Positions 1 through 64,000 of a DNA stretch of 64,000 nucleotides are shown here, piece by piece. The DNA is from Malassezia japonica. Lineage: Eukaryota > Basidiomycota > Malasseziomycetes > Malasseziales > Malasseziaceae. The stretch is from NCBI RefSeq assembly GCF_029542785.1, contig NC_083374.1, positions 186,001 to 250,000 of the forward strand, read 5' to 3'. The notes beneath the pieces are model-generated. The model saw nothing but the letters and a program-made list of their open reading frames with translations, was not told the origin of the DNA and ran no database searches. Positions within the stretch are counted from its first letter, which is position 1, and each line of letters begins with the position of its first letter. Made by a program: the position numbers and the translations under genes.

Positions 1-575
1 TCTCGTGGAATACGCGCGCAGAGTCAAAGTTACGGCAGCCCCCGCTGCGTGGGTGCCTAGGAACCTTTCGGCCACAGGAGCTGCTCCCGGGCCTGATCCA
101 CTTTGCGAAGCAGTCCGCCTTTCACGACCACCGCTTCAATCCGATTACCGCAGCAGAGCTGCCGCAGCTCGAGTGCTCCGTCAGTCTCTTGAGCCCATTT
201 GAGCCGTGCGACAACTACCTGGACTGGAAGCTTGGCGTGCACGGCGTCTACCTGTGTATTAAGAACCCTGCGCTGGACGAGGAGTACGCCGAGCGCACCA
301 AGACCCGCCGCTCCGAAGAGAAGGAGGAGCTTACCGTGACGTTCCTCCCTGAAGTCGCGCTCTCCCAGGGATGGTCCAAGCTAGAGACCATCGACAAGGC
401 CATCCGCAAGGCGGGGTGGAACGGCAAGATCACGGAGCAGATGCGCGAGTCTTTGCGCGTGTACCGATACAGCAGCCACAAGGCGACCGTTACATGGGGC
501 GAGTTTGATACCTGGAGGCGATTAGAGAACGATCCTATCACGCGAGTAATCAGTATTCCTCGAGTATCGACCTAA
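1..575 (+). CDS. AMMECR1-domain protein, 5'-truncated by window edge
   Basis: Reading frame 3 is open from the first base of the window to the TAA at 573-575. The translation carries the AMMECR1 signature LRGCLGTF (codons near 57-80), followed by ITAAELPQLECSVSLLSPFE, then YLDWKLGVHGVYL, TVTFLPEVALSQGWSKLETI and YRYSSHKATVTWGEF, all in the order expected for the family. The family is a conserved cytosolic or nuclear domain of unclear biochemical role; archaeal and eukaryotic members share the LRGCIGTF hexapeptide region. The start codon and the N-terminal part of the domain lie outside the window. It converges on the Ivy1-like gene with 57 bp between stop codons. No intron is evident in the visible part. 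Confidence 0.85.
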   Translation, partial: SWNTRAESKLRQPPLRGCLGTFRPQELLPGLIHFAKQSAFHDHRFNPITAAELPQLECSVSLLSPFEPCDNYLDWKLGVHGVYLCIKNPALDEEYAERTKTRRSEEKEELTVTFLPEVALSQGWSKLETIDKAIRKAGWNGKITEQMRESLRVYRYSSHKATVTWGEFDTWRRLENDPITRVISIPRVST

Positions 576-632
576 TCAACCGTAATAGATACCCAATTTG
601 CGAATGATACGAGTAGGGGGTATAGGGGACAT

Positions 633-1856
633 CTACTCCCACACGCCTTTGTCGCTCGGCCACTGGCTCGGCGAGACGGGGGGGCGGCGCGCAGCCTGCT
701 CCGGCGTCGACGGCTCCTCTTTGTCGACATGCAATTTGCTCTCGAGGTCGTCCGCGACCTCATCGCCGCTCTGGGCAGTGCGCTCGGCGCTGTACCCAAA
801 GAGCGAACCGTACGAGGGCTGTGCATGAATCTGGCTCGCGAGAAAGGCACGCGTCGGCGTCGAGTCCTCGGCCTCGTCAGAGACCGGCGTCCGCGGCGAG
901 AAGAGCGCGCCGCGGCCGGGCGCCTCGTCCGGCGCGTGCCGCGACGAGCTGGGGGCATCGGCAGGCTCCGCGGACTCGGTCGGGACGCGGGGCAGACCTG
1001 TGGCTGGCGTCGATGTCTCCGAGTCGAGACGCACGCTGCTGCTGGCCGCCGTCGAGGGCGGCAGGATCGTAAAGAGCTCGTCGCCGCGCTTCGGCGGGCC
1101 GTACGAGTTAAAGGGGTCGGGAATCGCGGCGGTAATCGACTCCAGCACGGGATCGGAGCCGGACTTGGACGTGAGGCGCTCCGCAATCTCGGTCTGTGCC
1201 CGAACGAGCAGGCCGACCTTGGAGGCGAGGTACTCCCACGTCTGCTCTTCGTACTCGAGCGCATCCGTATAGTGCTGTGCCTTGATCTCTTCGAGCTCGT
1301 TCAGCTTCTCTTGGAGCTCGCTCAGCATCAGGCGAAAGCTGTTGAGGTCGCGCTTGCGCCGCCGCTCCTCTTTCTGGTACTTGGTCTCGATCTCTTTCAG
1401 CAGGCGGCTCTTTTCGGCGATCGCCTTCTCGTGCGTCACCTGCCGCTCGCGCACGGTGGTACGGTACACGTCGAGCTGGTCCAGCAGAGGGATCGAAAAC
1501 TCTTTCCAGAACGTGTCACAGAGCACTTGCTCGTAGTTCGACTTGAGATAGTGCAGGCCACCGGCGGCCTGGAAGGCGGGGCCCATGGCGTGTGCACCCT
1601 TTACACGCGAGCAGTCCTCCAGCGCCTCGGCCAGCTCGGACGATGCTTTGGACATGGCAAGCATCGTCGAAGTGTACGCTTTGGAGGCGCCCAGCAGGCG
1701 CTCGTAGGCCTGCAGCGATGCGCCAATGTCGGCGCGGCGGATATAGACGTCAGGGCAGTTGGGCAGCGTGATCGACGAAGCTTGCGTCAGGCCGCTCGAG
1801 CTCCGCACCGACGGCGCGTACGACGGCGCCTCGGATGGGCCTCCGCTCCGGTGCAT
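633..1856 (-). CDS. Ivy1-like phospholipid-binding protein (I-BAR)
   Basis: A 407-residue protein in a single exon from ATG 1856 (A at -3) to TAG at 633. Residues about 30-240 form a helical, heptad-rich region with the pattern seen in fungal Ivy1 proteins: YERLLGASKAY, LAEALEDCSRVKGA, AAGGLHYLKSNYEQVL, then a long charged coiled coil (KSRLLKEIETKYQKEERRRKRD). The C-terminal 165 residues are Ser/Pro/Thr-rich and probably disordered. In yeast Ivy1 binds phospholipids, Vps33 and Ypt7 at the vacuole; that role is transferred by similarity only. An upstream in-frame extension exists, but the sequence just before 1856 has no family match, so I chose the ATG at 1856. Confidence 0.65.
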   Translation of the reverse strand: MHRSGGPSEAPSYAPSVRSSSGLTQASSITLPNCPDVYIRRADIGASLQAYERLLGASKAYTSTMLAMSKASSELAEALEDCSRVKGAHAMGPAFQAAGGLHYLKSNYEQVLCDTFWKEFSIPLLDQLDVYRTTVRERQVTHEKAIAEKSRLLKEIETKYQKEERRRKRDLNSFRLMLSELQEKLNELEEIKAQHYTDALEYEEQTWEYLASKVGLLVRAQTEIAERLTSKSGSDPVLESITAAIPDPFNSYGPPKRGDELFTILPPSTAASSSVRLDSETSTPATGLPRVPTESAEPADAPSSSRHAPDEAPGRGALFSPRTPVSDEAEDSTPTRAFLASQIHAQPSYGSLFGYSAERTAQSGDEVADDLESKLHVDKEEPSTPEQAARRPPVSPSQWPSDKGVWE

Positions 1857-2068
1857 CTTACAAACAACCAGAAAATTGGGCCTCGCGTAATGGTCCCTGC
1901 GGTGGAGAATATTGCAAATAAGCACGCCGCGGGGCAAGCGAGCGACCTGCTAGGTCACGCCGCCAACAAGGGCCCCAATTGTTTATTGCCTGTACGCGTC
2001 GGCACAGCCAGGGAACAACACGTCGGCGCGCTTTTGTCTTTTCGTCGAGGACGTTGAATTGAAACATT

Positions 2069-2630
2069 ATGGTACGTTGATTTTCGTGTAGATTGACCGT
2101 CAGTCTGAAGCCGAGTGGAAGGAAGCATTTGCGCTCTTTGACAAGAAGGGCTCCGGCTCGATCGAGAGCGCGCACCTGGGCGATCTCCTGCGTGCTTTGG
2201 GCCAGAACCCCACGCAGGCCGAGGTCAAGGAGCTGACGCAGAACGCTCCCGCGCAGAGTACGTAGACATGCAGTGCATGCTGCACGAGCAGGACTAACCG
2301 CAGTCGACTTCCCTACGTTTGTCCAGATCCTGAACCGGCCAAACGGCTTCAAGCCGGCGGGTACGCCGGGTACGTACGCTTGTCACTAACAATACAGAGG
2401 AGTTTGTGCGCGGTTTCCAGGTGTTTGACAAGGAGGGCACCGGCTACATTGGTGTCGGCGAGCTGCGCTACGTGCTGACGAGCCTCGGCGAGAAGCTCAG
2501 CGACGAGGAGGTCGACGAGCTGCTCAAGGGTGTGACTGTGAGCCCGTACGTATTGCAAAAGGGGAGCTTACCATGCAGCGATGGCAACATCCACTACGAG
2601 ACCTTTGTCCGCCAGATCCTGAGCCAGTAA
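2069..2630 (+). CDS. Myosin essential light chain (Cdc4/Mlc1 type)
   Basis: Five coding exons give 140 residues, matching the length of fission-yeast Cdc4. Exons: 2069-2071 (the ATG alone), 2104-2257, 2304-2369, 2398-2545, 2579-2630; introns of 32, 46, 28 and 33 nt. The protein is a degenerate EF-hand calmodulin relative with the motifs [25 protein letters not shown] and [20 protein letters not shown] characteristic of Cdc4/Mlc1, which binds IQ motifs of myosins at the cytokinetic ring and in polarised transport. The intron right after the start codon could instead end at 2091 (20 nt), which would add Ile-Asp-Arg-Gln; I prefer the 2103 acceptor because TTGAC sits at branch-point distance. It is not calmodulin itself: the calcium loops are largely degenerate. 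Confidence 0.9.
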
Positions 2631-3205
2631 GCGGCGCGCAAGGCTGTGCCAGTGTAGTGTTATGCACTCGATAGTTGCTCAACGAGCCCGTTTTGGCTAG
2701 ATATGGGTTGATGCGGTGTACGTCGCCAGCGCGGCGCAGACAATCGATAGGTCAATAGGATTGGTCGATGGTACGCCGCGCTTGGACCACATGATTCATG
2801 GAGGCTATGGCAGCGGGCGTGTGGCATGTGCGTTGGCGATACGACAGCGGGCGGTACGCTAGTATCGTCGTACGACTGTACGCTGCGCTGCACTCCGCCC
2901 ATCGCACGGCATCTACACCTATCATGCGTCTCCTTTTTTTGCAAGACACTTTGCCCCTTTGCTGACTTTTCTACTCCGCCGATTGCCGACGACAACGATA
3001 GCGATGTCGACATCGACAAACTCACTGACTGCATCGCAATCCAGCCCCAGTCCATATGCTCTGTAACGTGTGGCATTTTGAGTACAGTACATAGGAGCGA
3101 GCATTGGCCCACTCCTATATCTGCTATGAGGTCAAGACACGACAAGCGTCATAAGGTCCCATTCGAGACTTGCATTGATCCGCGTCTTGTACATCAAGAC
3201 AAGAT
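2631..3205. other. Gene-free stretch between light chain and eS25
   Basis: About 575 bases with lower GC than the flanking genes. Open frames occur on both strands but none has recognisable protein similarity, a convincing start context or this genome's usual codon choice. I saw no tRNA or snRNA consensus. It probably holds the 3' ends of the light-chain and eS25 transcripts. Confidence 0.4.
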
Positions 3206-3549
3206 TTAGTCACTGCCAGTGCGGGCTGTGGTTAGCATTCGCGACAATGAGGGAAATACGTACTGTACAGCAGCTGACCGTTGTGGTGGATCAGAGGCTT
3301 GATCTGGCCCTCGCGCTCAAAGTGGCGGATGGCCACGCGGGCCAGCGAACCGTTGATCTTCAGGCGGTCAATGAGAATCGAGGGAGTGATCATCTTGAAG
3401 GTGGGCACCTCCTTCAGCACACGCTCGTACAGAGGCTTGTCAAGGGCAACGGCGTTCTGGGCCTTGTCCTTGACCTTACCCTTCGACCACTTCTTCTTCT
3501 TGCCAGTCTTGGAGGCCGCGGCCGCAATTGCAGACTTCTTGGGAGGCAT
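3206..3549 (-). CDS. RPS25: 40S ribosomal protein eS25
   Basis: Two coding exons, 3264-3549 and 3206-3225, give 101 residues. The N-terminus is Lys/Ala-rich (MPPKKSAIAAAASKTGKKKK) and continues WSKGKVKDKAQNAVALDKPLY, KEVPTFKMITPSILIDRLKI, GSLARVAIRHFEREGQIKPL, the standard eS25 sequence. The 38-nt intron (3226-3263) restores the C-terminus LLYTRTGSD, as in other eS25 proteins; reading through it would give an unrelated tail. A second intron lies wholly in the 5' leader (3550-3602): GTGTGT donor, GCTAAC branch, TTTTAG acceptor directly abutting the ATG. A CACGTG element stands upstream (see 3676-3687). Confidence 0.95.
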
Positions 3550-3602
3550 CTAAAATGTGTTAGCAAATGTCACAAAAGAACGGTCGATGCCGTGCTACAC
3601 AC
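3550..3602 (-). other. 5'-UTR intron of eS25 gene
   Basis: On the minus strand the bases just before the start codon read GCTAACACATTTTAG, a branch box plus acceptor ending immediately before ATG. A GTGTGT donor lies 53 nt upstream, after CACAAG. Leader introns are common in ribosomal protein genes of fungi, which supports the call; transcript evidence is not available here. Confidence 0.65.
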
Positions 3603-3675
3603 CTTGTGACTGGTAGTGCCAGAAAGAAGCTGTGGCCCCCTTCGCCCGACTTTGGGTGCCGGCCAAAACTAGATT

Positions 3676-3687
3676 TATGTCACGTGA
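3676..3687 (+). promoter_or_regulatory. Shared ribosomal-protein promoter element (TATGTCACGTGA)
   Basis: The 12-mer TATGTCACGTGA lies about 127 bp upstream of the eS25 start. The identical 12-mer, in the same orientation relative to the gene, lies 81 bp upstream of the eS7 start (57021-57032). The core is the RTCACGTG bHLH site bound by Cbf1-type factors, which regulate ribosomal protein genes in several fungi; that link is inference. Confidence 0.55.
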
Positions 3688-3696
3688 TTCTATAGC

Positions 3697-4442
3697 CTAC
3701 AGAATGAGGTTCAGGCCAGCGTATCTGACGTAAGCATAGATGGCCGCGAGGCTGACACAGGCCAGCACGAGGTCCATTTTTACCACGCAGTACATCCACA
3801 GGGTGCCGAGCGCGGGGGTTTGGGTGATAGCCCTTCCATAGGGCGCCTGGGTTAGACTGGCAACTTACTTCGTTGACAAGGTATATAAAATGGCCTCCGC
3901 TGAGTGTGCCCAGTAGAAAGACGGTGCTCTGGACGAGCCACGCGCGGCGATCGCGCAGGGCTGCTGTTAGAAAGGGGAAACCTACTCCACCAGATGAACA
4001 AGACCAGGACTGAAAAATTGTGTCAGCACCGAGCTCTAGTGGGAATAAAACACGTACCCGGCAGACGCGATACGACCGTCTTGAGCTCGCGCAGGAGCGT
4101 CACTTCGACCTGGTATTGTTGCTGGATGAGAACATTGAGCAGCTCAAATACAAAGATGAAGGGCATGCACCAGATCAACAAGTCCAGGCTCGATTCGAGT
4201 GGCTCGCTCATGCGGTTGTCTTGGATTTCCTCGTAGAGTTCCTGCGCCGTAGGCTCCTCCTCGTCTTCCAGCTCGTCCGAGTCGGAATCGTCGAGGATCC
4301 AGTCCGACGCCTCCGGGGGAAGGCGCACCGGATTTCCGTATGCATCTATCGCGAACTTTTCGTACGTGGCGCTCGACCCCTCGGTAGGCACGTCGACACC
4401 GGCGTCGTCGGCCCCCGCGGGAATCTCGTGTAGGATCGCCAT
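3697..4442 (-). CDS. Fungal multi-pass membrane protein, DUF7719-like
   Basis: Four exons: 4058-4442, 3986-4009 (a 24-nt microexon), 3869-3963 and 3697-3846, giving about 217 residues. The N-terminal third is acidic (DDSDSDELEDEEE). Then come four or five hydrophobic segments: LDLLIWCMPFIFVFELLNVL, VLVLFIWW (the microexon), TVFLLGTLSGGHFIYLV and MDLVLACVSLAAIYAYV. The order LDLLIWC...QQY...LRELK...LGTLWMY fits the fungal family I know as DUF7719; function unknown. Introns are 48, 22 and 22 nt. The middle intron ends in CTAACAGCAG, so the acceptor may be 3 nt further on (25-nt intron), which drops one alanine. The start at 4442 is the first ATG in frame. It is divergent from the ATP synthase subunit d gene, with 152 bp between starts. 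Confidence 0.6.
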
Positions 4443-4594
4443 GACGCACAGACACACGCCGCCCCCCCGCGATTACGGTGCATGCAGGGACCTCCACATG
4501 GTGACTAATTCGGCCGAGAGGATGTGCCCGCTGGCCGGACGTGCCCGGAGCTGGCGGCGGACCCGACGCTCTGTTCGTGACCATCGTAGAGAAT

Positions 4595-5332
4595 ATGGCT
4601 TCTAAGGCTGCGGTTGATTTCAGCAAGGTCCTTGCCTCGGGCCTTGGCAAGCAGACTGCCTCGGAGCTTGTGGCTTTCCGCAAGCGCAGTGAGGAGGCCA
4701 AGCGCCTTGTGACCCAGCTCAAGGCGCAGCCGACCACGGTCGACTTTGCTCACTACAAGAAGCTGCTGAAGGTGTGTATTGGGTGTGCGCACGTCGCGCG
4801 CATGCATCGAGGCGATGCATCGAAAAGAGCACTACTAACACTCTCTAGAACCAGGACGTGGTCGCCACGGCTGAGAAGCTCATTGCTGACTTCAAGCCCC
4901 AGACCTACGACATCGGTGCTCAGACCAAGGCTCTTGAGTCCTTCGAGGCTTCGGCGGTACGTATTGCCTGTGTATGAAAGAGTGTGATCTGACCATGCGC
5001 GTGTTTTCGTGATTCCGCCCTGCTTGGATGTTGGATCGGATGACGGATGCATGTTTTTTTTATTGTACAGGTTAAGCAGGCTGAGGAGAGCGCTACCAAG
5101 ATCGAGGCTGAGCTTAAGGACCTCAAGGAGACTCTCGGCAACATCGAGGGTGCCCGTCCTTTCGACCAGCTCACCGTCACCGACGTGATCAACGCTCGCC
5201 CCGAGATCGCCAAGACCGTCGAGGAAATGGTCAAGAAGGGCAAGTGGACCCTGCCTGGCTACGAGGAGAAGTTTGGCAGTACGTATAACTCGCTGCGACG
5301 TGTACTAATACCCAGGCCTCGCCATGTCGTAA
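4595..5332 (+). CDS. ATP7: ATP synthase subunit d, mitochondrial F0 stalk
   Basis: Four exons (4595-4771, 4849-4956, 5071-5278, 5316-5332) give 169 residues. The sequence is typical of subunit d, part of the peripheral stalk of mitochondrial ATP synthase: ASKAAVDFSKVLASGLGKQT, FRKRSEEAKRLV, KPQTYDIGAQTKALESFEAS, then the conserved end RPEIAKTVEEMVKKGKWTLP and GYEEKFGSLAMS. The last exon codes only the final residues and the TAA; without its 37-nt intron the frame would run on into unrelated sequence. The other introns are 77 and 114 nt, the longest I found in the window. The start is ATG 4595 (GAATATGGC). Confidence 0.93.
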
Positions 5333-5680
5333 ACGACGGCGCTATCGATGTAGATCAGTATCGATCAACTGCATTACCCAACCCGCTCTGTCGGCCTTTT
5401 ATAGATGGTGGTGGTGTACCACATCGTGGAGCTGCTAGCTGCCTGCGATGCTGCGATGTCCGGCGCTGCCTCAGCTCACCGCCGCGCGGCAGCGCGTCCA
5501 CACCGCCTCTTCTCTGTTCGCGTCGGGCATCGGGCGTTATGGCCACGTGGCTTTGCCGGCAGCGCCGGGACCGCATTCCGTGATTGGATACGCGGGGTCC
5601 GGGCGTGCCTTGACCAACTGCCACAATTGCCAGGGCAGGTGCCTGTCTCCTTCTCATCGCTTCGCGAGGAGGAAACCACG
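5333..5680. other. Region upstream of PKA regulatory subunit
   Basis: An open frame runs upstream of ATG 5681 back to ATG 5405, but its 92 residues are Arg/Ala-rich, match nothing I know and drift into codons unusual for this genome. A CACGTG box at 5544-5549 suggests that part of this is promoter. I could not find a RIIa-type dimerisation exon in any frame here. Confidence 0.4.
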
Positions 5681-6790
5681 ATGACCCCGTCACAGGTTCA
5701 GTTTAGTGGCCCGTACGGCGGCGCACCCTTCGGCGGCGATGCCGAGCCTGCCGGTGCGTTCCCTGCGGGCTTTAATTTCGCGCGCCGTACCTCGGTATCG
5801 GCAGAGTCCATGTCGCCGCAGCTGAGCGAGGCCCGTACGCGCGCGGCCCACACGCAGGCCCCAAAAACCGAAGACCAGCAGCAGCGTATCCGTGCCGCTA
5901 CGTCGGACATTTTTCTCTTCCGCAACCTCGAGCCGGAGCAGTACCAAGCGGCGCTCCAGGCGATGGAAGAGGTGCATAAGCAGGCTGGGGATATCGTCAT
6001 TAAGCAGGGCGACCAAGGCGACTACCTCTACATTGTGGAGAGCGGCTCGCTCGACGTCTTTGTACAGCCTCCCGGCACGTCGCCCGCCGATGCGCTCGCT
6101 GCACCGCCCGACCAGCTCGGCAACAAGGTGGTGACGTACGGCCCCGGCGCCTCCTTTGGCGAGCTCGCGCTGCTGTACATGCAGCCTCGTGCGGCGTCGG
6201 TCGTGTCCACCGCACCCTGCACGCTCTGGGCCGTGGACCGCGTGACCTTCCGTTCGATCCTCGCCGAGGCCAACATGAGCCGCCGTGCGTTCTTCTCGTC
6301 GTTCCTCAAGCAGGTGCCGCTCCTGCAGCACCTCAACGATACCGAGCGCCTCCGTGTGCTGGACGCGATCGAGATCCAAGACTACAACCCCGGCGACGTG
6401 ATTGTGCGCGAGGGCGATATTGGTACCCACTTTTACATGGTCGTGAACGGCGTGGCCGACGTTCACAAGGCGTCGGATAGCGATGCGCCAGTGACGAAGC
6501 TGCAGCGTGGCGACTACTTTGGCGAGCTCGCGCTGATGCACAGCGCGCCGCGCGCCGCCACCGTCAGTGCGTCTGCCCAGCCGGGCGCGACAAAGCTGCG
6601 TGTAGCGGCACTCGAGGAGCAGGCCTTCACCCGGCTCCTCGGGCCGCTGACGGGCATCATGTCGCGGTACGCCGAGACGCACTACAAGAGCGCAGACGCG
6701 GAGCCCAGCACGCCGTCGACGCTGGCGCCGCCCGCAGGTTCAGATAGCGCGGCACCGATGCCGGGCTCACCACGCTCGGGTGCCTCGTAG
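5681..6790 (+). CDS. BCY1: cAMP-dependent protein kinase regulatory subunit
   Basis: From ATG 5681 the protein has 369 residues; an alternative ATG at 5405 would give 461. It shows the pseudo-inhibitor site RRTSVSAES near residue 36, followed by two cyclic-nucleotide-binding domains with phosphate-binding cassettes FGELALLYMQPRAASV and FGELALMHSAPRAATV. It holds PKA catalytic subunits inactive until cAMP binds. The N-terminal docking and dimerisation domain usual for fungal R subunits is not visible in either start version, although SFSSLREEE just before 5681 resembles the end of one. The start is therefore uncertain; I chose 5681 for its good context (A at -3) and the promoter-like sequence upstream. 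The gene converges on the AspRS gene with 24 bp between stops. Confidence 0.85.
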   Translation: MTPSQVQFSGPYGGAPFGGDAEPAGAFPAGFNFARRTSVSAESMSPQLSEARTRAAHTQAPKTEDQQQRIRAATSDIFLFRNLEPEQYQAALQAMEEVHKQAGDIVIKQGDQGDYLYIVESGSLDVFVQPPGTSPADALAAPPDQLGNKVVTYGPGASFGELALLYMQPRAASVVSTAPCTLWAVDRVTFRSILAEANMSRRAFFSSFLKQVPLLQHLNDTERLRVLDAIEIQDYNPGDVIVREGDIGTHFYMVVNGVADVHKASDSDAPVTKLQRGDYFGELALMHSAPRAATVSASAQPGATKLRVAALEEQAFTRLLGPLTGIMSRYAETHYKSADAEPSTPSTLAPPAGSDSAAPMPGSPRSGAS

Positions 6791-6814
6791 TGAAATAGAA
6801 CTAGGTGTGCTGTA

Positions 6815-8977
6815 TTACATGGACTGCAGACGGTAGGGGCGCAGCGCTTCGTTCGTCGCTGCACGCCCGGCCTCTTCGAGCGGTGCGGGGCACGCGAGCA
6901 TCGCGTCGTAGCCGCCGGCGTTTTTCGGAAAGGCAATCACGTCGCGGATATAGGGCGTGTCGCAGAGCAGCGCCATCAGGCGGTCGAACCCAAGCGCGAT
7001 GCCGGCGTGTGGCGGCGCACCGCTGCGCAGCGCATGCAAGAGGTGCGCAAAGCGCTGCGTCTCCTCCTCGGTCAGCTCGAGGACGCGCCGCAGGACCGAC
7101 TCTTGCAGGTGGGGATCGTGGATACGCACGCTGCCTCCGCCAATCTCGCACCCGTTCAGCACGAGATCGTAGTGCTGGCCACGGATCGCGGCAATCACCG
7201 CGGGATCGGGCGTGGGGGCGTGAAGCGCATCGAGCAGACGGGGCACGTCTTCCGCGGCCGGCGCCGTAAAGGGGTGGTGCGAGCTGCTCCAGCGCCCATG
7301 TGCGGCCTCTTGCTTCTCTTCGTCGGAGCGCGTAAAGAGGGGAAACTCGGTGACCCACAGAATCTTGGGCGCGGCGCCGACGATCGCAGAGAGGTGATCG
7401 GCGAGGCGCAGGCGCAGATCGCCCATCTCGGTGCTGCCGCCGTGCGCAGGGAGCGTACGGCGGGCGACAAACACGTCGCACCGCCCTGCTTTCTCCATCG
7501 GGGCGCCGTCGGCAAAGACGGTGGCCTGCGCGAGCTCGGCCGCAAGTGCATCGGCGAGCGCGTCGACGTGTGCAGCGCCGTCCGGCTGCACGGCCGCAAG
7601 ATGGCGCGACTTTTTGGCGAGGAGCTGCGCAAGGCCGTCGGGATCGTCGGCCTTGGCTTTAAAGTGCTCGATCTGCGACCGCTGCCCGTCCTTGTTCTGG
7701 AGGAGCTGGTCGATCTGGCGGTTCGACAGGGATATCGGCGCCTCTTTCGACGCCGAGTGCGGCACGATCAGCACGTCGAGCGCCGCGTCGGACGCCGCGT
7801 CGACGCTCGGTGCCAGATCGGCGATCGTCAGGCCGAAGCGCAGATCCGGCTTGTCCGAGCCGTAGCGCTGCATGACATCGGCATAGGAATAGACAGGGAA
7901 GTCGCCGTGCGGAAGCAGCGCACCGTCACGGCCGGCGGCCGTCCACATTGCACGCACCATGCCCTGGACGACGTCGCGAATTTCCCTGCCGCCGATGCGC
8001 CAGACGCCTTGGCTCGCCTCGGCGCCGCTCACAAAGCTCATCTCCATATCGAGCTGCGTAAACTCTGGCTGGCGGTCTTTTCGCCCGTCCTCGTCGCGGA
8101 AGCACTTGGAGAACTGAAAGTAGCGGTCGGTCACGCCTGAGGCCATGAGCAGCTGCTTGGGCTGCTGCGGCGACTGCTGCAAAGCATAGAACGACGGCGC
8201 GTCCGATGCGCCGCGTGTCGGCACGAGGAACTCGCGCGCGCCTTCCGGCGTCGAGCGCAGGAGCACCGGCGTCTCGATCTCGCAGAATTCGGCGTCGTGC
8301 AGGAAGCAGCGCGCGGCGTGCGCGACATGGCTGCGTTTGCGGATATTTTCGCCGAGTTCGGCGCGGCGCAGGTCGAGGTAGCGGTACCGCGCGCGGAGCG
8401 TTTCTTTTGGAAGAGGCTTGCCGGGGACGCACTGCGTCGGGTAAAAAGGAAGCGGCGCGGCTGCATTCAGGAGCTGGAAATCGTCGACCACGACTTCGAT
8501 TGTGCCGGTGCGCACGTCCTGCGTCAGTCAGCCGAGCGACGTACCGATTTCTTATCTTTTTCGGCGCGCTCGCGCACCGTGCCATAGACACATACCACGC
8601 TCTCGACCGGCACGTCGCAGAGCGATGCAAGCAGCGCTTCGTTCGCTCCGTCGAGTTTCAGCTGCACGGTCCCCGAGCGGTCACGCAGCGGGACAAACGC
8701 GAGCTGCTTGGATATTTTTCTGCATGAGCCATAAAACCTACCGTGGCATCATCATCCAGCCGCCCAGCACGACGCGCTCGCCAATATGCGCGTCGTGCAG
8801 CTCGCCGCACGCGTGCGAGCGGGGCTTGGCGGCCCACTCTGCAGCGATCTGCACGCGGTTCGGGCTGGTATGCTCCAGGCGGCACCCCACAGCTACGCGC
8901 GGCACTCCAGCACCCCGCCACGCGCCCCGCGCCGCCGCACGCAGCGCACGCACCACCTGCCCACCCGCGGCACGCAT
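6815..8977 (-). CDS. MSD1: Aspartyl-tRNA synthetase, mitochondrial (bacterial type)
   Basis: Three exons (8742-8977, 8545-8719, 6815-8518) give 704 residues. The N-terminus is rich in Arg and Ala without acids (MRAAGGQVVRALRAAARGAW), a typical mitochondrial presequence, followed by CGELHDAHIGERVVLGGW, the anticodon-binding OB fold. Class II motifs follow: RARYRYLDLRR, FRDEDGRKDRQPEFTQLD and the motif 3 region GIALGFDRLMALL. The long insertion between motifs 2 and 3 is that of bacterial-type AspRS. It charges mitochondrial tRNA-Asp. Introns are 22 nt (8720-8741) and 26 nt (8519-8544). The start at 8977 is favoured over a further upstream in-frame ATG because it gives the clean presequence. Confidence 0.92.
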
Positions 8978-9117
8978 CGTGGAGCGGTTCGTGCGCCGCA
9001 GGCGTCGATCACGTGTTGCTTTGTCAGCTGTTGTGGAAAGATCGAGTATGATGTGACGGCCCACACGCGCCAGGGAAATCCCGGGCTGGCGCAGGTCTGT
9101 TTTGTTATCGTTTTACC

Positions 9118-10488
9118 ATGTCTGAAGTTGTGAATGAGATTAAGGTATGTATATTGATATAGTTGATCTCACACAGGCTGAGGCTCCCTGGTCGGTCGAC
9201 CACAAGTCTGGCGAGGCCATGTCGGTCGGGCAGAAGGCCGAGGCCGCCGCCACCGGCGCTGGTGCGTCCCCCGCTATCGAGCAGCCCAAGGGCGCCGCCG
9301 CGGCTGCCCCTGCGGGTGTGACCGAGAAGGCGGGCACTGCTGCTGAGCAGGTTGCCCCCAAGGCTGCCACCGAGTCGGCCGCGCCCGAGGCGGAGGCCAC
9401 CGTGGCCGCCGCCAAGGCCACCGAGGTCGAGCCGGAGACGATCGTCGCCTCCGGCGTGAAGCCCACCGAGGTCGAGCCCGTGGCTGGCTCGACTGAGAGG
9501 GCCGCCGGAGCTGCTCCCGTCGCTGCTGATGCCGACTCCCCGGTCGCCACGACGATGTACACCACCGAGACTCCCGCGGTGGTCGAATCGGCTGACCACC
9601 ACCTCGTGGGCGAGTCGCTCCCTATCACGCACAGTACGTTGCCATGCTAACGCAGCTCGTATCCCCGACTATGACGAGGGTGTGAAGCCCGCGCCGGCGA
9701 TCCTGAACAACGACCTTGCTAGCCTGCTGCGCCAGGGCAACGTCAGCCAGGACACCACCTACCTGGCCCCCCGCGGCACCTTTGAGGACCAAGTCGCGCA
9801 AACCGAGGCTCCTGAGGAGTTCCCTACCCGCTCGACGTACGGCTCGTCGATTCCGGAGGGCTACCAGACCTCGACCGCCCCGCTGAGCTACCTCTCGGGC
9901 ACCCACATCTCCCACACCGCTCACGCTACCGCGCAGGACACCGAGCCCGTGTCGGCCCACGCCGGCTCGACGCTCCCTGCCACGAACCTGCGTGAGTCGA
10001 ACATCGTCTCGGAGCCCACCCCCGCGCTTGAGACCGAGCCCACTGCCGAGCAGCCCTGGTCGGTGCGTGGCGCGGACGCTGGTGAGTACACTGCTGCTGC
10101 CACCACGGGTGAGGAGGCCACTCCTGCCGTCCCGTCCAAGACCGAGGGCACGGACGCGGTCGAGTCGGCCGCCGGCGAGGCCAAGGACGCCAAGTCGGGT
10201 GGCCCCCTGTCGGGTGTCACGGGCGCCGTGGGTGGTGCCGCCTCGGGCGCTACTGGCGCCGTGGGTGGTGCCGCCTCGGGTGCTAAGAACGCTGCTGGCG
10301 GTGCTGCTTCGGGCGTTACGGGCGGTGCCAAGAACGTCACCTCGGGTGTCACGGGCGGTGCCAAGAACGCCGCCAACACTGGCAAGGACACGCTCGGCAA
10401 GGCCGCTGGCCAGCCCAAGAAGGCCGGCTTCCTGACCAAGTTCAAGAGGGCGCTGCACATCGGCAAGGAGGCCAATGCCGCCCAGTAA
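9118..10488 (+). CDS. Unrecognised Ala/Gly-rich disordered protein
   Basis: Three exons (9118-9144, 9177-9633, 9656-10488) give 438 residues; introns are 32 and 22 nt. I do not recognise a family. The sequence is Ala/Glu/Pro/Thr-rich and lacks hydrophobic segments. It has two copies of a short block, APWSVDHKSGEA near residue 11 and QPWSVRGADAGE near residue 305, a central better-structured part (TRIPDYDEGVKPAPAILNND, RQGNVSQDTTYLAPRGTFED), then an imperfect repeat tract of GAVGGAASGAT and GGAKN units. It ends in a basic helix (FLTKFKRALHIGKEANAAQ) that could bind membranes. Codon use is strongly biased to GC-ending codons, as in highly expressed genes. A stress or surface-associated role is possible but unproven. 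Confidence 0.75.
10210..10390 (+). repeat. Imperfect Gly/Ala/Ser coding repeats
   Basis: Within the unrecognised protein, about 36-nt and shorter units recur, translating to SGVTGAVGGAASGATGAVGG and then SGVTGGAKNVTSGVTGGAKN. Such tracts are prone to length change between strains. Confidence 0.7.
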
Positions 10489-10866
10489 AGGGAAACGAAC
10501 AACGTCGTAACGACACATGGTTTCCTAATAATACGCAGCCTTCTTCCCATCTCCCTTCCTATGGGCTTTGACTACGACCGGAGAAGGCGCGTTTCCCTTT
10601 TACGACGTTCGAACCGGTTCACAAGTACAAGGCGCTACTCATTAGCACGCTGCGATAGAATCTCTAATTGTGTCTTCAGACGTTCAGACGTTCAGCGCAA
10701 ACGCCCGAGCGGGCTGCCCTGGAACCTGACGCCGCGCGGCAATTTATTTGCCCGATTGGTCACGCGCAAGATTCCCCGCGTTTTGGTACGTCATTGGACA
10801 GCGGTGGCTGCCCGCGAGACCGGGCTGCCTTGGCACCTTTTGCATACGGCCTTTCTCTATACCACA
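10489..10866. other. Intergenic region upstream of RCR-like gene 1
   Basis: About 380 bases with mixed composition and no recognisable gene. It contains pyrimidine-rich stretches near the downstream ATG (TTTCTCTATACCACAATG) that may be the core promoter of the first RCR-like gene. Confidence 0.35.
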
Positions 10867-11367
10867 ATGTCGTACTACGGCAACCGCGGCTGTTACAGGG
10901 GGTATAATGGCCGAGTCAACTGCAACAATGGTCTTAGCCGCGGAGCCCGCGCCGGTATCGGTACGTGTAGAAAAATTTGGGCATGAGCTAACCCTTCAGG
11001 TGTCGGTGTCTCCATCTTCGTGATCATCTGTGTGATTCTGATCGGAATGTGCATTGCCAAGCGCCGCAGCCGTCCGTTCACTCCTATGATCCGCCCGGGT
11101 ATGGGTGGTGGCCAGTACATGGGCCCGCCGCCGCAGCAGCCGCCTGCTCCTGGCTATGGCGGCGGTATGGACCAGCCGTACCACACCGGCCCTCCGCAGG
11201 GTGGCTACCAGCCGCCGCCCGGGCCCCCGCCGTCGGGTGGCTACCAGCCGCCTTCGGGTCCTCCGCCGTCGGGCGGCTACCAGCCCCCGTCGGGCGCACC
11301 GCCCACCGACGGAAAATTCCAGCCGCCTTCAGGTCCTCCCCCGGCGAGCTACCAACCCAGCAAGTAA
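10867..11367 (+). CDS. RCR-like single-pass membrane protein 1
   Basis: Two exons (10867-10960, 11000-11367; 39-nt intron) give 153 residues. The short N-terminus MSYYGNRGCYRGYNGRVNC carries Cys-Tyr and Cys as in RCR-domain proteins. It is followed by a transmembrane helix (VSIFVIICVILIGMCIA), a basic stop-transfer KRRSRPFTPMIRP, and a Pro/Gly/Tyr-rich tail with repeats of PPSGGYQPPSG ending PPASYQPSK. Yeast Rcr1/Rcr2 are single-pass proteins with Pro-Tyr tails that bind the Rsp5 ubiquitin ligase and affect chitin deposition and plasma-membrane protein turnover; I transfer only the architecture. It is the first of a tandem set (see genes at 12228, 13106 and 13913), each split by one intron just before the membrane segment. 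Confidence 0.7.
11197..11352 (+). repeat. Pro/Gly/Tyr coding repeats in RCR-like 1 tail
   Basis: Four imperfect units encode GGYQPPPGPPP, GGYQPPSGPPP, GGYQPPSGAPP and GKFQPPSGPPP. They form the cytosolic tail. Confidence 0.75.
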
Positions 11368-11598
11368 GCAATCACCAAGCCTTGGCATCCCATTACTGCG
11401 TCTATTGCATGAAAATCGACTCTCGGCATCATCCTAGTTCCCTATCGCTTAGCTAATTTAATTGTTCGTACCCCCACCCGATAGTCGTACTACGGGAGTC
11501 CGAAGTTGCATGGAATCGGGCAAACGACGCACCGCCGTTCGGTTGCGTGCGCAACGCAATTTGCCGTGCAGAGTACGCTCTTCACCTCACCATCCTTC

Positions 11599-12012
11599 AT
11601 GACTTGGCACATTTGGAAACGCAACCACCGAACATTCATACCCTACATCCGCCCGGACGCACCGGCTGACATTCAAAAAGGTCCGCAGCAGCCGCTGTCA
11701 CAGGGATCTCGAAAACAACAGCTTGGGTATAGCTACGTTGGCGGCACAACGTTGGGCGACTATTCGAGTGGGAATGCCACCAGATCCAGCATATACGACC
11801 GAAGGAATCAGCGCAGCCGCTTTAATATCTATCAAAAAATCTACGACTACCTCAATCCTCCTTTTCAGCCTTATATTCGCCCAGATGCAGGCAACAATGG
11901 CGCATGGCAGCAGATCGACCCTGTGCCGGCCCACCACGATCTTGCACCCGACGCCAAGCCCCAGCCCAACGCGCATCATGGCGCTCCCAATCCGCCCAGC
12001 GCCTCCCAGTAA
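11599..12012 (+). pseudogene. Decayed RCR-like copy (no membrane segment)
   Basis: An open frame of 137 residues beginning MTWHIWKRNHRTFIPYIRPD. The motif RTFIPYIRPDA corresponds to the post-membrane motif of the neighbouring genes (RPFTPMIRPG, RQLPYVRPAQ), and a second copy, PFQPYIRPDAG, occurs about 85 residues later. No convincing membrane helix or first exon can be found upstream, although the family's defining feature is that helix. I read it as a fused and decayed remnant of one or two copies. It could also be a short soluble protein that is still translated, since the frame itself has no stop. Confidence in the relationship is moderate, in the function low. Confidence 0.45.
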
Positions 12013-12227
12013 GCAAATCTCGCGCAATACGACGCTAGAGCCATGCACGGAATTAAACCCGATCTCATCGGCTGAACAATGCGTAGGCGGTGCGCACGAT
12101 GCGCTTGGCACAGCAGGGATCGGCAAACTGATGACTAAACTACTACGCGGTGTCGGACCCAGCCGAATCGTACGGTTGCTTAAATGGGGGAAGAGAGGCA
12201 TGCAGATCGCCAACGCATCTTTGCACA

Positions 12228-12681
12228 ATGCCTTACTATAACAGCGGCTCCTATGGATACGGCTCCGGAGAGAGCTCCGGCTTCGGTTCGCTTCGTAAGT
12301 GTTAGGTGGTCCGTGCAGAAGCTAACCCTCGCAGCAACCTATGCCACTGCGATCATCATCATCATCATTGTGCTCTTTGGTATTTCGGTCTTGGCACCTA
12401 TTGTGATTGGCATTATCGTTTTCTTCATTGCACGCAAGCAGAAGCGCCCATTTCAGGAAGTTATGCGCCCGTTCCTGCCGTTCTTCTACGGTAGGAGGCG
12501 CCGGTATGGCTACGGCTTTGGCTACCCAAGCCCGTATGACGATCCCTACTATGATCCGTACGGGCCTAGGCCGATGTACCCCCACCATGGCGCGAATCCC
12601 GCCATGAATCCAGCGATGAACCCTGCGACAAATCCACAAATGACTGGACCGGCAGCGCCCCCGGCATCGTACCAGCCCTAA
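12228..12681 (+). CDS. RCR-like single-pass membrane protein 2
   Basis: Exons 12228-12294 and 12335-12681 (40-nt intron) give 137 residues. It starts MPYYNSGSYGYGSGESSGFG, then a long Ile/Val-rich hydrophobic stretch (AIIIIIIVLFGISVLAPIV plus IGIIVFFIA, possibly two passes or one long helix), the basic motif RKQKRPFQEVMRPFLPFFYG, a Tyr/Asp/Pro-rich tail (YPSPYDDPYYDPYGPRPMYP), NPAMNPAMNPATNP repeats and the family end PPASYQP. It shares intron position, intron length and about 55 bp of leader sequence with the next gene at 13106, showing a recent local duplication. Confidence 0.68.
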
Positions 12682-13105
12682 TGTGCCAGACCATGGACCG
12701 CAATCGCACTTTCTCAATGTCCTGCTTATAAGCATGCCTCATATCGGCTCCATACAGGAGCTATGCCCATCATCTAGAATTATTAATTGTTCGAGCTAGT
12801 GTAGATAAGTAGTATGCTCGTAACGGAAAGTGCCTCATCAGGCAAGAAATCGCCTCGTTTCTGCTCAGCACCAAGAGTTCATGCCTATAATACATTGCAT
12901 AGTCGGCGCCTTATCACGAGGCCTGGGCATGTTGCCTTAAGAGGGGAATCTTGCGCAACCTGAAGTCTTGGCATGCAAGCCCGAAATAGCTCGTCTCTAG
13001 CTGATTAAGGCACGTGGGGAAGGAGAGGCATGCCGATGCCGAAGCGTATGCTGTTGCTTAAAAAAAATGCGGACGAGTTGGAGATCGCCACCGCAGATTT
13101 GTACA
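12682..13105. other. Intergenic region between RCR-like genes 2 and 3
   Basis: About 420 bases with much lower GC than the rest of the window and no gene. A CACGTG box lies at 13011-13016. The last 55 bases resemble the leader of RCR-like gene 2 (GTTGCTTAAA ... GATCGCCA ... TTTGNACAATG). Confidence 0.45.
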
Positions 13106-13445
13106 ATGGGTAGCAATTACAGATCCTCTCGGGCTGGTGTCACAGCTGCTAAAGACCTTCGCAATCTTCGTAAGTGCAGGATGGTCCGTGCGGCTGCTGA
13201 CTATCTTAGCCAACCCGGCCATAATTGTCGTCGTAGTTCTAACTATCCTCCTTTTTCTCTTTTGGTTAAAGCATTATTTGGTTGGTCTGGGGGTATTTAT
13301 TGCTTCACGCGTACTGAGGCGCCCATTTGACGAGCTCATGCTACTGATTGCGCCCTACTTCTCCCACTGGAGGAAGCGGTATGGGGTCGTTAGGAAAAGG
13401 ATCAGAAAACAAACAACGATCAAAATGGGCAGGTGCGACCCCTGA
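13106..13445 (+). CDS. RCR-like single-pass membrane protein 3, tail-less
   Basis: Exons 13106-13169 and 13210-13445 (40-nt intron) give 99 residues. A hydrophobic segment (AIIVVVVLTILLFLFW) is followed by YLVGLGVFIASRVLRRPFDE and LIAPYFSHWRKRYG, which align one-to-one with gene 2 (VIGIIVFFIARKQKRPFQE, FLPFFYGRRRRYG). The Pro/Tyr-rich cytosolic tail and SYQP end are absent; it stops after a basic stretch. It may be a truncated, still-expressed paralogue or an early pseudogene. The first exon and intron are homologous to gene 2. Confidence 0.6.
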
Positions 13446-13912
13446 TTCTGTATTTTGGGTATATGATACCCCCTGGAAACCCTACTTGAAAACATTCCGC
13501 TGAACCAACGAACCCCGTGATAAACTCTGCCAGATACCTTGTAAAGGACCTCAAGAAGGGCCAGCCCGCTATCCCTCCCGCGTGTTATCAACCGTAATGT
13601 GCCGATGATCAACTATGACCTTTTTTTTTGTCAACCTTCCGTCATGAGCATAACCGGTATTGGCTCCGACCGTAAACGACTCATTTTTATACGCTTGCAT
13701 AGTCTAATAACCGGGATGGAGTAAATATTAGTGATATGGTACTAATTTCGAAATGAATTCAGTGTCTTGCGTACACTAGGCAGCGTCACACACATCGCCA
13801 TAGTGTGACGATTTTTGCGCGGCACGAATAAATTACCCACTGTGCGGGGAATTGGCTCGATCGGATATAATCGCCTCCGGTGGCGACCCTTCCACGTTGC
13901 CCTCTCCACACA
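13446..13912. other. Intergenic region between RCR-like genes 3 and 4
   Basis: About 467 bases, low GC for this window, with a run of nine or ten T near 13620 and no recognisable gene. Promoter of RCR-like gene 4 expected at the right end. Confidence 0.35.
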
Positions 13913-14352
13913 ATGGCCTACTATCCGGGAATCGGTATGTATCGTGAGGCGTGTCGACTGAGTACTAACACGATGCAATAGTCTTTGCTATTCTTGTGGC
14001 ACTGGCACTGGTCATGATCTTGGTCTACTTGAACAAGATCAGACGGTCGAGGCGGCAACTTCCGTACGTCCGACCTGCCCAACCAGCTGCCCAACCAGGT
14101 ATGAGTGGTTACCCCAACGAGATACCCACGCGGCCAGGCCAACAAGGTGGCATGTATCAGTCGTTCCTGGGTCATCCCATCTATCCTCGGCCCCCGCCCT
14201 CGCCGCAAGATGGGCCTTACGGGCCGCCCTCCTCGGCCCCCCCTACGTTTGACCCCGAAGCAGGGATCGCCGACCCTCCGCCGGCGTATGGAGAACACGA
14301 GGCATCTCTCAAGCCACCCGAGGCGACCTACCAGCCTGAAAACCGGCACTGA
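13913..14352 (+). CDS. RCR-like single-pass membrane protein 4
   Basis: Exons 13913-13934 and 13982-14352 (47-nt intron with GTACTAAC branch region) give 130 residues. The protein starts MAYYPGI, has a membrane helix (VFAILVALALVMILVYL), the basic motif NKIRRSRRQLPYVRPAQP and a Pro-rich tail with a true PY motif (PPPAY, a WW-domain ligand) and the end PEATYQPENRH. This copy has the clearest PPxY signature linking the set to Rcr1/Rcr2-type adaptors of HECT ubiquitin ligases; that function is inferred. Confidence 0.66.
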
Positions 14353-14736
14353 TGCACGAGAATGGGCATATGGTGCCCTTGATCGTGGGCTACACCCCGA
14401 AAGGCGACTGGGTCGCCTAGAGCTAAACGGCCTATCCATTCCCCCTGCATACACAATCAACTGTACATTTAGATAGCATGCAAGGACCTGATAATTCGCT
14501 CGCACACGGAGGATCTATGTTCCTGAGCGATCCCCTCCTGCCGCAGCTGCCAAGACCGCTCGCCACCTCACGACGCGCTCGGGCCCCTCGTGTTTGAAAA
14601 GCACATGACCAGACCAGTTCGCCGGGCCCGCCCCACGGCATGTAGCCACAGTGTGTTGTAGGCCTATAGACTATCGTAGGGCGTATATGCACGATACGTG
14701 CTTTCGCTATCCAATTTCAGAGGCAAGCGAGCCATT
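14353..14736. other. Gene-free stretch after the RCR-like array
   Basis: About 384 bases with no recognisable gene; it separates the array from the RTC3 gene, which converges on it. Presumably it holds two 3' UTRs. Confidence 0.35.
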
Positions 14737-15212
14737 TTAGCGACCGCCACCGAGGTTAGCGCCCGAGTCGGCGGCGCGACCCGAGTTGTCGTTGCCCTTG
14801 AGCGCTGGTGTTAGAGATAACACGTAAAAATACGTACTGCCAGCCTGGAGGTGGCCATACTGGAGGATCTTGACCACCGCCTCGTCCTCCTTGTGGGTGC
14901 CAAAGACGGTGTCGAGCTGCTGCTTGGACACCTGGCCGAGAATGCCCTGGTTGCCCTGGCCCGAGTGGTAGATGTGGAACGCTGGGTGAGAGAGGTATAC
15001 ATACAGTCAACGACGTCGGCCAGAGGGATGGTCGTGTCACCGTTGCGCCACGAGGTGAACTATGCGTCAGCCGGTAAGTATACGTACCGTCTCCGGGTTG
15101 ACGATCACGAGGAACTCGTCGGTGGACATGGGGTCCGGCTGTAGTGTTAGACCCCGTCATCCTACGCCCAACCTACCTTGTAAATGACCTGAGAAACTTG
15201 AGCTTTCGGCAT
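14737..15212 (-). CDS. RTC3: RTC3-like protein, SBDS N-terminal (FYSH) domain
   Basis: Five exons (15177-15212, 15088-15138, 15005-15059, 14838-14981, 14737-14804) give 117 residues; introns are 38, 28, 23 and 33 nt. The spliced protein reads MPKAQVSQVIYKPDPMSTDE, FLVIVNPETFTSWRNGDTTI, PLADVVDSFHIYHSGQGNQG, ILGQVSKQQLDTVFGTHKED and so on, the arrangement of the small stand-alone SBDS-domain proteins such as yeast Rtc3 (YHR087W), linked to RNA metabolism and stress. It lacks the other domains of the ribosome-maturation factor SBDS/Sdo1. The short divergent promoter shared with PRP46 contains a perfect CRE and an AP-1-like site, consistent with stress control. Confidence 0.85.
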
Positions 15213-15303
15213 GGTGTAGTAGGATGCAAACCCCGGGCCCAAAACCCCAGGCCCCTTTATAATGCGCGCGGACCACCTGTTCCCCCGCTGGCACTGGGGT
15301 CGC

Positions 15304-15337
15304 TGACGTCACCAGCCCGGGCGGGCGGGCTGAGTCA
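15304..15337. promoter_or_regulatory. CRE and AP-1-like sites in RTC3/PRP46 promoter
   Basis: TGACGTCA, a full palindromic CRE, is at 15304-15311 and TGAGTCA, an AP-1/Gcn4-type site, at 15331-15337, both inside the 163-bp divergent promoter. A CCCCT stress-element-like word lies at about 15256-15260. Binding is inferred from motif identity only. Confidence 0.5.
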
Positions 15338-15375
15338 GCACCGATTTGCGCTGCGGCCGTTTTCGCCTCGCGAGG

Positions 15376-16821
15376 ATGGACGCGGTGGAGCCGACGGCGG
15401 TGGAGCCCGCACTGCGCGACCTTGCGGAGCGGTACGCGAAGCGTACACGACTCATTTACTCGCATGCAAGCGCACCCCTTGCGGCGGAGGCGTCTCCTGC
15501 CGAAGAGGCCGCGACGCGCGCGCACCTCGCGGCGAAGCTCGGTGCGGAATACAAGGAAGCCCATACCCTCCCCGAGGTGATCCGGACACAGCAAGGCGCC
15601 AAGCCTGCTGCGCCGAGCAAGTCGCGCGGCACAGTGAGCAGCACGGGCGTGTCGAATGCCGACGTCCTCACGCAGCTCGAGATGCAGCGCGGCGTCGCGC
15701 CGACCTCGAGCCGCGACGCGCAGGAAGGCGCGGTCGCGCTGCGCTCGACCTTTGCATCGAAGCCGCAGTCCGCGTCGAGTCTCAAGACCGCGCTGATCCG
15801 GCCCGACGAGGCCAGCCGTGCGGCCGAGGCGGGCAGCAGCCAGTCGATGCTCAACAGCGCGCTGATCCGCAAGAAGGAGCTGGCGGCGCGCCAGGCCGAG
15901 CCCAAGTTCCACCCCCAGTGGAAGCTGATGCGTGTGATCTCTGGCCACCTCGGCTGGGTGCGCTGCATGGCCGTCGAGCCGAATAACCAGTGGTTTGCGA
16001 CCGGTGCGGGCGACCGCATGATCAAGATTTGGGATATGGCGAGTGGCGAGCTGAAGCTCTCGCTCACCGGCCACATTTCGACGGTGCGTGGGCTCGCGGT
16101 GAGCTCGCGGCACCCCTACATGTTCTCGGCGGGCGAGGATAAGCTCGTCAAGTGCTGGGACCTCGAGACGAACAAGGTGGTGCGGCAGTACTATGGCCAC
16201 CTGTCCGGTATCTATGCGCTGTCGCTGCACCCCACGCTCGATGTGGTGGTGTCGGCGGGCCGCGACGCGAGTGCGCGCGTGTGGGATATCCGCACCAAAG
16301 CGCAGATCCACGTGCTGAGCGGCCACCGCGGCACGGTCGCGAGCGTCGAGTGCCAGGAGAGCGATCCGCAGGTGCTGACGGGCAGCATGGACTCTACGGT
16401 GAAGCTGTGGGACCTGGCGGCCGGCAAGTGCATGACGACCTTGACGCAGCACAAAAAGTCGGTGCGTGCGCTGGCGATCCCCCCCAACGAGTTCACCTTC
16501 TTCTCCGGCTCGGCAGGCGGCCGAAACATCAAAAAGTGGCGGTGCCCCGAAGGGACGTTGCTGCGCAACATGACGCACGACGGCATCGTCAATACCCTCT
16601 CTGTGAATGCCGATGGCGTCGTCTTTTCCGGAACAGACGACGGCTCGATGAAGTTCTTCGACTCCGAGACCGGCGTCCCCTTCCAGTCCGCGGCCGACAT
16701 TGTGCAGCCCGGCTCGCTGGACGCCGAGGCGGGCATCTTTTGCTCGAGCTTCGACCAGACCGGCACGCGGCTGCTTACCGGCGGTGCGGACAAGACGATC
16801 AAGGTGTATCGTGAAGTATAG
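15376..16821 (+). CDS. PRP46: Prp46/PLRG1 spliceosomal WD40 protein
   Basis: A single exon of 481 residues. Seven WD repeats fill the C-terminal two thirds, starting at [20 protein letters not shown] and including [40 protein letters not shown] and [14 protein letters not shown], ending [14 protein letters not shown], which is diagnostic of Prp46/PLRG1. It is a component of the Prp19-associated (NTC) complex active during splicing, of interest in a genome with such short introns. ATG 15376 has A at -3. The stop lies 7 bp from the convergent M28 peptidase stop. Confidence 0.93.
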
Positions 16822-16828
16822 ATGTAGA

Positions 16829-19282
16829 CTACCAACGCAAACCCTCTGCGATGCGATGCAGCGCGTCCAGCAGGCGCTCGATCTCAAACGCGGCGTGCTT
16901 GCCGCCGTCGATCGTGTACGTTTCGGTGAGACCGGGGAAGGTCGTCGCGCCGTAGCCCAGCCAGCGGCCCGGCGCCACGCCAATGTGGCGGTACCACGTC
17001 CGCTCGGGCAGGCCGCGCTCGTCGATAAACCCGCTCTCGAACGCCTTGAGCTTGAGGTTCGCGTGGCGGACGTCGCGCATCGCCTCGCGCAGCTCGTCCG
17101 ACGGCCTCTGGCCGTGCTCCTTGGCGAGCAGGTGGCGGAAGCGGCGGCCGACACGCGCAATGTGCTTCTCGAGCTGCTTGGCGCGGTGCACGACATGGTC
17201 GATCGCGTCGGCGACCGCGTCGAGCCCGTCGGCATTGCGGCCGTCGGCGACCTTGCGCACCTTGGCCAGGTAGTCCTCGAGCTCGTTGGCGTAGGCCACG
17301 ACGTCGATGGGCAGGAAGGGCGACTGCGCGGTGCGCAGTGCCATCAGGCCAAACACCTTGGCCAGCGCCTCGTGGCGCTTAAAGCCGGGGTCGCCAAACT
17401 TTTCGACCCAGTGGAACGAGTCAAAGTTGGAGTGGTAGTGGTACACCGCGTCGCCGTGCTTCCGGCGGAAGCTCACGTCGGCGGACGCAATGCCGATGCG
17501 CTGCAAAAAGACGGTAAAGTCGCTGCCCGAGCCGAGCGCGTCGACCTCGCCAAAGGTGAGCACACCGTCGCGGTCGGGGTCCGCGACGCTCGCGCCGGCA
17601 TCGTGCAAGAGGCCCGCGAGCGACGGCGAGGCCGAGCCCGAAAGCTCCGAGCCGCCGACGGCCATGTCCAGGTTCAGGTAGGCGGCGACGTTGTGCAGGA
17701 TGTGCTCGGGGTAGTCCTCGCCGAACTCGGTCGAGCCCACGAGGCCGTACTCTTCCGCGTCCCACGACGCAATGACGATTGTACGCATCGGCTTCCAGCC
17801 CTGGCTGAGCAGCGCGCCAAAGCCCTTGACCACTTCGTGAAAGACGGCGGTGCCGGACGAGGGGTCGACGCCGCCAAACGTCCACGCATCGCGGTGGTTG
17901 CCGAGGACCACGCGCTGGTCGTCGACGTACCCCGGAATCACCGCGTAGACGTTCCAAATGTCGCGCGTCTTGAGATCCATCTGGTTCTCCATGTGCGCAA
18001 CCTCCTTGCTGGGGCCGGTCCAGTACTCTACGCCGGGAATCGCGCCGGGGAGGTGGCTGCCGACCTTGGTGATCGGCGTGCCGTGGCCACGCAAGCTCTC
18101 GAGGAGGCGCTTGGCGTTGGTGTAGGAGATCGGGAGGGACGGGATCTTGGGCAGCGTGTCCGCCTCGTCGACCGGGAGGCGCGTCGCGTTGCGGTACGAC
18201 GGCTCGCCCGGCGTGCCGGGGTCGCCGGGGTAGAACGACAAGGCCTGCACCGAGCCGCGCTGCACGGCGCTCGGCTGGCGGGCGGGCCCATCCGGATAGG
18301 CCTTGTACCCGTTCTCCTCCGTCACGGTATCGTCCTCCTTCAGGTCCGAGTAGATCAGGACACCGACGGCGCCCGCCTCTTGCGCCGCACGCACCTTGAG
18401 GCCGCGGAACAGGCCGCCGTAGCGCACCAGGACGATTTTGCCGTGGAAGTCGATGCCGTGCGATTCGAGGAGCTCGTAGTCCGCCTTGTGGCCGTCGCCG
18501 ACGTACACCAGCTCGCCCGATGCGCGGCCCGAGAACGAGTAGCCGTGGAAGGGCGGCATGCCGTACGCACTCGACTCGTCCTCCTCCAGAACGTCTTCGG
18601 CGAGGTTGGCGACCCATGCCTCTTTGCCGTCACTAGAAAGAGACAGCGACGAGTTCACCGGCTGGTCGAGCCAGATCGAGTAGGTGTCGGCCCACACGCG
18701 GGGATGCGCGTGCTTCTGCGAGCGGGGCTCGCGCTGCAGGAGCCACTCGCGCGACTCGGACGACCCCGCATCAAAGATAAGCTCGGATGCGTTGCGCACA
18801 CGCGGCATGCCGAGGAGCTCCGACCACTCCTCGATCAGGCGCAGCGTCGAGATGTAGTCCGCCTTTTCGCCGGCAATGTGGTGCTGCGCGGTGTAGCGCT
18901 GGAGCGCCGCACGCGCCTCGTCAGCCTTGGGCTCGGCGAGGAACGCCTCTTCGTACGCGCGGTTGCGCTGCTCATACGTCGTGCGGCACGCCGCATCGTG
19001 GCTCTGGCCACGGATTCTGCACTCGGGTGCGTCCCAGCGCACCTGGTCGCGCAGCTCGTTGAGCCAGCTATGGCATGCGTGGAAACGCGGGGTAGGGTGG
19101 TGCCAGTACATCCATGCGAGCGCGACAAGCGCGATCGTGCCAAATACGCGCTTCGCCGTGACGCTCGTGCGCCTCTGCACCGGCGCCGGGGCCGTGGGCT
19201 GCTCCCAGGCCTGCTCGGCCTGCAGCTTCTCGTGCGGGACCATCGTCGATAAGGTCGGTGCGCCACGCGGAAATGACGGCAT
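16829..19282 (-). CDS. M28B metallopeptidase, Vps70/glutamate carboxypeptidase II-like
   Basis: A single exon of 817 residues from ATG 19282 (a second ATG at 19243 would remove 13). One membrane anchor (residues 45-62, VFGTIALVALAWMYW) makes a type II protein. A PA domain follows (GIDFHGKIVLVRYGGLFRGL, AGAVGVLIYSD), then the M28 peptidase with all zinc-binding and catalytic positions: GNHRDAWTFGG (His, Asp), WDAEEYGLVGSTEF (Glu pair), YLNLDMAVGGS (Asp) and DAVYHYHSNFDSFHW (His). A transferrin-receptor-like dimerisation domain ends it. Fungal relatives are Vps70 and Tre1/Tre2; the intact metal ligands suggest active peptidase, unlike transferrin receptor. Probable location is the vacuolar or endosomal membrane. 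Confidence 0.88.
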   Translation of the reverse strand: MPSFPRGAPTLSTMVPHEKLQAEQAWEQPTAPAPVQRRTSVTAKRVFGTIALVALAWMYWHHPTPRFHACHSWLNELRDQVRWDAPECRIRGQSHDAACRTTYEQRNRAYEEAFLAEPKADEARAALQRYTAQHHIAGEKADYISTLRLIEEWSELLGMPRVRNASELIFDAGSSESREWLLQREPRSQKHAHPRVWADTYSIWLDQPVNSSLSLSSDGKEAWVANLAEDVLEEDESSAYGMPPFHGYSFSGRASGELVYVGDGHKADYELLESHGIDFHGKIVLVRYGGLFRGLKVRAAQEAGAVGVLIYSDLKEDDTVTEENGYKAYPDGPARQPSAVQRGSVQALSFYPGDPGTPGEPSYRNATRLPVDEADTLPKIPSLPISYTNAKRLLESLRGHGTPITKVGSHLPGAIPGVEYWTGPSKEVAHMENQMDLKTRDIWNVYAVIPGYVDDQRVVLGNHRDAWTFGGVDPSSGTAVFHEVVKGFGALLSQGWKPMRTIVIASWDAEEYGLVGSTEFGEDYPEHILHNVAAYLNLDMAVGGSELSGSASPSLAGLLHDAGASVADPDRDGVLTFGEVDALGSGSDFTVFLQRIGIASADVSFRRKHGDAVYHYHSNFDSFHWVEKFGDPGFKRHEALAKVFGLMALRTAQSPFLPIDVVAYANELEDYLAKVRKVADGRNADGLDAVADAIDHVVHRAKQLEKHIARVGRRFRHLLAKEHGQRPSDELREAMRDVRHANLKLKAFESGFIDERGLPERTWYRHIGVAPGRWLGYGATTFPGLTETYTIDGGKHAAFEIERLLDALHRIAEGLRW

Positions 19283-19319
19283 CGGTGATCGGCCACGTGG
19301 TAATGACGTTTCGCTATGG

Positions 19320-20268
19320 CTAATTCTCGTCCATCGGCGCTTCGGTCGGCGCATCGGTCGGCGCCTCGCCCTCGGTCGGCGCGTTGTTCGCGTCGGTCTG
19401 TTCCTGTGCGGCGCGCTGGCGCTCCTTGGGCCCGAGACTAGGTTAGATAGAGTACGTACGCATCAAACCACGCGGCGAGCTCGTCGCCCTCGTGCATTGT
19501 AAACTTTTGGCCCTCGCGCGCTTCCGGCGCGTTGGGATCCGCATCCGCGCCGGGCCCCACGATCGCGACCGAGACGGCGGCGCGCTCGAGGTCCTTGTTC
19601 TGCGGCAGGGTCTCGCGCAACGCACGCAGCGCATGGTGCACGAGCGCGTCGAGGTCCGCCTCGGCAAGCTCCTCCATGTGGCGCTCGAGGTAGGTCTTCG
19701 CGCTCTGGTTCCGCGCGCCGAGAGACATGGCGTAGTACTCGAAGCAGTTGCCCGTCGGGCTGAACTCGTACAGATGCGGCCCGGTGCCGTCGACGCCGAT
19801 CACCAGGAACCCGACGCCGTACGGGCGCTTGCCGTACTGCATCGTGTTCAGCTGCGCGCGGTCTGCGAGCGCGCTCATCATGCGCGACACCGGGAGCGCG
19901 CGCGCGTACATCACGCGCGACGAGAGCGCGAGCTGGCGCATGTAGTTGCTCAGCACACGCGCGTCGCTCGTGAGGCCCGCAAAGCCAATGCCCATGTGCT
20001 GGTCGATCTTGAGCATCTTGCGCTGGTACGACGCAAGCTCGGACGGCGCGCGCTTCAGCGCGACAAGCACCGCGTGCGTCTTGGAGCGCACGCCGACGAC
20101 GGCCGAGCCTTGCTTGACCGCTTCCAGCGCATATTCCACCTGGTGCAGACGGCCCTGCGGCGAGACTGGGTCAGCGGAGATACGTACAGACTGTGTTGTC
20201 GCTATCGTACGTGCTGGGTGAGTCAATCTGCGTACTTTCGGAACTGGGTCAGCCAATGCACGCACCAT
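19320..20268 (-). CDS. PRE5: 20S proteasome subunit alpha-6
   Basis: Five coding exons give 286 residues: 20266-20268 (ATG only), 20236-20243 (8 nt), 20188-20213 (26 nt), 19460-20165 and 19320-19437. All four introns are exactly 22 nt. The spliced start is MFRNTYDSDNTVFSPQGR, the canonical alpha-6/PSMA1 N-terminus, which proves the tiny exons. The body continues HQVEYALEAVKQGSAVVGVR, SKTHAVLVALKRAPSELASY, RPYGVGFLVIG and QSAKTYLERHMEE. The fourth intron replaces a spurious early stop with an acidic tail ending APTEAPMDEN. Alpha subunits form the gated outer ring of the 20S core. Starts of this gene and SRP receptor beta are 66 bp apart. Confidence 0.94.
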
Positions 20269-20334
20269 CCTCGTCGTCGTCCAAAGCGTACGCGGCCTCG
20301 ATCAAAATATTTGCAAAAAACGTCCACCCCCGGG
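20269..20334. promoter_or_regulatory. 66-bp divergent promoter PRE5/SRP102
   Basis: Only 66 bases separate the two start codons; it includes the AT-rich patch ATCAAAATATTTGCAAAAAA. Both promoters and both 5' leaders must fit here or overlap the neighbouring gene. Confidence 0.5.
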
Positions 20335-21501
20335 ATGGAATCGCTGTGCGGCGCGCTCCGCGCGCTGGGCCTCGCGTGTGAGGACCAGGCGTATGTGCTG
20401 TGGATTGTGTGTGCCGCGACGATTGCGGCAGTGGCCATCGGCACGCGCGCGCTCGCGGCCAAGGCGGTGCCGGAAGCCCCGAGCGAGGCCACGAAAAAGA
20501 AAAGTGGGCCCCGCAAGGTCGTCCTGCTCGGCGGCGAGCAGGCGGGCAAGACGAACGTGTTTCTGCGCCTCACGATGGACGTCGCGCCAGACACGGCCAC
20601 GTCGCAGCGCGTCAATACGGCGTCGGTCGCACGCTCGGAAAAAAATCCGCACGGCCTGCAGCTCGTCGACGTGCCGGGCCACGCGCGCCTGCGCACGGCC
20701 GCGTACGACCATCTGGACGACGCAGACGCGCTCGTGTTCTGCATCGATGCGAGCGTCGCGAGCCGCGGCGGCAGCGAGTCTGCGACGGCCGCCGCGGCGC
20801 TGTCGACGATGAAAAAGACGGATCTGCAGGAATCGCTCATGGAGAGCGTCGACTTTTTGCACGACACGCTGCGCACCCTCGCCGAGCGCCGCCGGGGCGG
20901 GTCGGCGCCGCCGCCTCCGGCGCTCCTCGTGCTCTTTACACGCGCAGACAAGTCGCCGCTCTTTGCGGACCGCCGCATGCTCTCGGACGAAAAGCGGCGG
21001 ACGCAGCTTATGGCGCGCTGCCGCCGCGGCCTCGAGTCCGCGCTCGCCTCGCGCCGCATCTCGCGCGGCCTGCACCGCACGACCGACGCGCCGAAAGGGC
21101 GCGTGACCGTCGACGGCATCGCCGAAGTCGCCGACACGCGCCGCTCGTATGTCGGCCAGGCGCAGGATGCACTTGCGCCTGTGCTGCGCGCCGTGCCGTT
21201 CCTGCGGTGGGCGGCGCCGGCCGAGGACGAGCGGGTGGCCGCCGAGCTGCACCCGACGCGCTTCGGCCACAACGTCAAGGCCGGCGCAGGGCACAAGCAG
21301 TCGGCAGAGCTCGCTTCAGACTATATTGTGCCGACGTCGCGCGCGGGCGTCGACGAACTACTTACGCGTCTGCATACCCAGGTCATCCAGCACGGCGAGG
21401 CGGGCTGGGGCCTCGCGAGCATCGATCGGGGTGCCACATGGCAGCCCGGCGCCGGACAGGATAGCCTCGACGACCTCGCACGGTGGTTGCAGGCCTTGTA
21501 G
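20335..21501 (+). CDS. SRP102: Signal recognition particle receptor subunit beta
   Basis: A single exon of 388 residues. An N-terminal membrane anchor (VLWIVCAATIAAVAIGTRAL, about residues 21-41) is followed by an Arf-like GTPase domain: P loop GGEQAGKTNVFLRL, switch II DVPGHARLR, and LLVLFTRADKS as the base-recognition region. The C-terminal half has long Arg/Ala-rich insertions before DYIVPTSRAGVDELL and the conserved ending SLDDLARWLQAL. It anchors SRP receptor alpha at the ER for co-translational targeting. It is longer than yeast Srp102 (about 244 residues) because of these insertions. Confidence 0.82.
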   Translation: MESLCGALRALGLACEDQAYVLWIVCAATIAAVAIGTRALAAKAVPEAPSEATKKKSGPRKVVLLGGEQAGKTNVFLRLTMDVAPDTATSQRVNTASVARSEKNPHGLQLVDVPGHARLRTAAYDHLDDADALVFCIDASVASRGGSESATAAAALSTMKKTDLQESLMESVDFLHDTLRTLAERRRGGSAPPPPALLVLFTRADKSPLFADRRMLSDEKRRTQLMARCRRGLESALASRRISRGLHRTTDAPKGRVTVDGIAEVADTRRSYVGQAQDALAPVLRAVPFLRWAAPAEDERVAAELHPTRFGHNVKAGAGHKQSAELASDYIVPTSRAGVDELLTRLHTQVIQHGEAGWGLASIDRGATWQPGAGQDSLDDLARWLQAL

Positions 21502-21577
21502 GAAATAGCCACGTGGAGTCTGGTCTGTGCCAATTTTTCCAAAATCGCCAATTCGTCCACTTTTTTTTTGGAACGCC

Positions 21578-24134
21578 ATGTCACTGTCGCGGCGTGCATC
21601 GGTGCCGAGCCGGAAGCGCGCGACGCCGGGAGCGGCGCCTGTGCGGACGCAGCGCGTGGAGCGTGAGCCGGCGCTGGAGAAGCTTGCCGAAGGAGCGCTT
21701 CAGCTCGACGACGACGAGGAGGGAGACGAAGACGAGGAGGAGGACGACGAGGAGCACGAGTTTCCCGAGCTCGACGTCGAGGAGGATGACGAAGAGGACG
21801 AGGACGAGGAGGACGAGGAGGAAGAGGACGAAGACGAAGACGAGGAGGGATTCGACTCGGACGATATCGACAACTGGGACGACTCGGACGACAAAGGTAC
21901 GCCCCCCTTCTGACGCAGTCCACGGCGATGTCGCAGCCACGGTCGGTGATCTGGAGGATGCCGAGGAAGGCGATGCGGCGCTTGCGCGCATGATTGCGCG
22001 CGAGCGCGTCAAGCCGAACGAGAGCGCGCGCGAGACGAACCGTCTCGGTATCGACAAAGCGCACGCCGCGCGTTTCTACGACGACGCACGCAACGATGAC
22101 GGCTCGATGCGCGGCCGTGTCGTGCGCTCTGCCATCACGGGCGGGGAAAAGATGGAGTACCCCCCCATTGAGCCCGAGTACGACAGCGACTCGAGCACCG
22201 AAGAGGCCGAGAACCGCATCGGCAACGTCCCGCTGCAGTGGTACGACGACCTCCCCCATCTCGGCTACGATATCAATGGCAAGCGCGTCATGCGCCCCGC
22301 GCAGGGCGACGAGCTCGACAAGTTCCTCGACACGGTCGAGGGCGACGGCGATGCGTGGTTCTCTGCGCACGACAAGCTGGGCGGCAAGGACGTGAAGCTC
22401 ACCGACGAGGAGCTCGATATCATCCAGCGTCTGCAGCGTGCCGAGATCCCCCTGGACAAGTACGATCCCTACGAGCCGGCCACGGACTGGTTCACTGGCA
22501 AGGAGCACCAGCTGACGATGCCGATGACGGCGCGCCCCGAGCCCAAGAGCCGTTTCGTCCCGTCCAAGTGGGAGCACAAGAAGGTGATGAAGATTGTGCG
22601 TGCCATCCGCCAGGGCCGGATCGTCGCGCACGCGCCGGGCAAGGAGAAGCCCGCGTTCTACAATATCTGGAGCGAGAGCGACACGCCGCGCGCCGACCAT
22701 GCGATGCACATGCCGGCGCCCAAGCTGCCGCTGCCGTCGCACGTCGAGTCGTACAACCCCCCCGAGGAGTACCTCTTCAACGACGAGGAAAAGGCCGAGT
22801 GGGAGGCCGCGGACCCCGAGGACCGCAAGCTGTCGTACATGCCGACCAAGTACGGCGCGCTGCGCCTCGTGCCTGGCTACGAGGCCGCGATCCAGGAGCG
22901 GTTCCAGCGCTGCTTGGACCTGTACCTCGCGCCCCGCGTGCGCCGCAAGCGCCTCGACATCGAGAACCCCGAGGACCTCTTGCCCAAGCTCCCGTCGCCG
23001 CGCGAGCTGCGGCCCTTCCCGACGCACACCGACGTGGTGTACGCGCACGCCGGGCGAGTGCGCACCGCCGCGCCGGATCCGACCGGCAACTGGCTCCTGA
23101 CCGGTGCCGAGGACGGCTTCGTGCGCCTGTGGGACACGGCGCTCGGCCGCAGCGTCGCGGCGTGGGACATGAACGTGGGCGTGGCGAGCGCCGACAAAGG
23201 ACCGGTATACAGCGTGCAGTGGTGCCCCACGAAGCAGTACGCGCTCGCGGCGGTGGCGTGCGCGGGCCGCGTGACGCTCCTTGCGCCGCCGCAGTGTGCG
23301 CCGCGCGCCGACGGCCCGACGGCCGGGCAGCAGGTCGCGACCGCGGCCTTTGCCACCGTCGCGCCTGCGACCGAGGGGCCGGTGCGCTGGGCGCGGCCGT
23401 CCGAGACGGAGCGTGCGTCTGGCGTCTGCGCGCACGTCCACCTTTCCGCCCAGCGCGCGAACAAGACCACGCCGCTCGTCCCGAAGCAGGTGCGCTGGCA
23501 CGGCCGCGGCGACTACTTTGCGACGGTGTGCCCCGACGCGGGCCCCCAGGCGGTGCTCATCCACCAGATCTCCAAGCACCGGTCGCAGGCGCCGTTCAAG
23601 CGTGCGCGGCGGCAGAGCAGCGCGGCGTTTGCCGTGCAGTGTGTCGCCTTCCATCCCTCGCGTCCGCTGCTGTTTGTCGCGACGCAGCGCTACGTGCGCA
23701 TCTTTGATCTCGTGCAGCAGGCTTTGCACAAGACGCTGCAGCCGGGTGTGCGCTGGATCAGCTCGATGGACGTGCACCCGAGCGGCGACCACCTGCTCGT
23801 CGGCTCGTACGACCGCCGCGTCCTCTGGTTCGACCTGGACCTCTCCGAGCGGCCGTACCGCACGCTGCGCTACCATACACGCGCGGTGCGCGCGGTGGCG
23901 TTCCACCCCCGGTACCCCTTGTTTGCCACCGCGTCGGACGACGGTACCGTGCACGTATACCACTGCACTGTCTACTCGGACCTGCTGCAGAACGCGCTGA
24001 TCGTTCCCCTGAAAGTCCTGCGTGGGCACAATGTCGTGGATTCGCTCGGCGTGCTCGATGCACAGTGGCACCCGACGCTGCCGTGGCTCGTGAGCGCGGC
24101 CGCGGACGGCGACGCACGCCTCTGGACTCCGTAG
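21578..24134 (+). CDS. ERB1: Ribosome biogenesis protein Erb1/BOP1
   Basis: Two exons (21578-21896, 21919-24134) give 844 residues; the single intron is 22 nt. Residues about 45-100 are an almost pure Asp/Glu tract. The BOP1 N-terminal domain follows (NRIGNVPLQWYDDLPHLGYD, GKRVMRPAQGDELDKFLD, YDPYEPATDWFTGKEHQL, RFVPSKWEHKKVMKIVRAIR), then seven WD repeats starting near PTHTDVVYAHAGRVRTAAPD. Erb1 works with Nop7 and Ytm1 (PeBoW) in 60S subunit maturation in the nucleolus. The TAG at 24132-24134 directly abuts the stop codon of the convergent L2HGDH gene. A CACGTG box at 21510-21515 lies in the 76-bp upstream gap. Confidence 0.94.
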
Positions 24135-25682
24135 TTAGGCCCAACCGTCGAGGCTGTCGTGCCCGACCTGCTCTACGTACTTTTGCGCTTTGCCGCGGGG
24201 GTTGTGCTTGCCCCACACACGCGCCGCGAGCTCGTCCGCGACATGCTCGGCCAGCGCCAGCGACGAGGTCAGCCCGGGGCTCTCGATGCCGAGCAGCGAG
24301 ACGAGCGTACCGGCGCGCGCGGTGTCGGGCAGCGCATGCTGCCAGACCTGCTGGCTGCCCAGGTCGCGGCTCGCGTGCCACAGGATCTGGAAGTCGGCAA
24401 AGGACTTGGCGTCGGGGCCCACGAGCTTGGGGCGGATGCCGCTGTAGTCGGGCGACAGCCCGTCGCACGAGACGCCGGGGAGGTACTTTTGGATCGCCGC
24501 ATGCATCGCGGCGAACCACGCGTCGGTCGCGTCGGGGTACAGCTGCTTCTCCCAAAAGTCGTGGACGTAGCCGAGGGCGTCGGGCGTGTCGTCCAGGTGC
24601 GCGGGGGGGCTCAGCCACTGCGCGTCGGGGCCGAAGCGGACGTTGCCTTCGAGGTCGAGCGTGAGGTGCGCTGCGTTAGGTAGGAAACGTACTTCCAAGC
24701 GACTGGTGCGCATGCGTGCCCTTGCCTCCTCCGCCGCCAAAGTTCGGCGTGGGGTACAAGAGATGGCGGACCTTGTCGACGCCAGGGCCACGGTAGCTCG
24801 CGTAGCTGCCTTTCGAAAAGTACATGGGAATCATGTCGTCGGATCCGCCGCCCAGCTGGTCCACCAGCGCGTTGAGCGCACGCGGGGCGTTGAGGCCCGA
24901 CGTGTTGATCACGACCTGCGCTAAGAGCGCATCGGTATCCTGCGCGTGCGCCGCATCGTGCGTCACGGTCTGCACCACCCAGCCGTCCTGCGACGCGTCG
25001 GCGGACTGCACCGGGGCGTGAGGATCAATACGCACGACCGACGTGCCGTAGACGACCTGCGCATCCGGCGACGTGCCATCCGGCAGCGTATCGAGCTCGG
25101 TCTCGAGCTGCGCCATGAGCTCGTGCGCGCTGACGATGCCGGTAATCGGCGAGTGCAGCGCGTGCGAAATGCTCGGCGAGAGATTCGGCTCGAGCTCACG
25201 CGCCTCGTCGCCCGAGAGGAGTGTGACCGGCGGCGCACGCTCGCCGAGCTCGTCACAGTGCGCATGCAGCTGCTCGAGGTACTTGGCGTCGGCCGGCGTG
25301 CTGCCCACGACCAGCTTTCCGACCTGCTTGACGCCGATCGATGGCGCGGCGCGCGCGCGTTCGTACAGCAAATCGCGCCCACGCAAGCAGAACCGCGTCT
25401 TGAGCGAGTCGGTGGGATAGTATAGACCCGCGTGGATCACCTCGCTGTTGCGCGAGCTGGGTGAGAAGGGGCGACGCACCTGGTTTCCTGGCCACACTGG
25501 CCATGGCGCTCGACGACGTACGTTGTCTTGTCCGGCCAGCGGCGCGCGAGTGCATTGGCGACAGCCAGGCCCACGACGCCGGCTCCGATCACCAAGTGGT
25601 CCACGCGCACCTCGGGCGCGCGGTACGCGTACCGTCCGTGCGCATTGAGCTTCGCCAGGAGCGGCCGCACGGCGCTCGCCAT
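24135..25682 (-). CDS. L-2-hydroxyglutarate dehydrogenase, FAD-dependent, mitochondrial
   Basis: Three exons (25480-25682, 24693-25456, 24135-24670) give 500 residues; introns are 23 and 22 nt. The FAD dinucleotide-binding motif is VDHLVIGAGVVGLAVANALA, near residue 27, followed after splicing by [20 protein letters not shown], then GIVSAHELMAQLE, PMYFSKGSYASYRG and RHLLYPTP. The end includes SLGIESPGLTSSLALAEHVA. This is the L2HGDH/DAO family that oxidises L-2-hydroxyglutarate to 2-oxoglutarate as metabolite repair. A short basic N-terminus could target mitochondria. The stop codon TAA (24135-24137) begins on the base after the ERB1 stop. Divergent from SNF7 with 73 bp between starts. Confidence 0.88.
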
Positions 25683-25755
25683 GATGTGGAGAGAAGGCAC
25701 GTGGCATATCGGGCCCGTCGCGTGGCGGCTTGTCTTGCCACTGGAGGTCGCGAGG
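25683..25755. promoter_or_regulatory. 73-bp divergent promoter L2HGDH/SNF7 with E-box
   Basis: The whole space between two start codons is 73 bp and carries CACGTG at 25698-25703. No TATA-like element is evident. Confidence 0.55.
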
Positions 25756-26478
25756 ATGTCGGGGTGGCTCAACTGGGTGAGCGGCAAGCGCGACAACAAG
25801 AATGCGGCGCGCGACGCAATCATCGGGCTGCGTGAACAGCTGCACCTCATCAACAAGAAAGAGGAGCATCTCCTGACCAAGATCGACGACGAGCTGCGGA
25901 AGGCCAAAGCGAATGTCACGACGAACAAGCGGGGTACGTCGCCTCACTAACAGCAGCGGCGCAGGCGGCGCTCCGGCAAAAGAAGCTGTACGAGACCGAG
26001 CTCGACCGTCTCTCGGGCAACCGCATGACGCTCGAGACACAGGTCAATGCGATCGAGAACGCCAATATGAACCTCGAGACGATGCGCGCGATGCAGCGCG
26101 GCTCGGCGGCGCTGAAAAACATTCACCAGAACATGTACGTGTATTTCCTGACGCAGGGACATCGACAAGGTCGACAATACTATGGACAACATCCGCGAGC
26201 AGATGGCGCTCTCGAACGAGATCTCCGAGGCGATCTCGAACCCGGTCGGAATGGGCAACGAGCTCGACGAAGACGAGCTGCGCGACGAGCTCCAGGAGCT
26301 CGAGCAGGAGGAACTCAACGAGCGCCTTGTGGGCGCAGACGCTGCGCCGGCACATACCTTGCCTACGCCTGCGCCGGCGGCAGCGAGTCCGGCTCCCGCG
26401 CCTGCACAGCGCACGGCGTCTTCGGCGGCGGACGAGGACGAGGAACTGCGTGCGCTCCAGGCCGAACTGGCCATGTAG
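25756..26478 (+). CDS. SNF7: ESCRT-III subunit Snf7/Vps32
   Basis: Three exons (25756-25933, about 25957-26134, 26157-26478) give 225 residues. The protein is the expected Snf7 core: basic N-terminal helix ([20 protein letters not shown]), coiled coil ([40 protein letters not shown]), [35 protein letters not shown], then the acidic autoinhibitory C-terminus and a MIM-like helix [13 protein letters not shown]. It polymerises on endosomal membranes for cargo sorting and scission. The first intron ends CTAACAGCAG; using the second AG (23 nt) keeps the branch spacing seen elsewhere, the first (20 nt) would add an alanine. The second intron is 22 nt. Confidence 0.94.
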
Positions 26479-26860
26479 CGCGCCGTTCCTGGCGTATGCA
26501 ACCGCCCGATCGATAGACTACTGTATACCTACTCATGGCGTTGGCCGCAGCGAATCCGGGTGATCGGCCGAGGAACTCCGAAAGTCCGCATGCAATCTGC
26601 ACCAGGGTGCATATCTTACCGGACATGGCGATAGCCCTTGGCAAGGAGGGACCCGGCAGACTGGCCAGCAAATCGAAAGAGGCGGTACTTAATTTCTGGA
26701 GCACCGCATCAGTTACCAGGAGCGGCCTACATGTCACAACATTGTCGGCGCTTTTTCTTACGCATACGCGGAGTTAAACAAAATTCACAATAGCTCCGTA
26801 CTCTATATACATAGGGACACGGTAACAAATTCGTCTCTTATCCCCCACCGGTTCGGCACG
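26479..26860. promoter_or_regulatory. Promoter region of the MFS transporter gene
   Basis: 382 bases without a gene, long for this window, suggesting regulated expression. A TATATA element at 26803-26808 stands 53 bp before the ATG. Several CGG/CCG triplets occur (near 26560-26580), the kind of half-sites used by zinc-cluster regulators, but no clear spaced pair. Confidence 0.4.
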
Positions 26861-28966
26861 ATGAGTTCTTCGCGTCCGTACACGCCGGACTCTATCTCAT
26901 CCAACAACACGCAGTTTGTCGACGCGCCGTCGGAGCCGGTAAGCGAGCCGCAGGCTGCTCCCCCGATCGTCGGCTCGCTCTCTTCTGGTGGCGCTGCTAC
27001 GACAGAAGGCGTGGCGCCTGCTCGCCGTCCTTCGTTCCTGCAGAACCTGCACCTCCCGGGACCGCACCACGCGCATGGATCGCACGCGCCGTTCGATCCG
27101 TACAAGCCGGTCGAGCCTTCGTCGCCGTGGTCGCATGCCACCGAGGGTGACTCGGCCGCACACCGTCCCTCGGCGCAGGAGAGCCTGAGGGAGGAGGTCT
27201 CGTCGATGTTTGGCGTTTCGGGACCCCGGCCTTCCAAGGATGTGCACCACGGCAACATTCACATGACCAAGGAGGAGCTCGAGCGGAGCGGCTATGGTTA
27301 CGATGCCGTGCGCGGTGGTATGGGCATTCCTGAGGCCCAGGGCTTTGACATTGACGAGGAAAACGACGTCACTGCCAGCAACAGCTGGAACAACAAGTAT
27401 GCATCTCCCAACGACCCCGAGGCCAAGCCCACTTCGCACGGACAGAGTGACGATGCTGAGAAGGAAGTTCCCACGGCGTCGCCTGCGCAAGAGACGCCTG
27501 CGCAGGGCACGTCCGAGGAGGCAAAGACGGCCGACGAAAAGCCCGATCACATCCTGGTCAAGTGGGATGGCGAGGATGACCGCGAGCACAACATGCAGAT
27601 GTCGTTCAGCTTCCGCCTGTACCTCACGGTCATGGGTGGTCTGATGACGCTCGCCTCGACCTTTGCTTCGTCTGCCCCCTCTTTCGCCATCCCTGGCGTT
27701 ATGGAGGAGTTCCATGTCAAGGAGGAGGTCGCCAAGGCGGCCGTGTTCCTGTTCGTCGGTGGCTACTGCTTTGCCCCGCTGATCTGGGCGCCGCTGTCGG
27801 AGATGTTTGGCCGTCGCCCCACGTTTATTGCTAGCATGATCGGTTTCTTTGCATTCAACATGGGCTGTGCATTCTGCAAGAACATTGGCTCGCTAATTGT
27901 TTTCCGTATTCTTGCGGGTGCTTTTGGCTCGGCTCCTCTGTCGAACGTTGCGCCGATGATTGGTGGTCTCTTCTCGTTCAAGTACCTTACCGCCGGTATT
28001 GTGCTGTTTGCCATTGCGCCCATGTCTGGTCCGTGTCTTGGCCCTATTGTCGGTGGTTACATCTACGAGTCGGGTGCGTCGTGGCGCTGGGTGTACCGTG
28101 TGTGCTCTGCTGTGGCCTTCTTCTTCGTGCTGATCGCGGTCTTTACTATCCCTGAGACGCTCGATGCTCTGCGTCTCAAGATGAAGGCGCAGCGTCTGCG
28201 TAAGGAGACGGGCGACAACCGCTACGTGGCCCCCATCGAGATCCGTGAGAAGCTGAACCCCCTCCAGCTTGCCAAGGCCGTGCTCCTGAAACCCATTAAG
28301 CTCTTCTTCCTGGAGCCGATGCTTATCGCTGTGACGCTCTACATCTCGTTCGTGTACGGCACGCTGTACCTGCTCTTTGATGCCTACCCCGTGGTCTTTA
28401 TGGAGATTCACGGCCTGAGGCCCGGCGCTGTGGGCCTAGTCTTCCTGGGCTACTTTGTGGGCTCACTGGTGGGTGCTGCGTACGCGATCCTCGTCGACAA
28501 CCGTCACTACATCAAAAAGCTTCAGGAGAATGGCGGCAAGCCTCCGGCGCCCGAGATCCGCCTCGGTATGGCCATGTTCGGTGCGCCTCTGCTGGTTATT
28601 TCGCTGTTCTGGTTCGCGTGGACTTCGTACAAGTCCATCTCCTACTGGTCGCCCCTGGTCGCGGGTGGTATGTTTGGCTGTGCGATGTACACCATTTTCC
28701 TTGGCCTGATGGTGTACATGACCGAGGTCTACCTCTTCAGCGCCGCGAGTGCCATTGCTGCCAACACTGTCGTCCGTTCCGCGTTCGGTGTTGGTTTCCC
28801 TATGTTTGGTACGGGCATGTACCACAACCTGGGCCCGCAATGGGCCACGACGATTCTCGCGTTCATTGCGCTTGCCATGTTCCCCATTCCCTTCATCCTG
28901 GTCAAGTACGGTAAGAAGCTCCGTGGCATGTCCAAGTTCGCACAGACCATGGACCACGCCAAGTAA
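26861..28966 (+). CDS. MFS drug:H+ antiporter (DHA1-like)
   Basis: A single exon of 701 residues. The first 240 residues are hydrophilic and probably cytosolic. Then come twelve predicted membrane helices, beginning FRLYLTVMGGLMTLASTFAS. Motif A after helix 2 reads WAPLSEMFGRRPTF, and the antiporter motif C region reads IAPMSGPCLGPIVGGYIYES. The pattern ASTFASSAPSFAIPGVMEEF fits the 12-helix DHA1 group (polyamine and multidrug exporters such as Tpo and Flu1). Substrate cannot be read from sequence. The codon choice is less GC3-extreme than in neighbours (many GGT, GCT), as seen in well-expressed genes here. Confidence 0.88.
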   Translation: MSSSRPYTPDSISSNNTQFVDAPSEPVSEPQAAPPIVGSLSSGGAATTEGVAPARRPSFLQNLHLPGPHHAHGSHAPFDPYKPVEPSSPWSHATEGDSAAHRPSAQESLREEVSSMFGVSGPRPSKDVHHGNIHMTKEELERSGYGYDAVRGGMGIPEAQGFDIDEENDVTASNSWNNKYASPNDPEAKPTSHGQSDDAEKEVPTASPAQETPAQGTSEEAKTADEKPDHILVKWDGEDDREHNMQMSFSFRLYLTVMGGLMTLASTFASSAPSFAIPGVMEEFHVKEEVAKAAVFLFVGGYCFAPLIWAPLSEMFGRRPTFIASMIGFFAFNMGCAFCKNIGSLIVFRILAGAFGSAPLSNVAPMIGGLFSFKYLTAGIVLFAIAPMSGPCLGPIVGGYIYESGASWRWVYRVCSAVAFFFVLIAVFTIPETLDALRLKMKAQRLRKETGDNRYVAPIEIREKLNPLQLAKAVLLKPIKLFFLEPMLIAVTLYISFVYGTLYLLFDAYPVVFMEIHGLRPGAVGLVFLGYFVGSLVGAAYAILVDNRHYIKKLQENGGKPPAPEIRLGMAMFGAPLLVISLFWFAWTSYKSISYWSPLVAGGMFGCAMYTIFLGLMVYMTEVYLFSAASAIAANTVVRSAFGVGFPMFGTGMYHNLGPQWATTILAFIALAMFPIPFILVKYGKKLRGMSKFAQTMDHAK

Positions 28967-29058
28967 TCGCACCCACGCTTCTTCCGAAATGGGATGCGTC
29001 GCAAAGCGCGCAGGACAAGTCGCCAGTGTATATTAACAAGTTGATTAGCGCGACATCA

Positions 29059-31922
29059 TTATAGGATATTCTGCGTGAAATTTTGGTATTGGTCGTACAA
29101 GCGCGTAAACGCGCTGCCCGCCGAGCTGAGGATCAGGCGGTCGACAAATTCGTCGCATTGGGTCGCGGTGAGCGTCAGCTGGAAGCGGTCGCGCAGGTTG
29201 GCGGTCGCCATGTCGCCGAGCGCAAAGCACGGCAAATTCGACTCCTTCTGCATCAGCTCAACAAGCATGATGAAGCGCTCGGCGTGCTTGCGCACGTCGC
29301 GGAATCCCTGGCGCATGAGCATCTTGAACTCCTGGAAGCCCTCCGAGTCCATCCCGCCGAGGATCTCGATATAGTCACGTGGCAGCTTGAACGGCGCGGC
29401 TTCAAAGCCGACGCCGCCCGGGGAGATGCCGAGCATGAAGCCAAAGTCGATGTGGATGAGGTGTCCCTCGGTGTCGACGAGGATATTGCCATTGTGGCGG
29501 TCCTTGATCTGGAGGAGGTACGACGCGATGGCATAGCCCGCGAGCGACTCGGTAAAGTGGCGGCGCGCGCGCCGGAAGCGCTGCGAGTGCGGCTCGCCAA
29601 AGGTCTGGACAAAGTGGTCGTAGAGCGAGTAGGTGGCGATCGGGTTGCCGTCCATCTGACGCGCGTACGCGTCCTTCTTGATCGAGTGGATGGAAATCGC
29701 GTCGGTGATCGTCTCGATCAGGCCCGCGTCCTCGTTCAGGACGACAATCCTAAAGTAGTGGACCCAGCAGCGCGAGCCGCAGTCCTGCCAGACGCGGCGG
29801 AACTCGTTGATGAGCTGCACGGCAAACTGCTCTTGGCGCAGGTCTGCGCCGGTCTTGACAATCACCGAGAACAGGTCCCAGGTCGGCAGGTGGCCGTACG
29901 GCGACGAGGCGCGGATGCGCTCGCGCTTGGCGGTCCACGACTCGCGGAAGTACGCCGCGGAGGGATCGTCCTTGTTGACTGCGCGCAGCACCGCGGTCTC
30001 GTCTTCGGCCGCGAGCTGGTTCGGCTTCTGGCGGCCAAAGAACTGTCCGCCCTTTTTCATGCGCTCCATGCGCTGTTCCTCGAGCGCCGCCATCTCGTCC
30101 ATGATACGCTGCCGGATCTTTTCCGTGTCTGCCGAGTACACCTTGGTCGCGCTCGGCGTCGCGGCCGGCGCGGGCGCCTCGGGCTCCGGCGCGGGCGTCC
30201 CGACGATCCAGCTGCTCCAGCTCTGCGGCGCGGGCGTCGCGGGCGTGTGTGTCATGACGTTCTGGCTCGTGTTCGCGTTGCTGTTGAGCTGCGCAAGCAT
30301 CACGGCGGCGGTGCGCATGCGCTGCGCATACTCCTCGAGGGTAAAATCGCCGCGCGTCGCCGGTGTGCTTTCGCTCGCGCTGTGCGCCCACGCGGCCGAG
30401 TCGAGCGTGTGGTTCTTTTCACCGATGCCCCCGTCCTCGTCGCGCTCCGCGCCAAACGCCGCGAGGTCCGAGCCGTACATTTGCTCGGTCAGGTCCATCT
30501 CCTCCGGCCGCGGCTGCGGCGTGAGTGGCGTCGCGGGGCGCATGTCGGGGGTATCCGGCGCCGACGACGCCTCGGCCTGCGCGAGGAACAGCGGCGCGAT
30601 CGGTGTACTGCTCGACTTGAGGCCGAGGAGGCGCTGGAGCAGTTCGCGGTTGTAGCGGCGCTCGGGGTCAAAGTCGAGGTCGTTGCGCAGCACCTCGACG
30701 TGCAAGAGGTACGGCACGCGGTCCGCCGAGTTGAGCACCACGGCCTCGCTCGCACTGATGCGCACGACGCGGTGGTGGCGCTCCGCGTGCCCGGCATGGT
30801 CGTCGGCCGTGCCGCTGCACCACGTCGGGAAGCACACTTCGGTCGGCAGCGTGTGGTTCAGCGCGGTGAGCTCGGCGCGCAGTGCCGACAGGCGCGCGAG
30901 CTTCGGCAACGGCTGCAGGCGCGCGGCAATGTCCTGCAGGGCCTGGAGGAACTGCGTCGCGGTGCGCCCATAGTGCGAGCGCAGGTACTGCCGCTTGGCC
31001 GCGGCGCTATAGCTGCTTGCATCGAGCCTCGCATCGCTCGCCCCCACGTCGTTCGTCGACGCAATGGCGCGGGGCGCGTCGGCGTGCGCGCTCAGCTCCG
31101 GGACGGACGCAGAGCTGATGCGCGAAAGGCGCATCGCGAGCTGCGCCTCTTCGTTCTGGCCGAACGCGTCGCGGATCGGATCCGGCTCGGACCGCTTGGG
31201 CTTGGGCTTGGGCTTGGGCTCTTGCGGGGCCTCGGTAGGCACCGGCAGTGCCATGGGCTCTTGTGGGCCATCGTCGTCGTCGGCGGGCGTCGGCTTCGCG
31301 TCGCTCTCGTGCGGCCGTCGGCCCTGCTGCAAGGCGACCCCCCCCCCGTATGCTGCGAGCTCTGGGCACCCGATGCCCGCGAGTCCGGCGCCGATCCCAA
31401 CAAGACAGCTGCGTGCATTGTTGGGCAGCACCTTTTTGCGTGTCTCGAACACAGGAAGGAACTTTTGGAGGAGCGAGCGGGGCGGGCGCCCGACCGGCTC
31501 TGGATCCTCAAACAGGATGCGCTGGCACCGGTTGTACACGCGCTGGCACGTCCGAAACGCCGGCGAGGTCGGCTCCGAGGCGAGGTCCGCGAGCTGTGCC
31601 TGGATGTACCACAGCGTGATGAGCGCCGTGTGCACGTCCTCCTCGCAGCGGCGCAGAATAAAGCACTCGAGTGCGCGCGACTCGCTCGGCTTGGTTACGA
31701 GCAAATGACTGCGTTAGACGCGCCACGTACCAGTACTGGGGCCAGTAGAATTCCACCTCTTCTGGGGTAAAGTCGGTGCACAGCTTCGAGATGAGGTAGT
31801 AGGTAATCCCGACATGGTCTGAATACGTCCGCAAGCTGTGTGAGCCTCGACACCTACTAAGAGAGCGCCAAGTGCGGCGAAAAGTAGTCGCTGTTGAACA
31901 GGCGCAGCAGCAGACTCGCCAT
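29059..31922 (-). CDS. PIK1: Phosphatidylinositol 4-kinase, PI4K-beta/Pik1 type
   Basis: Three exons (31858-31922, 31731-31835, 29059-31708) give 939 residues; both introns are 22 nt. The N-terminal exons encode the lipid kinase unique domain: MASLLLRLFNSDYFSPHLAL, SYLRTYSDHVGITYYLISKL and FTPEEVEFYWPQYCHLLVTK. A long variable region follows. The kinase domain is at the C-terminus with FSVIVKTGADLRQEQFAVQL, the catalytic loop KDRHNGNILVDTEGHLIHID and FGFMLGISPGG. Pik1 makes PI4P at the Golgi and nucleus for secretion. Its start is 74 bp from the TRA1 start, with CACGTG in between. Confidence 0.94.
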
Positions 31923-31996
31923 GGCGCCGTGGTGGCCGCTGGGCGGGTTTGTCCACGTGACTTGTCCTTGTCGCGACGACGACCGGCGGTTGAAGA
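31923..31996. promoter_or_regulatory. 74-bp divergent promoter PIK1/TRA1 with E-box
   Basis: Only 74 bases lie between the two start codons. CACGTGAC occurs at 31954-31961, near the midpoint. Confidence 0.55.
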
Positions 31997-34900
31997 ATGG
32001 TAGCTGAAGCCGCGCGGCCGGCGAATCCGCCGGACCCCGCCGCGTTCGCGAAGCGGCTCGCGGATACCTCGCTGGATCTGCGGGCCAAGGCCGCGGTCGT
32101 CGCGGAAGTGCGCGAAATGATCGAAGTATTTGTGAACGTCGACTACGCGCACTTTCTCAATACGGTCCTGCCGGTCCAGATGGACCTGCTGGAGAATACG
32201 CCGTGTGCATTTGTCTCGGATGCGCCCGAGCAACGCCTGCGTCACGGCATCATCGAAACGATCTACCGCTACCCCCAGCACGAAGCGGTACGGACGCACG
32301 CGGAGCGCTTGATGCGGGTCATGCTCCGCGCGGTCCAGGAGGACAACGAGGAGAACGCCACGGTCGCGTTCAAAGTTATTATTGACTTGCACCGCTCGTT
32401 CAAGGCCGTGCTGCAGCCCCAGGTGCAGCCGTTCCTCGAGCTCGTGCAGAAACTCTACTTGAATATGCGGACGGCCGTTGCGGAGGCGTTTGGCACCGAG
32501 CGCACCCCGGGCAAGGCTGCCTCGCCGCCGGCCGGCGAGTCGGCGAGCGACCTCTCGCTGAGCGAGACGTCCGGCGACGTGTCGACCGGCTCGCAGGCCG
32601 CGCCGCGCCCGCTCCTCAAAAGCTCGGCCTCGTTCAAGGTGCTCACCGAATGCCCGATCGCGATTGTGCTCATCTTCCAGACGTATCGGAACGTGGTCAA
32701 CTCGAGCATCAACGTGTTTGTGCCACTGATCTTTGAGCACTGCCTCATGCTCCAGGCGCTGCCCCAGCAGCAGGCACACGAAGCGGCGCGCCAGCGGGGC
32801 GAAATCTTTGTGGGCGTCGCTCCGGGCATCAAGAATCGGGGACTGTTTAACGATATGGTCACGGCACAGGTCAAGACCATGTCGTTCCTCGCCTACGTGC
32901 TCCGCGGGAGCGCGCCGATCGTGCGGCAGTACGTGCAGCTGCTGCCGGAAGTCAACGTCCGCCTCCTCAAGGACTGTCCCCCGGAGAATGCCGTGACGCG
33001 CAAGGAGCTGCTCGTCGCCACGCGCCACATTCTCTCGACCGACTTTCGCGAGCACTTTGTGGGGCAGATTGACACGCTCCTCGACGAGCGGGTCTTGCTC
33101 GGCACCGGCGTCACGACGCGCGAGCTGCAGCGCCCGCTCGTCGTGAGCATGCTCGCGGATCTCATGCACCACGTCCGCTCCAAGCTCACCACCGAGCAGA
33201 TCGTGCGTGTGATCAACCTGCATGCGCAGCTCTTGCACGACCCGACGCTCGCGCCGAGCATCCAGACGATGTGCGTCAAGCTCTTGCTGAATCTGGTCGA
33301 GACGATCGTGCTGAACCATGCCGACCGCTCGGTGCCGATGCTCCGGGGCATCTTTGCGACGTTCCTCGCAAAGCTCCCGGAGCTCCACCGCCTCGGCCAG
33401 GATCTGCAGGCGCTGCGCAAGATGGGCTGCGGCGCGCCGGAGAGCGACGAGGAGCGCAAGACGCTCGTCAAGGAGGAGGAGGAGGACGAGGCGGCGCCGC
33501 CGGCGGACGCCGACTCGGACCGCGCCGCGATGGACGCGGTGCGCATCGAGCAGACCAAGGCGATCCAGTCGGCAGTCGCAGTGCTAGAAAACGTGTCGGA
33601 CCCGCTGAAGAATGCGCGCTTCCTCTTCCGCAACCTGCTCTTTGGCTTCAAGACGCTGATCACCGTGCTGAAGCACCGCAACGTCGCGGAGCCGGACGGG
33701 CAGGTGATGGGCGAGGTGTTTGTCGGCGGTGTGCGCTGCTGCCTCTTGCAGTCGCACCGCGACGGGCGCGAGGAGAAGGACATGATTGATCTCTTCACCA
33801 ACATCTTTATCGATCTGCAGCCCGAGACCTTCCACGAGGTCTTTTCGACGCACCTTCCTTTCCTCTTTGACGAGATTTTGAATGCCCCGGTGCTCTTGGG
33901 CATTCCGCAAAATTTGCTCTCGAACGATGCCGTGTCGAAGCTCTTTGTCGAGATCCTGCTCAAGTTCCTCGTGAGCCGCCTGGAAGACCTGGGCACGGAC
34001 GACAAGAAGCACGCCTCGGTGCTCCTCCGCCTCTTCAAGATGGCGTTCATGGCCGTGACCATCTTCCCGGAGGAGAACGAAGTGATGCTCCAGCCGCATC
34101 TCACGCACCTCATCATGCACTCGCTCAAGTGCGCGAGCAAGGCCGAGGAGCCGACCAACTATTTCCTGCTCCTCCGCGCGCTCTTCCGCAGCATCGGTGG
34201 CGGGCGCTTCGAGCTCTTGTACAAGGACGTGCTTCCGCTGCTCCCGGTACTCCTCGAGAAGCTCAACCTGCTCCTCGACGCCGCGGAGCCGTCGAAGCGC
34301 GAGGTGTTTGTCGACCTGTGCCTGACGGTGCCGGTGCGCCTCAGCGTTTTGCTGCCGTACCTCGACCAGCTCATGCACCCGCTCGTCCTTGCGCTGCAGT
34401 CATCCTCGGACCTCGTCAGCCAGGGCCTGCGCACGCTCGAGCTGTGCATCGATAACCTGACGCAAGAGTTCCTGGATCCCATCATGCAGCCGTACATCCA
34501 GGACATTATGGCTGCGCTCTGGACGCATCTCAAGCCGCTGCCGCACAACCACCAGCACTCGCACACGACAATGCGCATCCTCGGCAAGCTCGGCGGACGG
34601 AACCGCCGCTTTTTGCAGCAGCCGCCGCAGCTGTCGTACCACGCCGAGGCCACGCCGACGATCATGCTCAACATCAACGGCACAAAGCAGGAGCTTGCGC
34701 TTCTGCCAGTGATCGACACGGCGATGCGCAACAAGGATCTGCACCGCGAGTCGTTCGACGTGCTGACCGCCGCCGCCGCAGTGCTCATCCGCCAAGGCGC
34801 GACGGACAGCGAGCAGCGCCCGGTACTCCGCCGGGTGCTCGTCGGCATCTTCCGCCTCGCATCACACAAGGAGATGTACGAGGACGTGAAGGCATACCTG

Positions 34901-37900
34901 CTTGGTGCTTATATGCACGCGCTCCGGAGCGAGACGCACCGCGAGGTGCCGCTGCGCCAGGCTGCTGGGCAGCGCCACCTGCTGCCCCTTACGCTCGTGA
35001 TGCTCGAGGCGATGGCGCGTGCGGTCGACGGCATCGACATGAAAGGCGCGACACCGCACATTGATATCCTCCTCGCGATCGTACGCAGCTTCCTGGACGC
35101 GTGCGACGCGGCGCCGAACGCACGCCCCGGCCTCGGGCCGACAATCATGCATGCGCTTGCGTCCGCGTTCTGCTCGCTGTGCTACGAGCAGCACTGGCAC
35201 CGCCGCCTCGGCGGCTGGATCGGTATCGACACGCTGATCCGCAAGGCGGACCTCGGCGCGCCGTGGGTCGCCGACCATCAGCTGGAGATTGTGCGTGCGC
35301 TGCTGTACATGCTCAAGGACATGCCGAGCGATCCTCCCAGCGAGATTGCGCGGATCAACGACACGCTCTACTATGTCCTCGAGCAGGCCTACGGCGAGGC
35401 GCCCAAGGCACGTGGCGACGCCCAAGACGACGGCCGCCACCCCTACGGCGAACGTGCGTCGCACCTTCCTCTGCTGGTCGGCATCCTGATTCCCGAGCTG
35501 TCGTGCGCGAACGAGATTGCGCGGCACACGACGCAGCACACGCTCGAGCTCCTGGCGCGCCTCAAGTCGTGCACGGTGACGGACCTGCTTGCGCCGCAGC
35601 GCGATCGTCTCTTGCTGCCCATCTTTACCAAGCCGCTGCGTGCGCTGCCGTTTGGTATGCAGATCGGGCACATTGATGCGATCACGTACACGCTGCAGCT
35701 GCCGCAGCCGCTGCCCGAGTTCAACGAGGAGCTCTTCCGCGTGCTTACCGAGGCGCTTGCGTTGGCCGATGCCGACGACCAGGCGCTGATCGGGCGCACG
35801 ACGCTCTACAAGAACGTCATTGCGGTGACCAAGCTGCGTGTCGTTGCGATCCGCTTGCTTGCCGCCGCGATGCACTGTTCCGAGTTCCTCGCGCCGGAGC
35901 ACGTCTCGATGCGCATGCGCATCATCAGCGTGTACTTCAAGTGCCTCTACTCGCAGTCGGAGGAGGTCGTGCAAGTCGCGTACGACAGCCTCAAGGCGAC
36001 ACTCGCGCAGCAGAGCAAGCTGCCCAAGGACCTCTTGCGCAGCGGTCTGCAGCCGATCCTGATGACGCTCGCGGACCGCAACCGCCTCACGACGGCAGGC
36101 CTCGACGGCCTGGCGCGCCTCTTGCAGCTGCTCACGAACTACTTCAAGGTGGAGATCGGCATGAAGCTCTTGGATCACCTGACGAGTCTTGCGGATCCCG
36201 CGATGCTGCGTCGTGCCGCCGGCGGCTCGCTCGAGACGCACGAGCAGCTCAAGACGCTCGCGGCGATCGTGCACGTCTTCCACCTGCTGCCGGACACGGC
36301 CTACCAGTTCCTGCCGCGGCTGCCGATGTACGTCGCAGAGATCGAGCTGCACTTGAAGCGTGTCGGTCCCACGCCGTTCACAGAAACGCTCGTGCTGTAT
36401 CTTGACCGCTTTGCGGAGCACTCGATCCGCTTCTTCTTCGAGTCGGACCGCGTGTGCAACCCGAAGCTGTTCCGCCTGCTCAAGCTCGCGCTCGCCTCGC
36501 CCAAGGGCGGTGCACTGCGTACCGAGCTCAGCGAAAAGTACGAGCGCTACCTGATGCCGCTCCTGGCGGACGCGGGCAACCTCGCCAAGGTGCTTGCCGC
36601 GCTCCACCTCCTCCAGCAGCTCGTCGCGCATGACGACAAGTGGATGGTGGCGCACCCCGCGGTGCCCGCGCGCCTTCTCGCGCTGTGGAACACGCCGGAG
36701 ATGTACGCGCAGCGCCGCGCCGAGGCCGACGTGCTGTACGCGCAAGGCGAGTCGACCTTTGTCTTCCTCGACCTCTTCCACGCGACGCTTCGGCACGAGG
36801 CGCAGCTCGATACCTACTTTGCGCCCCTCGACCTGTACACCTTCCACCACACGCGCGACCTCACGCCGCACACGCGCTTTGTGTACGAGCACGTGTGCAT
36901 TCACGGCTCGCTCGAGCTGAAACGCGACGTGCTGCAGCGTGCGGTGCGTCTCTTGAGCGATGCCTCGGTTCCGTTCGAGATCAAGACGCAGGCGTTGCGG
37001 GTGGTGGTGAACCCGATGCTCGTCGCGTCCTACTGGGAGGGCGCAGAAGGCGAGGCGGTGCTCACCACCGAGCTCGTGACGCTCGTCGCGAACGCGGTGT
37101 GGAAGCAGATCCAGGTGCCGGCTGCCGCCGAGCTGTTTGCGGATGACGCGCTGCGCATCGAGCTCCTGCAGATGTCGACGCACATCCTCAAGCACGGCGC
37201 CGAGATCCTCGCCGCGCAGGGCCAGATGAAGCTCGACGCGATCAAGTTCGGCTGGGCCTCGCTCTCCGCCGAGGACGTGACCGTGAAGCACTCGGCGTAC
37301 TGCTTCATTGCGCGTTTCCTGAGCGAGTTTGAGAGCCCGCTCAAGATCATCGGTCAGGTGTACATTGGCCTCTTGCGGCTGCACCAGAACGACGGGCGGG
37401 GGCTCGTGCGCAAGGCGCTCGACGTGCTTGTGCCCGCGCTCCCGAAGCGCGTCCCGGCCAAGGCCGGCCAGGTGCCGCTGTGGGTCAAGTGGACGAAGCG
37501 CACGCTCCTCGACGAGGGGCACAATGCGACGCAGCTCGGCGCGATCCTGCACCTCCTCGTGCGCTACCACGACCTCTTCTTTGCGTCGCGCGAAATGTTC
37601 GTGCCGCACATTGTCACGTCGCTCGCCAAGCTGGGGCTGGCGAGCAGCGCAAGCAATGAGTCGAAGAAGCTCGCGGTGGAGCTCGTGCAGCTCCTGTTCA
37701 AGTGGGACGCGTCCGATGAGGTGAGCGAGTCGCCGCGCAAGCGCCAGCGCACCTCGGCCACGACGCACGCCGAAGTTACGTCGTACGCGATGCCCGCGCA
37801 CCTGCGCGACATGACGGTCGGTTTCCTGGTGCGCTTCGTCTCGCTCTCCGTCGAGCCATATGCCAAGAACGAGGGCGCGCGCGACGCGTACAGCCTGCTC

Positions 37901-40900
37901 GAGCAGGCGTACAGCTCGCCGGCGTGGCGCTCGGTCCAGGTGCGCCTTGCGATCCTGCAGCGGGCCTTAATCCACACCGACGTCACCGAGCAGAACCTGG
38001 GGCCGATTGCCAATGCGCTCGCGACGCTCGATGTGATCTCACGCGAAAAGAGCGCGTCGTGGTTCCAGACGCACATTGCGCAGCTGCACAAGCTCCTCGA
38101 AAAGTCGCTTGGCTCGGACAAGCCTGCGTTGCTCGACGCGGCGCGCCCGGTGCTGGAGCGCATGTTTAGCGTGCTCCCGGCCGCGCCGCCGTCGGACGAG
38201 GAAAAGAGCGAGACGCCGAGCGACGAGCAGGCGGCCTTTTGCACGTTTGCAGAGGGCATCATCCAGGAGGGCTTCAAGAACGGCACGAACCTGTACAGCG
38301 TGCTTACCCTCCTCGCCGCATGGTCGCACGACCGCAAGGACGTGCTTGACCGCTACCTCGCGCAGCTGATCAAGCTTCTCACGAAGCTCACCAAGGAGCA
38401 CCTCGGCGCGGCACTTGCGCCGGGCGCCACCTCCCCGGCGCCACCCGCGAACGGCGCGGACCCCACGCTGAAGCTGCTCCTGATGGTACTCGAGCTGCTC
38501 AAGACACGCATCTCGCACCTCGGCGACCAGCGCCGCTGGTTCCTGAGCGCCGTCGTGCAGCTCGTCGAAAAGTCGCCGTCGGTCGAGCTGGGGCGTTTCT
38601 TGCTCAACACGATGCGCACCTGGGTCCTCGACGGATCTGAGCCTTTCCCGACGGTCAAGGAAAAGGCTGGCATCCTTATCAAGATGCTCTGCTTCGAGCA
38701 GCGCAGCGACCAGGCGCTCTTCCGCGACTTCCTCGACCTGATTCTCGCGATCTACAAGAGCCCGGCGCTGGTGCGCAGCGAGCTCACGGCGCGCCTCGAA
38801 AGCGCCTTCTTGCTCGGCTGCCGCCACCCCGACGCGCGTGTGCGTGGCGAGTTTATCACCATCTTTGACAAGACGCTCACGCGCTCGATCTCTGCACGCC
38901 TCCTGCACCTGCTCGGCTACCAGAGCTGGGAGTGCCTTGCGGACCACTACTGGCTGCACCAGGTGCTTGACTTGCTCCTTGCCGCGATCGATGGCACGCA
39001 GCCGTTGATCGCTGACAAGACCGACGAAGCGGCGGACGACGCCTTCCAGGCGCAGCTCGCCACCGGCACCGTGCAGGGTCTCCTTACCGCGCTGCGTACG
39101 CTGCAGTACAATGATGTGCAGGGCGCCAATGGGCTCTGGGTTAGCCTGTTCCCCGGCATCTGGCGCGCGACGCAGAAGCGGCACCAGGGCGACCTGAACC
39201 GCGCGCTGATCGGCTGCATGACGCGCGACTACATGATGCGCCAGGCGACCGCACGTCCGAACGTGGTGCAGTCGCTGCTGGACGGCGCGCTGCCTTGTGC
39301 GCCAAGCCTCGAGCTGCCGCCGCACGTTGTCAAGTACCTTGGCAAGACCTTCCAGGCGTGGTACACCTCTATGGAGCTGCTCCAAGGGCAGCTCGCGACG
39401 CTGCGCAGCGACGATGCCGTGCGCGAGGCGACGCAGGACGCAATTGCGGAGGTCTACGCTGAGCTGTCCGAGGCCGACTACTTCTACGGCCTGTGGCGCC
39501 GGCGCTGCATCTTCCCCGAGACGAATGCGGCGCTTGCGTGCGAGCAAAATGGCCTGTACGGCGACGCACAGATGCTGTATGAAGCTGCGCAAGTCAAGGG
39601 ACGCACGAGCGGTCTTCCGCTCACCGAGGCCGAGTACAACCTCTGGGACGACCACTGGGTCCTTTCGGCGCTCGAGCTGCAGCAGTGGGATATCCTCACG
39701 GACCTCGCAACGCTCGAGGGCAACGAGGACCTGTCGCTCGAGTGTGCGTGGCGCCTGTCTGACTGGACGGCGGACCGCGAGTCGCTCGAGCGCTCGGTGG
39801 AGTCGCTGGCGGGCACAGGCACGCCGCGCCGCAAGGTCTTTGAGGCGTATCTGTCGCTGCTCAAGTCGCAGGCCTCGCCGGACAAGCCCTCCGACTTTGG
39901 CCGCATCTGCGACGAGGCAATCCAGCTCACGCTGTACAAGTGGTACACGCTCCCGCCGCATGTCTCGCAGGCCCACGTGCCGCTCCTCGAGATCTTCCAG
40001 CAGTTTGTTGAGCTGCAAGAAGTGAGCACGGTCTTTGCGTCGCTCGCGCTTACGAATGCCAGCAACTTGAACCACCGCAGCACGGAGCTCAAGACGCTGA
40101 TGCAGACTTGGCGCGAGCGTCTGCCGAACCTCTGGGACGACATCAACGCGTGGAGCGACTTGGTCGCGTGGCGCCAGCACGTGTTCAGCTCGGTGAACAA
40201 GGCGTACCTCCCCTTGGTGCCGCTCATCCAGCGCACCGAAGGGCCGGGCTCGAGTACCAACTCGTACGCCTACCGCGGCTACCACGAAACTGCGTGGATC
40301 ATCAACCGGTTCGCGCATGTCGCCCGCAAGCACGGCCTCGACGACGTGTGTATCTCGTCTTTGACGAAGATCTACACGCTGCCGAACATTGAGATCCAGG
40401 AAGCCTTCCTCAAACTCCGGGAACAGGCGCGGTGCCACTATCACAACCCCAACGAGCTTACACAGGGGCTGAACGTGATCAACAACACCAACCTGATGTT
40501 CTTTGCCGCGGCGCAAAAGGCCGAGTTCTTCTCGTTGAAGGGCATGTTCCTTAACAAGCTTGGCATGAGCGACGAGGCGAACCAGGCGTTTGCGACGGCC
40601 ATCCAGATGGACCTCAATCTGCCCAAGTCGTGGACCGAGTGGGGCCGCTACAGCGACCGCCTCTTCCGCGAGAAGCCGACGGCGATGCACCTGGCCGCGA
40701 ACGCGATCAGCTGTTACCTGCAGGCTGCCGGCCTGTACAAGAACGCCAAGTCGCGCAAGATTCTTGTGCGCATCCTCTGGCTGTTGCACTGTGACGACGG
40801 CACCGGCGCGCTGTGGCAGGCCTGTGACAACTTTAACGGAGAGACACCGATCTGGTACTGGATCACGTTTATCCCGCAGTTGCTGCAGCTCCTTTCGCAC

Positions 40901-42790
40901 AAGGAGGCGCGCTTCGTCCGCAAGCTGCTGATGCAAATCGCCAAGTCCTTCCCCCAGTCGCTGTACTACTACCTGCGCACGACCAAGGAGGATTATATCC
41001 TGGCGAAGCGCAGCTCGGTCGCTGCCCAGCAGCGTGCGGCTGCGCGGCAGAAGCAGCAGGCGACCACTGATGAGGGCCAGGACAAGGAGAAGCAGCCTGC
41101 CAAGGACGAGAGCCAAGACAAGTCCGAGGCGAAGACAGATGAAGAGTCCAAGACGGACGAGAGCCAGAAGGAGGGTGCACAGCGCAACCCGTGGGACCAC
41201 ATCGACGAGGTGCTCAATATCCTCAAGACGGCCTTCCCGCTCTTGGCGCTCACCATGGAGAACATGGCGGACCAGCTGCAGCAGCGCTTCAAGCCAAGCA
41301 ACGATGAAGACATCTACCGCTTGACGAACGCGCTGCTGAACGATGCACTCCAGCAGTACATCCACCGCGCACCGCTCACGACCGACAATGGCCAGCTGCC
41401 GCAGACCTCGCAAATGAACGTGAAGCTCTTTGCCGAGAACCTGCCCCCGGGTCCGCTTAAGACTGCGTTTGAGAACGACTTTGTCCGGAGCAAACCGACG
41501 CTCCGCGAGTACGTTGCTCGTCTGCAGCGTTGGCGCGACCGCTACGAGGAGTCGCTCGACAAGCGGCCTAAGCGCCAGCATCTCGAGCACTGCAGCCACT
41601 ACCTTGTCGAGTTCCAGCACCAAAAGTTTGACGAAGTGGAGATTCCGGGGCAGTACCTGCACCTGGAAGACAACAACTCCAACTTTGTGCGCATCAACCG
41701 GTTCCTGCCCGAGTACGGCCTCTTGCGCTCAAATGGTATGTGCAACCGCAGGATTACCATCTTGAGCAACAAGGGCTCACTGTTCTCGTTCGCAGTGCAA
41801 CTCCCTTCGGCGCGCTACTGCCGCCGCGAGGAGCGCATCTTCCAGCTCTTGCGCCTACTTAACACGGTGCTTGAACGCAAGATTCAGACTCGCAAGCGTG
41901 GCCTGGCCTTTAATGTCCCGACTGCCGTGCCAATCTCGCCCCAACTCCGCCTGCTGAACTACGACGAATCGTTCATCTCCATGCAGGACATTTACGAGCG
42001 CCACTGCAAAGAGATCGGGATCGGTAAGGACGACCCGATCGTGGCTTGGGTGGAGAAGATGCGCAGCACCTGGGACGGTGGCTCGCACAGTCGCACGAAT
42101 GTGGACTTTGCGAACTTGCGCATGGAGCTCATGGAGGAGATCAGCGTCAAGATGATCTCGGACAAGATCCTAACCAACTTCATGACGCGCACCATGTCGT
42201 CGCCTTCGGACTTGTGGCTGATGCGCAAGCAGTTCACGCTGCAGATGTCGGCCACCATGTTCTTGACGTACATCCTGTTCATCAGCGCTCGCTTCCCTGG
42301 TCGCATTCACATCTCGCGCTCGAGCGGCGCGGTGATCATGTCCGATGTTGTGCCTACGTTCAGTCCTACTGCGCCGCACTTCAAGTCGCCTGATCCGACA
42401 CCGTTCCGCTTGAGTCCCAACATCCAGCACTTTATTGGTGCGGTGGGTATCGAGGGCATTGTCACAAGCTCGTTCATGGCGCTCGGTGGTGCACTGGCTC
42501 TGTCGGAGCACGGGCTCGAAGATTATCTGGGCATCTTCGTCCGCGATGAGCTCCAATTCTGGTTCAGTGGCATTCAGAGGCAGGCCCCTAAAAATGTCGA
42601 GCCTTCCACTGAGTTGGTCATGCAAAACGTCCTGGAAATCGTCAAGCGCACTCGTTTGATGTCTTGCAAGTATGGTCAAGACAAGGCCTCGGCTACCCCT
42701 GTCAACCAGGCGGTCTTGGACTTGATCAACTACGCAAGCCACCCGAGCAAGCTGGCCCTTCAGGACCCTACTTGGATTCCTTGGTTGTAA
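31997..42790 (+). CDS. TRA1: Tra1/TRRAP pseudokinase, SAGA and NuA4 subunit
   Basis: A single uninterrupted frame of 3597 residues, close to the size of yeast Tra1 (3744). Most of it is HEAT-like helical repeats; the FAT region (LKTIYTLPNIEIQEAFLKLR-type sequence around residues 2780-2880) and the PI3K-like C-terminus follow (PGQYLHLEDNNSNFVRINRF, RRITILSNKGSLFSFAVQLP), ending in an FATC-like LALQDPTWIPWL. The kinase catalytic motifs (DRHxxN, DFG) are missing, as expected for this pseudokinase scaffold, which recruits acetyltransferase complexes to activators. An acidic Lys/Glu/Gln insertion (QATTDEGQDKEKQPAKDESQ) precedes the kinase-like domain. Having no intron across 10.8 kb contrasts with the intron-rich small genes nearby. 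Confidence 0.96.
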   Translation: MVAEAARPANPPDPAAFAKRLADTSLDLRAKAAVVAEVREMIEVFVNVDYAHFLNTVLPVQMDLLENTPCAFVSDAPEQRLRHGIIETIYRYPQHEAVRTHAERLMRVMLRAVQEDNEENATVAFKVIIDLHRSFKAVLQPQVQPFLELVQKLYLNMRTAVAEAFGTERTPGKAASPPAGESASDLSLSETSGDVSTGSQAAPRPLLKSSASFKVLTECPIAIVLIFQTYRNVVNSSINVFVPLIFEHCLMLQALPQQQAHEAARQRGEIFVGVAPGIKNRGLFNDMVTAQVKTMSFLAYVLRGSAPIVRQYVQLLPEVNVRLLKDCPPENAVTRKELLVATRHILSTDFREHFVGQIDTLLDERVLLGTGVTTRELQRPLVVSMLADLMHHVRSKLTTEQIVRVINLHAQLLHDPTLAPSIQTMCVKLLLNLVETIVLNHADRSVPMLRGIFATFLAKLPELHRLGQDLQALRKMGCGAPESDEERKTLVKEEEEDEAAPPADADSDRAAMDAVRIEQTKAIQSAVAVLENVSDPLKNARFLFRNLLFGFKTLITVLKHRNVAEPDGQVMGEVFVGGVRCCLLQSHRDGREEKDMIDLFTNIFIDLQPETFHEVFSTHLPFLFDEILNAPVLLGIPQNLLSNDAVSKLFVEILLKFLVSRLEDLGTDDKKHASVLLRLFKMAFMAVTIFPEENEVMLQPHLTHLIMHSLKCASKAEEPTNYFLLLRALFRSIGGGRFELLYKDVLPLLPVLLEKLNLLLDAAEPSKREVFVDLCLTVPVRLSVLLPYLDQLMHPLVLALQSSSDLVSQGLRTLELCIDNLTQEFLDPIMQPYIQDIMAALWTHLKPLPHNHQHSHTTMRILGKLGGRNRRFLQQPPQLSYHAEATPTIMLNINGTKQELALLPVIDTAMRNKDLHRESFDVLTAAAAVLIRQGATDSEQRPVLRRVLVGIFRLASHKEMYEDVKAYLLGAYMHALRSETHREVPLRQAAGQRHLLPLTLVMLEAMARAVDGIDMKGATPHIDILLAIVRSFLDACDAAPNARPGLGPTIMHALASAFCSLCYEQHWHRRLGGWIGIDTLIRKADLGAPWVADHQLEIVRALLYMLKDMPSDPPSEIARINDTLYYVLEQAYGEAPKARGDAQDDGRHPYGERASHLPLLVGILIPELSCANEIARHTTQHTLELLARLKSCTVTDLLAPQRDRLLLPIFTKPLRALPFGMQIGHIDAITYTLQLPQPLPEFNEELFRVLTEALALADADDQALIGRTTLYKNVIAVTKLRVVAIRLLAAAMHCSEFLAPEHVSMRMRIISVYFKCLYSQSEEVVQVAYDSLKATLAQQSKLPKDLLRSGLQPILMTLADRNRLTTAGLDGLARLLQLLTNYFKVEIGMKLLDHLTSLADPAMLRRAAGGSLETHEQLKTLAAIVHVFHLLPDTAYQFLPRLPMYVAEIELHLKRVGPTPFTETLVLYLDRFAEHSIRFFFESDRVCNPKLFRLLKLALASPKGGALRTELSEKYERYLMPLLADAGNLAKVLAALHLLQQLVAHDDKWMVAHPAVPARLLALWNTPEMYAQRRAEADVLYAQGESTFVFLDLFHATLRHEAQLDTYFAPLDLYTFHHTRDLTPHTRFVYEHVCIHGSLELKRDVLQRAVRLLSDASVPFEIKTQALRVVVNPMLVASYWEGAEGEAVLTTELVTLVANAVWKQIQVPAAAELFADDALRIELLQMSTHILKHGAEILAAQGQMKLDAIKFGWASLSAEDVTVKHSAYCFIARFLSEFESPLKIIGQVYIGLLRLHQNDGRGLVRKALDVLVPALPKRVPAKAGQVPLWVKWTKRTLLDEGHNATQLGAILHLLVRYHDLFFASREMFVPHIVTSLAKLGLASSASNESKKLAVELVQLLFKWDASDEVSESPRKRQRTSATTHAEVTSYAMPAHLRDMTVGFLVRFVSLSVEPYAKNEGARDAYSLLEQAYSSPAWRSVQVRLAILQRALIHTDVTEQNLGPIANALATLDVISREKSASWFQTHIAQLHKLLEKSLGSDKPALLDAARPVLERMFSVLPAAPPSDEEKSETPSDEQAAFCTFAEGIIQEGFKNGTNLYSVLTLLAAWSHDRKDVLDRYLAQLIKLLTKLTKEHLGAALAPGATSPAPPANGADPTLKLLLMVLELLKTRISHLGDQRRWFLSAVVQLVEKSPSVELGRFLLNTMRTWVLDGSEPFPTVKEKAGILIKMLCFEQRSDQALFRDFLDLILAIYKSPALVRSELTARLESAFLLGCRHPDARVRGEFITIFDKTLTRSISARLLHLLGYQSWECLADHYWLHQVLDLLLAAIDGTQPLIADKTDEAADDAFQAQLATGTVQGLLTALRTLQYNDVQGANGLWVSLFPGIWRATQKRHQGDLNRALIGCMTRDYMMRQATARPNVVQSLLDGALPCAPSLELPPHVVKYLGKTFQAWYTSMELLQGQLATLRSDDAVREATQDAIAEVYAELSEADYFYGLWRRRCIFPETNAALACEQNGLYGDAQMLYEAAQVKGRTSGLPLTEAEYNLWDDHWVLSALELQQWDILTDLATLEGNEDLSLECAWRLSDWTADRESLERSVESLAGTGTPRRKVFEAYLSLLKSQASPDKPSDFGRICDEAIQLTLYKWYTLPPHVSQAHVPLLEIFQQFVELQEVSTVFASLALTNASNLNHRSTELKTLMQTWRERLPNLWDDINAWSDLVAWRQHVFSSVNKAYLPLVPLIQRTEGPGSSTNSYAYRGYHETAWIINRFAHVARKHGLDDVCISSLTKIYTLPNIEIQEAFLKLREQARCHYHNPNELTQGLNVINNTNLMFFAAAQKAEFFSLKGMFLNKLGMSDEANQAFATAIQMDLNLPKSWTEWGRYSDRLFREKPTAMHLAANAISCYLQAAGLYKNAKSRKILVRILWLLHCDDGTGALWQACDNFNGETPIWYWITFIPQLLQLLSHKEARFVRKLLMQIAKSFPQSLYYYLRTTKEDYILAKRSSVAAQQRAAARQKQQATTDEGQDKEKQPAKDESQDKSEAKTDEESKTDESQKEGAQRNPWDHIDEVLNILKTAFPLLALTMENMADQLQQRFKPSNDEDIYRLTNALLNDALQQYIHRAPLTTDNGQLPQTSQMNVKLFAENLPPGPLKTAFENDFVRSKPTLREYVARLQRWRDRYEESLDKRPKRQHLEHCSHYLVEFQHQKFDEVEIPGQYLHLEDNNSNFVRINRFLPEYGLLRSNGMCNRRITILSNKGSLFSFAVQLPSARYCRREERIFQLLRLLNTVLERKIQTRKRGLAFNVPTAVPISPQLRLLNYDESFISMQDIYERHCKEIGIGKDDPIVAWVEKMRSTWDGGSHSRTNVDFANLRMELMEEISVKMISDKILTNFMTRTMSSPSDLWLMRKQFTLQMSATMFLTYILFISARFPGRIHISRSSGAVIMSDVVPTFSPTAPHFKSPDPTPFRLSPNIQHFIGAVGIEGIVTSSFMALGGALALSEHGLEDYLGIFVRDELQFWFSGIQRQAPKNVEPSTELVMQNVLEIVKRTRLMSCKYGQDKASATPVNQAVLDLINYASHPSKLALQDPTWIPWL

Positions 42791-43656
42791 ACAGAGAGGT
42801 TATAGTTTAAAGTTGATTGTTTCCATCACCTGTACCAACCTTGACCTTGGACAAGATAGGCAGATCTTGGCACGTGCGGATGATGTTTGGCCGCCATAGT
42901 GACAAGTTCTTGTTCTGCTTTCCAAGTCTACTTTCCAGGAAACTAAAGCAGGCATAGCATGTTCATATAGCTAACATTGCGAGTGGGTTTGGCGGACATA
43001 CATACTTCCAATTGCCGAGACATTGACTAGTGTAGAGGGTCAAGCTACCCAGCATCATTGTCTCTACGGCGGTTAAAAACTATGACAGAGGAGCTCGTAT
43101 CTTAGCCAAGTGAATTCATTCCCTCCAAACCCATATAACATGCTCTTCACAGCTCAGGTGTACTCTCAGCTAAGCGGTACTCGTAGTCCACCAAGGACAT
43201 TTTCGGCCTATGAAGTGCACGCTGGACCTGTGCACTAAGAAACAGTCAGCCGAGCTGCCAAGCTCTTCACACCACAAGAAAGGCACCTGGTAAAGTTTAG
43301 GTAAGCCAAAAAGAGCACAACAAAAACTTCTCAAAAAATAAGATTCACTGTACAAAACATTCCATTACCATTTATTTTACTTACATCCAAAAACTAACAC
43401 AAAATTGTAAATTTAACAATTATAATAAATATACACAAAAAGTTATACTAAGTTAATACTAAAAAGTTCAACTTAAATTACCAAGTATTCATATTTAATA
43501 TTATAAAAACAAGATAACACATATATACGCAACATAAAATATTTATTTAAAAATAATATTCATATAAATAATAATCGAATTCAAGTATTTATTACACTTT
43601 GCATTATTTTAAAACCGTGAACATACTATACAAAATAAAGAACTAATTGAGAAAAC

Positions 43657-43684
43657 TTATATTAAAATATATATTTTAATATAA
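43657..43684. repeat. 28-bp perfect AT palindrome in AT-rich core
   Basis: The central 20 bases, 43661-43680, read ATTAAAATATATATTTTAAT and equal their own reverse complement; the symmetry extends four more bases on each side and breaks at 43656/43685. All bases are A or T. Confidence 0.85.
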
Positions 43685-43959
43685 TATAATGCTTATGTTT
43701 GTATTTATGATTGTATGTTTCAATTATTTGTATCATTTGTTACAAACTATTTGGAAGTGTTATAAAGTCAATAAAAGTGTATAATTGGATTATTTAGGGT
43801 ACCTCGAATCAGTGATGTCGGCTTAGTCAATAACCGCCACAGTTGGCCCATTGAGTGAGAAGGTGTACTGAAGGGTGCGGTGATCCGAGTTTATTCTATG
43901 AATATATTTTACGGGTATATGAGGCGAGACAACCGAGGAGATATGCCTGCTTGTGCGTC

Positions 43960-43989
43960 ATGATCAAAGACGGTGCTTTCTTTGATCAT
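43960..43989. repeat. Inverted repeat with 11-bp arms
   Basis: ATGATCAAAGA (43960-43970) and TCTTTGATCAT (43979-43989) are exact reverse complements with an 8-base loop. It lies between the AT-rich core and the small ORF that ends at 44164. Confidence 0.75.
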
Positions 43990-44096
43990 TACAGTAGTTG
44001 ATAAGTGCCTTCACAGATAGCGGGCACCGTCAGCATCCGTGGCGGTATGTCCACACAAATGCCAACGTGGCCTCGACTTCTGGCCGGTATGAAGAA

Positions 44097-44116
44097 GCAA
44101 CCATCCGGATGGTTGC
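44097..44116. repeat. 20-bp perfect palindrome
   Basis: GCAACCATCCGGATGGTTGC equals its own reverse complement. It lies in the same gene-free interval, 48 bp from the end of the small membrane-protein ORF. Confidence 0.8.
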
Positions 44117-44163
44117 CTTGCACCATAGTGTATAAAATAAACAATATTACGCCGGGTTCAGCG

Positions 44164-44508
44164 TTAGGAAGTCCAACGACGCCAAGAGAAAAGGGAGGGC
44201 CGCTCTTCAATTTCGATCCAGCCTCCCCGTTTGGTCAAATACGCGCGCTGTCCGAGACCCCCCACAGGAAGCTCTTCACGTTCGACTCCTGTAGGTTGAG
44301 TCTTCTTTGGTACTTCTTCTGTCAATGCACTGCGGACGCCAGTGTCGTGCGAGCCGAGCGAGTTCGCAGGGCAGGGTAGCATCGTAGACGCAGAAACAGA
44401 GACAGTGAGAAGTGCAGCGACAAATGTTGTAATATAAAACGATGACTCCAGCGATTTCCGGAATCGCATGCGCGAGAGCAGGCTCAAGCGGCGTGGCGCC
44501 CAGGTCAT
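44164..44508 (-). CDS. Small putative membrane protein, function unknown
   Basis: A 114-residue frame beginning MTWAPRRLSLLSRMRFRKSL, basic as in mitochondrial targeting sequences, followed by one hydrophobic segment (SSFYITTFVAALLTVSVSAS) and MLPCPAN. The rest is soluble and ends IEIEERPSLFSWRRWTS. I do not recognise a family with certainty; the layout (basic N-terminus, one helix, LPCPA) resembles small fungal mitochondrial inner-membrane proteins. It is the first candidate gene beside the putative centromere and is divergent from the TRAPPC2L-like gene with 103 bp between starts. An alternative start is Met-15. It may not be a real gene. Confidence 0.45.
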   Translation of the reverse strand: MTWAPRRLSLLSRMRFRKSLESSFYITTFVAALLTVSVSASTMLPCPANSLGSHDTGVRSALTEEVPKKTQPTGVEREELPVGGLGQRAYLTKRGGWIEIEERPSLFSWRRWTS

Positions 44509-44611
44509 CGTTCAAGATACAACAGCGTAGGACGAAAACCCTCGAGTGTCCGCCCTTGACTAATATACACGTGATCCACCACGTCCCTGTGTGTCTCCCC
44601 ACGTTGCAGCT

Positions 44612-45200
44612 ATGACGGCGAGCCGTGTGGTATGTTCCAGTGTTGGTTAATGACAGCAATGTATTGCGGTACTTGGAGCACGCAATGTGCCGTTATTCTT
44701 GCAGTCCGAGTCCAATAATGACAAGGAGAGCACAAAATACTATTTCCTCGCGCACAGTGCATTGGATATCGTGGAGGAGCGAGGTGGGTGTCTAATGCCT
44801 ATTGACCCAGCGGCGCAACACACCAATCCCTACCTAGGCCTCTTGATGACTATCGAAGATACCATGATGTATGTTACCCGTCCAAGCTGACTTTAGCTAT
44901 GGTTATCTGACTCATACCAACATCAAGCTGCTGCTCATGCTCCAGTTGCGGGAAGACCCAGTCCCAGATTCCGATGTCTTGACCATTTTCCGAGCAATCC
45001 GGGATGCATATGTGTCATACGTATCGAACCCCTTTGTTAATGTGCAGCCGGGAGAGTTGCCGGGTAGCAACGCGCAAGCGAACCTAGTGCCGCCTAGCGC
45101 GCCGTTAAACATGGATCGTGACAGTCGTGCTATTACAAGTGCAACATTCGAAAAACGGATCAAGGCCATTGCAGGGTGGACTTCAGCGCCGGCTGCATAG
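44612..45200 (+). CDS. TRAPP complex subunit, TRAPPC2L/Tca17-like
   Basis: Three exons (44612-44629, 44657-44868, 44897-45200; introns 27 and 28 nt) give 177 residues. The spliced protein starts MTASRVQCIAVLGARNVPLF, matching the CIAVIAKENYPLY start of TRAPPC2L, and continues YYFLAHSALDIVEER, YLGLLMTIEDTMIYGYLTHT, NIKLLLML and FRAIRDAYVSYVSNPFVN, the longin-like sedlin fold. It acts in TRAPP complexes for ER-Golgi and Golgi traffic. The C-terminal 45 residues extend beyond the usual family length. The first coding exon (18 nt) is needed because the open frame upstream of exon 2 hits a stop. CACGTG at 44568-44573 lies 38 bp upstream. Confidence 0.87.
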
Positions 45201-45641
45201 ACTGTATATGACACTTGGGACCTAAGGACTGGTAATGCTGAACACGTCATCATTCATTCTCCTCCAACTAAGGACCTATGTTCTAGTGCACGAATGGTGC
45301 TATTCAATCCTTTGTACACACTCTTGGGCTTTGCGTACCAGTTGCAAAGCACCTGTACGTATCCGTTTGTCAGCCAACCCCACGCCAGACTTTCGGTCAC
45401 GTATTCACCATCCTTCCTATGGAAGTCCGTGATGAATACAGACCCATATCGTGTCTTTCCACTTTCTGTAGAGCCGCCTTGTGAACAAGTCCGCTTGTTC
45501 CTGCCGAGAGCCCAGAGCGCGCGCACAGATACGGGTGGTACATTCGTACTCCACAAATAATTTCGCAAACCTCTCCTTAGCTTTGTGCCGCAACGGAGTG
45601 ACGGCGCCTCTGACGGATGCGCACGTCCTTGCTGCCGGCCT
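45201..45641. other. Gene-free stretch upstream of flavin-reductase-like gene
   Basis: About 440 bases. Open frames exist on both strands, but none resembles a known protein and no splice pattern joins them to a neighbour. Composition is less GC-rich than in the genes. Nothing else recognised. Confidence 0.35.
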
Positions 45642-46466
45642 ATGACTTTTCGTATTAATGTGTTTGCGGCATGCCGTACAGGCATGCCACGTACATCTAG
45701 CCCATCTCAGCATGCTGGGATGCGACGATACCTGGCTATGAGCGCTTCTCGGCGAGCCCCCCAAACGGAGAAGGAGGCTGCCGCCTTAAGCGAGTCGATC
45801 AAGAAACTGATGCGGGGAGGTGCTCAGCCCGTTGCCATTCTCTCTGCGTTCCTTCCAGAGGATAGCGCGCACGAGCCTCCGCGTTTTATTCACGCAGCGA
45901 CTCTGTCTTCCTTCACTACGGTTTCGCTCGCACCCCCACTAGTTGCCTTTAGTATTCGGCAACCCAGCCGTATCGCCGATGCGCTCCGTGCAGGCGCTGC
46001 GGTGCTTGAAGGAGAGGGCGCGTCCCCATTGCCGACCGATGCCGTGCGGCACCGGTCGATGGAGCCGCATTTCTTGGTGCACCTACTCTCTTCTGAGCAG
46101 TCGCCCATCTCGGACTACTTTGCTCAGCCAGGCGCCCAGCCATACGAAATTGGCGCGGATGTGATCCAAGAGGGGCACCCTTTCAGCACGCATCCCATGC
46201 AGCCTTCGGAGGCGGTCGATGGTCAACTCGTGCTGCGTGAAGCGCTCGGGACTATGGCATGCAGTCTCGTGTATCAGCTGGATCTTACGTCTCCCGATCT
46301 GCACGGCACTTCTGACTTTGCGAGTGGCAAGCACGCCAATGAAGTTGGCAGTGTACTATTCCTTGCCCAAATCCATGCCGTCGAGCAAGGGCCCGATTCC
46401 CCTACGCCCCGCCGCCCGCTCGTTTACTGGAACCAAAATTACTGTAAGCCGTCTAAAAGCAAGTAG
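45642..46466 (+). CDS. Flavin reductase-like protein, FMN-binding split barrel
   Basis: A single exon of 274 residues from ATG 45642. A basic, Ser/Arg-rich N-terminus (MTFRINVFAACRTGMPRTSS ... RRYLAMSASRRAP) suggests mitochondrial import. The core has QPVAILSAFLP, then FIHAATLSSFTTVSLAPPLV and AFSIRQPSRIADALR, the FMN-binding signature of the flavin reductase domain family, and ends with PLVYWNQNYCKPSK, as in fungal members. The substrate is unknown; relatives reduce flavins or act as oxygenase components. Later in-frame ATGs (for example MSASRR) are alternatives. Confidence 0.78.
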   Translation: MTFRINVFAACRTGMPRTSSPSQHAGMRRYLAMSASRRAPQTEKEAAALSESIKKLMRGGAQPVAILSAFLPEDSAHEPPRFIHAATLSSFTTVSLAPPLVAFSIRQPSRIADALRAGAAVLEGEGASPLPTDAVRHRSMEPHFLVHLLSSEQSPISDYFAQPGAQPYEIGADVIQEGHPFSTHPMQPSEAVDGQLVLREALGTMACSLVYQLDLTSPDLHGTSDFASGKHANEVGSVLFLAQIHAVEQGPDSPTPRRPLVYWNQNYCKPSKSK

Positions 46467-46611
46467 ATTGCTGTAGATATATAACCATCCTTGAGCGCAC
46501 TCGGAGTGCACCTCAGGTCTTCTTCCGCACGCTACGTACCGGCGCCGCGCTGCCTCGCAACCCCCCGCACTTGACCCCCTCCACAAGCCGGGTCCCTCCA
46601 GTCCGACGAGG

Positions 46612-47731
46612 ATGTCTGCCCCGCCGCCGCCGCCCTACTCGGAGCTTGACCCCAATCCAGGGCAGGTGCGGAGGCGTCCTACGCTGCCGAATCCTCCCTC
46701 CCAGGCGATGCCGAATCCGTGGGAGGCAGCTGCGAGGACTCAGAGTGCGTCGCACGTACCACCCCGCCGCACTGCGCCCGTGCATGCGCCGCCGAATGCA
46801 GTTCCCCCGCCGCGTGCAGACCCCCGCGTCGCTGCGTCTCGTCCGGAGCACCATTCCTCGTCTCGATCTGCCCCCCAGCGCCAGGTGAGCGTACGTGATG
46901 TGCCCGAGGACCAGTTTGAGCTGCTGAGAGACTATGACACGATCTTCATCATCGACGACTCTGCCTCGATGCAAGTCAACGAGATGCCGGATGGCTCAAT
47001 TGGCCCTAGTCGCTGGGATGAAGCGCGTGATGCGCTTTGTGGGGTCGTGCGTATTGCTGCGCGCTACGACGACGACGGCATCGATGTCCATTTCATCAAT
47101 GACAAGCGCAGCCTGTTGCGCTGCAGAGACCCCCGCATGGTTCAGCAGCTCTTTCACGAAGTGCGGCCTCGTGGAGCGACGCCGACTGGTGGCCGATTGG
47201 AGTTGCTCCTGCTCGACTATATGGATGCGATCGAGTACGCTGCGCACAAGAACAAGAAATACGGTCCTGGTACCGTGAAGCCGCCCAAGCGGCGCAATGT
47301 ACGTCGCTCGTCTCACGCAGTATGTCATCATTACCGACGGGGCTGCGACCGATGATCCGGAGAGTGTAATTGTATCGTGTGCGCAGCGCCTGGACGATGG
47401 CCGTTTTCCCCTGGCGCAGATTGGTATTCAGTTTATTCAGGTCGGCAACGACCCCCGCGCGACAGAGGCGCTGGTTGACTGTACGTCCCCCTACTGACCG
47501 CAGTGGATGATGCTCTGGCTCATGTACGCAACCAAACTGACACAGCAATATCGCATTCGAGACATGGTCGACACGGTTCCCTTCCAGTCGATGCAGCTCA
47601 GCTCGCAGATGATCTTCAAGGCGCTGCTGGGCGGCATCAACCGGCGACTGGACCGCCAAGCGCCCTCTATGGCCCCGCAATCTTCCTCACGCGCGTCGTC
47701 TGAGCGTCGCGCACGCCGTTCTGGTAGATAA
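46612..47731 (+). CDS. VWA-domain protein with Pro-rich N-terminus
   Basis: Four exons (46612-47298, 47321-47480, 47504-47523, 47546-47731) give 350 residues; introns are 22, 23 and 22 nt, and the third exon has only 20 nt. Residues 1-95 are Pro-rich and disordered (SAPPPPPYSELDP contains a PPPPY motif). The VWA fold follows with an intact MIDAS: DTIFIIDDSASM (DxSxS), GATPTGG (Thr) and YVIITDGA (Asp). It ends DLDDALAHQYRIRDMVDTVP, LLGGINRRLDRQ and a Ser/Arg tail. The family is widespread in fungi as intracellular VWA proteins of unknown role. The short exon is required to join ALVDLDDALAH to QYRIRD in frame. Confidence 0.85.
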
Positions 47732-47746
47732 AGTTTGTCCTACCCG

Positions 47747-48209
47747 CTACACGCGCTGGTCCTTGAGCGACTCGGACTTTTCCTCGTCGGTGAACATACG
47801 CGGCTGAAAAGTCAGTGAATAGCAAAACATACAGGCAAGTTGCGCTCCCTGTGGTTAGTTGAGTCATTAGAGCAATACGCACCACTTGGTTCCTCCCACG
47901 TACGTCGGCGCTGCGGTCAGTCTCACTCTTGCGCCCATACGTACGCTTGTATGGGTCAGGGTGCTTGCGGCTCGCAAGCTTCTCCTCAGCGCGGTTGAGG
48001 ATCGAGGCGAGCTCCCTGGGGTTCCGCACGTTGCGGTTGTGCTCAAACTCGGCACGGATGTGCTGGGCGTCGGCGCGCCACAAATCGCGACGGATATTCC
48101 AGTCGAGCGAGTCGCGCAGGAAACGCCGGTAGAGAGAAGTAACATACTGCTTGTGCAGCGTGCCGAACGCCGAAGGCGCGGTAGTCTGCCGGGCCATCGT
48201 TCCAAACAT
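47747..48209 (-). CDS. Complex I subunit B22 (NDUFB9), LYR protein
   Basis: Four exons (47945-48209, 47883-47910, 47833-47848, 47747-47803; introns 34, 34 and 29 nt) give 121 residues. The LYR motif sits in HKQYVTSLYRRFLRDSLDW, followed by NIRRDLWRADAQHIRAEFEH, NRNVRNPRELASILNRAEEK and KHPDPYKPPTYVGGTKWERN, the diagnostic NDUFB9 ending, then LPPRMFTDEEKSESLKDQRV. The third exon is 16 nt (ERNLP). It is an accessory subunit of respiratory complex I, so this organism keeps complex I. The start may be 48209 or Met at 48197. It converges on the VWA gene (15 bp between stops) and is divergent from CUE1. Confidence 0.92.
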
Positions 48210-48298
48210 CGTGCCCGAAAAGCTGAGAAATGGAGCGGTGCCCGCCGGCCGTCGGTCCAACCACAGGTCACGTGATACTCCGCAGCTTGCTCGACACC
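48210..48298. promoter_or_regulatory. 89-bp divergent promoter NDUFB9/CUE1 with E-box
   Basis: GTCACGTGAT at 48267-48276 is a full RTCACGTGAY Cbf1-type site between a complex I subunit gene and CUE1. Confidence 0.55.
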
Positions 48299-48954
48299 AT
48301 GAACGATGTGCTGGGTGCGCTCTTTGCGCTCTTCGTGATATGGTTCATTCTGAGGTTCATTGGAGGCGGTGCGTGTAGCCAAGAAACTAATATAGGCAGC
48401 GGTGGTTCCGGAGCCATGTCGCCGCGCGATTCGCATACGACGCAGCAAATGGTAAGTGCCGAGGCTAATGTAGGTCGACACGGTCAAGGCCATGTTCCCT
48501 GATATCCCTGAAGTGTCCATTCGGTACGACTTGCTTCAGTCGGGAAGTGCAGAAGCGACGTGCGACCGTATTTTGCAGGACGGATACCTGCCCATTGTAC
48601 GTGACGCGCCTCACACAGCCTCCCCCACACTTTCCTGGCGCCGCCGAGCTCCGGCGGCCGCCTGCGACGCCGCGGGCCACACCAAGTACCGCGGCGCAGA
48701 GCAGCGCACCATCCACGACGCAGGGAAGCACGCCGAATCTCATTACGCGCTACAAGCTGGACGAGCGTGTGCAAAAAGAAGACGCTGGCATGGCGCCGGC
48801 CAGCAGCGTGTCCCCCCCCACTCCTGCTGTGGACTGGAACGCGCAAGCAAAAGATCGCGAGGCGGCCCTGAATGAACGCAAGGCGCAGCTGATTCTCCAG
48901 GCACGTAAGCGCATGGTCCAGCGCAAGGCGAGCGCCGAGTCCCACGCGACGTGA
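48299..48954 (+). CDS. CUE1: Cue1-like ER protein with CUE domain
   Basis: Four exons (48299-48368, 48396-48451, 48474-48596, 48619-48954; introns 27, 22 and 22 nt) give 194 residues. An N-terminal membrane helix (LGALFALFVIWFILRFIG) is followed by a Gly/Ser linker and the CUE domain VDTVKAMFPDIPEVSIRYDL, LQSGSAEATCDRILQDGYLP with the MFP and LL ubiquitin-contact positions. The C-terminal helix (NERKAQLILQARKRMVQRKA) resembles the Ubc7-binding region of Cue1 and relatives. It likely recruits a ubiquitin-conjugating enzyme to the ER for ERAD. Confidence 0.84.
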
Positions 48955-49015
48955 ATGTACTTAATTGGGCCTATATAGACAATGGCTAGCCCACCATGAA
49001 CTAGAAACCATTCTC

Positions 49016-49705
49016 TTACGCCTTGACGAGCTGGATTAGACACGTCACGTACCTTGAACGACCACGAAAAGTCGGCGTACACCACGCCGTCGTCGTCGAT
49101 GATCCTACTGCGGACGCTGTTGGTGCCGCTGCGCGCGAGCATTCCGCTTGGCGCCTCGCTCGGGGCAAAGCGCTTCACGTACGGCTCTCCACGGGGGGGA
49201 TACGACCCAATCATCTCTTCCATGCGGTCGACCGGCAGGCCCGCACGGCGCACAACGTGGAGGTACTTGAGGCCCGAGAGCACTTCGCGGCCGACGCTGC
49301 GTCAGGACAGGCACGTACGTAAAGTTGATCACGACCGCGTACTCGATTCCCTCGGGGATCTGGAGGGGGTTCTTGCTCACGCGTTCCAAGTCGCCCGGCT
49401 GATCGAGCTGGATGCCGATGCTCCCCGACGGAATCTTGTCACTTTCCAACGCGAGCGAGTGGATCGTGAGCTGAATTAGTCTCGCTTCTTACCTTGGGCT
49501 CATTCGGGTTCGGCGCGCTTCCGCCGGCCGTGATACCGAGCGACTCTTTCCAACGACGCAGGCTCTCGTCCTCGGCATCCAGCGCTGCATACTCTTGCAG
49601 CGACTTCTTCTCGCCGGGCTGGTATCCCGCAGTGGCTATCGTTAGCCGAATCGACCTACGTGTAGGGTTCAAGTCGTCCTGAACAGCCGGGTTCTCACTC
49701 GCCAT
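49016..49705 (-). CDS. RDI1: Rho GDP-dissociation inhibitor
   Basis: Five exons (49660-49705, 49493-49635, 49319-49470, 49053-49296, 49016-49030) give 199 residues; introns are 24, 22, 22 and 22 nt. The protein has LQEYAALDAEDESLRRWKES, the Rho-binding arm, then the immunoglobulin-like isoprenyl-binding domain with VGREVLSGLKYLHVVRRAGL, EMIGSYPPRGEPYVKRF, EAPSGMLARS and IIDDDGVVYADFSWSFKLVK. It extracts prenylated Rho GTPases from membranes. The last exon supplies only LVKA and the stop, as in other RhoGDIs. The first intron (24 nt) is a multiple of three with no stop, so retention would add eight residues in frame. Confidence 0.94.
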
Positions 49706-49836
49706 GGTGCGCACAAAGGACGCACCCCGACACTGCCTTGCATGGCCCCAGCGACGCTTACTCAGCGGGTTTATTCAGCGACCCGCCGGGTGTCGCGCAG
49801 GTTGCGACGACGTCGGAGCCGTGGTGCACGATTGGG

Positions 49837-51312
49837 ATGCTGCGGCGCGCGACAACGGCTGCTTTGCGTGTGCACGCACGCGGTGCAGTACGTGTGCCCT
49901 TGCGGCCCCTGGCCACATCGTCGGGGCGTCTAGCAGAGAACAAGCCAAAAGACCCTGCGAAAGACGCCCGTGCCACGTCCAAAAATAGCCCGAGCAAGGC
50001 GCCCAAAGCGCATGTCGATCCATCGGCGCCCAAAGCGCCTGTCGATCCGTCGGCACCCAAGGTCGATGTGTCGGAAACCGCGCGCAAGGCGCGCGCGGCG
50101 ATGGCGAAGCAGATGCGTGCCGCCGATGAGTGGCCGCACACCGCCGACGACGGCGCGGATCCGGCCCAGCCGCTGGTCAGCCCGACGGCCGAGGACCTGC
50201 TCAAACAGCGTTTTCTGCATGCACAGAAGCGTGCACCGGGCACGAGCCTCATGATGGGCGGCAGCGGTACGCCAAAAGACGTCCCGTCGTTCTTCCGCGA
50301 GGACAAGGAGAACAAGAGCGAGGATACGAGCCTCATGGGCTCGCCGAGTGCGCCGGCGCCGAAAGAGGACGCAGCCGAGGCGCCCGAGCCCCCGAAAGAC
50401 GAGCCCCCGAAAGAGGCACCCAGCGACGTCCTCCCGAAAGAGATGCCCGTCTTTCAGTCGGTGGCGATGGAGCCGCCGCCCCATCACCCCCGGTATAACA
50501 AGTATGAACAGCCCTTCAACACGCACGTCTTTGTGCGGCGACTGGAGGAAGGCGAGTGGCGCAGCAAGCACGGCGCGTCGCCTCCGCCGCCCCCCACGCA
50601 AGACGGCGTGGAGAACGGGGAGCCGAGGCGCCGCCACGATCCAGCCGAGGCGATTATGGACCTGACGCGCGCACTGCTGCAGGAGCGCGGCGAGCAGCTT
50701 GCGATGGATCACCTCGACCGCAGCGACCTCGATAATCAGCTGTACCTCTTCTCCAGCGCGTTGTCGGAGCTGCGTACCGAAGTTCGTGTGCGTGCGCGCA
50801 ACGATGCGGCGGCACTGCGCAGTCTCACGTCGTTGCTCCAGCGCGAAGTCGATGGCCTTTCGCAGAAACTGCAGGCGGAGATTGAGCGGCTCAAGCACGA
50901 TATCCAGGTGGACATGAACCACCGCAAGACCGAGGTCAAGGACGACAACAACAATCTCGAGCTCGAGATCCAGGACCTGAACAACCGCTTTACCATCTTC
51001 CTCAGTGATCTCAAGACCGAGATCGAGCAGAGTATCAAGTGGGATGCGACGCGTCGTGCGCTGGCGCTCGTCTTTGGTATTGTCGCGATCCTTGTATGTA
51101 CCCTGGCCCTGGCCGACTACTTCTCGCGTCCCGAGGTGATTGAGGCGACCAAGGCGAAGAAGAAGGGTGCTTCCGACGCCAAGGCGAAGAGTGCGCAGCG
51201 CTCGCTGCCTGTGGAACACGGCGAGGCAGACATGGAGGCGCCGCCGCCCAAGTCGGCGGAAGAATGGGGTCTGCTGCCGCGATACGATTCGGAAGAAGCC
51301 CGCTATGTATAA
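49837..51312 (+). CDS. DUF1640 mitochondrial coiled-coil protein (MCUR1/CCDC90 family)
   Basis: A single exon; from ATG 49837 it has 491 residues with a clear mitochondrial presequence (MLRRATTAALRVHARGAVRV). A longer frame from 49738 exists, but its first 33 residues do not look coding. After a Pro/Ala/Lys-rich middle, the DUF1640 domain covers about residues 225-440: FNTHVFVRRLEEGEW, EAIMDLTRALLQERGEQLAM, a long coiled coil, MNHRKTEVKDDNNNLELEIQ, and a C-terminal membrane helix (ALVFGIVAILVCTLALADYF). Yeast relatives Fmp32/Put6 and YLR283W/Put7 act at the inner membrane in proline metabolism; human MCUR1 affects calcium uptake and respiratory assembly. Confidence 0.86.
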   Translation: MLRRATTAALRVHARGAVRVPLRPLATSSGRLAENKPKDPAKDARATSKNSPSKAPKAHVDPSAPKAPVDPSAPKVDVSETARKARAAMAKQMRAADEWPHTADDGADPAQPLVSPTAEDLLKQRFLHAQKRAPGTSLMMGGSGTPKDVPSFFREDKENKSEDTSLMGSPSAPAPKEDAAEAPEPPKDEPPKEAPSDVLPKEMPVFQSVAMEPPPHHPRYNKYEQPFNTHVFVRRLEEGEWRSKHGASPPPPPTQDGVENGEPRRRHDPAEAIMDLTRALLQERGEQLAMDHLDRSDLDNQLYLFSSALSELRTEVRVRARNDAAALRSLTSLLQREVDGLSQKLQAEIERLKHDIQVDMNHRKTEVKDDNNNLELEIQDLNNRFTIFLSDLKTEIEQSIKWDATRRALALVFGIVAILVCTLALADYFSRPEVIEATKAKKKGASDAKAKSAQRSLPVEHGEADMEAPPPKSAEEWGLLPRYDSEEARYV

Positions 51313-51339
51313 AAGCTGTCTAGCACATAGGCAACCCAT

Positions 51340-53340
51340 CTAGTCCTTCAGGTTCAGCTTCTCGAGGTCGGGCGTGTCCTCCAGGAGCTTGGTCACCTTG
51401 CCGATCGCCACCGTTTTGCCCTCGTCACGCAACGTGAAGCGGCCGAGCTGGGGGTAGTCCTTGAAGCGCTCCAGGCACACGGGCTGTGCCGTCTGCACGA
51501 GCGCAATGATCTTCATGCCCTTCTTGGCAAACTGCGGCCCCCGGCGGGACTTTTTGCCCGTCTTTTTGTCGTAGTAGTGCAGGAGCTCGATGAGGTTCAC
51601 CTCCTCGGACAGGGCGTGCGCGTGCATCACGGCACTGTAGCCGGCGCACATAATGTTGCGGTGCTCGAGGATGGCGAGCTGCGCCTCGAAGCGCGTCACG
51701 ACATGCACCGGGTCCTTGGCGTCGGTCAGCACAAAGCCGGCCTGCACCTCGTCCATGTCTGCACCCTTGAGCTTGATGCGCACATTGTCGCCCGAGATCG
51801 CAGCAGGCACCTCTTCGTCGACCTCACTAAAGATGCCGGCCACCTCGACCTGCGTGCGGTTCGGCATGAGCACCAAATTATCGCCCTTCTTCACCTTGCC
51901 GCTCTCGAGCTTGCCGACAATGTAGGTGCCCATGTCCGCGTACTTCTCGCTGACAGGCAGCTTCAGCGACTCGTTCAGCTTGCGGTCGCCGAGGTCCATC
52001 GAGTCCAAAAACGGAATGAGCGCGGGACCGTCGTCCCACGGGCACACCTCCTTCGAGACGTGCTCCTTGAGGTTCGCACCGGAATAGGCCGACACGGGAA
52101 TAAAGGTCAGGTCCGTCTTGGGGTTGAAGCCGGCGCTCTTGAGGAAGGGCAAGAGCTTGCCGATAATCTCGTCGTAGCGCTCCTTGTCCCAGTTCACCGT
52201 CGGGTCGTCCATCTTGTTCACAACGACCACCAGACGCTGCACGCCGGCCGTCTTGACAAGCATCGCGTGCTCACGCGTCTGACCACCACGCTCGAAACCA
52301 GTCTCGAACTCGCCGCGACGCGCAGAAATAACAAGAATCGCAATGTCGGCCTGCGCCGCACCGCCAATCATGTTGGGCACGTACGACTTGTGGCCCGGCG
52401 CGTCGAGCAGGGTGTAGCGGCGCTTCTCCGTCTCAAAGTACGCACGGCCGACCTCGACGGTCTTGCCCTTGGCACGCTCCTGCGACGTCGAGTCGAGCGC
52501 CCAGGAGAGGTACCACGACTCACGGCCCAGCTCCTTTGCCTCGCGCTCGTACTTTTCAAGCGTACGCTTGTCCACCATACCGGTGAGATAGAGGAGGTTG
52601 CCGCCCATGGTCGACTTGCCGGCATCGACGTGGCCGACAAAGACCACGTTCATGTGCGACTTGATCTCGGTCTCGCCAAAGAGGTCCTTGAGCGTGTCCT
52701 CGTCGGTCGCCTTGCGCGCATCGTCCATGACCTTGTCGGCGTCGACCGCGGCCTTGTCGGCGACCTTTTTCTCGACCTTGACCTGCTGCTTAACGGCCTG
52801 GCCCTTGGTCGCGGGCTTCTCGGCAGACTTCTCGGCAGGCTTCTCGGCGGCCTTGTCGGCGGCCTTTTCAGCAGGCTTCTCGGCGGCCTTCTCTGCCGGC
52901 TTCTCGGCCTTGGGCTCGGCCTTGGGCGGTGCGGGCTCCTTCTTCGCGCCGCCGAGCGAGATGCTCACGGCCTTCTTGGCGCCGGCCGGCTTGTCGGCCG
53001 CCATCGCAGCCGCCATCGGAGGGAGTGGCGCAGTGCCAGTCGTCGACGCCTGCTTCGGCGCGCCAGCGCCAGGGGCAGCAAGGCCAGCGCCGCCAAAGCC
53101 TTGGCTCGTGTAGTCCTGGCCCTGCAAGCCGCCGTTGAAGCCCTGGGCGCCAAAGCCCTGGCTCGTGTAGTCCTGCGCAAAGTCCTCGCCTACGTTGCCC
53201 TGACCGGTAAAGCCCTGGTTACCAAAGCCCTGGTTATAGTAAGCATCGTTGCCCTGCTGCTGTTGGGGCTGCGCGAATGTGCGCGGCACAAACCCAGACG
53301 CAGCGGGGTTGAATCCAAAGCTCGGGGCGTTGGGGTTCAT
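51340..53340 (-). CDS. SUP35: Translation termination factor eRF3
   Basis: A single exon of 666 residues. The start MNPNAPSFGFNPAASGFVP looks like overlapping PAM2-type motifs for binding poly(A)-binding protein. Residues 25-90 are a short Gln/Asn/Gly/Tyr-rich segment (NDAYYNQGFGNQGFTGQG), followed by a Lys/Ala/Pro/Glu repeat region (KPAEKAAEKPAEKAADKAAE). The GTPase domain has VFVGHVDAGKSTMGG, DAPGHKSYVPNMIGG and VNKMDDPTVNWDKERY, and the EF1A-like domains 2 and 3 end VTKLLEDTPDLEKLNLKD. With eRF1 it releases the finished protein at stop codons. The N-terminal part is prion-like only in mild form. Starts of this gene and OST2 lie 63 bp apart. Confidence 0.96.
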   Translation of the reverse strand: MNPNAPSFGFNPAASGFVPRTFAQPQQQQGNDAYYNQGFGNQGFTGQGNVGEDFAQDYTSQGFGAQGFNGGLQGQDYTSQGFGGAGLAAPGAGAPKQASTTGTAPLPPMAAAMAADKPAGAKKAVSISLGGAKKEPAPPKAEPKAEKPAEKAAEKPAEKAADKAAEKPAEKSAEKPATKGQAVKQQVKVEKKVADKAAVDADKVMDDARKATDEDTLKDLFGETEIKSHMNVVFVGHVDAGKSTMGGNLLYLTGMVDKRTLEKYEREAKELGRESWYLSWALDSTSQERAKGKTVEVGRAYFETEKRRYTLLDAPGHKSYVPNMIGGAAQADIAILVISARRGEFETGFERGGQTREHAMLVKTAGVQRLVVVVNKMDDPTVNWDKERYDEIIGKLLPFLKSAGFNPKTDLTFIPVSAYSGANLKEHVSKEVCPWDDGPALIPFLDSMDLGDRKLNESLKLPVSEKYADMGTYIVGKLESGKVKKGDNLVLMPNRTQVEVAGIFSEVDEEVPAAISGDNVRIKLKGADMDEVQAGFVLTDAKDPVHVVTRFEAQLAILEHRNIMCAGYSAVMHAHALSEEVNLIELLHYYDKKTGKKSRRGPQFAKKGMKIIALVQTAQPVCLERFKDYPQLGRFTLRDEGKTVAIGKVTKLLEDTPDLEKLNLKD

Positions 53341-53403
53341 CACGATCGAGCGCCGAGAACCCTGCGGGAGGATTTGTCTTTCTTCGCTGCCACGTGGCTC
53401 CAC
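53341..53403. promoter_or_regulatory. 63-bp divergent promoter SUP35/OST2 with E-box
   Basis: CACGTG at 53391-53396 lies within the 63 bases between the two start codons, the shortest divergent spacing seen here. If OST2 starts at the second ATG (53425) the gap is 84 bp. Confidence 0.5.
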
Positions 53404-53830
53404 ATGGGCGGGTGGCTTGACCGCATGCCTCCAAGCAAGTCGACCAAGGCCGCGCCGAGGCCCTCGGCCCTCGGCGAGGTGTCCGGCGCGCTGCACAAGC
53501 TCACGTCGTCGTACGAGAGCACGACGCCGGCACGCTTTAAGCTGATCGATGCGTTCCTCCTGTTCCTCTTCATTACCGGCGTCGCGCAGTTTGTGTACTG
53601 CGCGCTGCTCTCCAACTACCCGTTCAACTCGTTCATCGCGGGCTTTGCCTCGACTGTCGGCCAGTTTGTGCTCGCGATGGCACTGCGTATCCAGACGAAT
53701 CCCGCGAAGGATGCGGACAAAGGCGAGGCGTCCCAGGGCCGGTACGTCGCGAAACTCACCCAGCGCGTTTGCCGACTTTCTCATTGCCTCGGTCGTGCTG
53801 CACTTCTTTGTGATCAACTTCCTGGGCTGA
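53404..53830 (+). CDS. OST2: Oligosaccharyltransferase subunit Ost2/DAD1
   Basis: Two exons (53404-53741, 53764-53830; 22-nt intron) give 134 residues, or 127 from the second ATG at 53425. Three membrane helices are present: LIDAFLLFLFITGVAQFVYC, FNSFIAGFASTVGQFVLAMA and FLIASVVLHFFVINFLG. The sequence STTPARFKLIDAFLLF, YPFNSFIAGF, LRIQTNP and RAFADFLIASVVLHFFVINF is diagnostic of DAD1/Ost2. It is needed for N-glycosylation in the ER. The stop is 8 bp from the convergent YVH1 stop. Confidence 0.94.
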
Positions 53831-53838
53831 TCTATAGA

Positions 53839-55067
53839 TTATACTTGGTCTACCTTGGCGCGCTGTAGCGCAAATGCGGGTGTGACCCAGGCACCACTGT
53901 GTAAGAATCGACACGTACCATGCACACTGCGAGCCGACCCAGGTCCAGGTGCCGAGCTTGGCGTTGCACCGCGTATTGGGGCACTGCAGGCGCCCGCCCA
54001 TCTCGCCTTCGACGAGCCCGGAGGACTCGCTCATCCACCCGAGCGGCTCCACAAAGTACGCCGAGCACTGAGGGGAGAGGAGCAGGGGGCGCTGTGTGGT
54101 TTGCGCCATCATCCCGGCGCGAATGCGAGCGAGCTGAGGGGGGAGGTGGGTATGCTCAGGCTCCTGCATGCGCGCGGGCGTGTGGCCGACGCCTTTGCGC
54201 GCCGCGTCGCGCCGGTGCGGCTCAAAGGCCTGCTCGCCTTGGCCGGGCTCGTGCACGACGACGTGCTGCTCGACGGCCAGCTCGTGGCGGCACACTTTGC
54301 AGCGCAGCTTTGTGAAGCGCTCTTGCTTGACCTCGTTCACATCGATGCGGTAGTCCGAGTAGGGGTCTGTCGGTGCCGTGTAGGGGTAGGTGCTCAGCAG
54401 CATGTCGGGGCTCACGGCCCCCTCGAGCGCGTTCGTCTGGCTCACGAGGAAGCGGCGCACGTCGCGGCTCTGCAGATTCACCATGTAGTTTTCGCGCTGG
54501 TATAGCTCGAGCCTGTGTCAGCCAAGGCACGCACTGCTTCATGAAGCCCTCGTTCGGCGCGGCGATCGGGCGCTGCCGCCGAATGAGCGCCAGGGCCTGG
54601 GCGACGCTCAGGCGCCGACTCCACATGAGGTAGGCGGCGACGATCGTGACGCTGCGCGAGCACCCCGCCTGGCAGTGCACGAGCAACGAGCCTTCCGTGC
54701 GCGAGCTCCAGAGGCCCGGGCGGCCGTCGCGCAGCGTCAGTCCGTCGATCGCATGGTCGTCCACCTCCTCGTACGGCTCCGGGTCGGCCTCCCACTCCTC
54801 CTGGAGCGCATTCGCTATAAACTTGTTCGCCAGCGCAAAGTAGATATACGCGGGCGCGTCGTCGTCGTCGTTAATCGGCACGACCATGCGGTGGTCGTCC
54901 GGAATTTCGCGCGTGCTGTCGCCCTCCGCGAGCGAAATGTCCTTTGGCGGCACGGGCGGATTGCGCAGGCACGACACCACCCATTGGATGTTGGCTTGCT
55001 CGAGGTAGTCTGCCTCTAAGCACGAGGGGAGCTCGCCGATCCACAGGTGCGGCACCACCTCGTCCAT
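53839..55067 (-). CDS. YVH1: Dual-specificity phosphatase Yvh1 with zinc-binding domain
   Basis: Three exons (54535-55067, 53919-54512, 53839-53896; both introns 22 nt) give 394 residues. The phosphatase domain starts MDEVVPHLWIGELPSCLEAD and has the P loop VHCQAGCSRSVTIVAAYLMW. After the first intron come LELYQRENYMVNLQSRDVRR, and then the Cys-rich C-terminus: LRCKVCRHEL, CSAYFVEPLGWM, LQCPNTRCNAKLGTWTWVGS and CACGAWVTPAFALQRAKVDQ, which binds zinc. Yvh1 releases Mrt4 from pre-60S ribosomes, mainly through its zinc domain. The final exon is required for the last zinc ligands. Its first intron differs at only two or three positions from the first intron of PRE5. Confidence 0.93.
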
Positions 55068-55165
55068 CCTCCGTCGTGGGCGCTCCACACACCCCACCTT
55101 CGGCCGATGGGCGCCGTGGGCGCTCGGGGCAAACGAGAGGGGTATGTGGCTACAGGGTATCTACG

Positions 55166-55882
55166 CTAGACGGTGCGCGAGCCGCTACCGACGCCGACGC
55201 CGGCGGCTACGCGCAGCAGTTCGCGGGTCTGCATAAGGGTGCGGCCGAGCATGTTGCGGCCGCGGCCGATGGCATTCGCCGACGCCGCCGAGCCCCAGAA
55301 GGCGTCGTTGGGGCTCGCGTGCACGATCTCTGCGTCGCCCGTTTCCAGCAAAGCGATGCGAAGCTCAGAGTATTGCGTGAATTTTGTGAGGAGCACCATG
55401 CGCATCGCCTGCACGTTGGCGCCGCCTTTAATCCAGTCGGAGCGGACGTCCTTGGCATGTGCACGCGCAATGTGGATCGCGTCCAAGGCGTTGGACGTCT
55501 TGCGCACTTTGACCGCGAGATCGGGGCGGTGCTCGCTGAATTTTTGTGCCTGGAAGAGGTGCTCGGCGGTGGGGTAGCGCACGCCGTCCATCACCACGGG
55601 GTAGTTCGCGCTGTTGCTCAGCCAAAAGTAGGGCGAGTCTTTAGCGAAGAACTCGATTTTGTTTTCCGGCTCAGAGTTGCGGCGGAACGGGAGCAGATCG
55701 CCAGTCTGTGGGGAAGTTGAAGCGGATGTGGGGGCCTCGCTCTCGGCAGGTGATAAGAGCACAGGTGGCGCGAGCGTCGCTTGTGGTTCCTCCTGGGGCG
55801 CCTTGGCGTCCGCCGCGGGCACGTCGATGGGCTCGACGCGGCTTGCGCGGCGTGACTGGAATTTTGAGATGAACTTCTGCAT
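55166..55882 (-). CDS. NADAR-domain protein (YbiA-like N-glycosidase fold)
   Basis: A single exon of 238 residues. A variable, Pro/Ser-rich N-terminal third precedes the NADAR domain: NKIEFFAKDSPYFWLSNSAN, YPVVMDGVRYPTAEHLFQAQ, KFSEHRPDLAVKVRKTSNAL, then HASPNDAFWGSAASANAIGR and NMLGRTLMQTRELLR. Bacterial YbiA members cleave damaged riboflavin intermediates, and the wider family acts on ADP-ribose and NAD-related metabolites. The conserved FxxKDSPYFWLSN, YPTAEHLFQAxKF and DAFWG blocks suggest an active enzyme. YVH1 follows in the same direction about 100 bp downstream. Confidence 0.85.
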   Translation of the reverse strand: MQKFISKFQSRRASRVEPIDVPAADAKAPQEEPQATLAPPVLLSPAESEAPTSASTSPQTGDLLPFRRNSEPENKIEFFAKDSPYFWLSNSANYPVVMDGVRYPTAEHLFQAQKFSEHRPDLAVKVRKTSNALDAIHIARAHAKDVRSDWIKGGANVQAMRMVLLTKFTQYSELRIALLETGDAEIVHASPNDAFWGSAASANAIGRGRNMLGRTLMQTRELLRVAAGVGVGSGSRTV

Positions 55883-56326
55883 GTCGTGTGCCCAGCAAAG
55901 TCCCTAGGGTATGCAGGGCAGAAAGACGCTTGACAGCCTGCCCTCGCTGCGCGGCCAAACGCTTCTTGCATCAGCGGCGGCCATGACGTGCTACGGACAT
56001 CTCCATCACGTGGGTGCGCCTGCTGGAGCCGCGGCCGGGGGCCGCGGCCGGGGATCGTCGTGCTGTGGACAGATCGATGTCTAGCATTTTTGGCGTATAC
56101 GTCCGACTACAGGGTATGACAAGAGCACCTCTCGCAGTGGGACGGCACAAGAGAACAAGAAGATGGACAAAGTACATAGCAGCGCCAGCCCATGTGTACA
56201 CTGCGCCTGTCGTCGTGCACACGACCCTCATGCATAGCATGCGGCAGCAAGTGCGTCACAGCATTTCGTAACAGTTGCTGCGACAATCACATAGGCGGCG
56301 GCATGACAATCATGCCAGCCAGCTTC
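55883..56326. other. Gene-free stretch between NADAR and eS7 genes
   Basis: About 444 bases; contains CACGTG at 56007-56012 (candidate NADAR promoter element) and a GC-only patch near 56030-56050 (GCCGCGGCCGGG repeats). No gene recognised. Confidence 0.4.
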
Positions 56327-56940
56327 TTAGATCGAGAAAGCGACGTCCTTGCCGGTGAGCTTGCGGTAGACGCTCGAGAAGGTCTCCAGCTTGTACTCGA
56401 GGCTGGTAGCGTCCTTCGAGTCGAGGGCGCAGCGGATCAGCTTGCTGCCGTCGGTAGCAATGCGGGTGCGCTTGGCAGTGATCTCGGTGGGGAAGACGAG
56501 GTCCTCGAGGATGGCGTTGTGCACGGCAGTGAGCGTGCGGCTGCGGGGCCGGGGCTGCTTAGCGCGGCTGTGGGGGCCCGGCTTGGGCAGGATACGGCGC
56601 TGGCCAACGAACACGACCTGGTGGTCCGAGAACTTCTTCTCCAGCTCACGGGTTAGCCTGATGGTTAGCTCTTGCTTCTTTTCGCATATACATACCGCTG
56701 CTGGATCTTGTGGAAAGCCTTGAGCTGGGGCATGGGGACAAAGACGACGTAAGCCTTCTTGCCGCCCTTGACATCCACCTCCTTCACGGCGCTGATCTGG
56801 AGGGGGCGCAGGTCAGCCTTGAGCTCCGGGACGTGGTTCTCCAGGTCAATCAGAGCCTGGCACACCAGCGTCTCGGTCTCAGTGGGGGAGCCGGCAGGCG
56901 CGTTCGCCGTACGGAAGATCTTCTGAGCAACAGAGGCCAT
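56327..56940 (-). CDS. RPS7: 40S ribosomal protein eS7
   Basis: Two exons (56696-56940, 56327-56657; 38-nt intron with GCTAAC branch) give 191 residues. The sequence [40 protein letters not shown], then after the intron [50 protein letters not shown] and [14 protein letters not shown] is eS7 throughout. The protein sits in the small-subunit body and helps form the SSU processome. Upstream at 57021-57032 stands the same 12-mer promoter element as at the eS25 gene. Confidence 0.96.
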
Positions 56941-57020
56941 CGCGTTAGTGGTGAGAGACAAATGCTTCGATCGCAGAGCCCTAGTTGCACGCGGCCGCCA
57001 AAACTATCCATTTTGAGAAG

Positions 57021-57032
57021 TATGTCACGTGA
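57021..57032 (+). promoter_or_regulatory. Shared ribosomal-protein promoter element (TATGTCACGTGA)
   Basis: Identical 12-mer to the one upstream of the eS25 gene and in the same orientation relative to the start codon, here 81 bp upstream. A second CACGTG lies about 30 bp further upstream (near 57064). Confidence 0.55.
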
Positions 57033-57236
57033 ATGAAACAGGAGGGAAACAGGAGAGAAGTTTGCACGTGGCATTCGTAGCCGACAGCGCAGCTGGGTGT
57101 GGAGAAGCACGGCGCACCGCCCGGCCGGCCAGAGGACTTCGCACACTGCTCCCCTGCCGGGCCTGTGGCCATCCTGGCGGCAAGCTTCCGCCTCCTAGAT
57201 CTCATAGAAAGCCACAACATTCCACTGCGAAACTAC

Positions 57237-60200
57237 TTAGTAGACCTCGAGCACATAGCGCTCGTCGTCCTTCAGCGACTCGATCTTGGCCTCGGCCTGC
57301 TCCTTGGTCCAGCCACGCTCCACGAAAGCGCTCACGAGCGCCTCCTGGATGTCCGGCACGGGCCAGACGGGGCCACAGAGCGTAAAGATACCCTTCCTTC
57401 CCTCATCGACGAGTGCCTCAGCCGCCTCCTCGCTCTGGTCGTTTACCGAGCCGAGCTCCGGCGCAAGGAACGAGGTCAGCATGTGGCCGTCCTCCTTGAT
57501 CTTGTGCTGGATGTACACCTTCTTCTGCTGGTCACGCGAGAAGGCGAGACCGAGGTGCGTCAAGAGACCGTCGCTGAGGTACGCCTCGAGCTCCTCGCCG
57601 TACAGGTACTCTTTCGCCTGGTGACGCGAGCCAAAGTAGTAGTACAGCGGGCCGACCTCCTTGCCGAGCGAGCGCTGGTGCGCACGCGCCTGCAAAAACG
57701 CACGGAAAGGCGCGGCACCCGTACCGAGACCGGCCATGATGATCGGCTGCGTGTCGAGCGGCGGCAGCTTCATCACCGACGGCTTGATGCTCACCGTGAC
57801 CTTGGTGCCGGGTGTGAGGCGCGACAGGTAGCGCGTACACTGGCCGAAGCGCAGCGAGCCACGCGGCGTCTTCCAATCGACCGTGACAATGAGCAGGTGC
57901 ACACTGTCGCCGACGGCGACCTGTGCACTGGCGATCGAGTAGTGGCGCGGCTTGATCGGCTCCACGTTCTTGATCAGCCAGTCGATCGTCACGCGCGCGG
58001 TCGGGAACATGTGCAGCACGTCGACGTAGGTCACCGTCTCGTCCTCCGACAGCTTGCGGAAGGTGCTTGCGCCCTCCGCCGAACTGATGAAGCGCAGCCA
58101 GCGCTCCTCGTCCTTGCTCGCCACCGCCTTGCCGAGCGCCTCAAAGAAGCTCTTGGGCGGCTTGCCAAAGATGTCGAGGTTCTGCTGCAGCACCTGGTAC
58201 ACCGTCCGGCTCTCAAACTCGCCGGGGTGGATCACGCTCGGGGCCGAGACAATCTCCTCGGGGTTGTAGCCGCTCCAGCGGATGAAGCGCGCGACCTCTT
58301 CGTCGTCGTTCCAGCCGTGCACACCAAGCGCCTCGCCGACCTCGTACTTGAGGCCGGTGCCCTTCGTGTCGAGCTCCATGTGGAAGAGGTTGCGGTCGTA
58401 GTCGAGCGGCGTCAGGCGCTTGTTCACGCTGACCTGCACGTTGTATGTCTTCTCGGGCAGGTCGGGGCGCGAGGCGTGGTCGTCGAGATGGTACGCCTCG
58501 CGGAAGAGCATCTGCCACGCGGCAAACGCCCACGATGCACGCACCACCGCCTGGCCCTCGTCGTCCTCGGCAGCCTTGGCCGAGAAGGCGTTGTAGGTGA
58601 GGTGCGCAGGGCGGTGCTGCAGCGCCTCCTCCTCGCCCTCGGCCGGGGTGGCCGAGGCAAAGGACGAGGTGTCGACCGCCTTGGTGCCCTTCTTGGCCTC
58701 GGCCGCGGCCTCGGCGTCGACCACGCTCGCGACCTTGACGAGCTTGGGCAGGCGCTGCGACAGCGCATTCTTCGGCGAGGCAGTCACCGCCTCGACGAGG
58801 CTCGCGACCACGGCGCCGGGCGCGGCCTCGGCGACGCCCTTGCCCTTGCCGCCCTCGGCAGCCTTGGCGGCGTCCACGACAAACACAGACACGTTGCGCT
58901 CCGCCAGGCGGCGCTTGTCGGCCGCGTACAGCGCCCCTTCGACGTCCTCCTGCGTCCAGCCGGCGGCGTTGAAGAGCACTGTCCCGTTCTCACGCACAGC
59001 GTCGAGCACGGCAAAGTTCTTCAGCACCTCGCTCGGCTCGTTCACGACAAGCGCGTGCGACGCGCCGTCGCGCGCCAGCACCGGCATGGGGATCTCGTCG
59101 GCGCGCTCGGAGAACACAAGGTCCGAGCGCACCGAACCCGTGCCGTGGAAGTTGTCAAAGCGCGACAAGAGGCGCACGTTCAGCGAGGCGTTCTGGCCAA
59201 AGAGCGCATCGGCGAGCAGCGGCGCAGCCGACGTCGTCGTGCCCTTGTCGCTGCCGACGATCGTCACGAGCTGCGCGCTGGAGAGCGCAAGCAGGTCGAC
59301 GAGCTTCGCCTGGCCGCTCTCGGCCTTGTCCAAAACGCTGCGCAGGTTGATCGGGCGCTGCGACTCGGCGGCCGCGACGAGCAGCTCGTGCCACGCGGCC
59401 GGCGCAAGCTCCTGGCCGGGGGCGAGGACGAGCGACTGGATGCGCGACGTGCCGAGCTCGCCGCTGAGCGAGGCGGCAAGCAGCTCGCTGTAAAGCGGGC
59501 CGCCGACAGTGGTGTACGCCTCCTCCACGACACGCACGACCTTGGCACTCTCGGGGAGCACCTTGCGCAGCGCCTCGGTGCTCCACGGGAAGAGCGCGCG
59601 CACGCTCACCACACCGACCTTGCTGCGGAGCGCAGCAGGGAGCGAAACGAGGAGCGCACGCGCCTGGAGCGCCAGCGAGCCGTTCGGCAGCACGAGCACC
59701 GTCTCGGGGGCCGCAGGGCCGGTGTACGCAAAGGGCTGCACCGGCTTCGGCGCGGCAGCCTTGGGGCCCGGCACGACCGTGCGGCCGACCTCGCTGCCGG
59801 CAAAGGCGCCGTCAAAGATGTGGACGAGCGGCTTGTCGGCCTTGCGCGTGTATGCGTAGCGCGTAAACTCGACGGCCTCGGCGCGCGTCGAGGAAAGCAC
59901 GACCTCGAAACCGGCCTCGCCAAGGAGCGCGGCGGTGGCGAGCGTCGCCGCGTAGTCATTCGTCACCTCGAGCTCGTCGGACGTGGTCTGGCTCGCGCTC
60001 GAGACGTGCACGACGAGGTCCTTGCGGTTCTCCGTCTGGATGCTCGCCAGCGCCGGGCCCATCGCCTGGAAGCCCTGCGCGTTGATCAGCACCGTGACCG
60101 GCTTGGGCGCTGCGCTGACCGGCGCGTCGGCGGTGCCTTCGCCGAGCAGGAAACCGGCGATGGCGCTGCCGGCGCCCGCACGCGCCTGCATCGCGTACAC

Positions 60201-60743
60201 CTTGGCGCCCGCACGCTGCTTGTGCTGCTCGGCAGCGGCGCGCTCCTGCGCCTCGCAGTACGCGCCGAATCCGCCCGAAGCGCCGCTCTCGTAGCTAAAC
60301 ACGACGTTGCTGTTGTGGTAGGCCAGCAGCTCGATCGCAAGCAGCGAGTTGATGAGGATCGGCTTGTCGAACGACGCGGCGGCCATGGCGTGCGTGCTGA
60401 GCGCAGCGTGCGCCTCCTCGAGGTCCATGTGCGTGGCAAGGGTGCTGACTGGAGGCAGCTGGCCGCGCGCCTCGTACGGAATACCCATCACGCCGTACTC
60501 GTCATAGAGGGGGTCCGACTCGGTGGCGGGCGAGACGAACAAGCCGTTGGCCTCCTTCTCGTAGGGGGTGTCGAGGATCGCTGCGCTCTTGGCCGCGGCG
60601 GCGTCGGACGTAGGCGCGGCGTCGGCCGCGACACGCTTCTGCGCCACCATCGAGCGCGCAAGTGTGTACAGGCCGGCGCCGACCAGCGCGCCACCGGCGA
60701 AGAACGCGGTGTTGTTCAGCGCAGACGATCGCGAGGATGCCAT
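57237..60743 (-). CDS. MET10: Sulfite reductase (NADPH) flavoprotein alpha subunit
   Basis: A single exon of 1168 residues. The N-terminal half is the pyruvate-oxidoreductase-like region typical of fungal Met10 (NSLLAIELLAYHNSNVVFSY, PLVHIFDGAFAG, VRALFPWSTEALRKVLPESA, EEAYTTVGGPLYSELLAASL). The C-terminal FAD/NADPH module follows: LKYEVGEALGVHGWND, the FAD site RHYSIASAQVAVGDSVHLLI, GQCTRYLSRL, and the NADPH site MAGLGTGAAPFRAFLQARA, ending DDERYVLEVY. With the Met5-type beta subunit it reduces sulfite to sulfide for Cys/Met synthesis. Unusually the first 40 residues contain an uncharged hydrophobic stretch (TAFFAGGALVGAGLYTLA), which could be a membrane anchor or import signal. Confidence 0.94.
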   Translation of the reverse strand: MASSRSSALNNTAFFAGGALVGAGLYTLARSMVAQKRVAADAAPTSDAAAAKSAAILDTPYEKEANGLFVSPATESDPLYDEYGVMGIPYEARGQLPPVSTLATHMDLEEAHAALSTHAMAAASFDKPILINSLLAIELLAYHNSNVVFSYESGASGGFGAYCEAQERAAAEQHKQRAGAKVYAMQARAGAGSAIAGFLLGEGTADAPVSAAPKPVTVLINAQGFQAMGPALASIQTENRKDLVVHVSSASQTTSDELEVTNDYAATLATAALLGEAGFEVVLSSTRAEAVEFTRYAYTRKADKPLVHIFDGAFAGSEVGRTVVPGPKAAAPKPVQPFAYTGPAAPETVLVLPNGSLALQARALLVSLPAALRSKVGVVSVRALFPWSTEALRKVLPESAKVVRVVEEAYTTVGGPLYSELLAASLSGELGTSRIQSLVLAPGQELAPAAWHELLVAAAESQRPINLRSVLDKAESGQAKLVDLLALSSAQLVTIVGSDKGTTTSAAPLLADALFGQNASLNVRLLSRFDNFHGTGSVRSDLVFSERADEIPMPVLARDGASHALVVNEPSEVLKNFAVLDAVRENGTVLFNAAGWTQEDVEGALYAADKRRLAERNVSVFVVDAAKAAEGGKGKGVAEAAPGAVVASLVEAVTASPKNALSQRLPKLVKVASVVDAEAAAEAKKGTKAVDTSSFASATPAEGEEEALQHRPAHLTYNAFSAKAAEDDEGQAVVRASWAFAAWQMLFREAYHLDDHASRPDLPEKTYNVQVSVNKRLTPLDYDRNLFHMELDTKGTGLKYEVGEALGVHGWNDDEEVARFIRWSGYNPEEIVSAPSVIHPGEFESRTVYQVLQQNLDIFGKPPKSFFEALGKAVASKDEERWLRFISSAEGASTFRKLSEDETVTYVDVLHMFPTARVTIDWLIKNVEPIKPRHYSIASAQVAVGDSVHLLIVTVDWKTPRGSLRFGQCTRYLSRLTPGTKVTVSIKPSVMKLPPLDTQPIIMAGLGTGAAPFRAFLQARAHQRSLGKEVGPLYYYFGSRHQAKEYLYGEELEAYLSDGLLTHLGLAFSRDQQKKVYIQHKIKEDGHMLTSFLAPELGSVNDQSEEAAEALVDEGRKGIFTLCGPVWPVPDIQEALVSAFVERGWTKEQAEAKIESLKDDERYVLEVY

Positions 60744-61630
60744 GCTGAGAGAAGACAAGGGGCAAACGTTCGTTCTTCGGACCACGCCAAAAGTGTGCAA
60801 CGCGTGCGCAGCCAATCACGCCACAGATTTTGCGGGCCTCCACATATTGTCACGCCATCGCAAAGTGCGCGGCGAAATGGCGCAATGGCGAGTCCTGTGC
60901 GCCCGGCGGCGGCGTGGACTGCGAGTAATGCTACGTAGGTGTAAGTGGTATAGCATAGTACGGTATTGAGGTGAAGAGATGAGATATAAACAAACAGTCG
61001 ATGACTATTGAAAAATAAAAACATGAAAAAGAGCGCTGTTGCTACAGCGCCAAAGTGCAGCCATGCTATCGTGCCATGTACTTGTCGCCCCACCATTTTA
61101 TCTTTACCGACTCCCTGTCCCTCCATTCCCCTCTCGCCCAGCATCCCCCTATGGACGATCGATCGCCCTCTGACAGTCGGCGTACGGGGCCTGCCGGCGT
61201 ACTGAACCGACCCCCTCCTGCATGCAACTTAAATGGATGCGCCTTGCATGGCTGCGGCCCGATCACCTCGGCTCTTTCTCGTGGCTGCAGGCATCCGGGG
61301 TGGAGCCGCAGCTCCATTCAATTTTCGGCCACCTTGCGCGAATTTGATTGGCTTATGTCAGACCCGATGCAGCCTTTGCTGCAGGAATCGGTAGGGAGTC
61401 TGGGGTTTGCCTCCATACGCCCCAGCAGAAGCCGCCGCTTTCGCTCGTGGCAAGAAAACCGAGGACGCAGCGATTGGCAAGCAAGCCACTTGCCTTCTCA
61501 CCTTTTCTTGCGCGGGGTGCATTCCTATCGGTCGCGCACTTGACCACGCCCCTCCCCTTTGCTTCTGTACCCCCGCTCTTTAGCCTAGATCGTGCACCTG
61601 CGACGAGCAGAGTGCGAGAAGCCAGGCACG
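60744..61630. other. 887-bp intergenic region, divergent promoters
   Basis: The longest gene-free stretch outside the candidate centromere. It separates MET10 from the rightmost gene. It has an A/T-rich patch around 60985-61030 (TTGAAAAATAAAAACATGAAAAAG) and a strongly pyrimidine-biased tract around 61100-61150 on the plus strand. No tRNA, snRNA or conserved small ORF recognised. Length suggests the downstream gene has a long regulated promoter. Confidence 0.4.
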
Positions 61631-64000
61631 ATGCGCAAGGCATTTAATCCATCGAAGCTGATGGGCCTTAAGGGCAAGCGCAAAGACGCTGAGCCCACTA
61701 CAGATCGGTCCTACAGCCTCCCTGTTCCCGAGGCGACTGACGAGTCGGCCACCGGTGCGCGCCGCTTTGGCGGCCCGTCGACCGCGGCCGTCGCCGCTGC
61801 TGCTGGCGGCGGCGCGGGCGGCGGCGCGGGCGGCGCTGCAGCCGCGACGCGCGCGCACGACCAGTACTCGGATATCCCCGAGGACGACGAAGAGGACGAG
61901 GACCTGTCCAGCACATACGATTCGCAGGAGCCCGTCTACGAGGACGACGAAGAGTACACCGACGAAGACGAGTACTCGGAAGATTATGACGACGAAGAAT
62001 ACACCGAGGACGACTACACGCAGTCGGGAATTGCTGACGATGACGAGTACGATGACGAATACGACGACGAGTCGACGCGCCCGTCGGGCGACTATACCGA
62101 CTCGGCCCGCCCGTCGGGTGACTATACCGACTCGGCCCGTCCTTCGGACGACTACGACGACATGAGCGAGTACTCGCGTGAAGACGACGCTCCTCTTGAC
62201 GACGAGGACGACGAGGAATACGCAAGCACCGCCGAGGGCGATGAGCTTGACGACGAGTACCTCGACGACGAGAGCGTCGCGTCCGATCACACGATCCCGG
62301 CCGCCGGCGAGGATGAGCCGTCGCCGGCGCTCCTCGGCGCAGGCGCCGCGGGTGCGGGCGCCGCGGGCGCCGCCGCGCTCGCGCAGCAGCAGTCGGGCGG
62401 CAAGTTCCTGCGCAGCTTCCGCCGCAAGCCGAACCCGCCTGCGGACGCGCCGACGACGCGCAATGCGCTCGGCGCGCAGCGCCGTGGCTTCCTCACGCGC
62501 CTGCAAAAGATCGGGCAGCGCCAGCAGCCGGAGCGCTCGACGAACAAGGAGCCGGACGCGTTCCGCTCGAACTCGATCGTCGGCCGCTCGCGCGGCGCGG
62601 TCGCCGACCTCGAAAAGCGCAACTCGGTCACGCGCTCGGGCACGCCGCGCCGCAACGCGTCGGTGCAGCGCAAGGATAACGCGATGGGCTTGCGCGACCG
62701 TGCCGAGCTCGCCGTGATGGGCGGCTCGGAGGACGAGGACGCGGCGTACGTCAACTATAGCAGCCGGAACAAGGAGGCGGCCGCCGGCGCGCCTGGCGCG
62801 GTGCCTTCTGCGGTGCCTGCCGCTGCGGTGCCTGCCGCTGCTGCGCCTGCCGCTGCTGCGCCTGCTGCTGCTGCGCCTGTTGCTGCTGCACCTGCTGCTG
62901 CTGCACCTGCGCCGCGCACGCTGCCTGTGCCGCCCGCCGCCGCCGCTGTGCCTGCTGCTGTGCCTGCCGGCGGTGCGGTGCCTGCCGGTGCAGTGCCCGC
63001 CCGTGCGGTGCCCACCGGTGCGGCGCCTGCCGCCGCGGCCCCGTCGATCCAGAGCCGCGTGCAGGGCTCCGAGTACACGAGCACGTCGATGACGCCCTCG
63101 CGCCACCAGACAATGACGGTATCGACCGATGGCGAGTCTGATCTGAGCGACTCGGAGTACGTCCCGACGATTCCCGACAGCAACCGTGCGACCGAGGCGT
63201 TTGAGCGCTCGCCGGTCGACGCCCCCCCCTATCCCGGTGCGTCGCCGGTGGTGCCCACAACGCGCACCGCGCCGAGCGAAGAGGTGCTACTGCGCGACGA
63301 GACGCGCGGCCGCGTACCGCAGCTTGTCGATCCCTTTTCCAAAGGCATGTCGCTCGGCCGCTTTTCCAAGGACATTGGCCGTCCGGAGAGCATCGAGCCG
63401 AGCCTCTTTGAGGCGGACCGCGACTCGGGCCAGCCCTCGAGCCCGCTGCTGCCTGCGAGCGGCCCGCTGAGCGGCCAGCGCTCGTCGATGGACGCGTCGT
63501 CCGCGTCGCGTGGCGTCGTTGGCCAGGCGCCGTACCTGCTGACCGCCTCGACGAGCTCGCGCGACGCGCCGCCGGCCGCCCCCCCGATCACCCCCTCGGC
63601 GCTGCACAGGATGGAGGACGAGGACACGGGCCTCGTTGCCGAGTACACGCCGGTGTCGCGCCGCGGCCACGCGACGAATCCGTCGGTGGGCACCAGCACC
63701 GAGTTCCAGTCGGTCGGTGCGCCGTCCGAGTACAGCGCGGCGCTGCAGTCGCCTGCGCGCATCAGCAGCCGCCCCAAGAAGGTCGCGTCCGACCTGAGCC
63801 AGGCGGAGCGCGAACGCCTGCCCCGCACGCGTGCGCGCGCCGGCAGCTCGCCCCGCGCGCCGGCCGTCCCCCCCGTGCCGCCGGTGCCTGCGGTGATCCC
63901 CGCCAAGCCCAAAAAGACCGCGCCGCCAAACTTCAAGGGTCTCGAGCACAAGACCGCCCACCGCGCGCGCCGCAACTCGTCGCGTGCGTCGCGCCGCCTG
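61631..64000 (+). CDS. Unrecognised acidic disordered protein, 3'-truncated
   Basis: The frame from ATG 61631 is open for exactly 790 codons to the window end. I do not recognise a family. The N-terminus MRKAFNPSKLMGLKGKRKDA is basic; an Ala/Gly run follows; residues 80-215 are Asp/Glu/Tyr-rich with three repeats of the type RPSGDYTDSA. Then come basic segments (GGKFLRSFRRKPNPP, RRGFLTRLQKIGQRQQ), a VPAAA/APAAA repeat tract (residues about 390-470), and Ser/Pro-rich sequence with many SP sites. No membrane helix is seen so far. Alternating acidic and basic disordered blocks suggest a scaffold or cell-cortex regulator, but the informative part may lie beyond the window. Confidence 0.7.
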   Translation, partial: MRKAFNPSKLMGLKGKRKDAEPTTDRSYSLPVPEATDESATGARRFGGPSTAAVAAAAGGGAGGGAGGAAAATRAHDQYSDIPEDDEEDEDLSSTYDSQEPVYEDDEEYTDEDEYSEDYDDEEYTEDDYTQSGIADDDEYDDEYDDESTRPSGDYTDSARPSGDYTDSARPSDDYDDMSEYSREDDAPLDDEDDEEYASTAEGDELDDEYLDDESVASDHTIPAAGEDEPSPALLGAGAAGAGAAGAAALAQQQSGGKFLRSFRRKPNPPADAPTTRNALGAQRRGFLTRLQKIGQRQQPERSTNKEPDAFRSNSIVGRSRGAVADLEKRNSVTRSGTPRRNASVQRKDNAMGLRDRAELAVMGGSEDEDAAYVNYSSRNKEAAAGAPGAVPSAVPAAAVPAAAAPAAAAPAAAAPVAAAPAAAAPAPRTLPVPPAAAAVPAAVPAGGAVPAGAVPARAVPTGAAPAAAAPSIQSRVQGSEYTSTSMTPSRHQTMTVSTDGESDLSDSEYVPTIPDSNRATEAFERSPVDAPPYPGASPVVPTTRTAPSEEVLLRDETRGRVPQLVDPFSKGMSLGRFSKDIGRPESIEPSLFEADRDSGQPSSPLLPASGPLSGQRSSMDASSASRGVVGQAPYLLTASTSSRDAPPAAPPITPSALHRMEDEDTGLVAEYTPVSRRGHATNPSVGTSTEFQSVGAPSEYSAALQSPARISSRPKKVASDLSQAERERLPRTRARAGSSPRAPAVPPVPPVPAVIPAKPKKTAPPNFKGLEHKTAHRARRNSSRASRRL
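62790..63030 (+). repeat. Ala/Pro/Val coding repeat tract
   Basis: Tandem GCGGTGCCTGCC- and GCTGCGCCTGCC-type units (about 12-15 nt) encode AVPAA and APAAA repeats, later VPAGAVPARAVPTGA. Strongly repetitive DNA, likely variable in length. Confidence 0.8.

Follow-up and report, generated by a model that had tools for sequence, protein, structure and literature searches.

Uniform introns of 22 nt predicted in Malassezia japonica genes and their place at the lower edge of the intron length distribution

The stretch of DNA analysed here (hereafter the window, 64 kb of the Malassezia japonica genome) carries 22 predicted introns of 22 nt, distributed among genes on both strands. Several junctions lie inside regions matched by protein families, namely those of the DUF7719 gene (3847..3868, minus strand; aa 159.0, DUF7719 match 139-205), the MSD1-like Asp-tRNA synthetase (8720..8741, minus; aa 78.7, tRNA_anti-codon match 69-154), L2HGDH (24671..24692, minus; aa 308.3, DAO match 28-454) and one of the two in CUE1 (48452..48473, plus; aa 42.0, CUE match 39-78). 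The same holds for both junctions of PIK1 (31709..31730 and 31836..31857, minus; aa 56.7 and 21.7, PI4KB-PIK1_PIK match 18-91) and for one of YVH1 (54513..54534, minus; aa 177.7, DSPc match 124-184), the second of PIK1 and that of YVH1 being near the match edge. In SNF7 (26135..26156, plus; aa 118.7) and OST2/DAD1 (53742..53763, plus; aa 112.7), they fall within gapless stretches of the alignments with solved SNF7 and with DAD1, respectively. A Pfam search found no family for the protein of the VWA gene, and relatives were used instead: an alignment of four of them spans both junctions (47299..47320 and 47524..47545, plus). The public M. japonica protein P0121 (RDI1, minus strand) uses three of the 22 junctions, one of them common to its relatives (49031..49052), the two others spanned by solved RhoGDI chains (49297..49318 and 49471..49492, the latter with donor GTAAGA). 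RDI1 contains at least one intron beyond these three, a stopless in-frame segment of 24 nt (49636..49659, minus) that is missing from P0121.

The PRE5 gene (proteasome alpha 6, minus strand) contains four introns of this length. The first (20244..20265) lies directly 3' of the start codon and is followed by a micro-exon of 8 nt (20236..20243), intron 2 (20214..20235, donor GTACGC), an exon of 26 nt (20188..20213) and intron 3 (20166..20187). This arrangement follows from alignment to a solved proteasome alpha-1 chain, 3unb_E, joined by Malassezia PRE5 proteins for introns 1 and 2; at intron 3 the alignment is gapless and the M. furfur protein is identical. Intron 4 (19438..19459) has its junction covered by public proteins from both M. 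japonica and M. furfur. In the public M. japonica entry for PRE5 the first exons are missing, and of the eight other Malassezia entries examined, five have a start that is shortened or altered. Public gene lists can misread genes containing 22-nt introns, which on the practical side affects PRE5 records of M. japonica and other Malassezia at the gene start.

Altogether, relatives or protein families support the splice for 18 of the 22 introns. The open frame is the evidence for the other four, located in the gene at 9118 (9634..9655, plus), in the acidic region N-terminal to BOP1NT of ERB1 (21897..21918, plus), in CUE1 (48597..48618, plus) and in YVH1 (53897..53918, minus), where the frame is also open with the intron kept (429 aa). 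Since 22 equals 3n+1, any single intron kept shifts the frame. The protein becomes shorter in 17 cases, as in ERB1, where a stop follows aa 111, and longer in five (3847, 26135, 49031, 53742 and 53897). At 247 aa, the predicted protein P0150 is as long as retention of the VWA intron 47299..47320 would make it. If PRE5 introns 1 to 3 are all retained (66 nt), the frame remains open and the start is foreign. An earlier reading of the sequence alone (the sequence-only reading) had claimed that family-standard proteins result only from these cuts; any single retention does shift the frame, but, given the five longer proteins and the PRE5 triple, the claim goes too far if judged by frame, and relatives decide there. 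RNAs keeping an intron may be subject to decay, with the proviso that five of the 22 retentions give longer proteins.

Letter-by-letter re-reading confirmed that all 22 segments begin with GT, end with AG, measure 22 nt and display the layout proposed from the sequence alone: a 6-nt donor, a 7-nt spacer, a 5-nt branch box and a 4-nt acceptor. The branch box CTNAY occupied bases 14-18 in all of them, which fixes the branch adenosine, as assigned by motif, at base 17. The donor was mostly GTACGT, as had been noticed before (12 introns), followed by GTACGC (3), GTAAGT, GTAGGT and GTGCGT (2 each) and GTAAGA (1), and 18 of the 22 fitted GTRNGT. When one mismatch to the pattern was allowed, 24 places were found in the window versus 2.07 expected from shuffles. 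All but two coincided with introns of the sequence-only reading; the exceptions were located inside a 26-nt intron (8519) and antisense within a long ORF (39585). These data support the view that the 22-nt introns of the window are real as a sequence pattern, spliceosomal in appearance, uniform, and situated at a minimum distance.

A gene finder was also run with GT, AG and coding statistics as input, lengths being uniform from 10 to 200 and no motif being given. Its mode was 22 nt in every round (13 of 67, 21 of 72 and 18 of 83 introns). Once matrices of 6 and 9 columns had been learned, GTACGT and CTNACNCAG emerged and 65 of 137 introns were of 22 nt, a share biased by the fact that such rounds favour learned motifs. 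The other lengths ranged from 23 to 185 nt, apart from two doubtful calls of 20 nt (at 2072) and 16 nt (at 63831); both lacked a branch box, and the former is better read by eye as a 32-nt intron ending in CGTCAG. Sixteen of the 22 introns were called singly and three of PRE5 were merged, while one of VWA and both of CUE1 were missed. A deficit of 3n lengths suggested by this program, which is biased against 3n introns, was absent from the motif count (23-28 nt, first 100 sites listed). Donor position +4 was C in 55 of 65 introns of 22 nt, 28 of 37 of 23-30 nt and 21 of 33 above 30 nt. The corresponding numbers for C at +9 were 39, 15 and 8, and one might guess that such a longer donor extends pairing with U6.

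Genome-wide, the strict 22-nt pattern occurred 1784 times, versus none in the reversed control. The same signals were found five times in the 15-21 nt range, without any site of 21 nt (control 3), and 457 times at 23-52 nt (control 15). Among the first 100 listed of these 457 sites, all on contig C1, lengths of 23, 24, 25, 26, 27 and 28 nt were represented by 45, 16, 14, 4, 5 and 4 sites, from which about 206 sites of 23 nt were estimated; the estimated drop from 22 to 23 nt is thus nine-fold, much steeper than the later steps. The peak at 22 nt was recovered both by motif and by the gene finder. The 22-mers adjoin introns of 23-28 nt and constitute both the lower edge and the mode of a single continuous distribution, not the second size class that had been proposed; nor, to judge by the gene-finder share, are nearly all introns of one or two lengths, as in the uniform tiny introns of Stentor and mikrocytids.

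Both internal distances were examined in 264 kb. Sixty-nine sites combined a branch adenosine at base 17 with 2 nt before AG, none had it at bases 14-16, and there were four scattered boxes at base 13 and one at base 10. The gap between branch box and AG was 2 nt at 99 sites, 3 at 27, 4 at 11 and 5 at 8 (controls 1, 1, 3 and 1), and 1 nt at a single site (control 2). A looser pattern retrieved 87 sites of 22 nt (control 1), compared with 52 by the strict pattern, and three of 15-18 nt (control 0), which, like the boxes at bases 13 and 10, were taken for chance. Extrapolation of the 52 and 87 sites suggests perhaps some 3000 introns of 22 nt in the 8.4-Mb genome. Of 35 sites flanked by coding sequence, 34 displayed the jump in reading frame expected for 22 nt, and no jump was seen at 427 of 443 random coding places. 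For all 87 loose sites, the jump was as expected in 70, absent in 4 and different in 13.

Concerning the splicing machinery, a U2 gene (contig C2, 763486-763677) carries GTGTAGTATC, with its branch-pairing segment GTAGTA intact, and U6 has an intact ACAGAGA; both RNAs are present in their major type. The CTNAY box of all 22 introns should be able to pair with this U2 segment. With regard to lineage-specific changes in U2, SF1 or U2AF, this segment and the ACAGAGA of U6 look ordinary. Genes were matched for all five splicing-related families searched, SF1, U2AF65, Slu7, Prp18 and a METTL16-family enzyme. At 224 bits, U2AF65 remained below its model cut-off of 310, perhaps owing to a match split into pieces. 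A 22-nt site lies where the two matched frames of the METTL16-family gene meet, and sites of 22 and 23 nt flank one matched piece of the Prp18 gene. A short 3' tail might allow the loss of Slu7 or Prp18; the matches to both genes argue against this. For U1, the Rfam RF00003 search gave no match, its controls being likewise without match, which leaves this negative uninformative as to absence, and a pattern of its 5' end and first loop gave none either.

The segments could instead have an origin other than as introns, be it indels from the assembly, programmed frameshifting or a short mobile repeat, as each of them, when kept, shifts the frame just like an indel. This is very improbable: the 7-nt spacers differ and hold little information (0.01-0.53 bits per position), which argues against copies of one element, the signals fit U2-type introns, the spliced proteins are gapless at the junctions in the PRE5, RDI1, OST2/DAD1 and SNF7 alignments, and P0121 already uses its three. 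Strong signals at a fixed distance might also recall minor introns, whose U12-type signals are ATATCCTT and TTCCTTAAC, or another splicing route. Donor and branch differ from these in all 22 introns and U2 and U6 are of the major type, so that this origin appears even more remote. A more serious contender, to which we would give somewhat less than even chances, is that 22 nt is not merely tolerated but is spliced best and maintained by selection, introns of 23-28 nt being spliced less well. The steep fall from 1784 to about 206 sites speaks in its favour, as do accounts of length-dependent splicing in other lineages with tiny introns: in excerpts of the respective papers, efficiency is higher for 16 than 17 nt in mikrocytids (PMC10245619), for 18-20 than 21-27 nt in nucleomorphs (cited in PMC5014332) and for 23-26 nt than other lengths in P. 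bursaria (PMC12862383). On the other hand, should donors be weaker in longer introns (compare the counts of C at +4 given above), a strict search for GTACGT may have been tilted towards 22-mers.

We consider it probable, from the sequence evidence, that these are ordinary U2-type introns of Malassezia shrunk to the shortest form accepted by its spliceosome. Two independent minima would coincide in the 22-nt length: a branch adenosine no nearer to the donor than base 17, and a tail of 5 nt from this adenosine to the final G (C-N-Y-A-G). With no room for a pyrimidine tract, recognition would depend on the strong donor GTACGT and the fused branch-acceptor unit CTNACNCAG alone. The segments would be removed by splicing, the floor at 22 nt would represent a physical limit of the spliceosome, and deletion pressure in a compact genome may push introns onto it. 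The sequence-only reading had left it between tolerance of a minimal distance and tuning to it; the sharp floor and the roughly nine-fold drop favour a limit, a preference being added only perhaps. Going further, and more tentatively than for selection on length, one may picture a gate with a 5-nt arm from branch to end and a 17-nt arm from donor to branch, onto both of which introns collapse, 22 nt being an optimum and not merely a limit. By analogy, the 5-nt arm, common to Stentor, Yarrowia and M. japonica, would perhaps be a floor that applies generally to the second step, whereas the 17-nt arm would be peculiar to the Malassezia lineage (10 in Stentor, about 50 in human extracts).

The roughly 1800 strict sites, perhaps 3000 introns of identical length in an 8.4-Mb genome, constitute a natural experiment on donor-branch-acceptor spacing. 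In human extracts, donor and branch have to be about 50 nt apart (PMC6692369). Here, 17 nt appear to be enough, the U2 and U6 segments being ordinary in appearance and genes for SF1, U2AF65, Slu7 and Prp18 being matched.

Tiny introns are known from ciliates, nucleomorphs, mikrocytids and Trichomonas, and short Malassezia introns are in print, as far as the consulted portions of the literature go; the following comparisons refer to such portions. The introns of Stentor coeruleus (15-16 nt) share one dominant length, a fixed branch adenosine (base 10 of 15) and a 5-nt tail, but that adenosine is at base 10, not 17, and they are AU-rich with a weak branch consensus (PMC9505925), that of M. japonica being strong. 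Those of mikrocytids (16-17 nt) are likewise very uniform and conserved; however, they number 224, 217 of them of 16 nt, and are served by a reduced spliceosome (PMC10245619), whereas M. japonica has many longer introns and all five splicing-related families searched. Type B introns of Trichomonas (about 25 nt, the shortest 23) resemble ours in their near-equal length and branch fused to the acceptor, but comprise only 24 introns set apart from a long class (PMC12316389), and 4 nt separate branch motif and AG (PMC2483917) versus 2 in the 22-mers. Other lineages with ultra-short introns throughout the genome are Paramecium, with a median of 24-25 nt, and the nucleomorph of Bigelowiella, with 18-21 nt (PMC10245619, PMC12862383), and the 3n-length deficit of ciliates (PMC5014332) is absent from the M. 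japonica motif count (first 100 listed, 23-28 nt).

Within the genus, gene finders for M. restricta were run with RNA-seq and with the minimum intron set to 20 and 15 nt, and median introns were 30 nt in M. restricta and 40 nt in M. arunalokei; the excerpts of these papers mention neither a 22-nt peak nor a branch ruler (PMC6473144, PMC9241646). No description of a 22-nt edge in Malassezia introns was present among the literature matches listed, and a proteogenomic study of M. sympodialis (2017) and a genome paper of 2013 may contain such introns. In internal architecture, the comparison leads to Yarrowia lipolytica, which likewise has a fused branch box and acceptor, no pyrimidine tract and, by our own count, the same 5-nt tail, one nucleotide separating box and acceptor in 72.5% of its introns (PMC2483917, PMC13309789). 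In 264 kb of M. japonica, a similarly anchored unit prevails, as seen in the 99 sites where a gap of 2 nt separates the branch box from AG. The introns of Y. lipolytica are nevertheless much longer (204 and 268.75 in a 2008 table, taken as median and mean) and start with GTGAGT, unlike the GTACGT of M. japonica (PMC2483917, PMC13309789).

All 22 segments that the sequence-only reading had proposed as introns in the window were confirmed to be 22 nt long, starting with GT, carrying CTNAY at bases 14-18 and ending in AG, in agreement with the ruler claimed for them (donor 6, spacer 7, branch box 5 and acceptor 4 nt). With one mismatch allowed, this layout occurred at 24 places in the window versus 2.07 expected from shuffles, and 22 of the 24 were these introns. 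The genome was then scanned over 8,433,779 bases in nine contigs, the window being C5:186001-250000. The strict pattern GTACGT-N7-CTNAC-NCAG was found 1784 times (922 + 862) and its reversed control never. Keeping the strict ends, spacers of 0-6 nt (15-21 nt in total) gave 5 occurrences (control 3), none of them of 21 nt, and spacers of 8-37 nt (23-52 nt in total) gave 457 (control 15). Among the first 100 listed of these 457, all on contig C1, 45 were of 23 nt, 16 of 24 nt and 14 of 25 nt, followed by 4, 5 and 4 of 26, 27 and 28 nt. A looser pattern applied to 264 kb (C1:1-200000 plus the window) yielded 87 sites of 22 nt (control 1) and one each of 15, 16 and 18 nt (control 0). Because of these strict and loose counts, the intron length profile is one of a wall below 22 nt, a spike at 22 nt and a declining tail. 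The end of contig C1 (C1:1-60) consists of CTAATC repeats, telomere-like and of the TTAGGA type, not TTAGGG.

The two arms of the intron, from donor G to branch A and from branch box to AG, were tabulated separately over the 264 kb, with the branch A assigned by motif. Counted from the donor G, the branch A stood at base 17 in 69 sites of the main column (2 nt before AG) and at 18 in 10, never at 14-16, with a few scattered nearer the donor (base 13 in 4, base 10 in 1). Between branch box and AG lay 2 nt in 99 sites (control 1), 3 nt in 27 (control 1) and 4 nt in 11 (control 3), and 1 nt in a single site (control 2). Each arm thus piles up at its own minimum, and 22 is the sum of both minima. 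The spacer was almost free, apart from some preference for C at +9 (C in 39 and G in 1 of 65 22-mers). At donor position +4, where A is the common base, C was found in 55 of the 65.

Evidence independent of the branch motif came from a self-trained gene finder, run on the 264 kb with lengths of 10-200 nt weighted equally. Using only GT, AG and coding statistics, it returned 22 nt as the commonest length (13 of 67 introns), and later rounds on the same inputs gave 21 of 72, then 18 of 83. When allowed to learn a donor matrix of 6 columns (first from introns of at most 60 nt) and an acceptor matrix of 9 columns, it converged on a GTACGT donor and CTNACNCAG, and called 137 introns, 65 of them of 22 nt, 18 of 23 nt and 10 of 25 nt. 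Sixteen of the 22 proposed introns were called singly. Micro-exons were merged, calls of 56 and 59 nt being two 22-mers flanking 12 and 15 nt, and one of 122 nt being two 22-mers flanking 78 nt. In the 264 kb, some neighbouring 22-nt sites lie 12, 14, 15 or 17 nt apart, the intervening stretches probably being micro-exons. The finder's two introns below 22 nt (20 and 16 nt) look wrong.

The best coding frame was also compared on either side of the 87 loose sites. Where coding was clear on both flanks (35 sites), the jump expected for removal of 22 nt was observed in 34 and no jump in none; over all 87 sites, 70 showed the expected jump, 4 none and 13 another jump, with a mild circularity since the training genes of the coding model include 62 of these sites. 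Random coding places displayed no jump in 427 of 443 cases.

The assertion that standard proteins arise only with these cuts held in part. Protein similarity on both sides of the junction supported 18 of the 22 splices (PRE5 x4, RDI1 x3, OST2, SNF7, the DUF7719 gene, PIK1 x2, the first of YVH1, L2HGDH, the first of CUE1, MSD1 and VWA x2), the remaining four (9634 in the 9118 gene, 21897 in ERB1, 48597 in CUE1 and 53897 in YVH1) having the open frame as their basis. Retention of any single intron shifts the frame, shortening the protein in 17 cases and lengthening it in 5; therefore frame alone does not compel every cut.

The most striking case is PRE5. Its start (window 20166-20268, minus strand) comprises exons of 3 (the start codon), 8 and 26 nt, with three 22-nt introns between and after them, and the spliced protein matched a public Malassezia japonica protein with 100% identity across 96% of its length. 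As the three introns total 66 nt, their joint retention keeps the frame open, yielding a start unlike that of any relative compared. Splicing gives MFRNTYDSDNTVFSPQGR, a start shared with one M. furfur entry and lacking in the public M. japonica protein, which begins MVLSPQGR. Among eight other Malassezia entries, the full start was present in two (P0002, P0007), preceded by other residues in P0009, and shortened or altered in five (P0003, P0005, P0008, P0010, P0043). In RDI1, an additional stopless, in-frame 24-nt intron near the start (49636-49659, minus strand), absent from the public protein, was overlooked by coding-based gene finding; the model keeping these 24 nt matches the public M. 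japonica protein apart from one stretch of 8-9 residues. Together, the PRE5 and RDI1 matches indicate M. japonica as the most likely source of the genome. A predicted protein, P0150, tracks the VWA protein up to the first junction (window 47299; one difference seen) and diverges thereafter, its 247 residues being the length expected from retention there. Judging from this protein, 22-nt introns are apparently kept by automatic predictions.

Regarding the splicing machinery, orthology was assigned by best match. U2 (123 bits, GTAGTA intact) and U6 (81 bits, ACAGAGA intact) were recovered, as were, above cut-off, genes for Slu7, Prp18, SF1-HH and a METTL16-family methyltransferase. U2AF65 matched at 224 bits, below the model cut-off of 310, and U1 gave no match in two attempts in this genome, neither showing absence. 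The SF1-HH match lies in two pieces in different frames, meeting at a run of eight C (C1:62350-62662, minus strand), a break that is either a sequencing slip or real. The predominance of +4C is observed although the METTL16-family gene is present. Most likely, an ordinary spliceosome would read the 22-mers by intron definition, relying on a strong donor plus a branch box fused to the acceptor. Since a pyrimidine tract has no room, U2AF65 contact would be small or absent.

Malassezia belongs to the Ustilaginomycotina. 'Very short introns' have already been published for this genus, according to the portion available of PMC7426719, and partial texts give a median of 30 nt for M. restricta introns, with annotation minima set at 20 and 15 (PMC6473144, PMC9241646), and mean introns of 76 and 79 in M. 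globosa annotations. Tiny introns are known from several other lineages, as far as excerpts tell. A 22-nt edge or ruler in Malassezia was not found among the literature matches listed, Malassezia terms included, which were available in part.

Human spliceosomes are reported, in the part of PMC6692369 available, to need about 50 nt from donor to branch, with Smu1/RED assisting at short distances; the 17-nt distance found here implies a different geometry before activation. In Stentor, the tail after the branch A is 5 nt, equal to that of the Malassezia 22-mers (PMC9505925, in excerpt), and, as counted in this analysis, 72.5% of Yarrowia introns share such a tail (PMC13309789, in excerpt). From these three lineages, it can be hypothesized that the 5-nt branch-to-end arm may represent a general floor, the donor-branch arm being lineage-specific.
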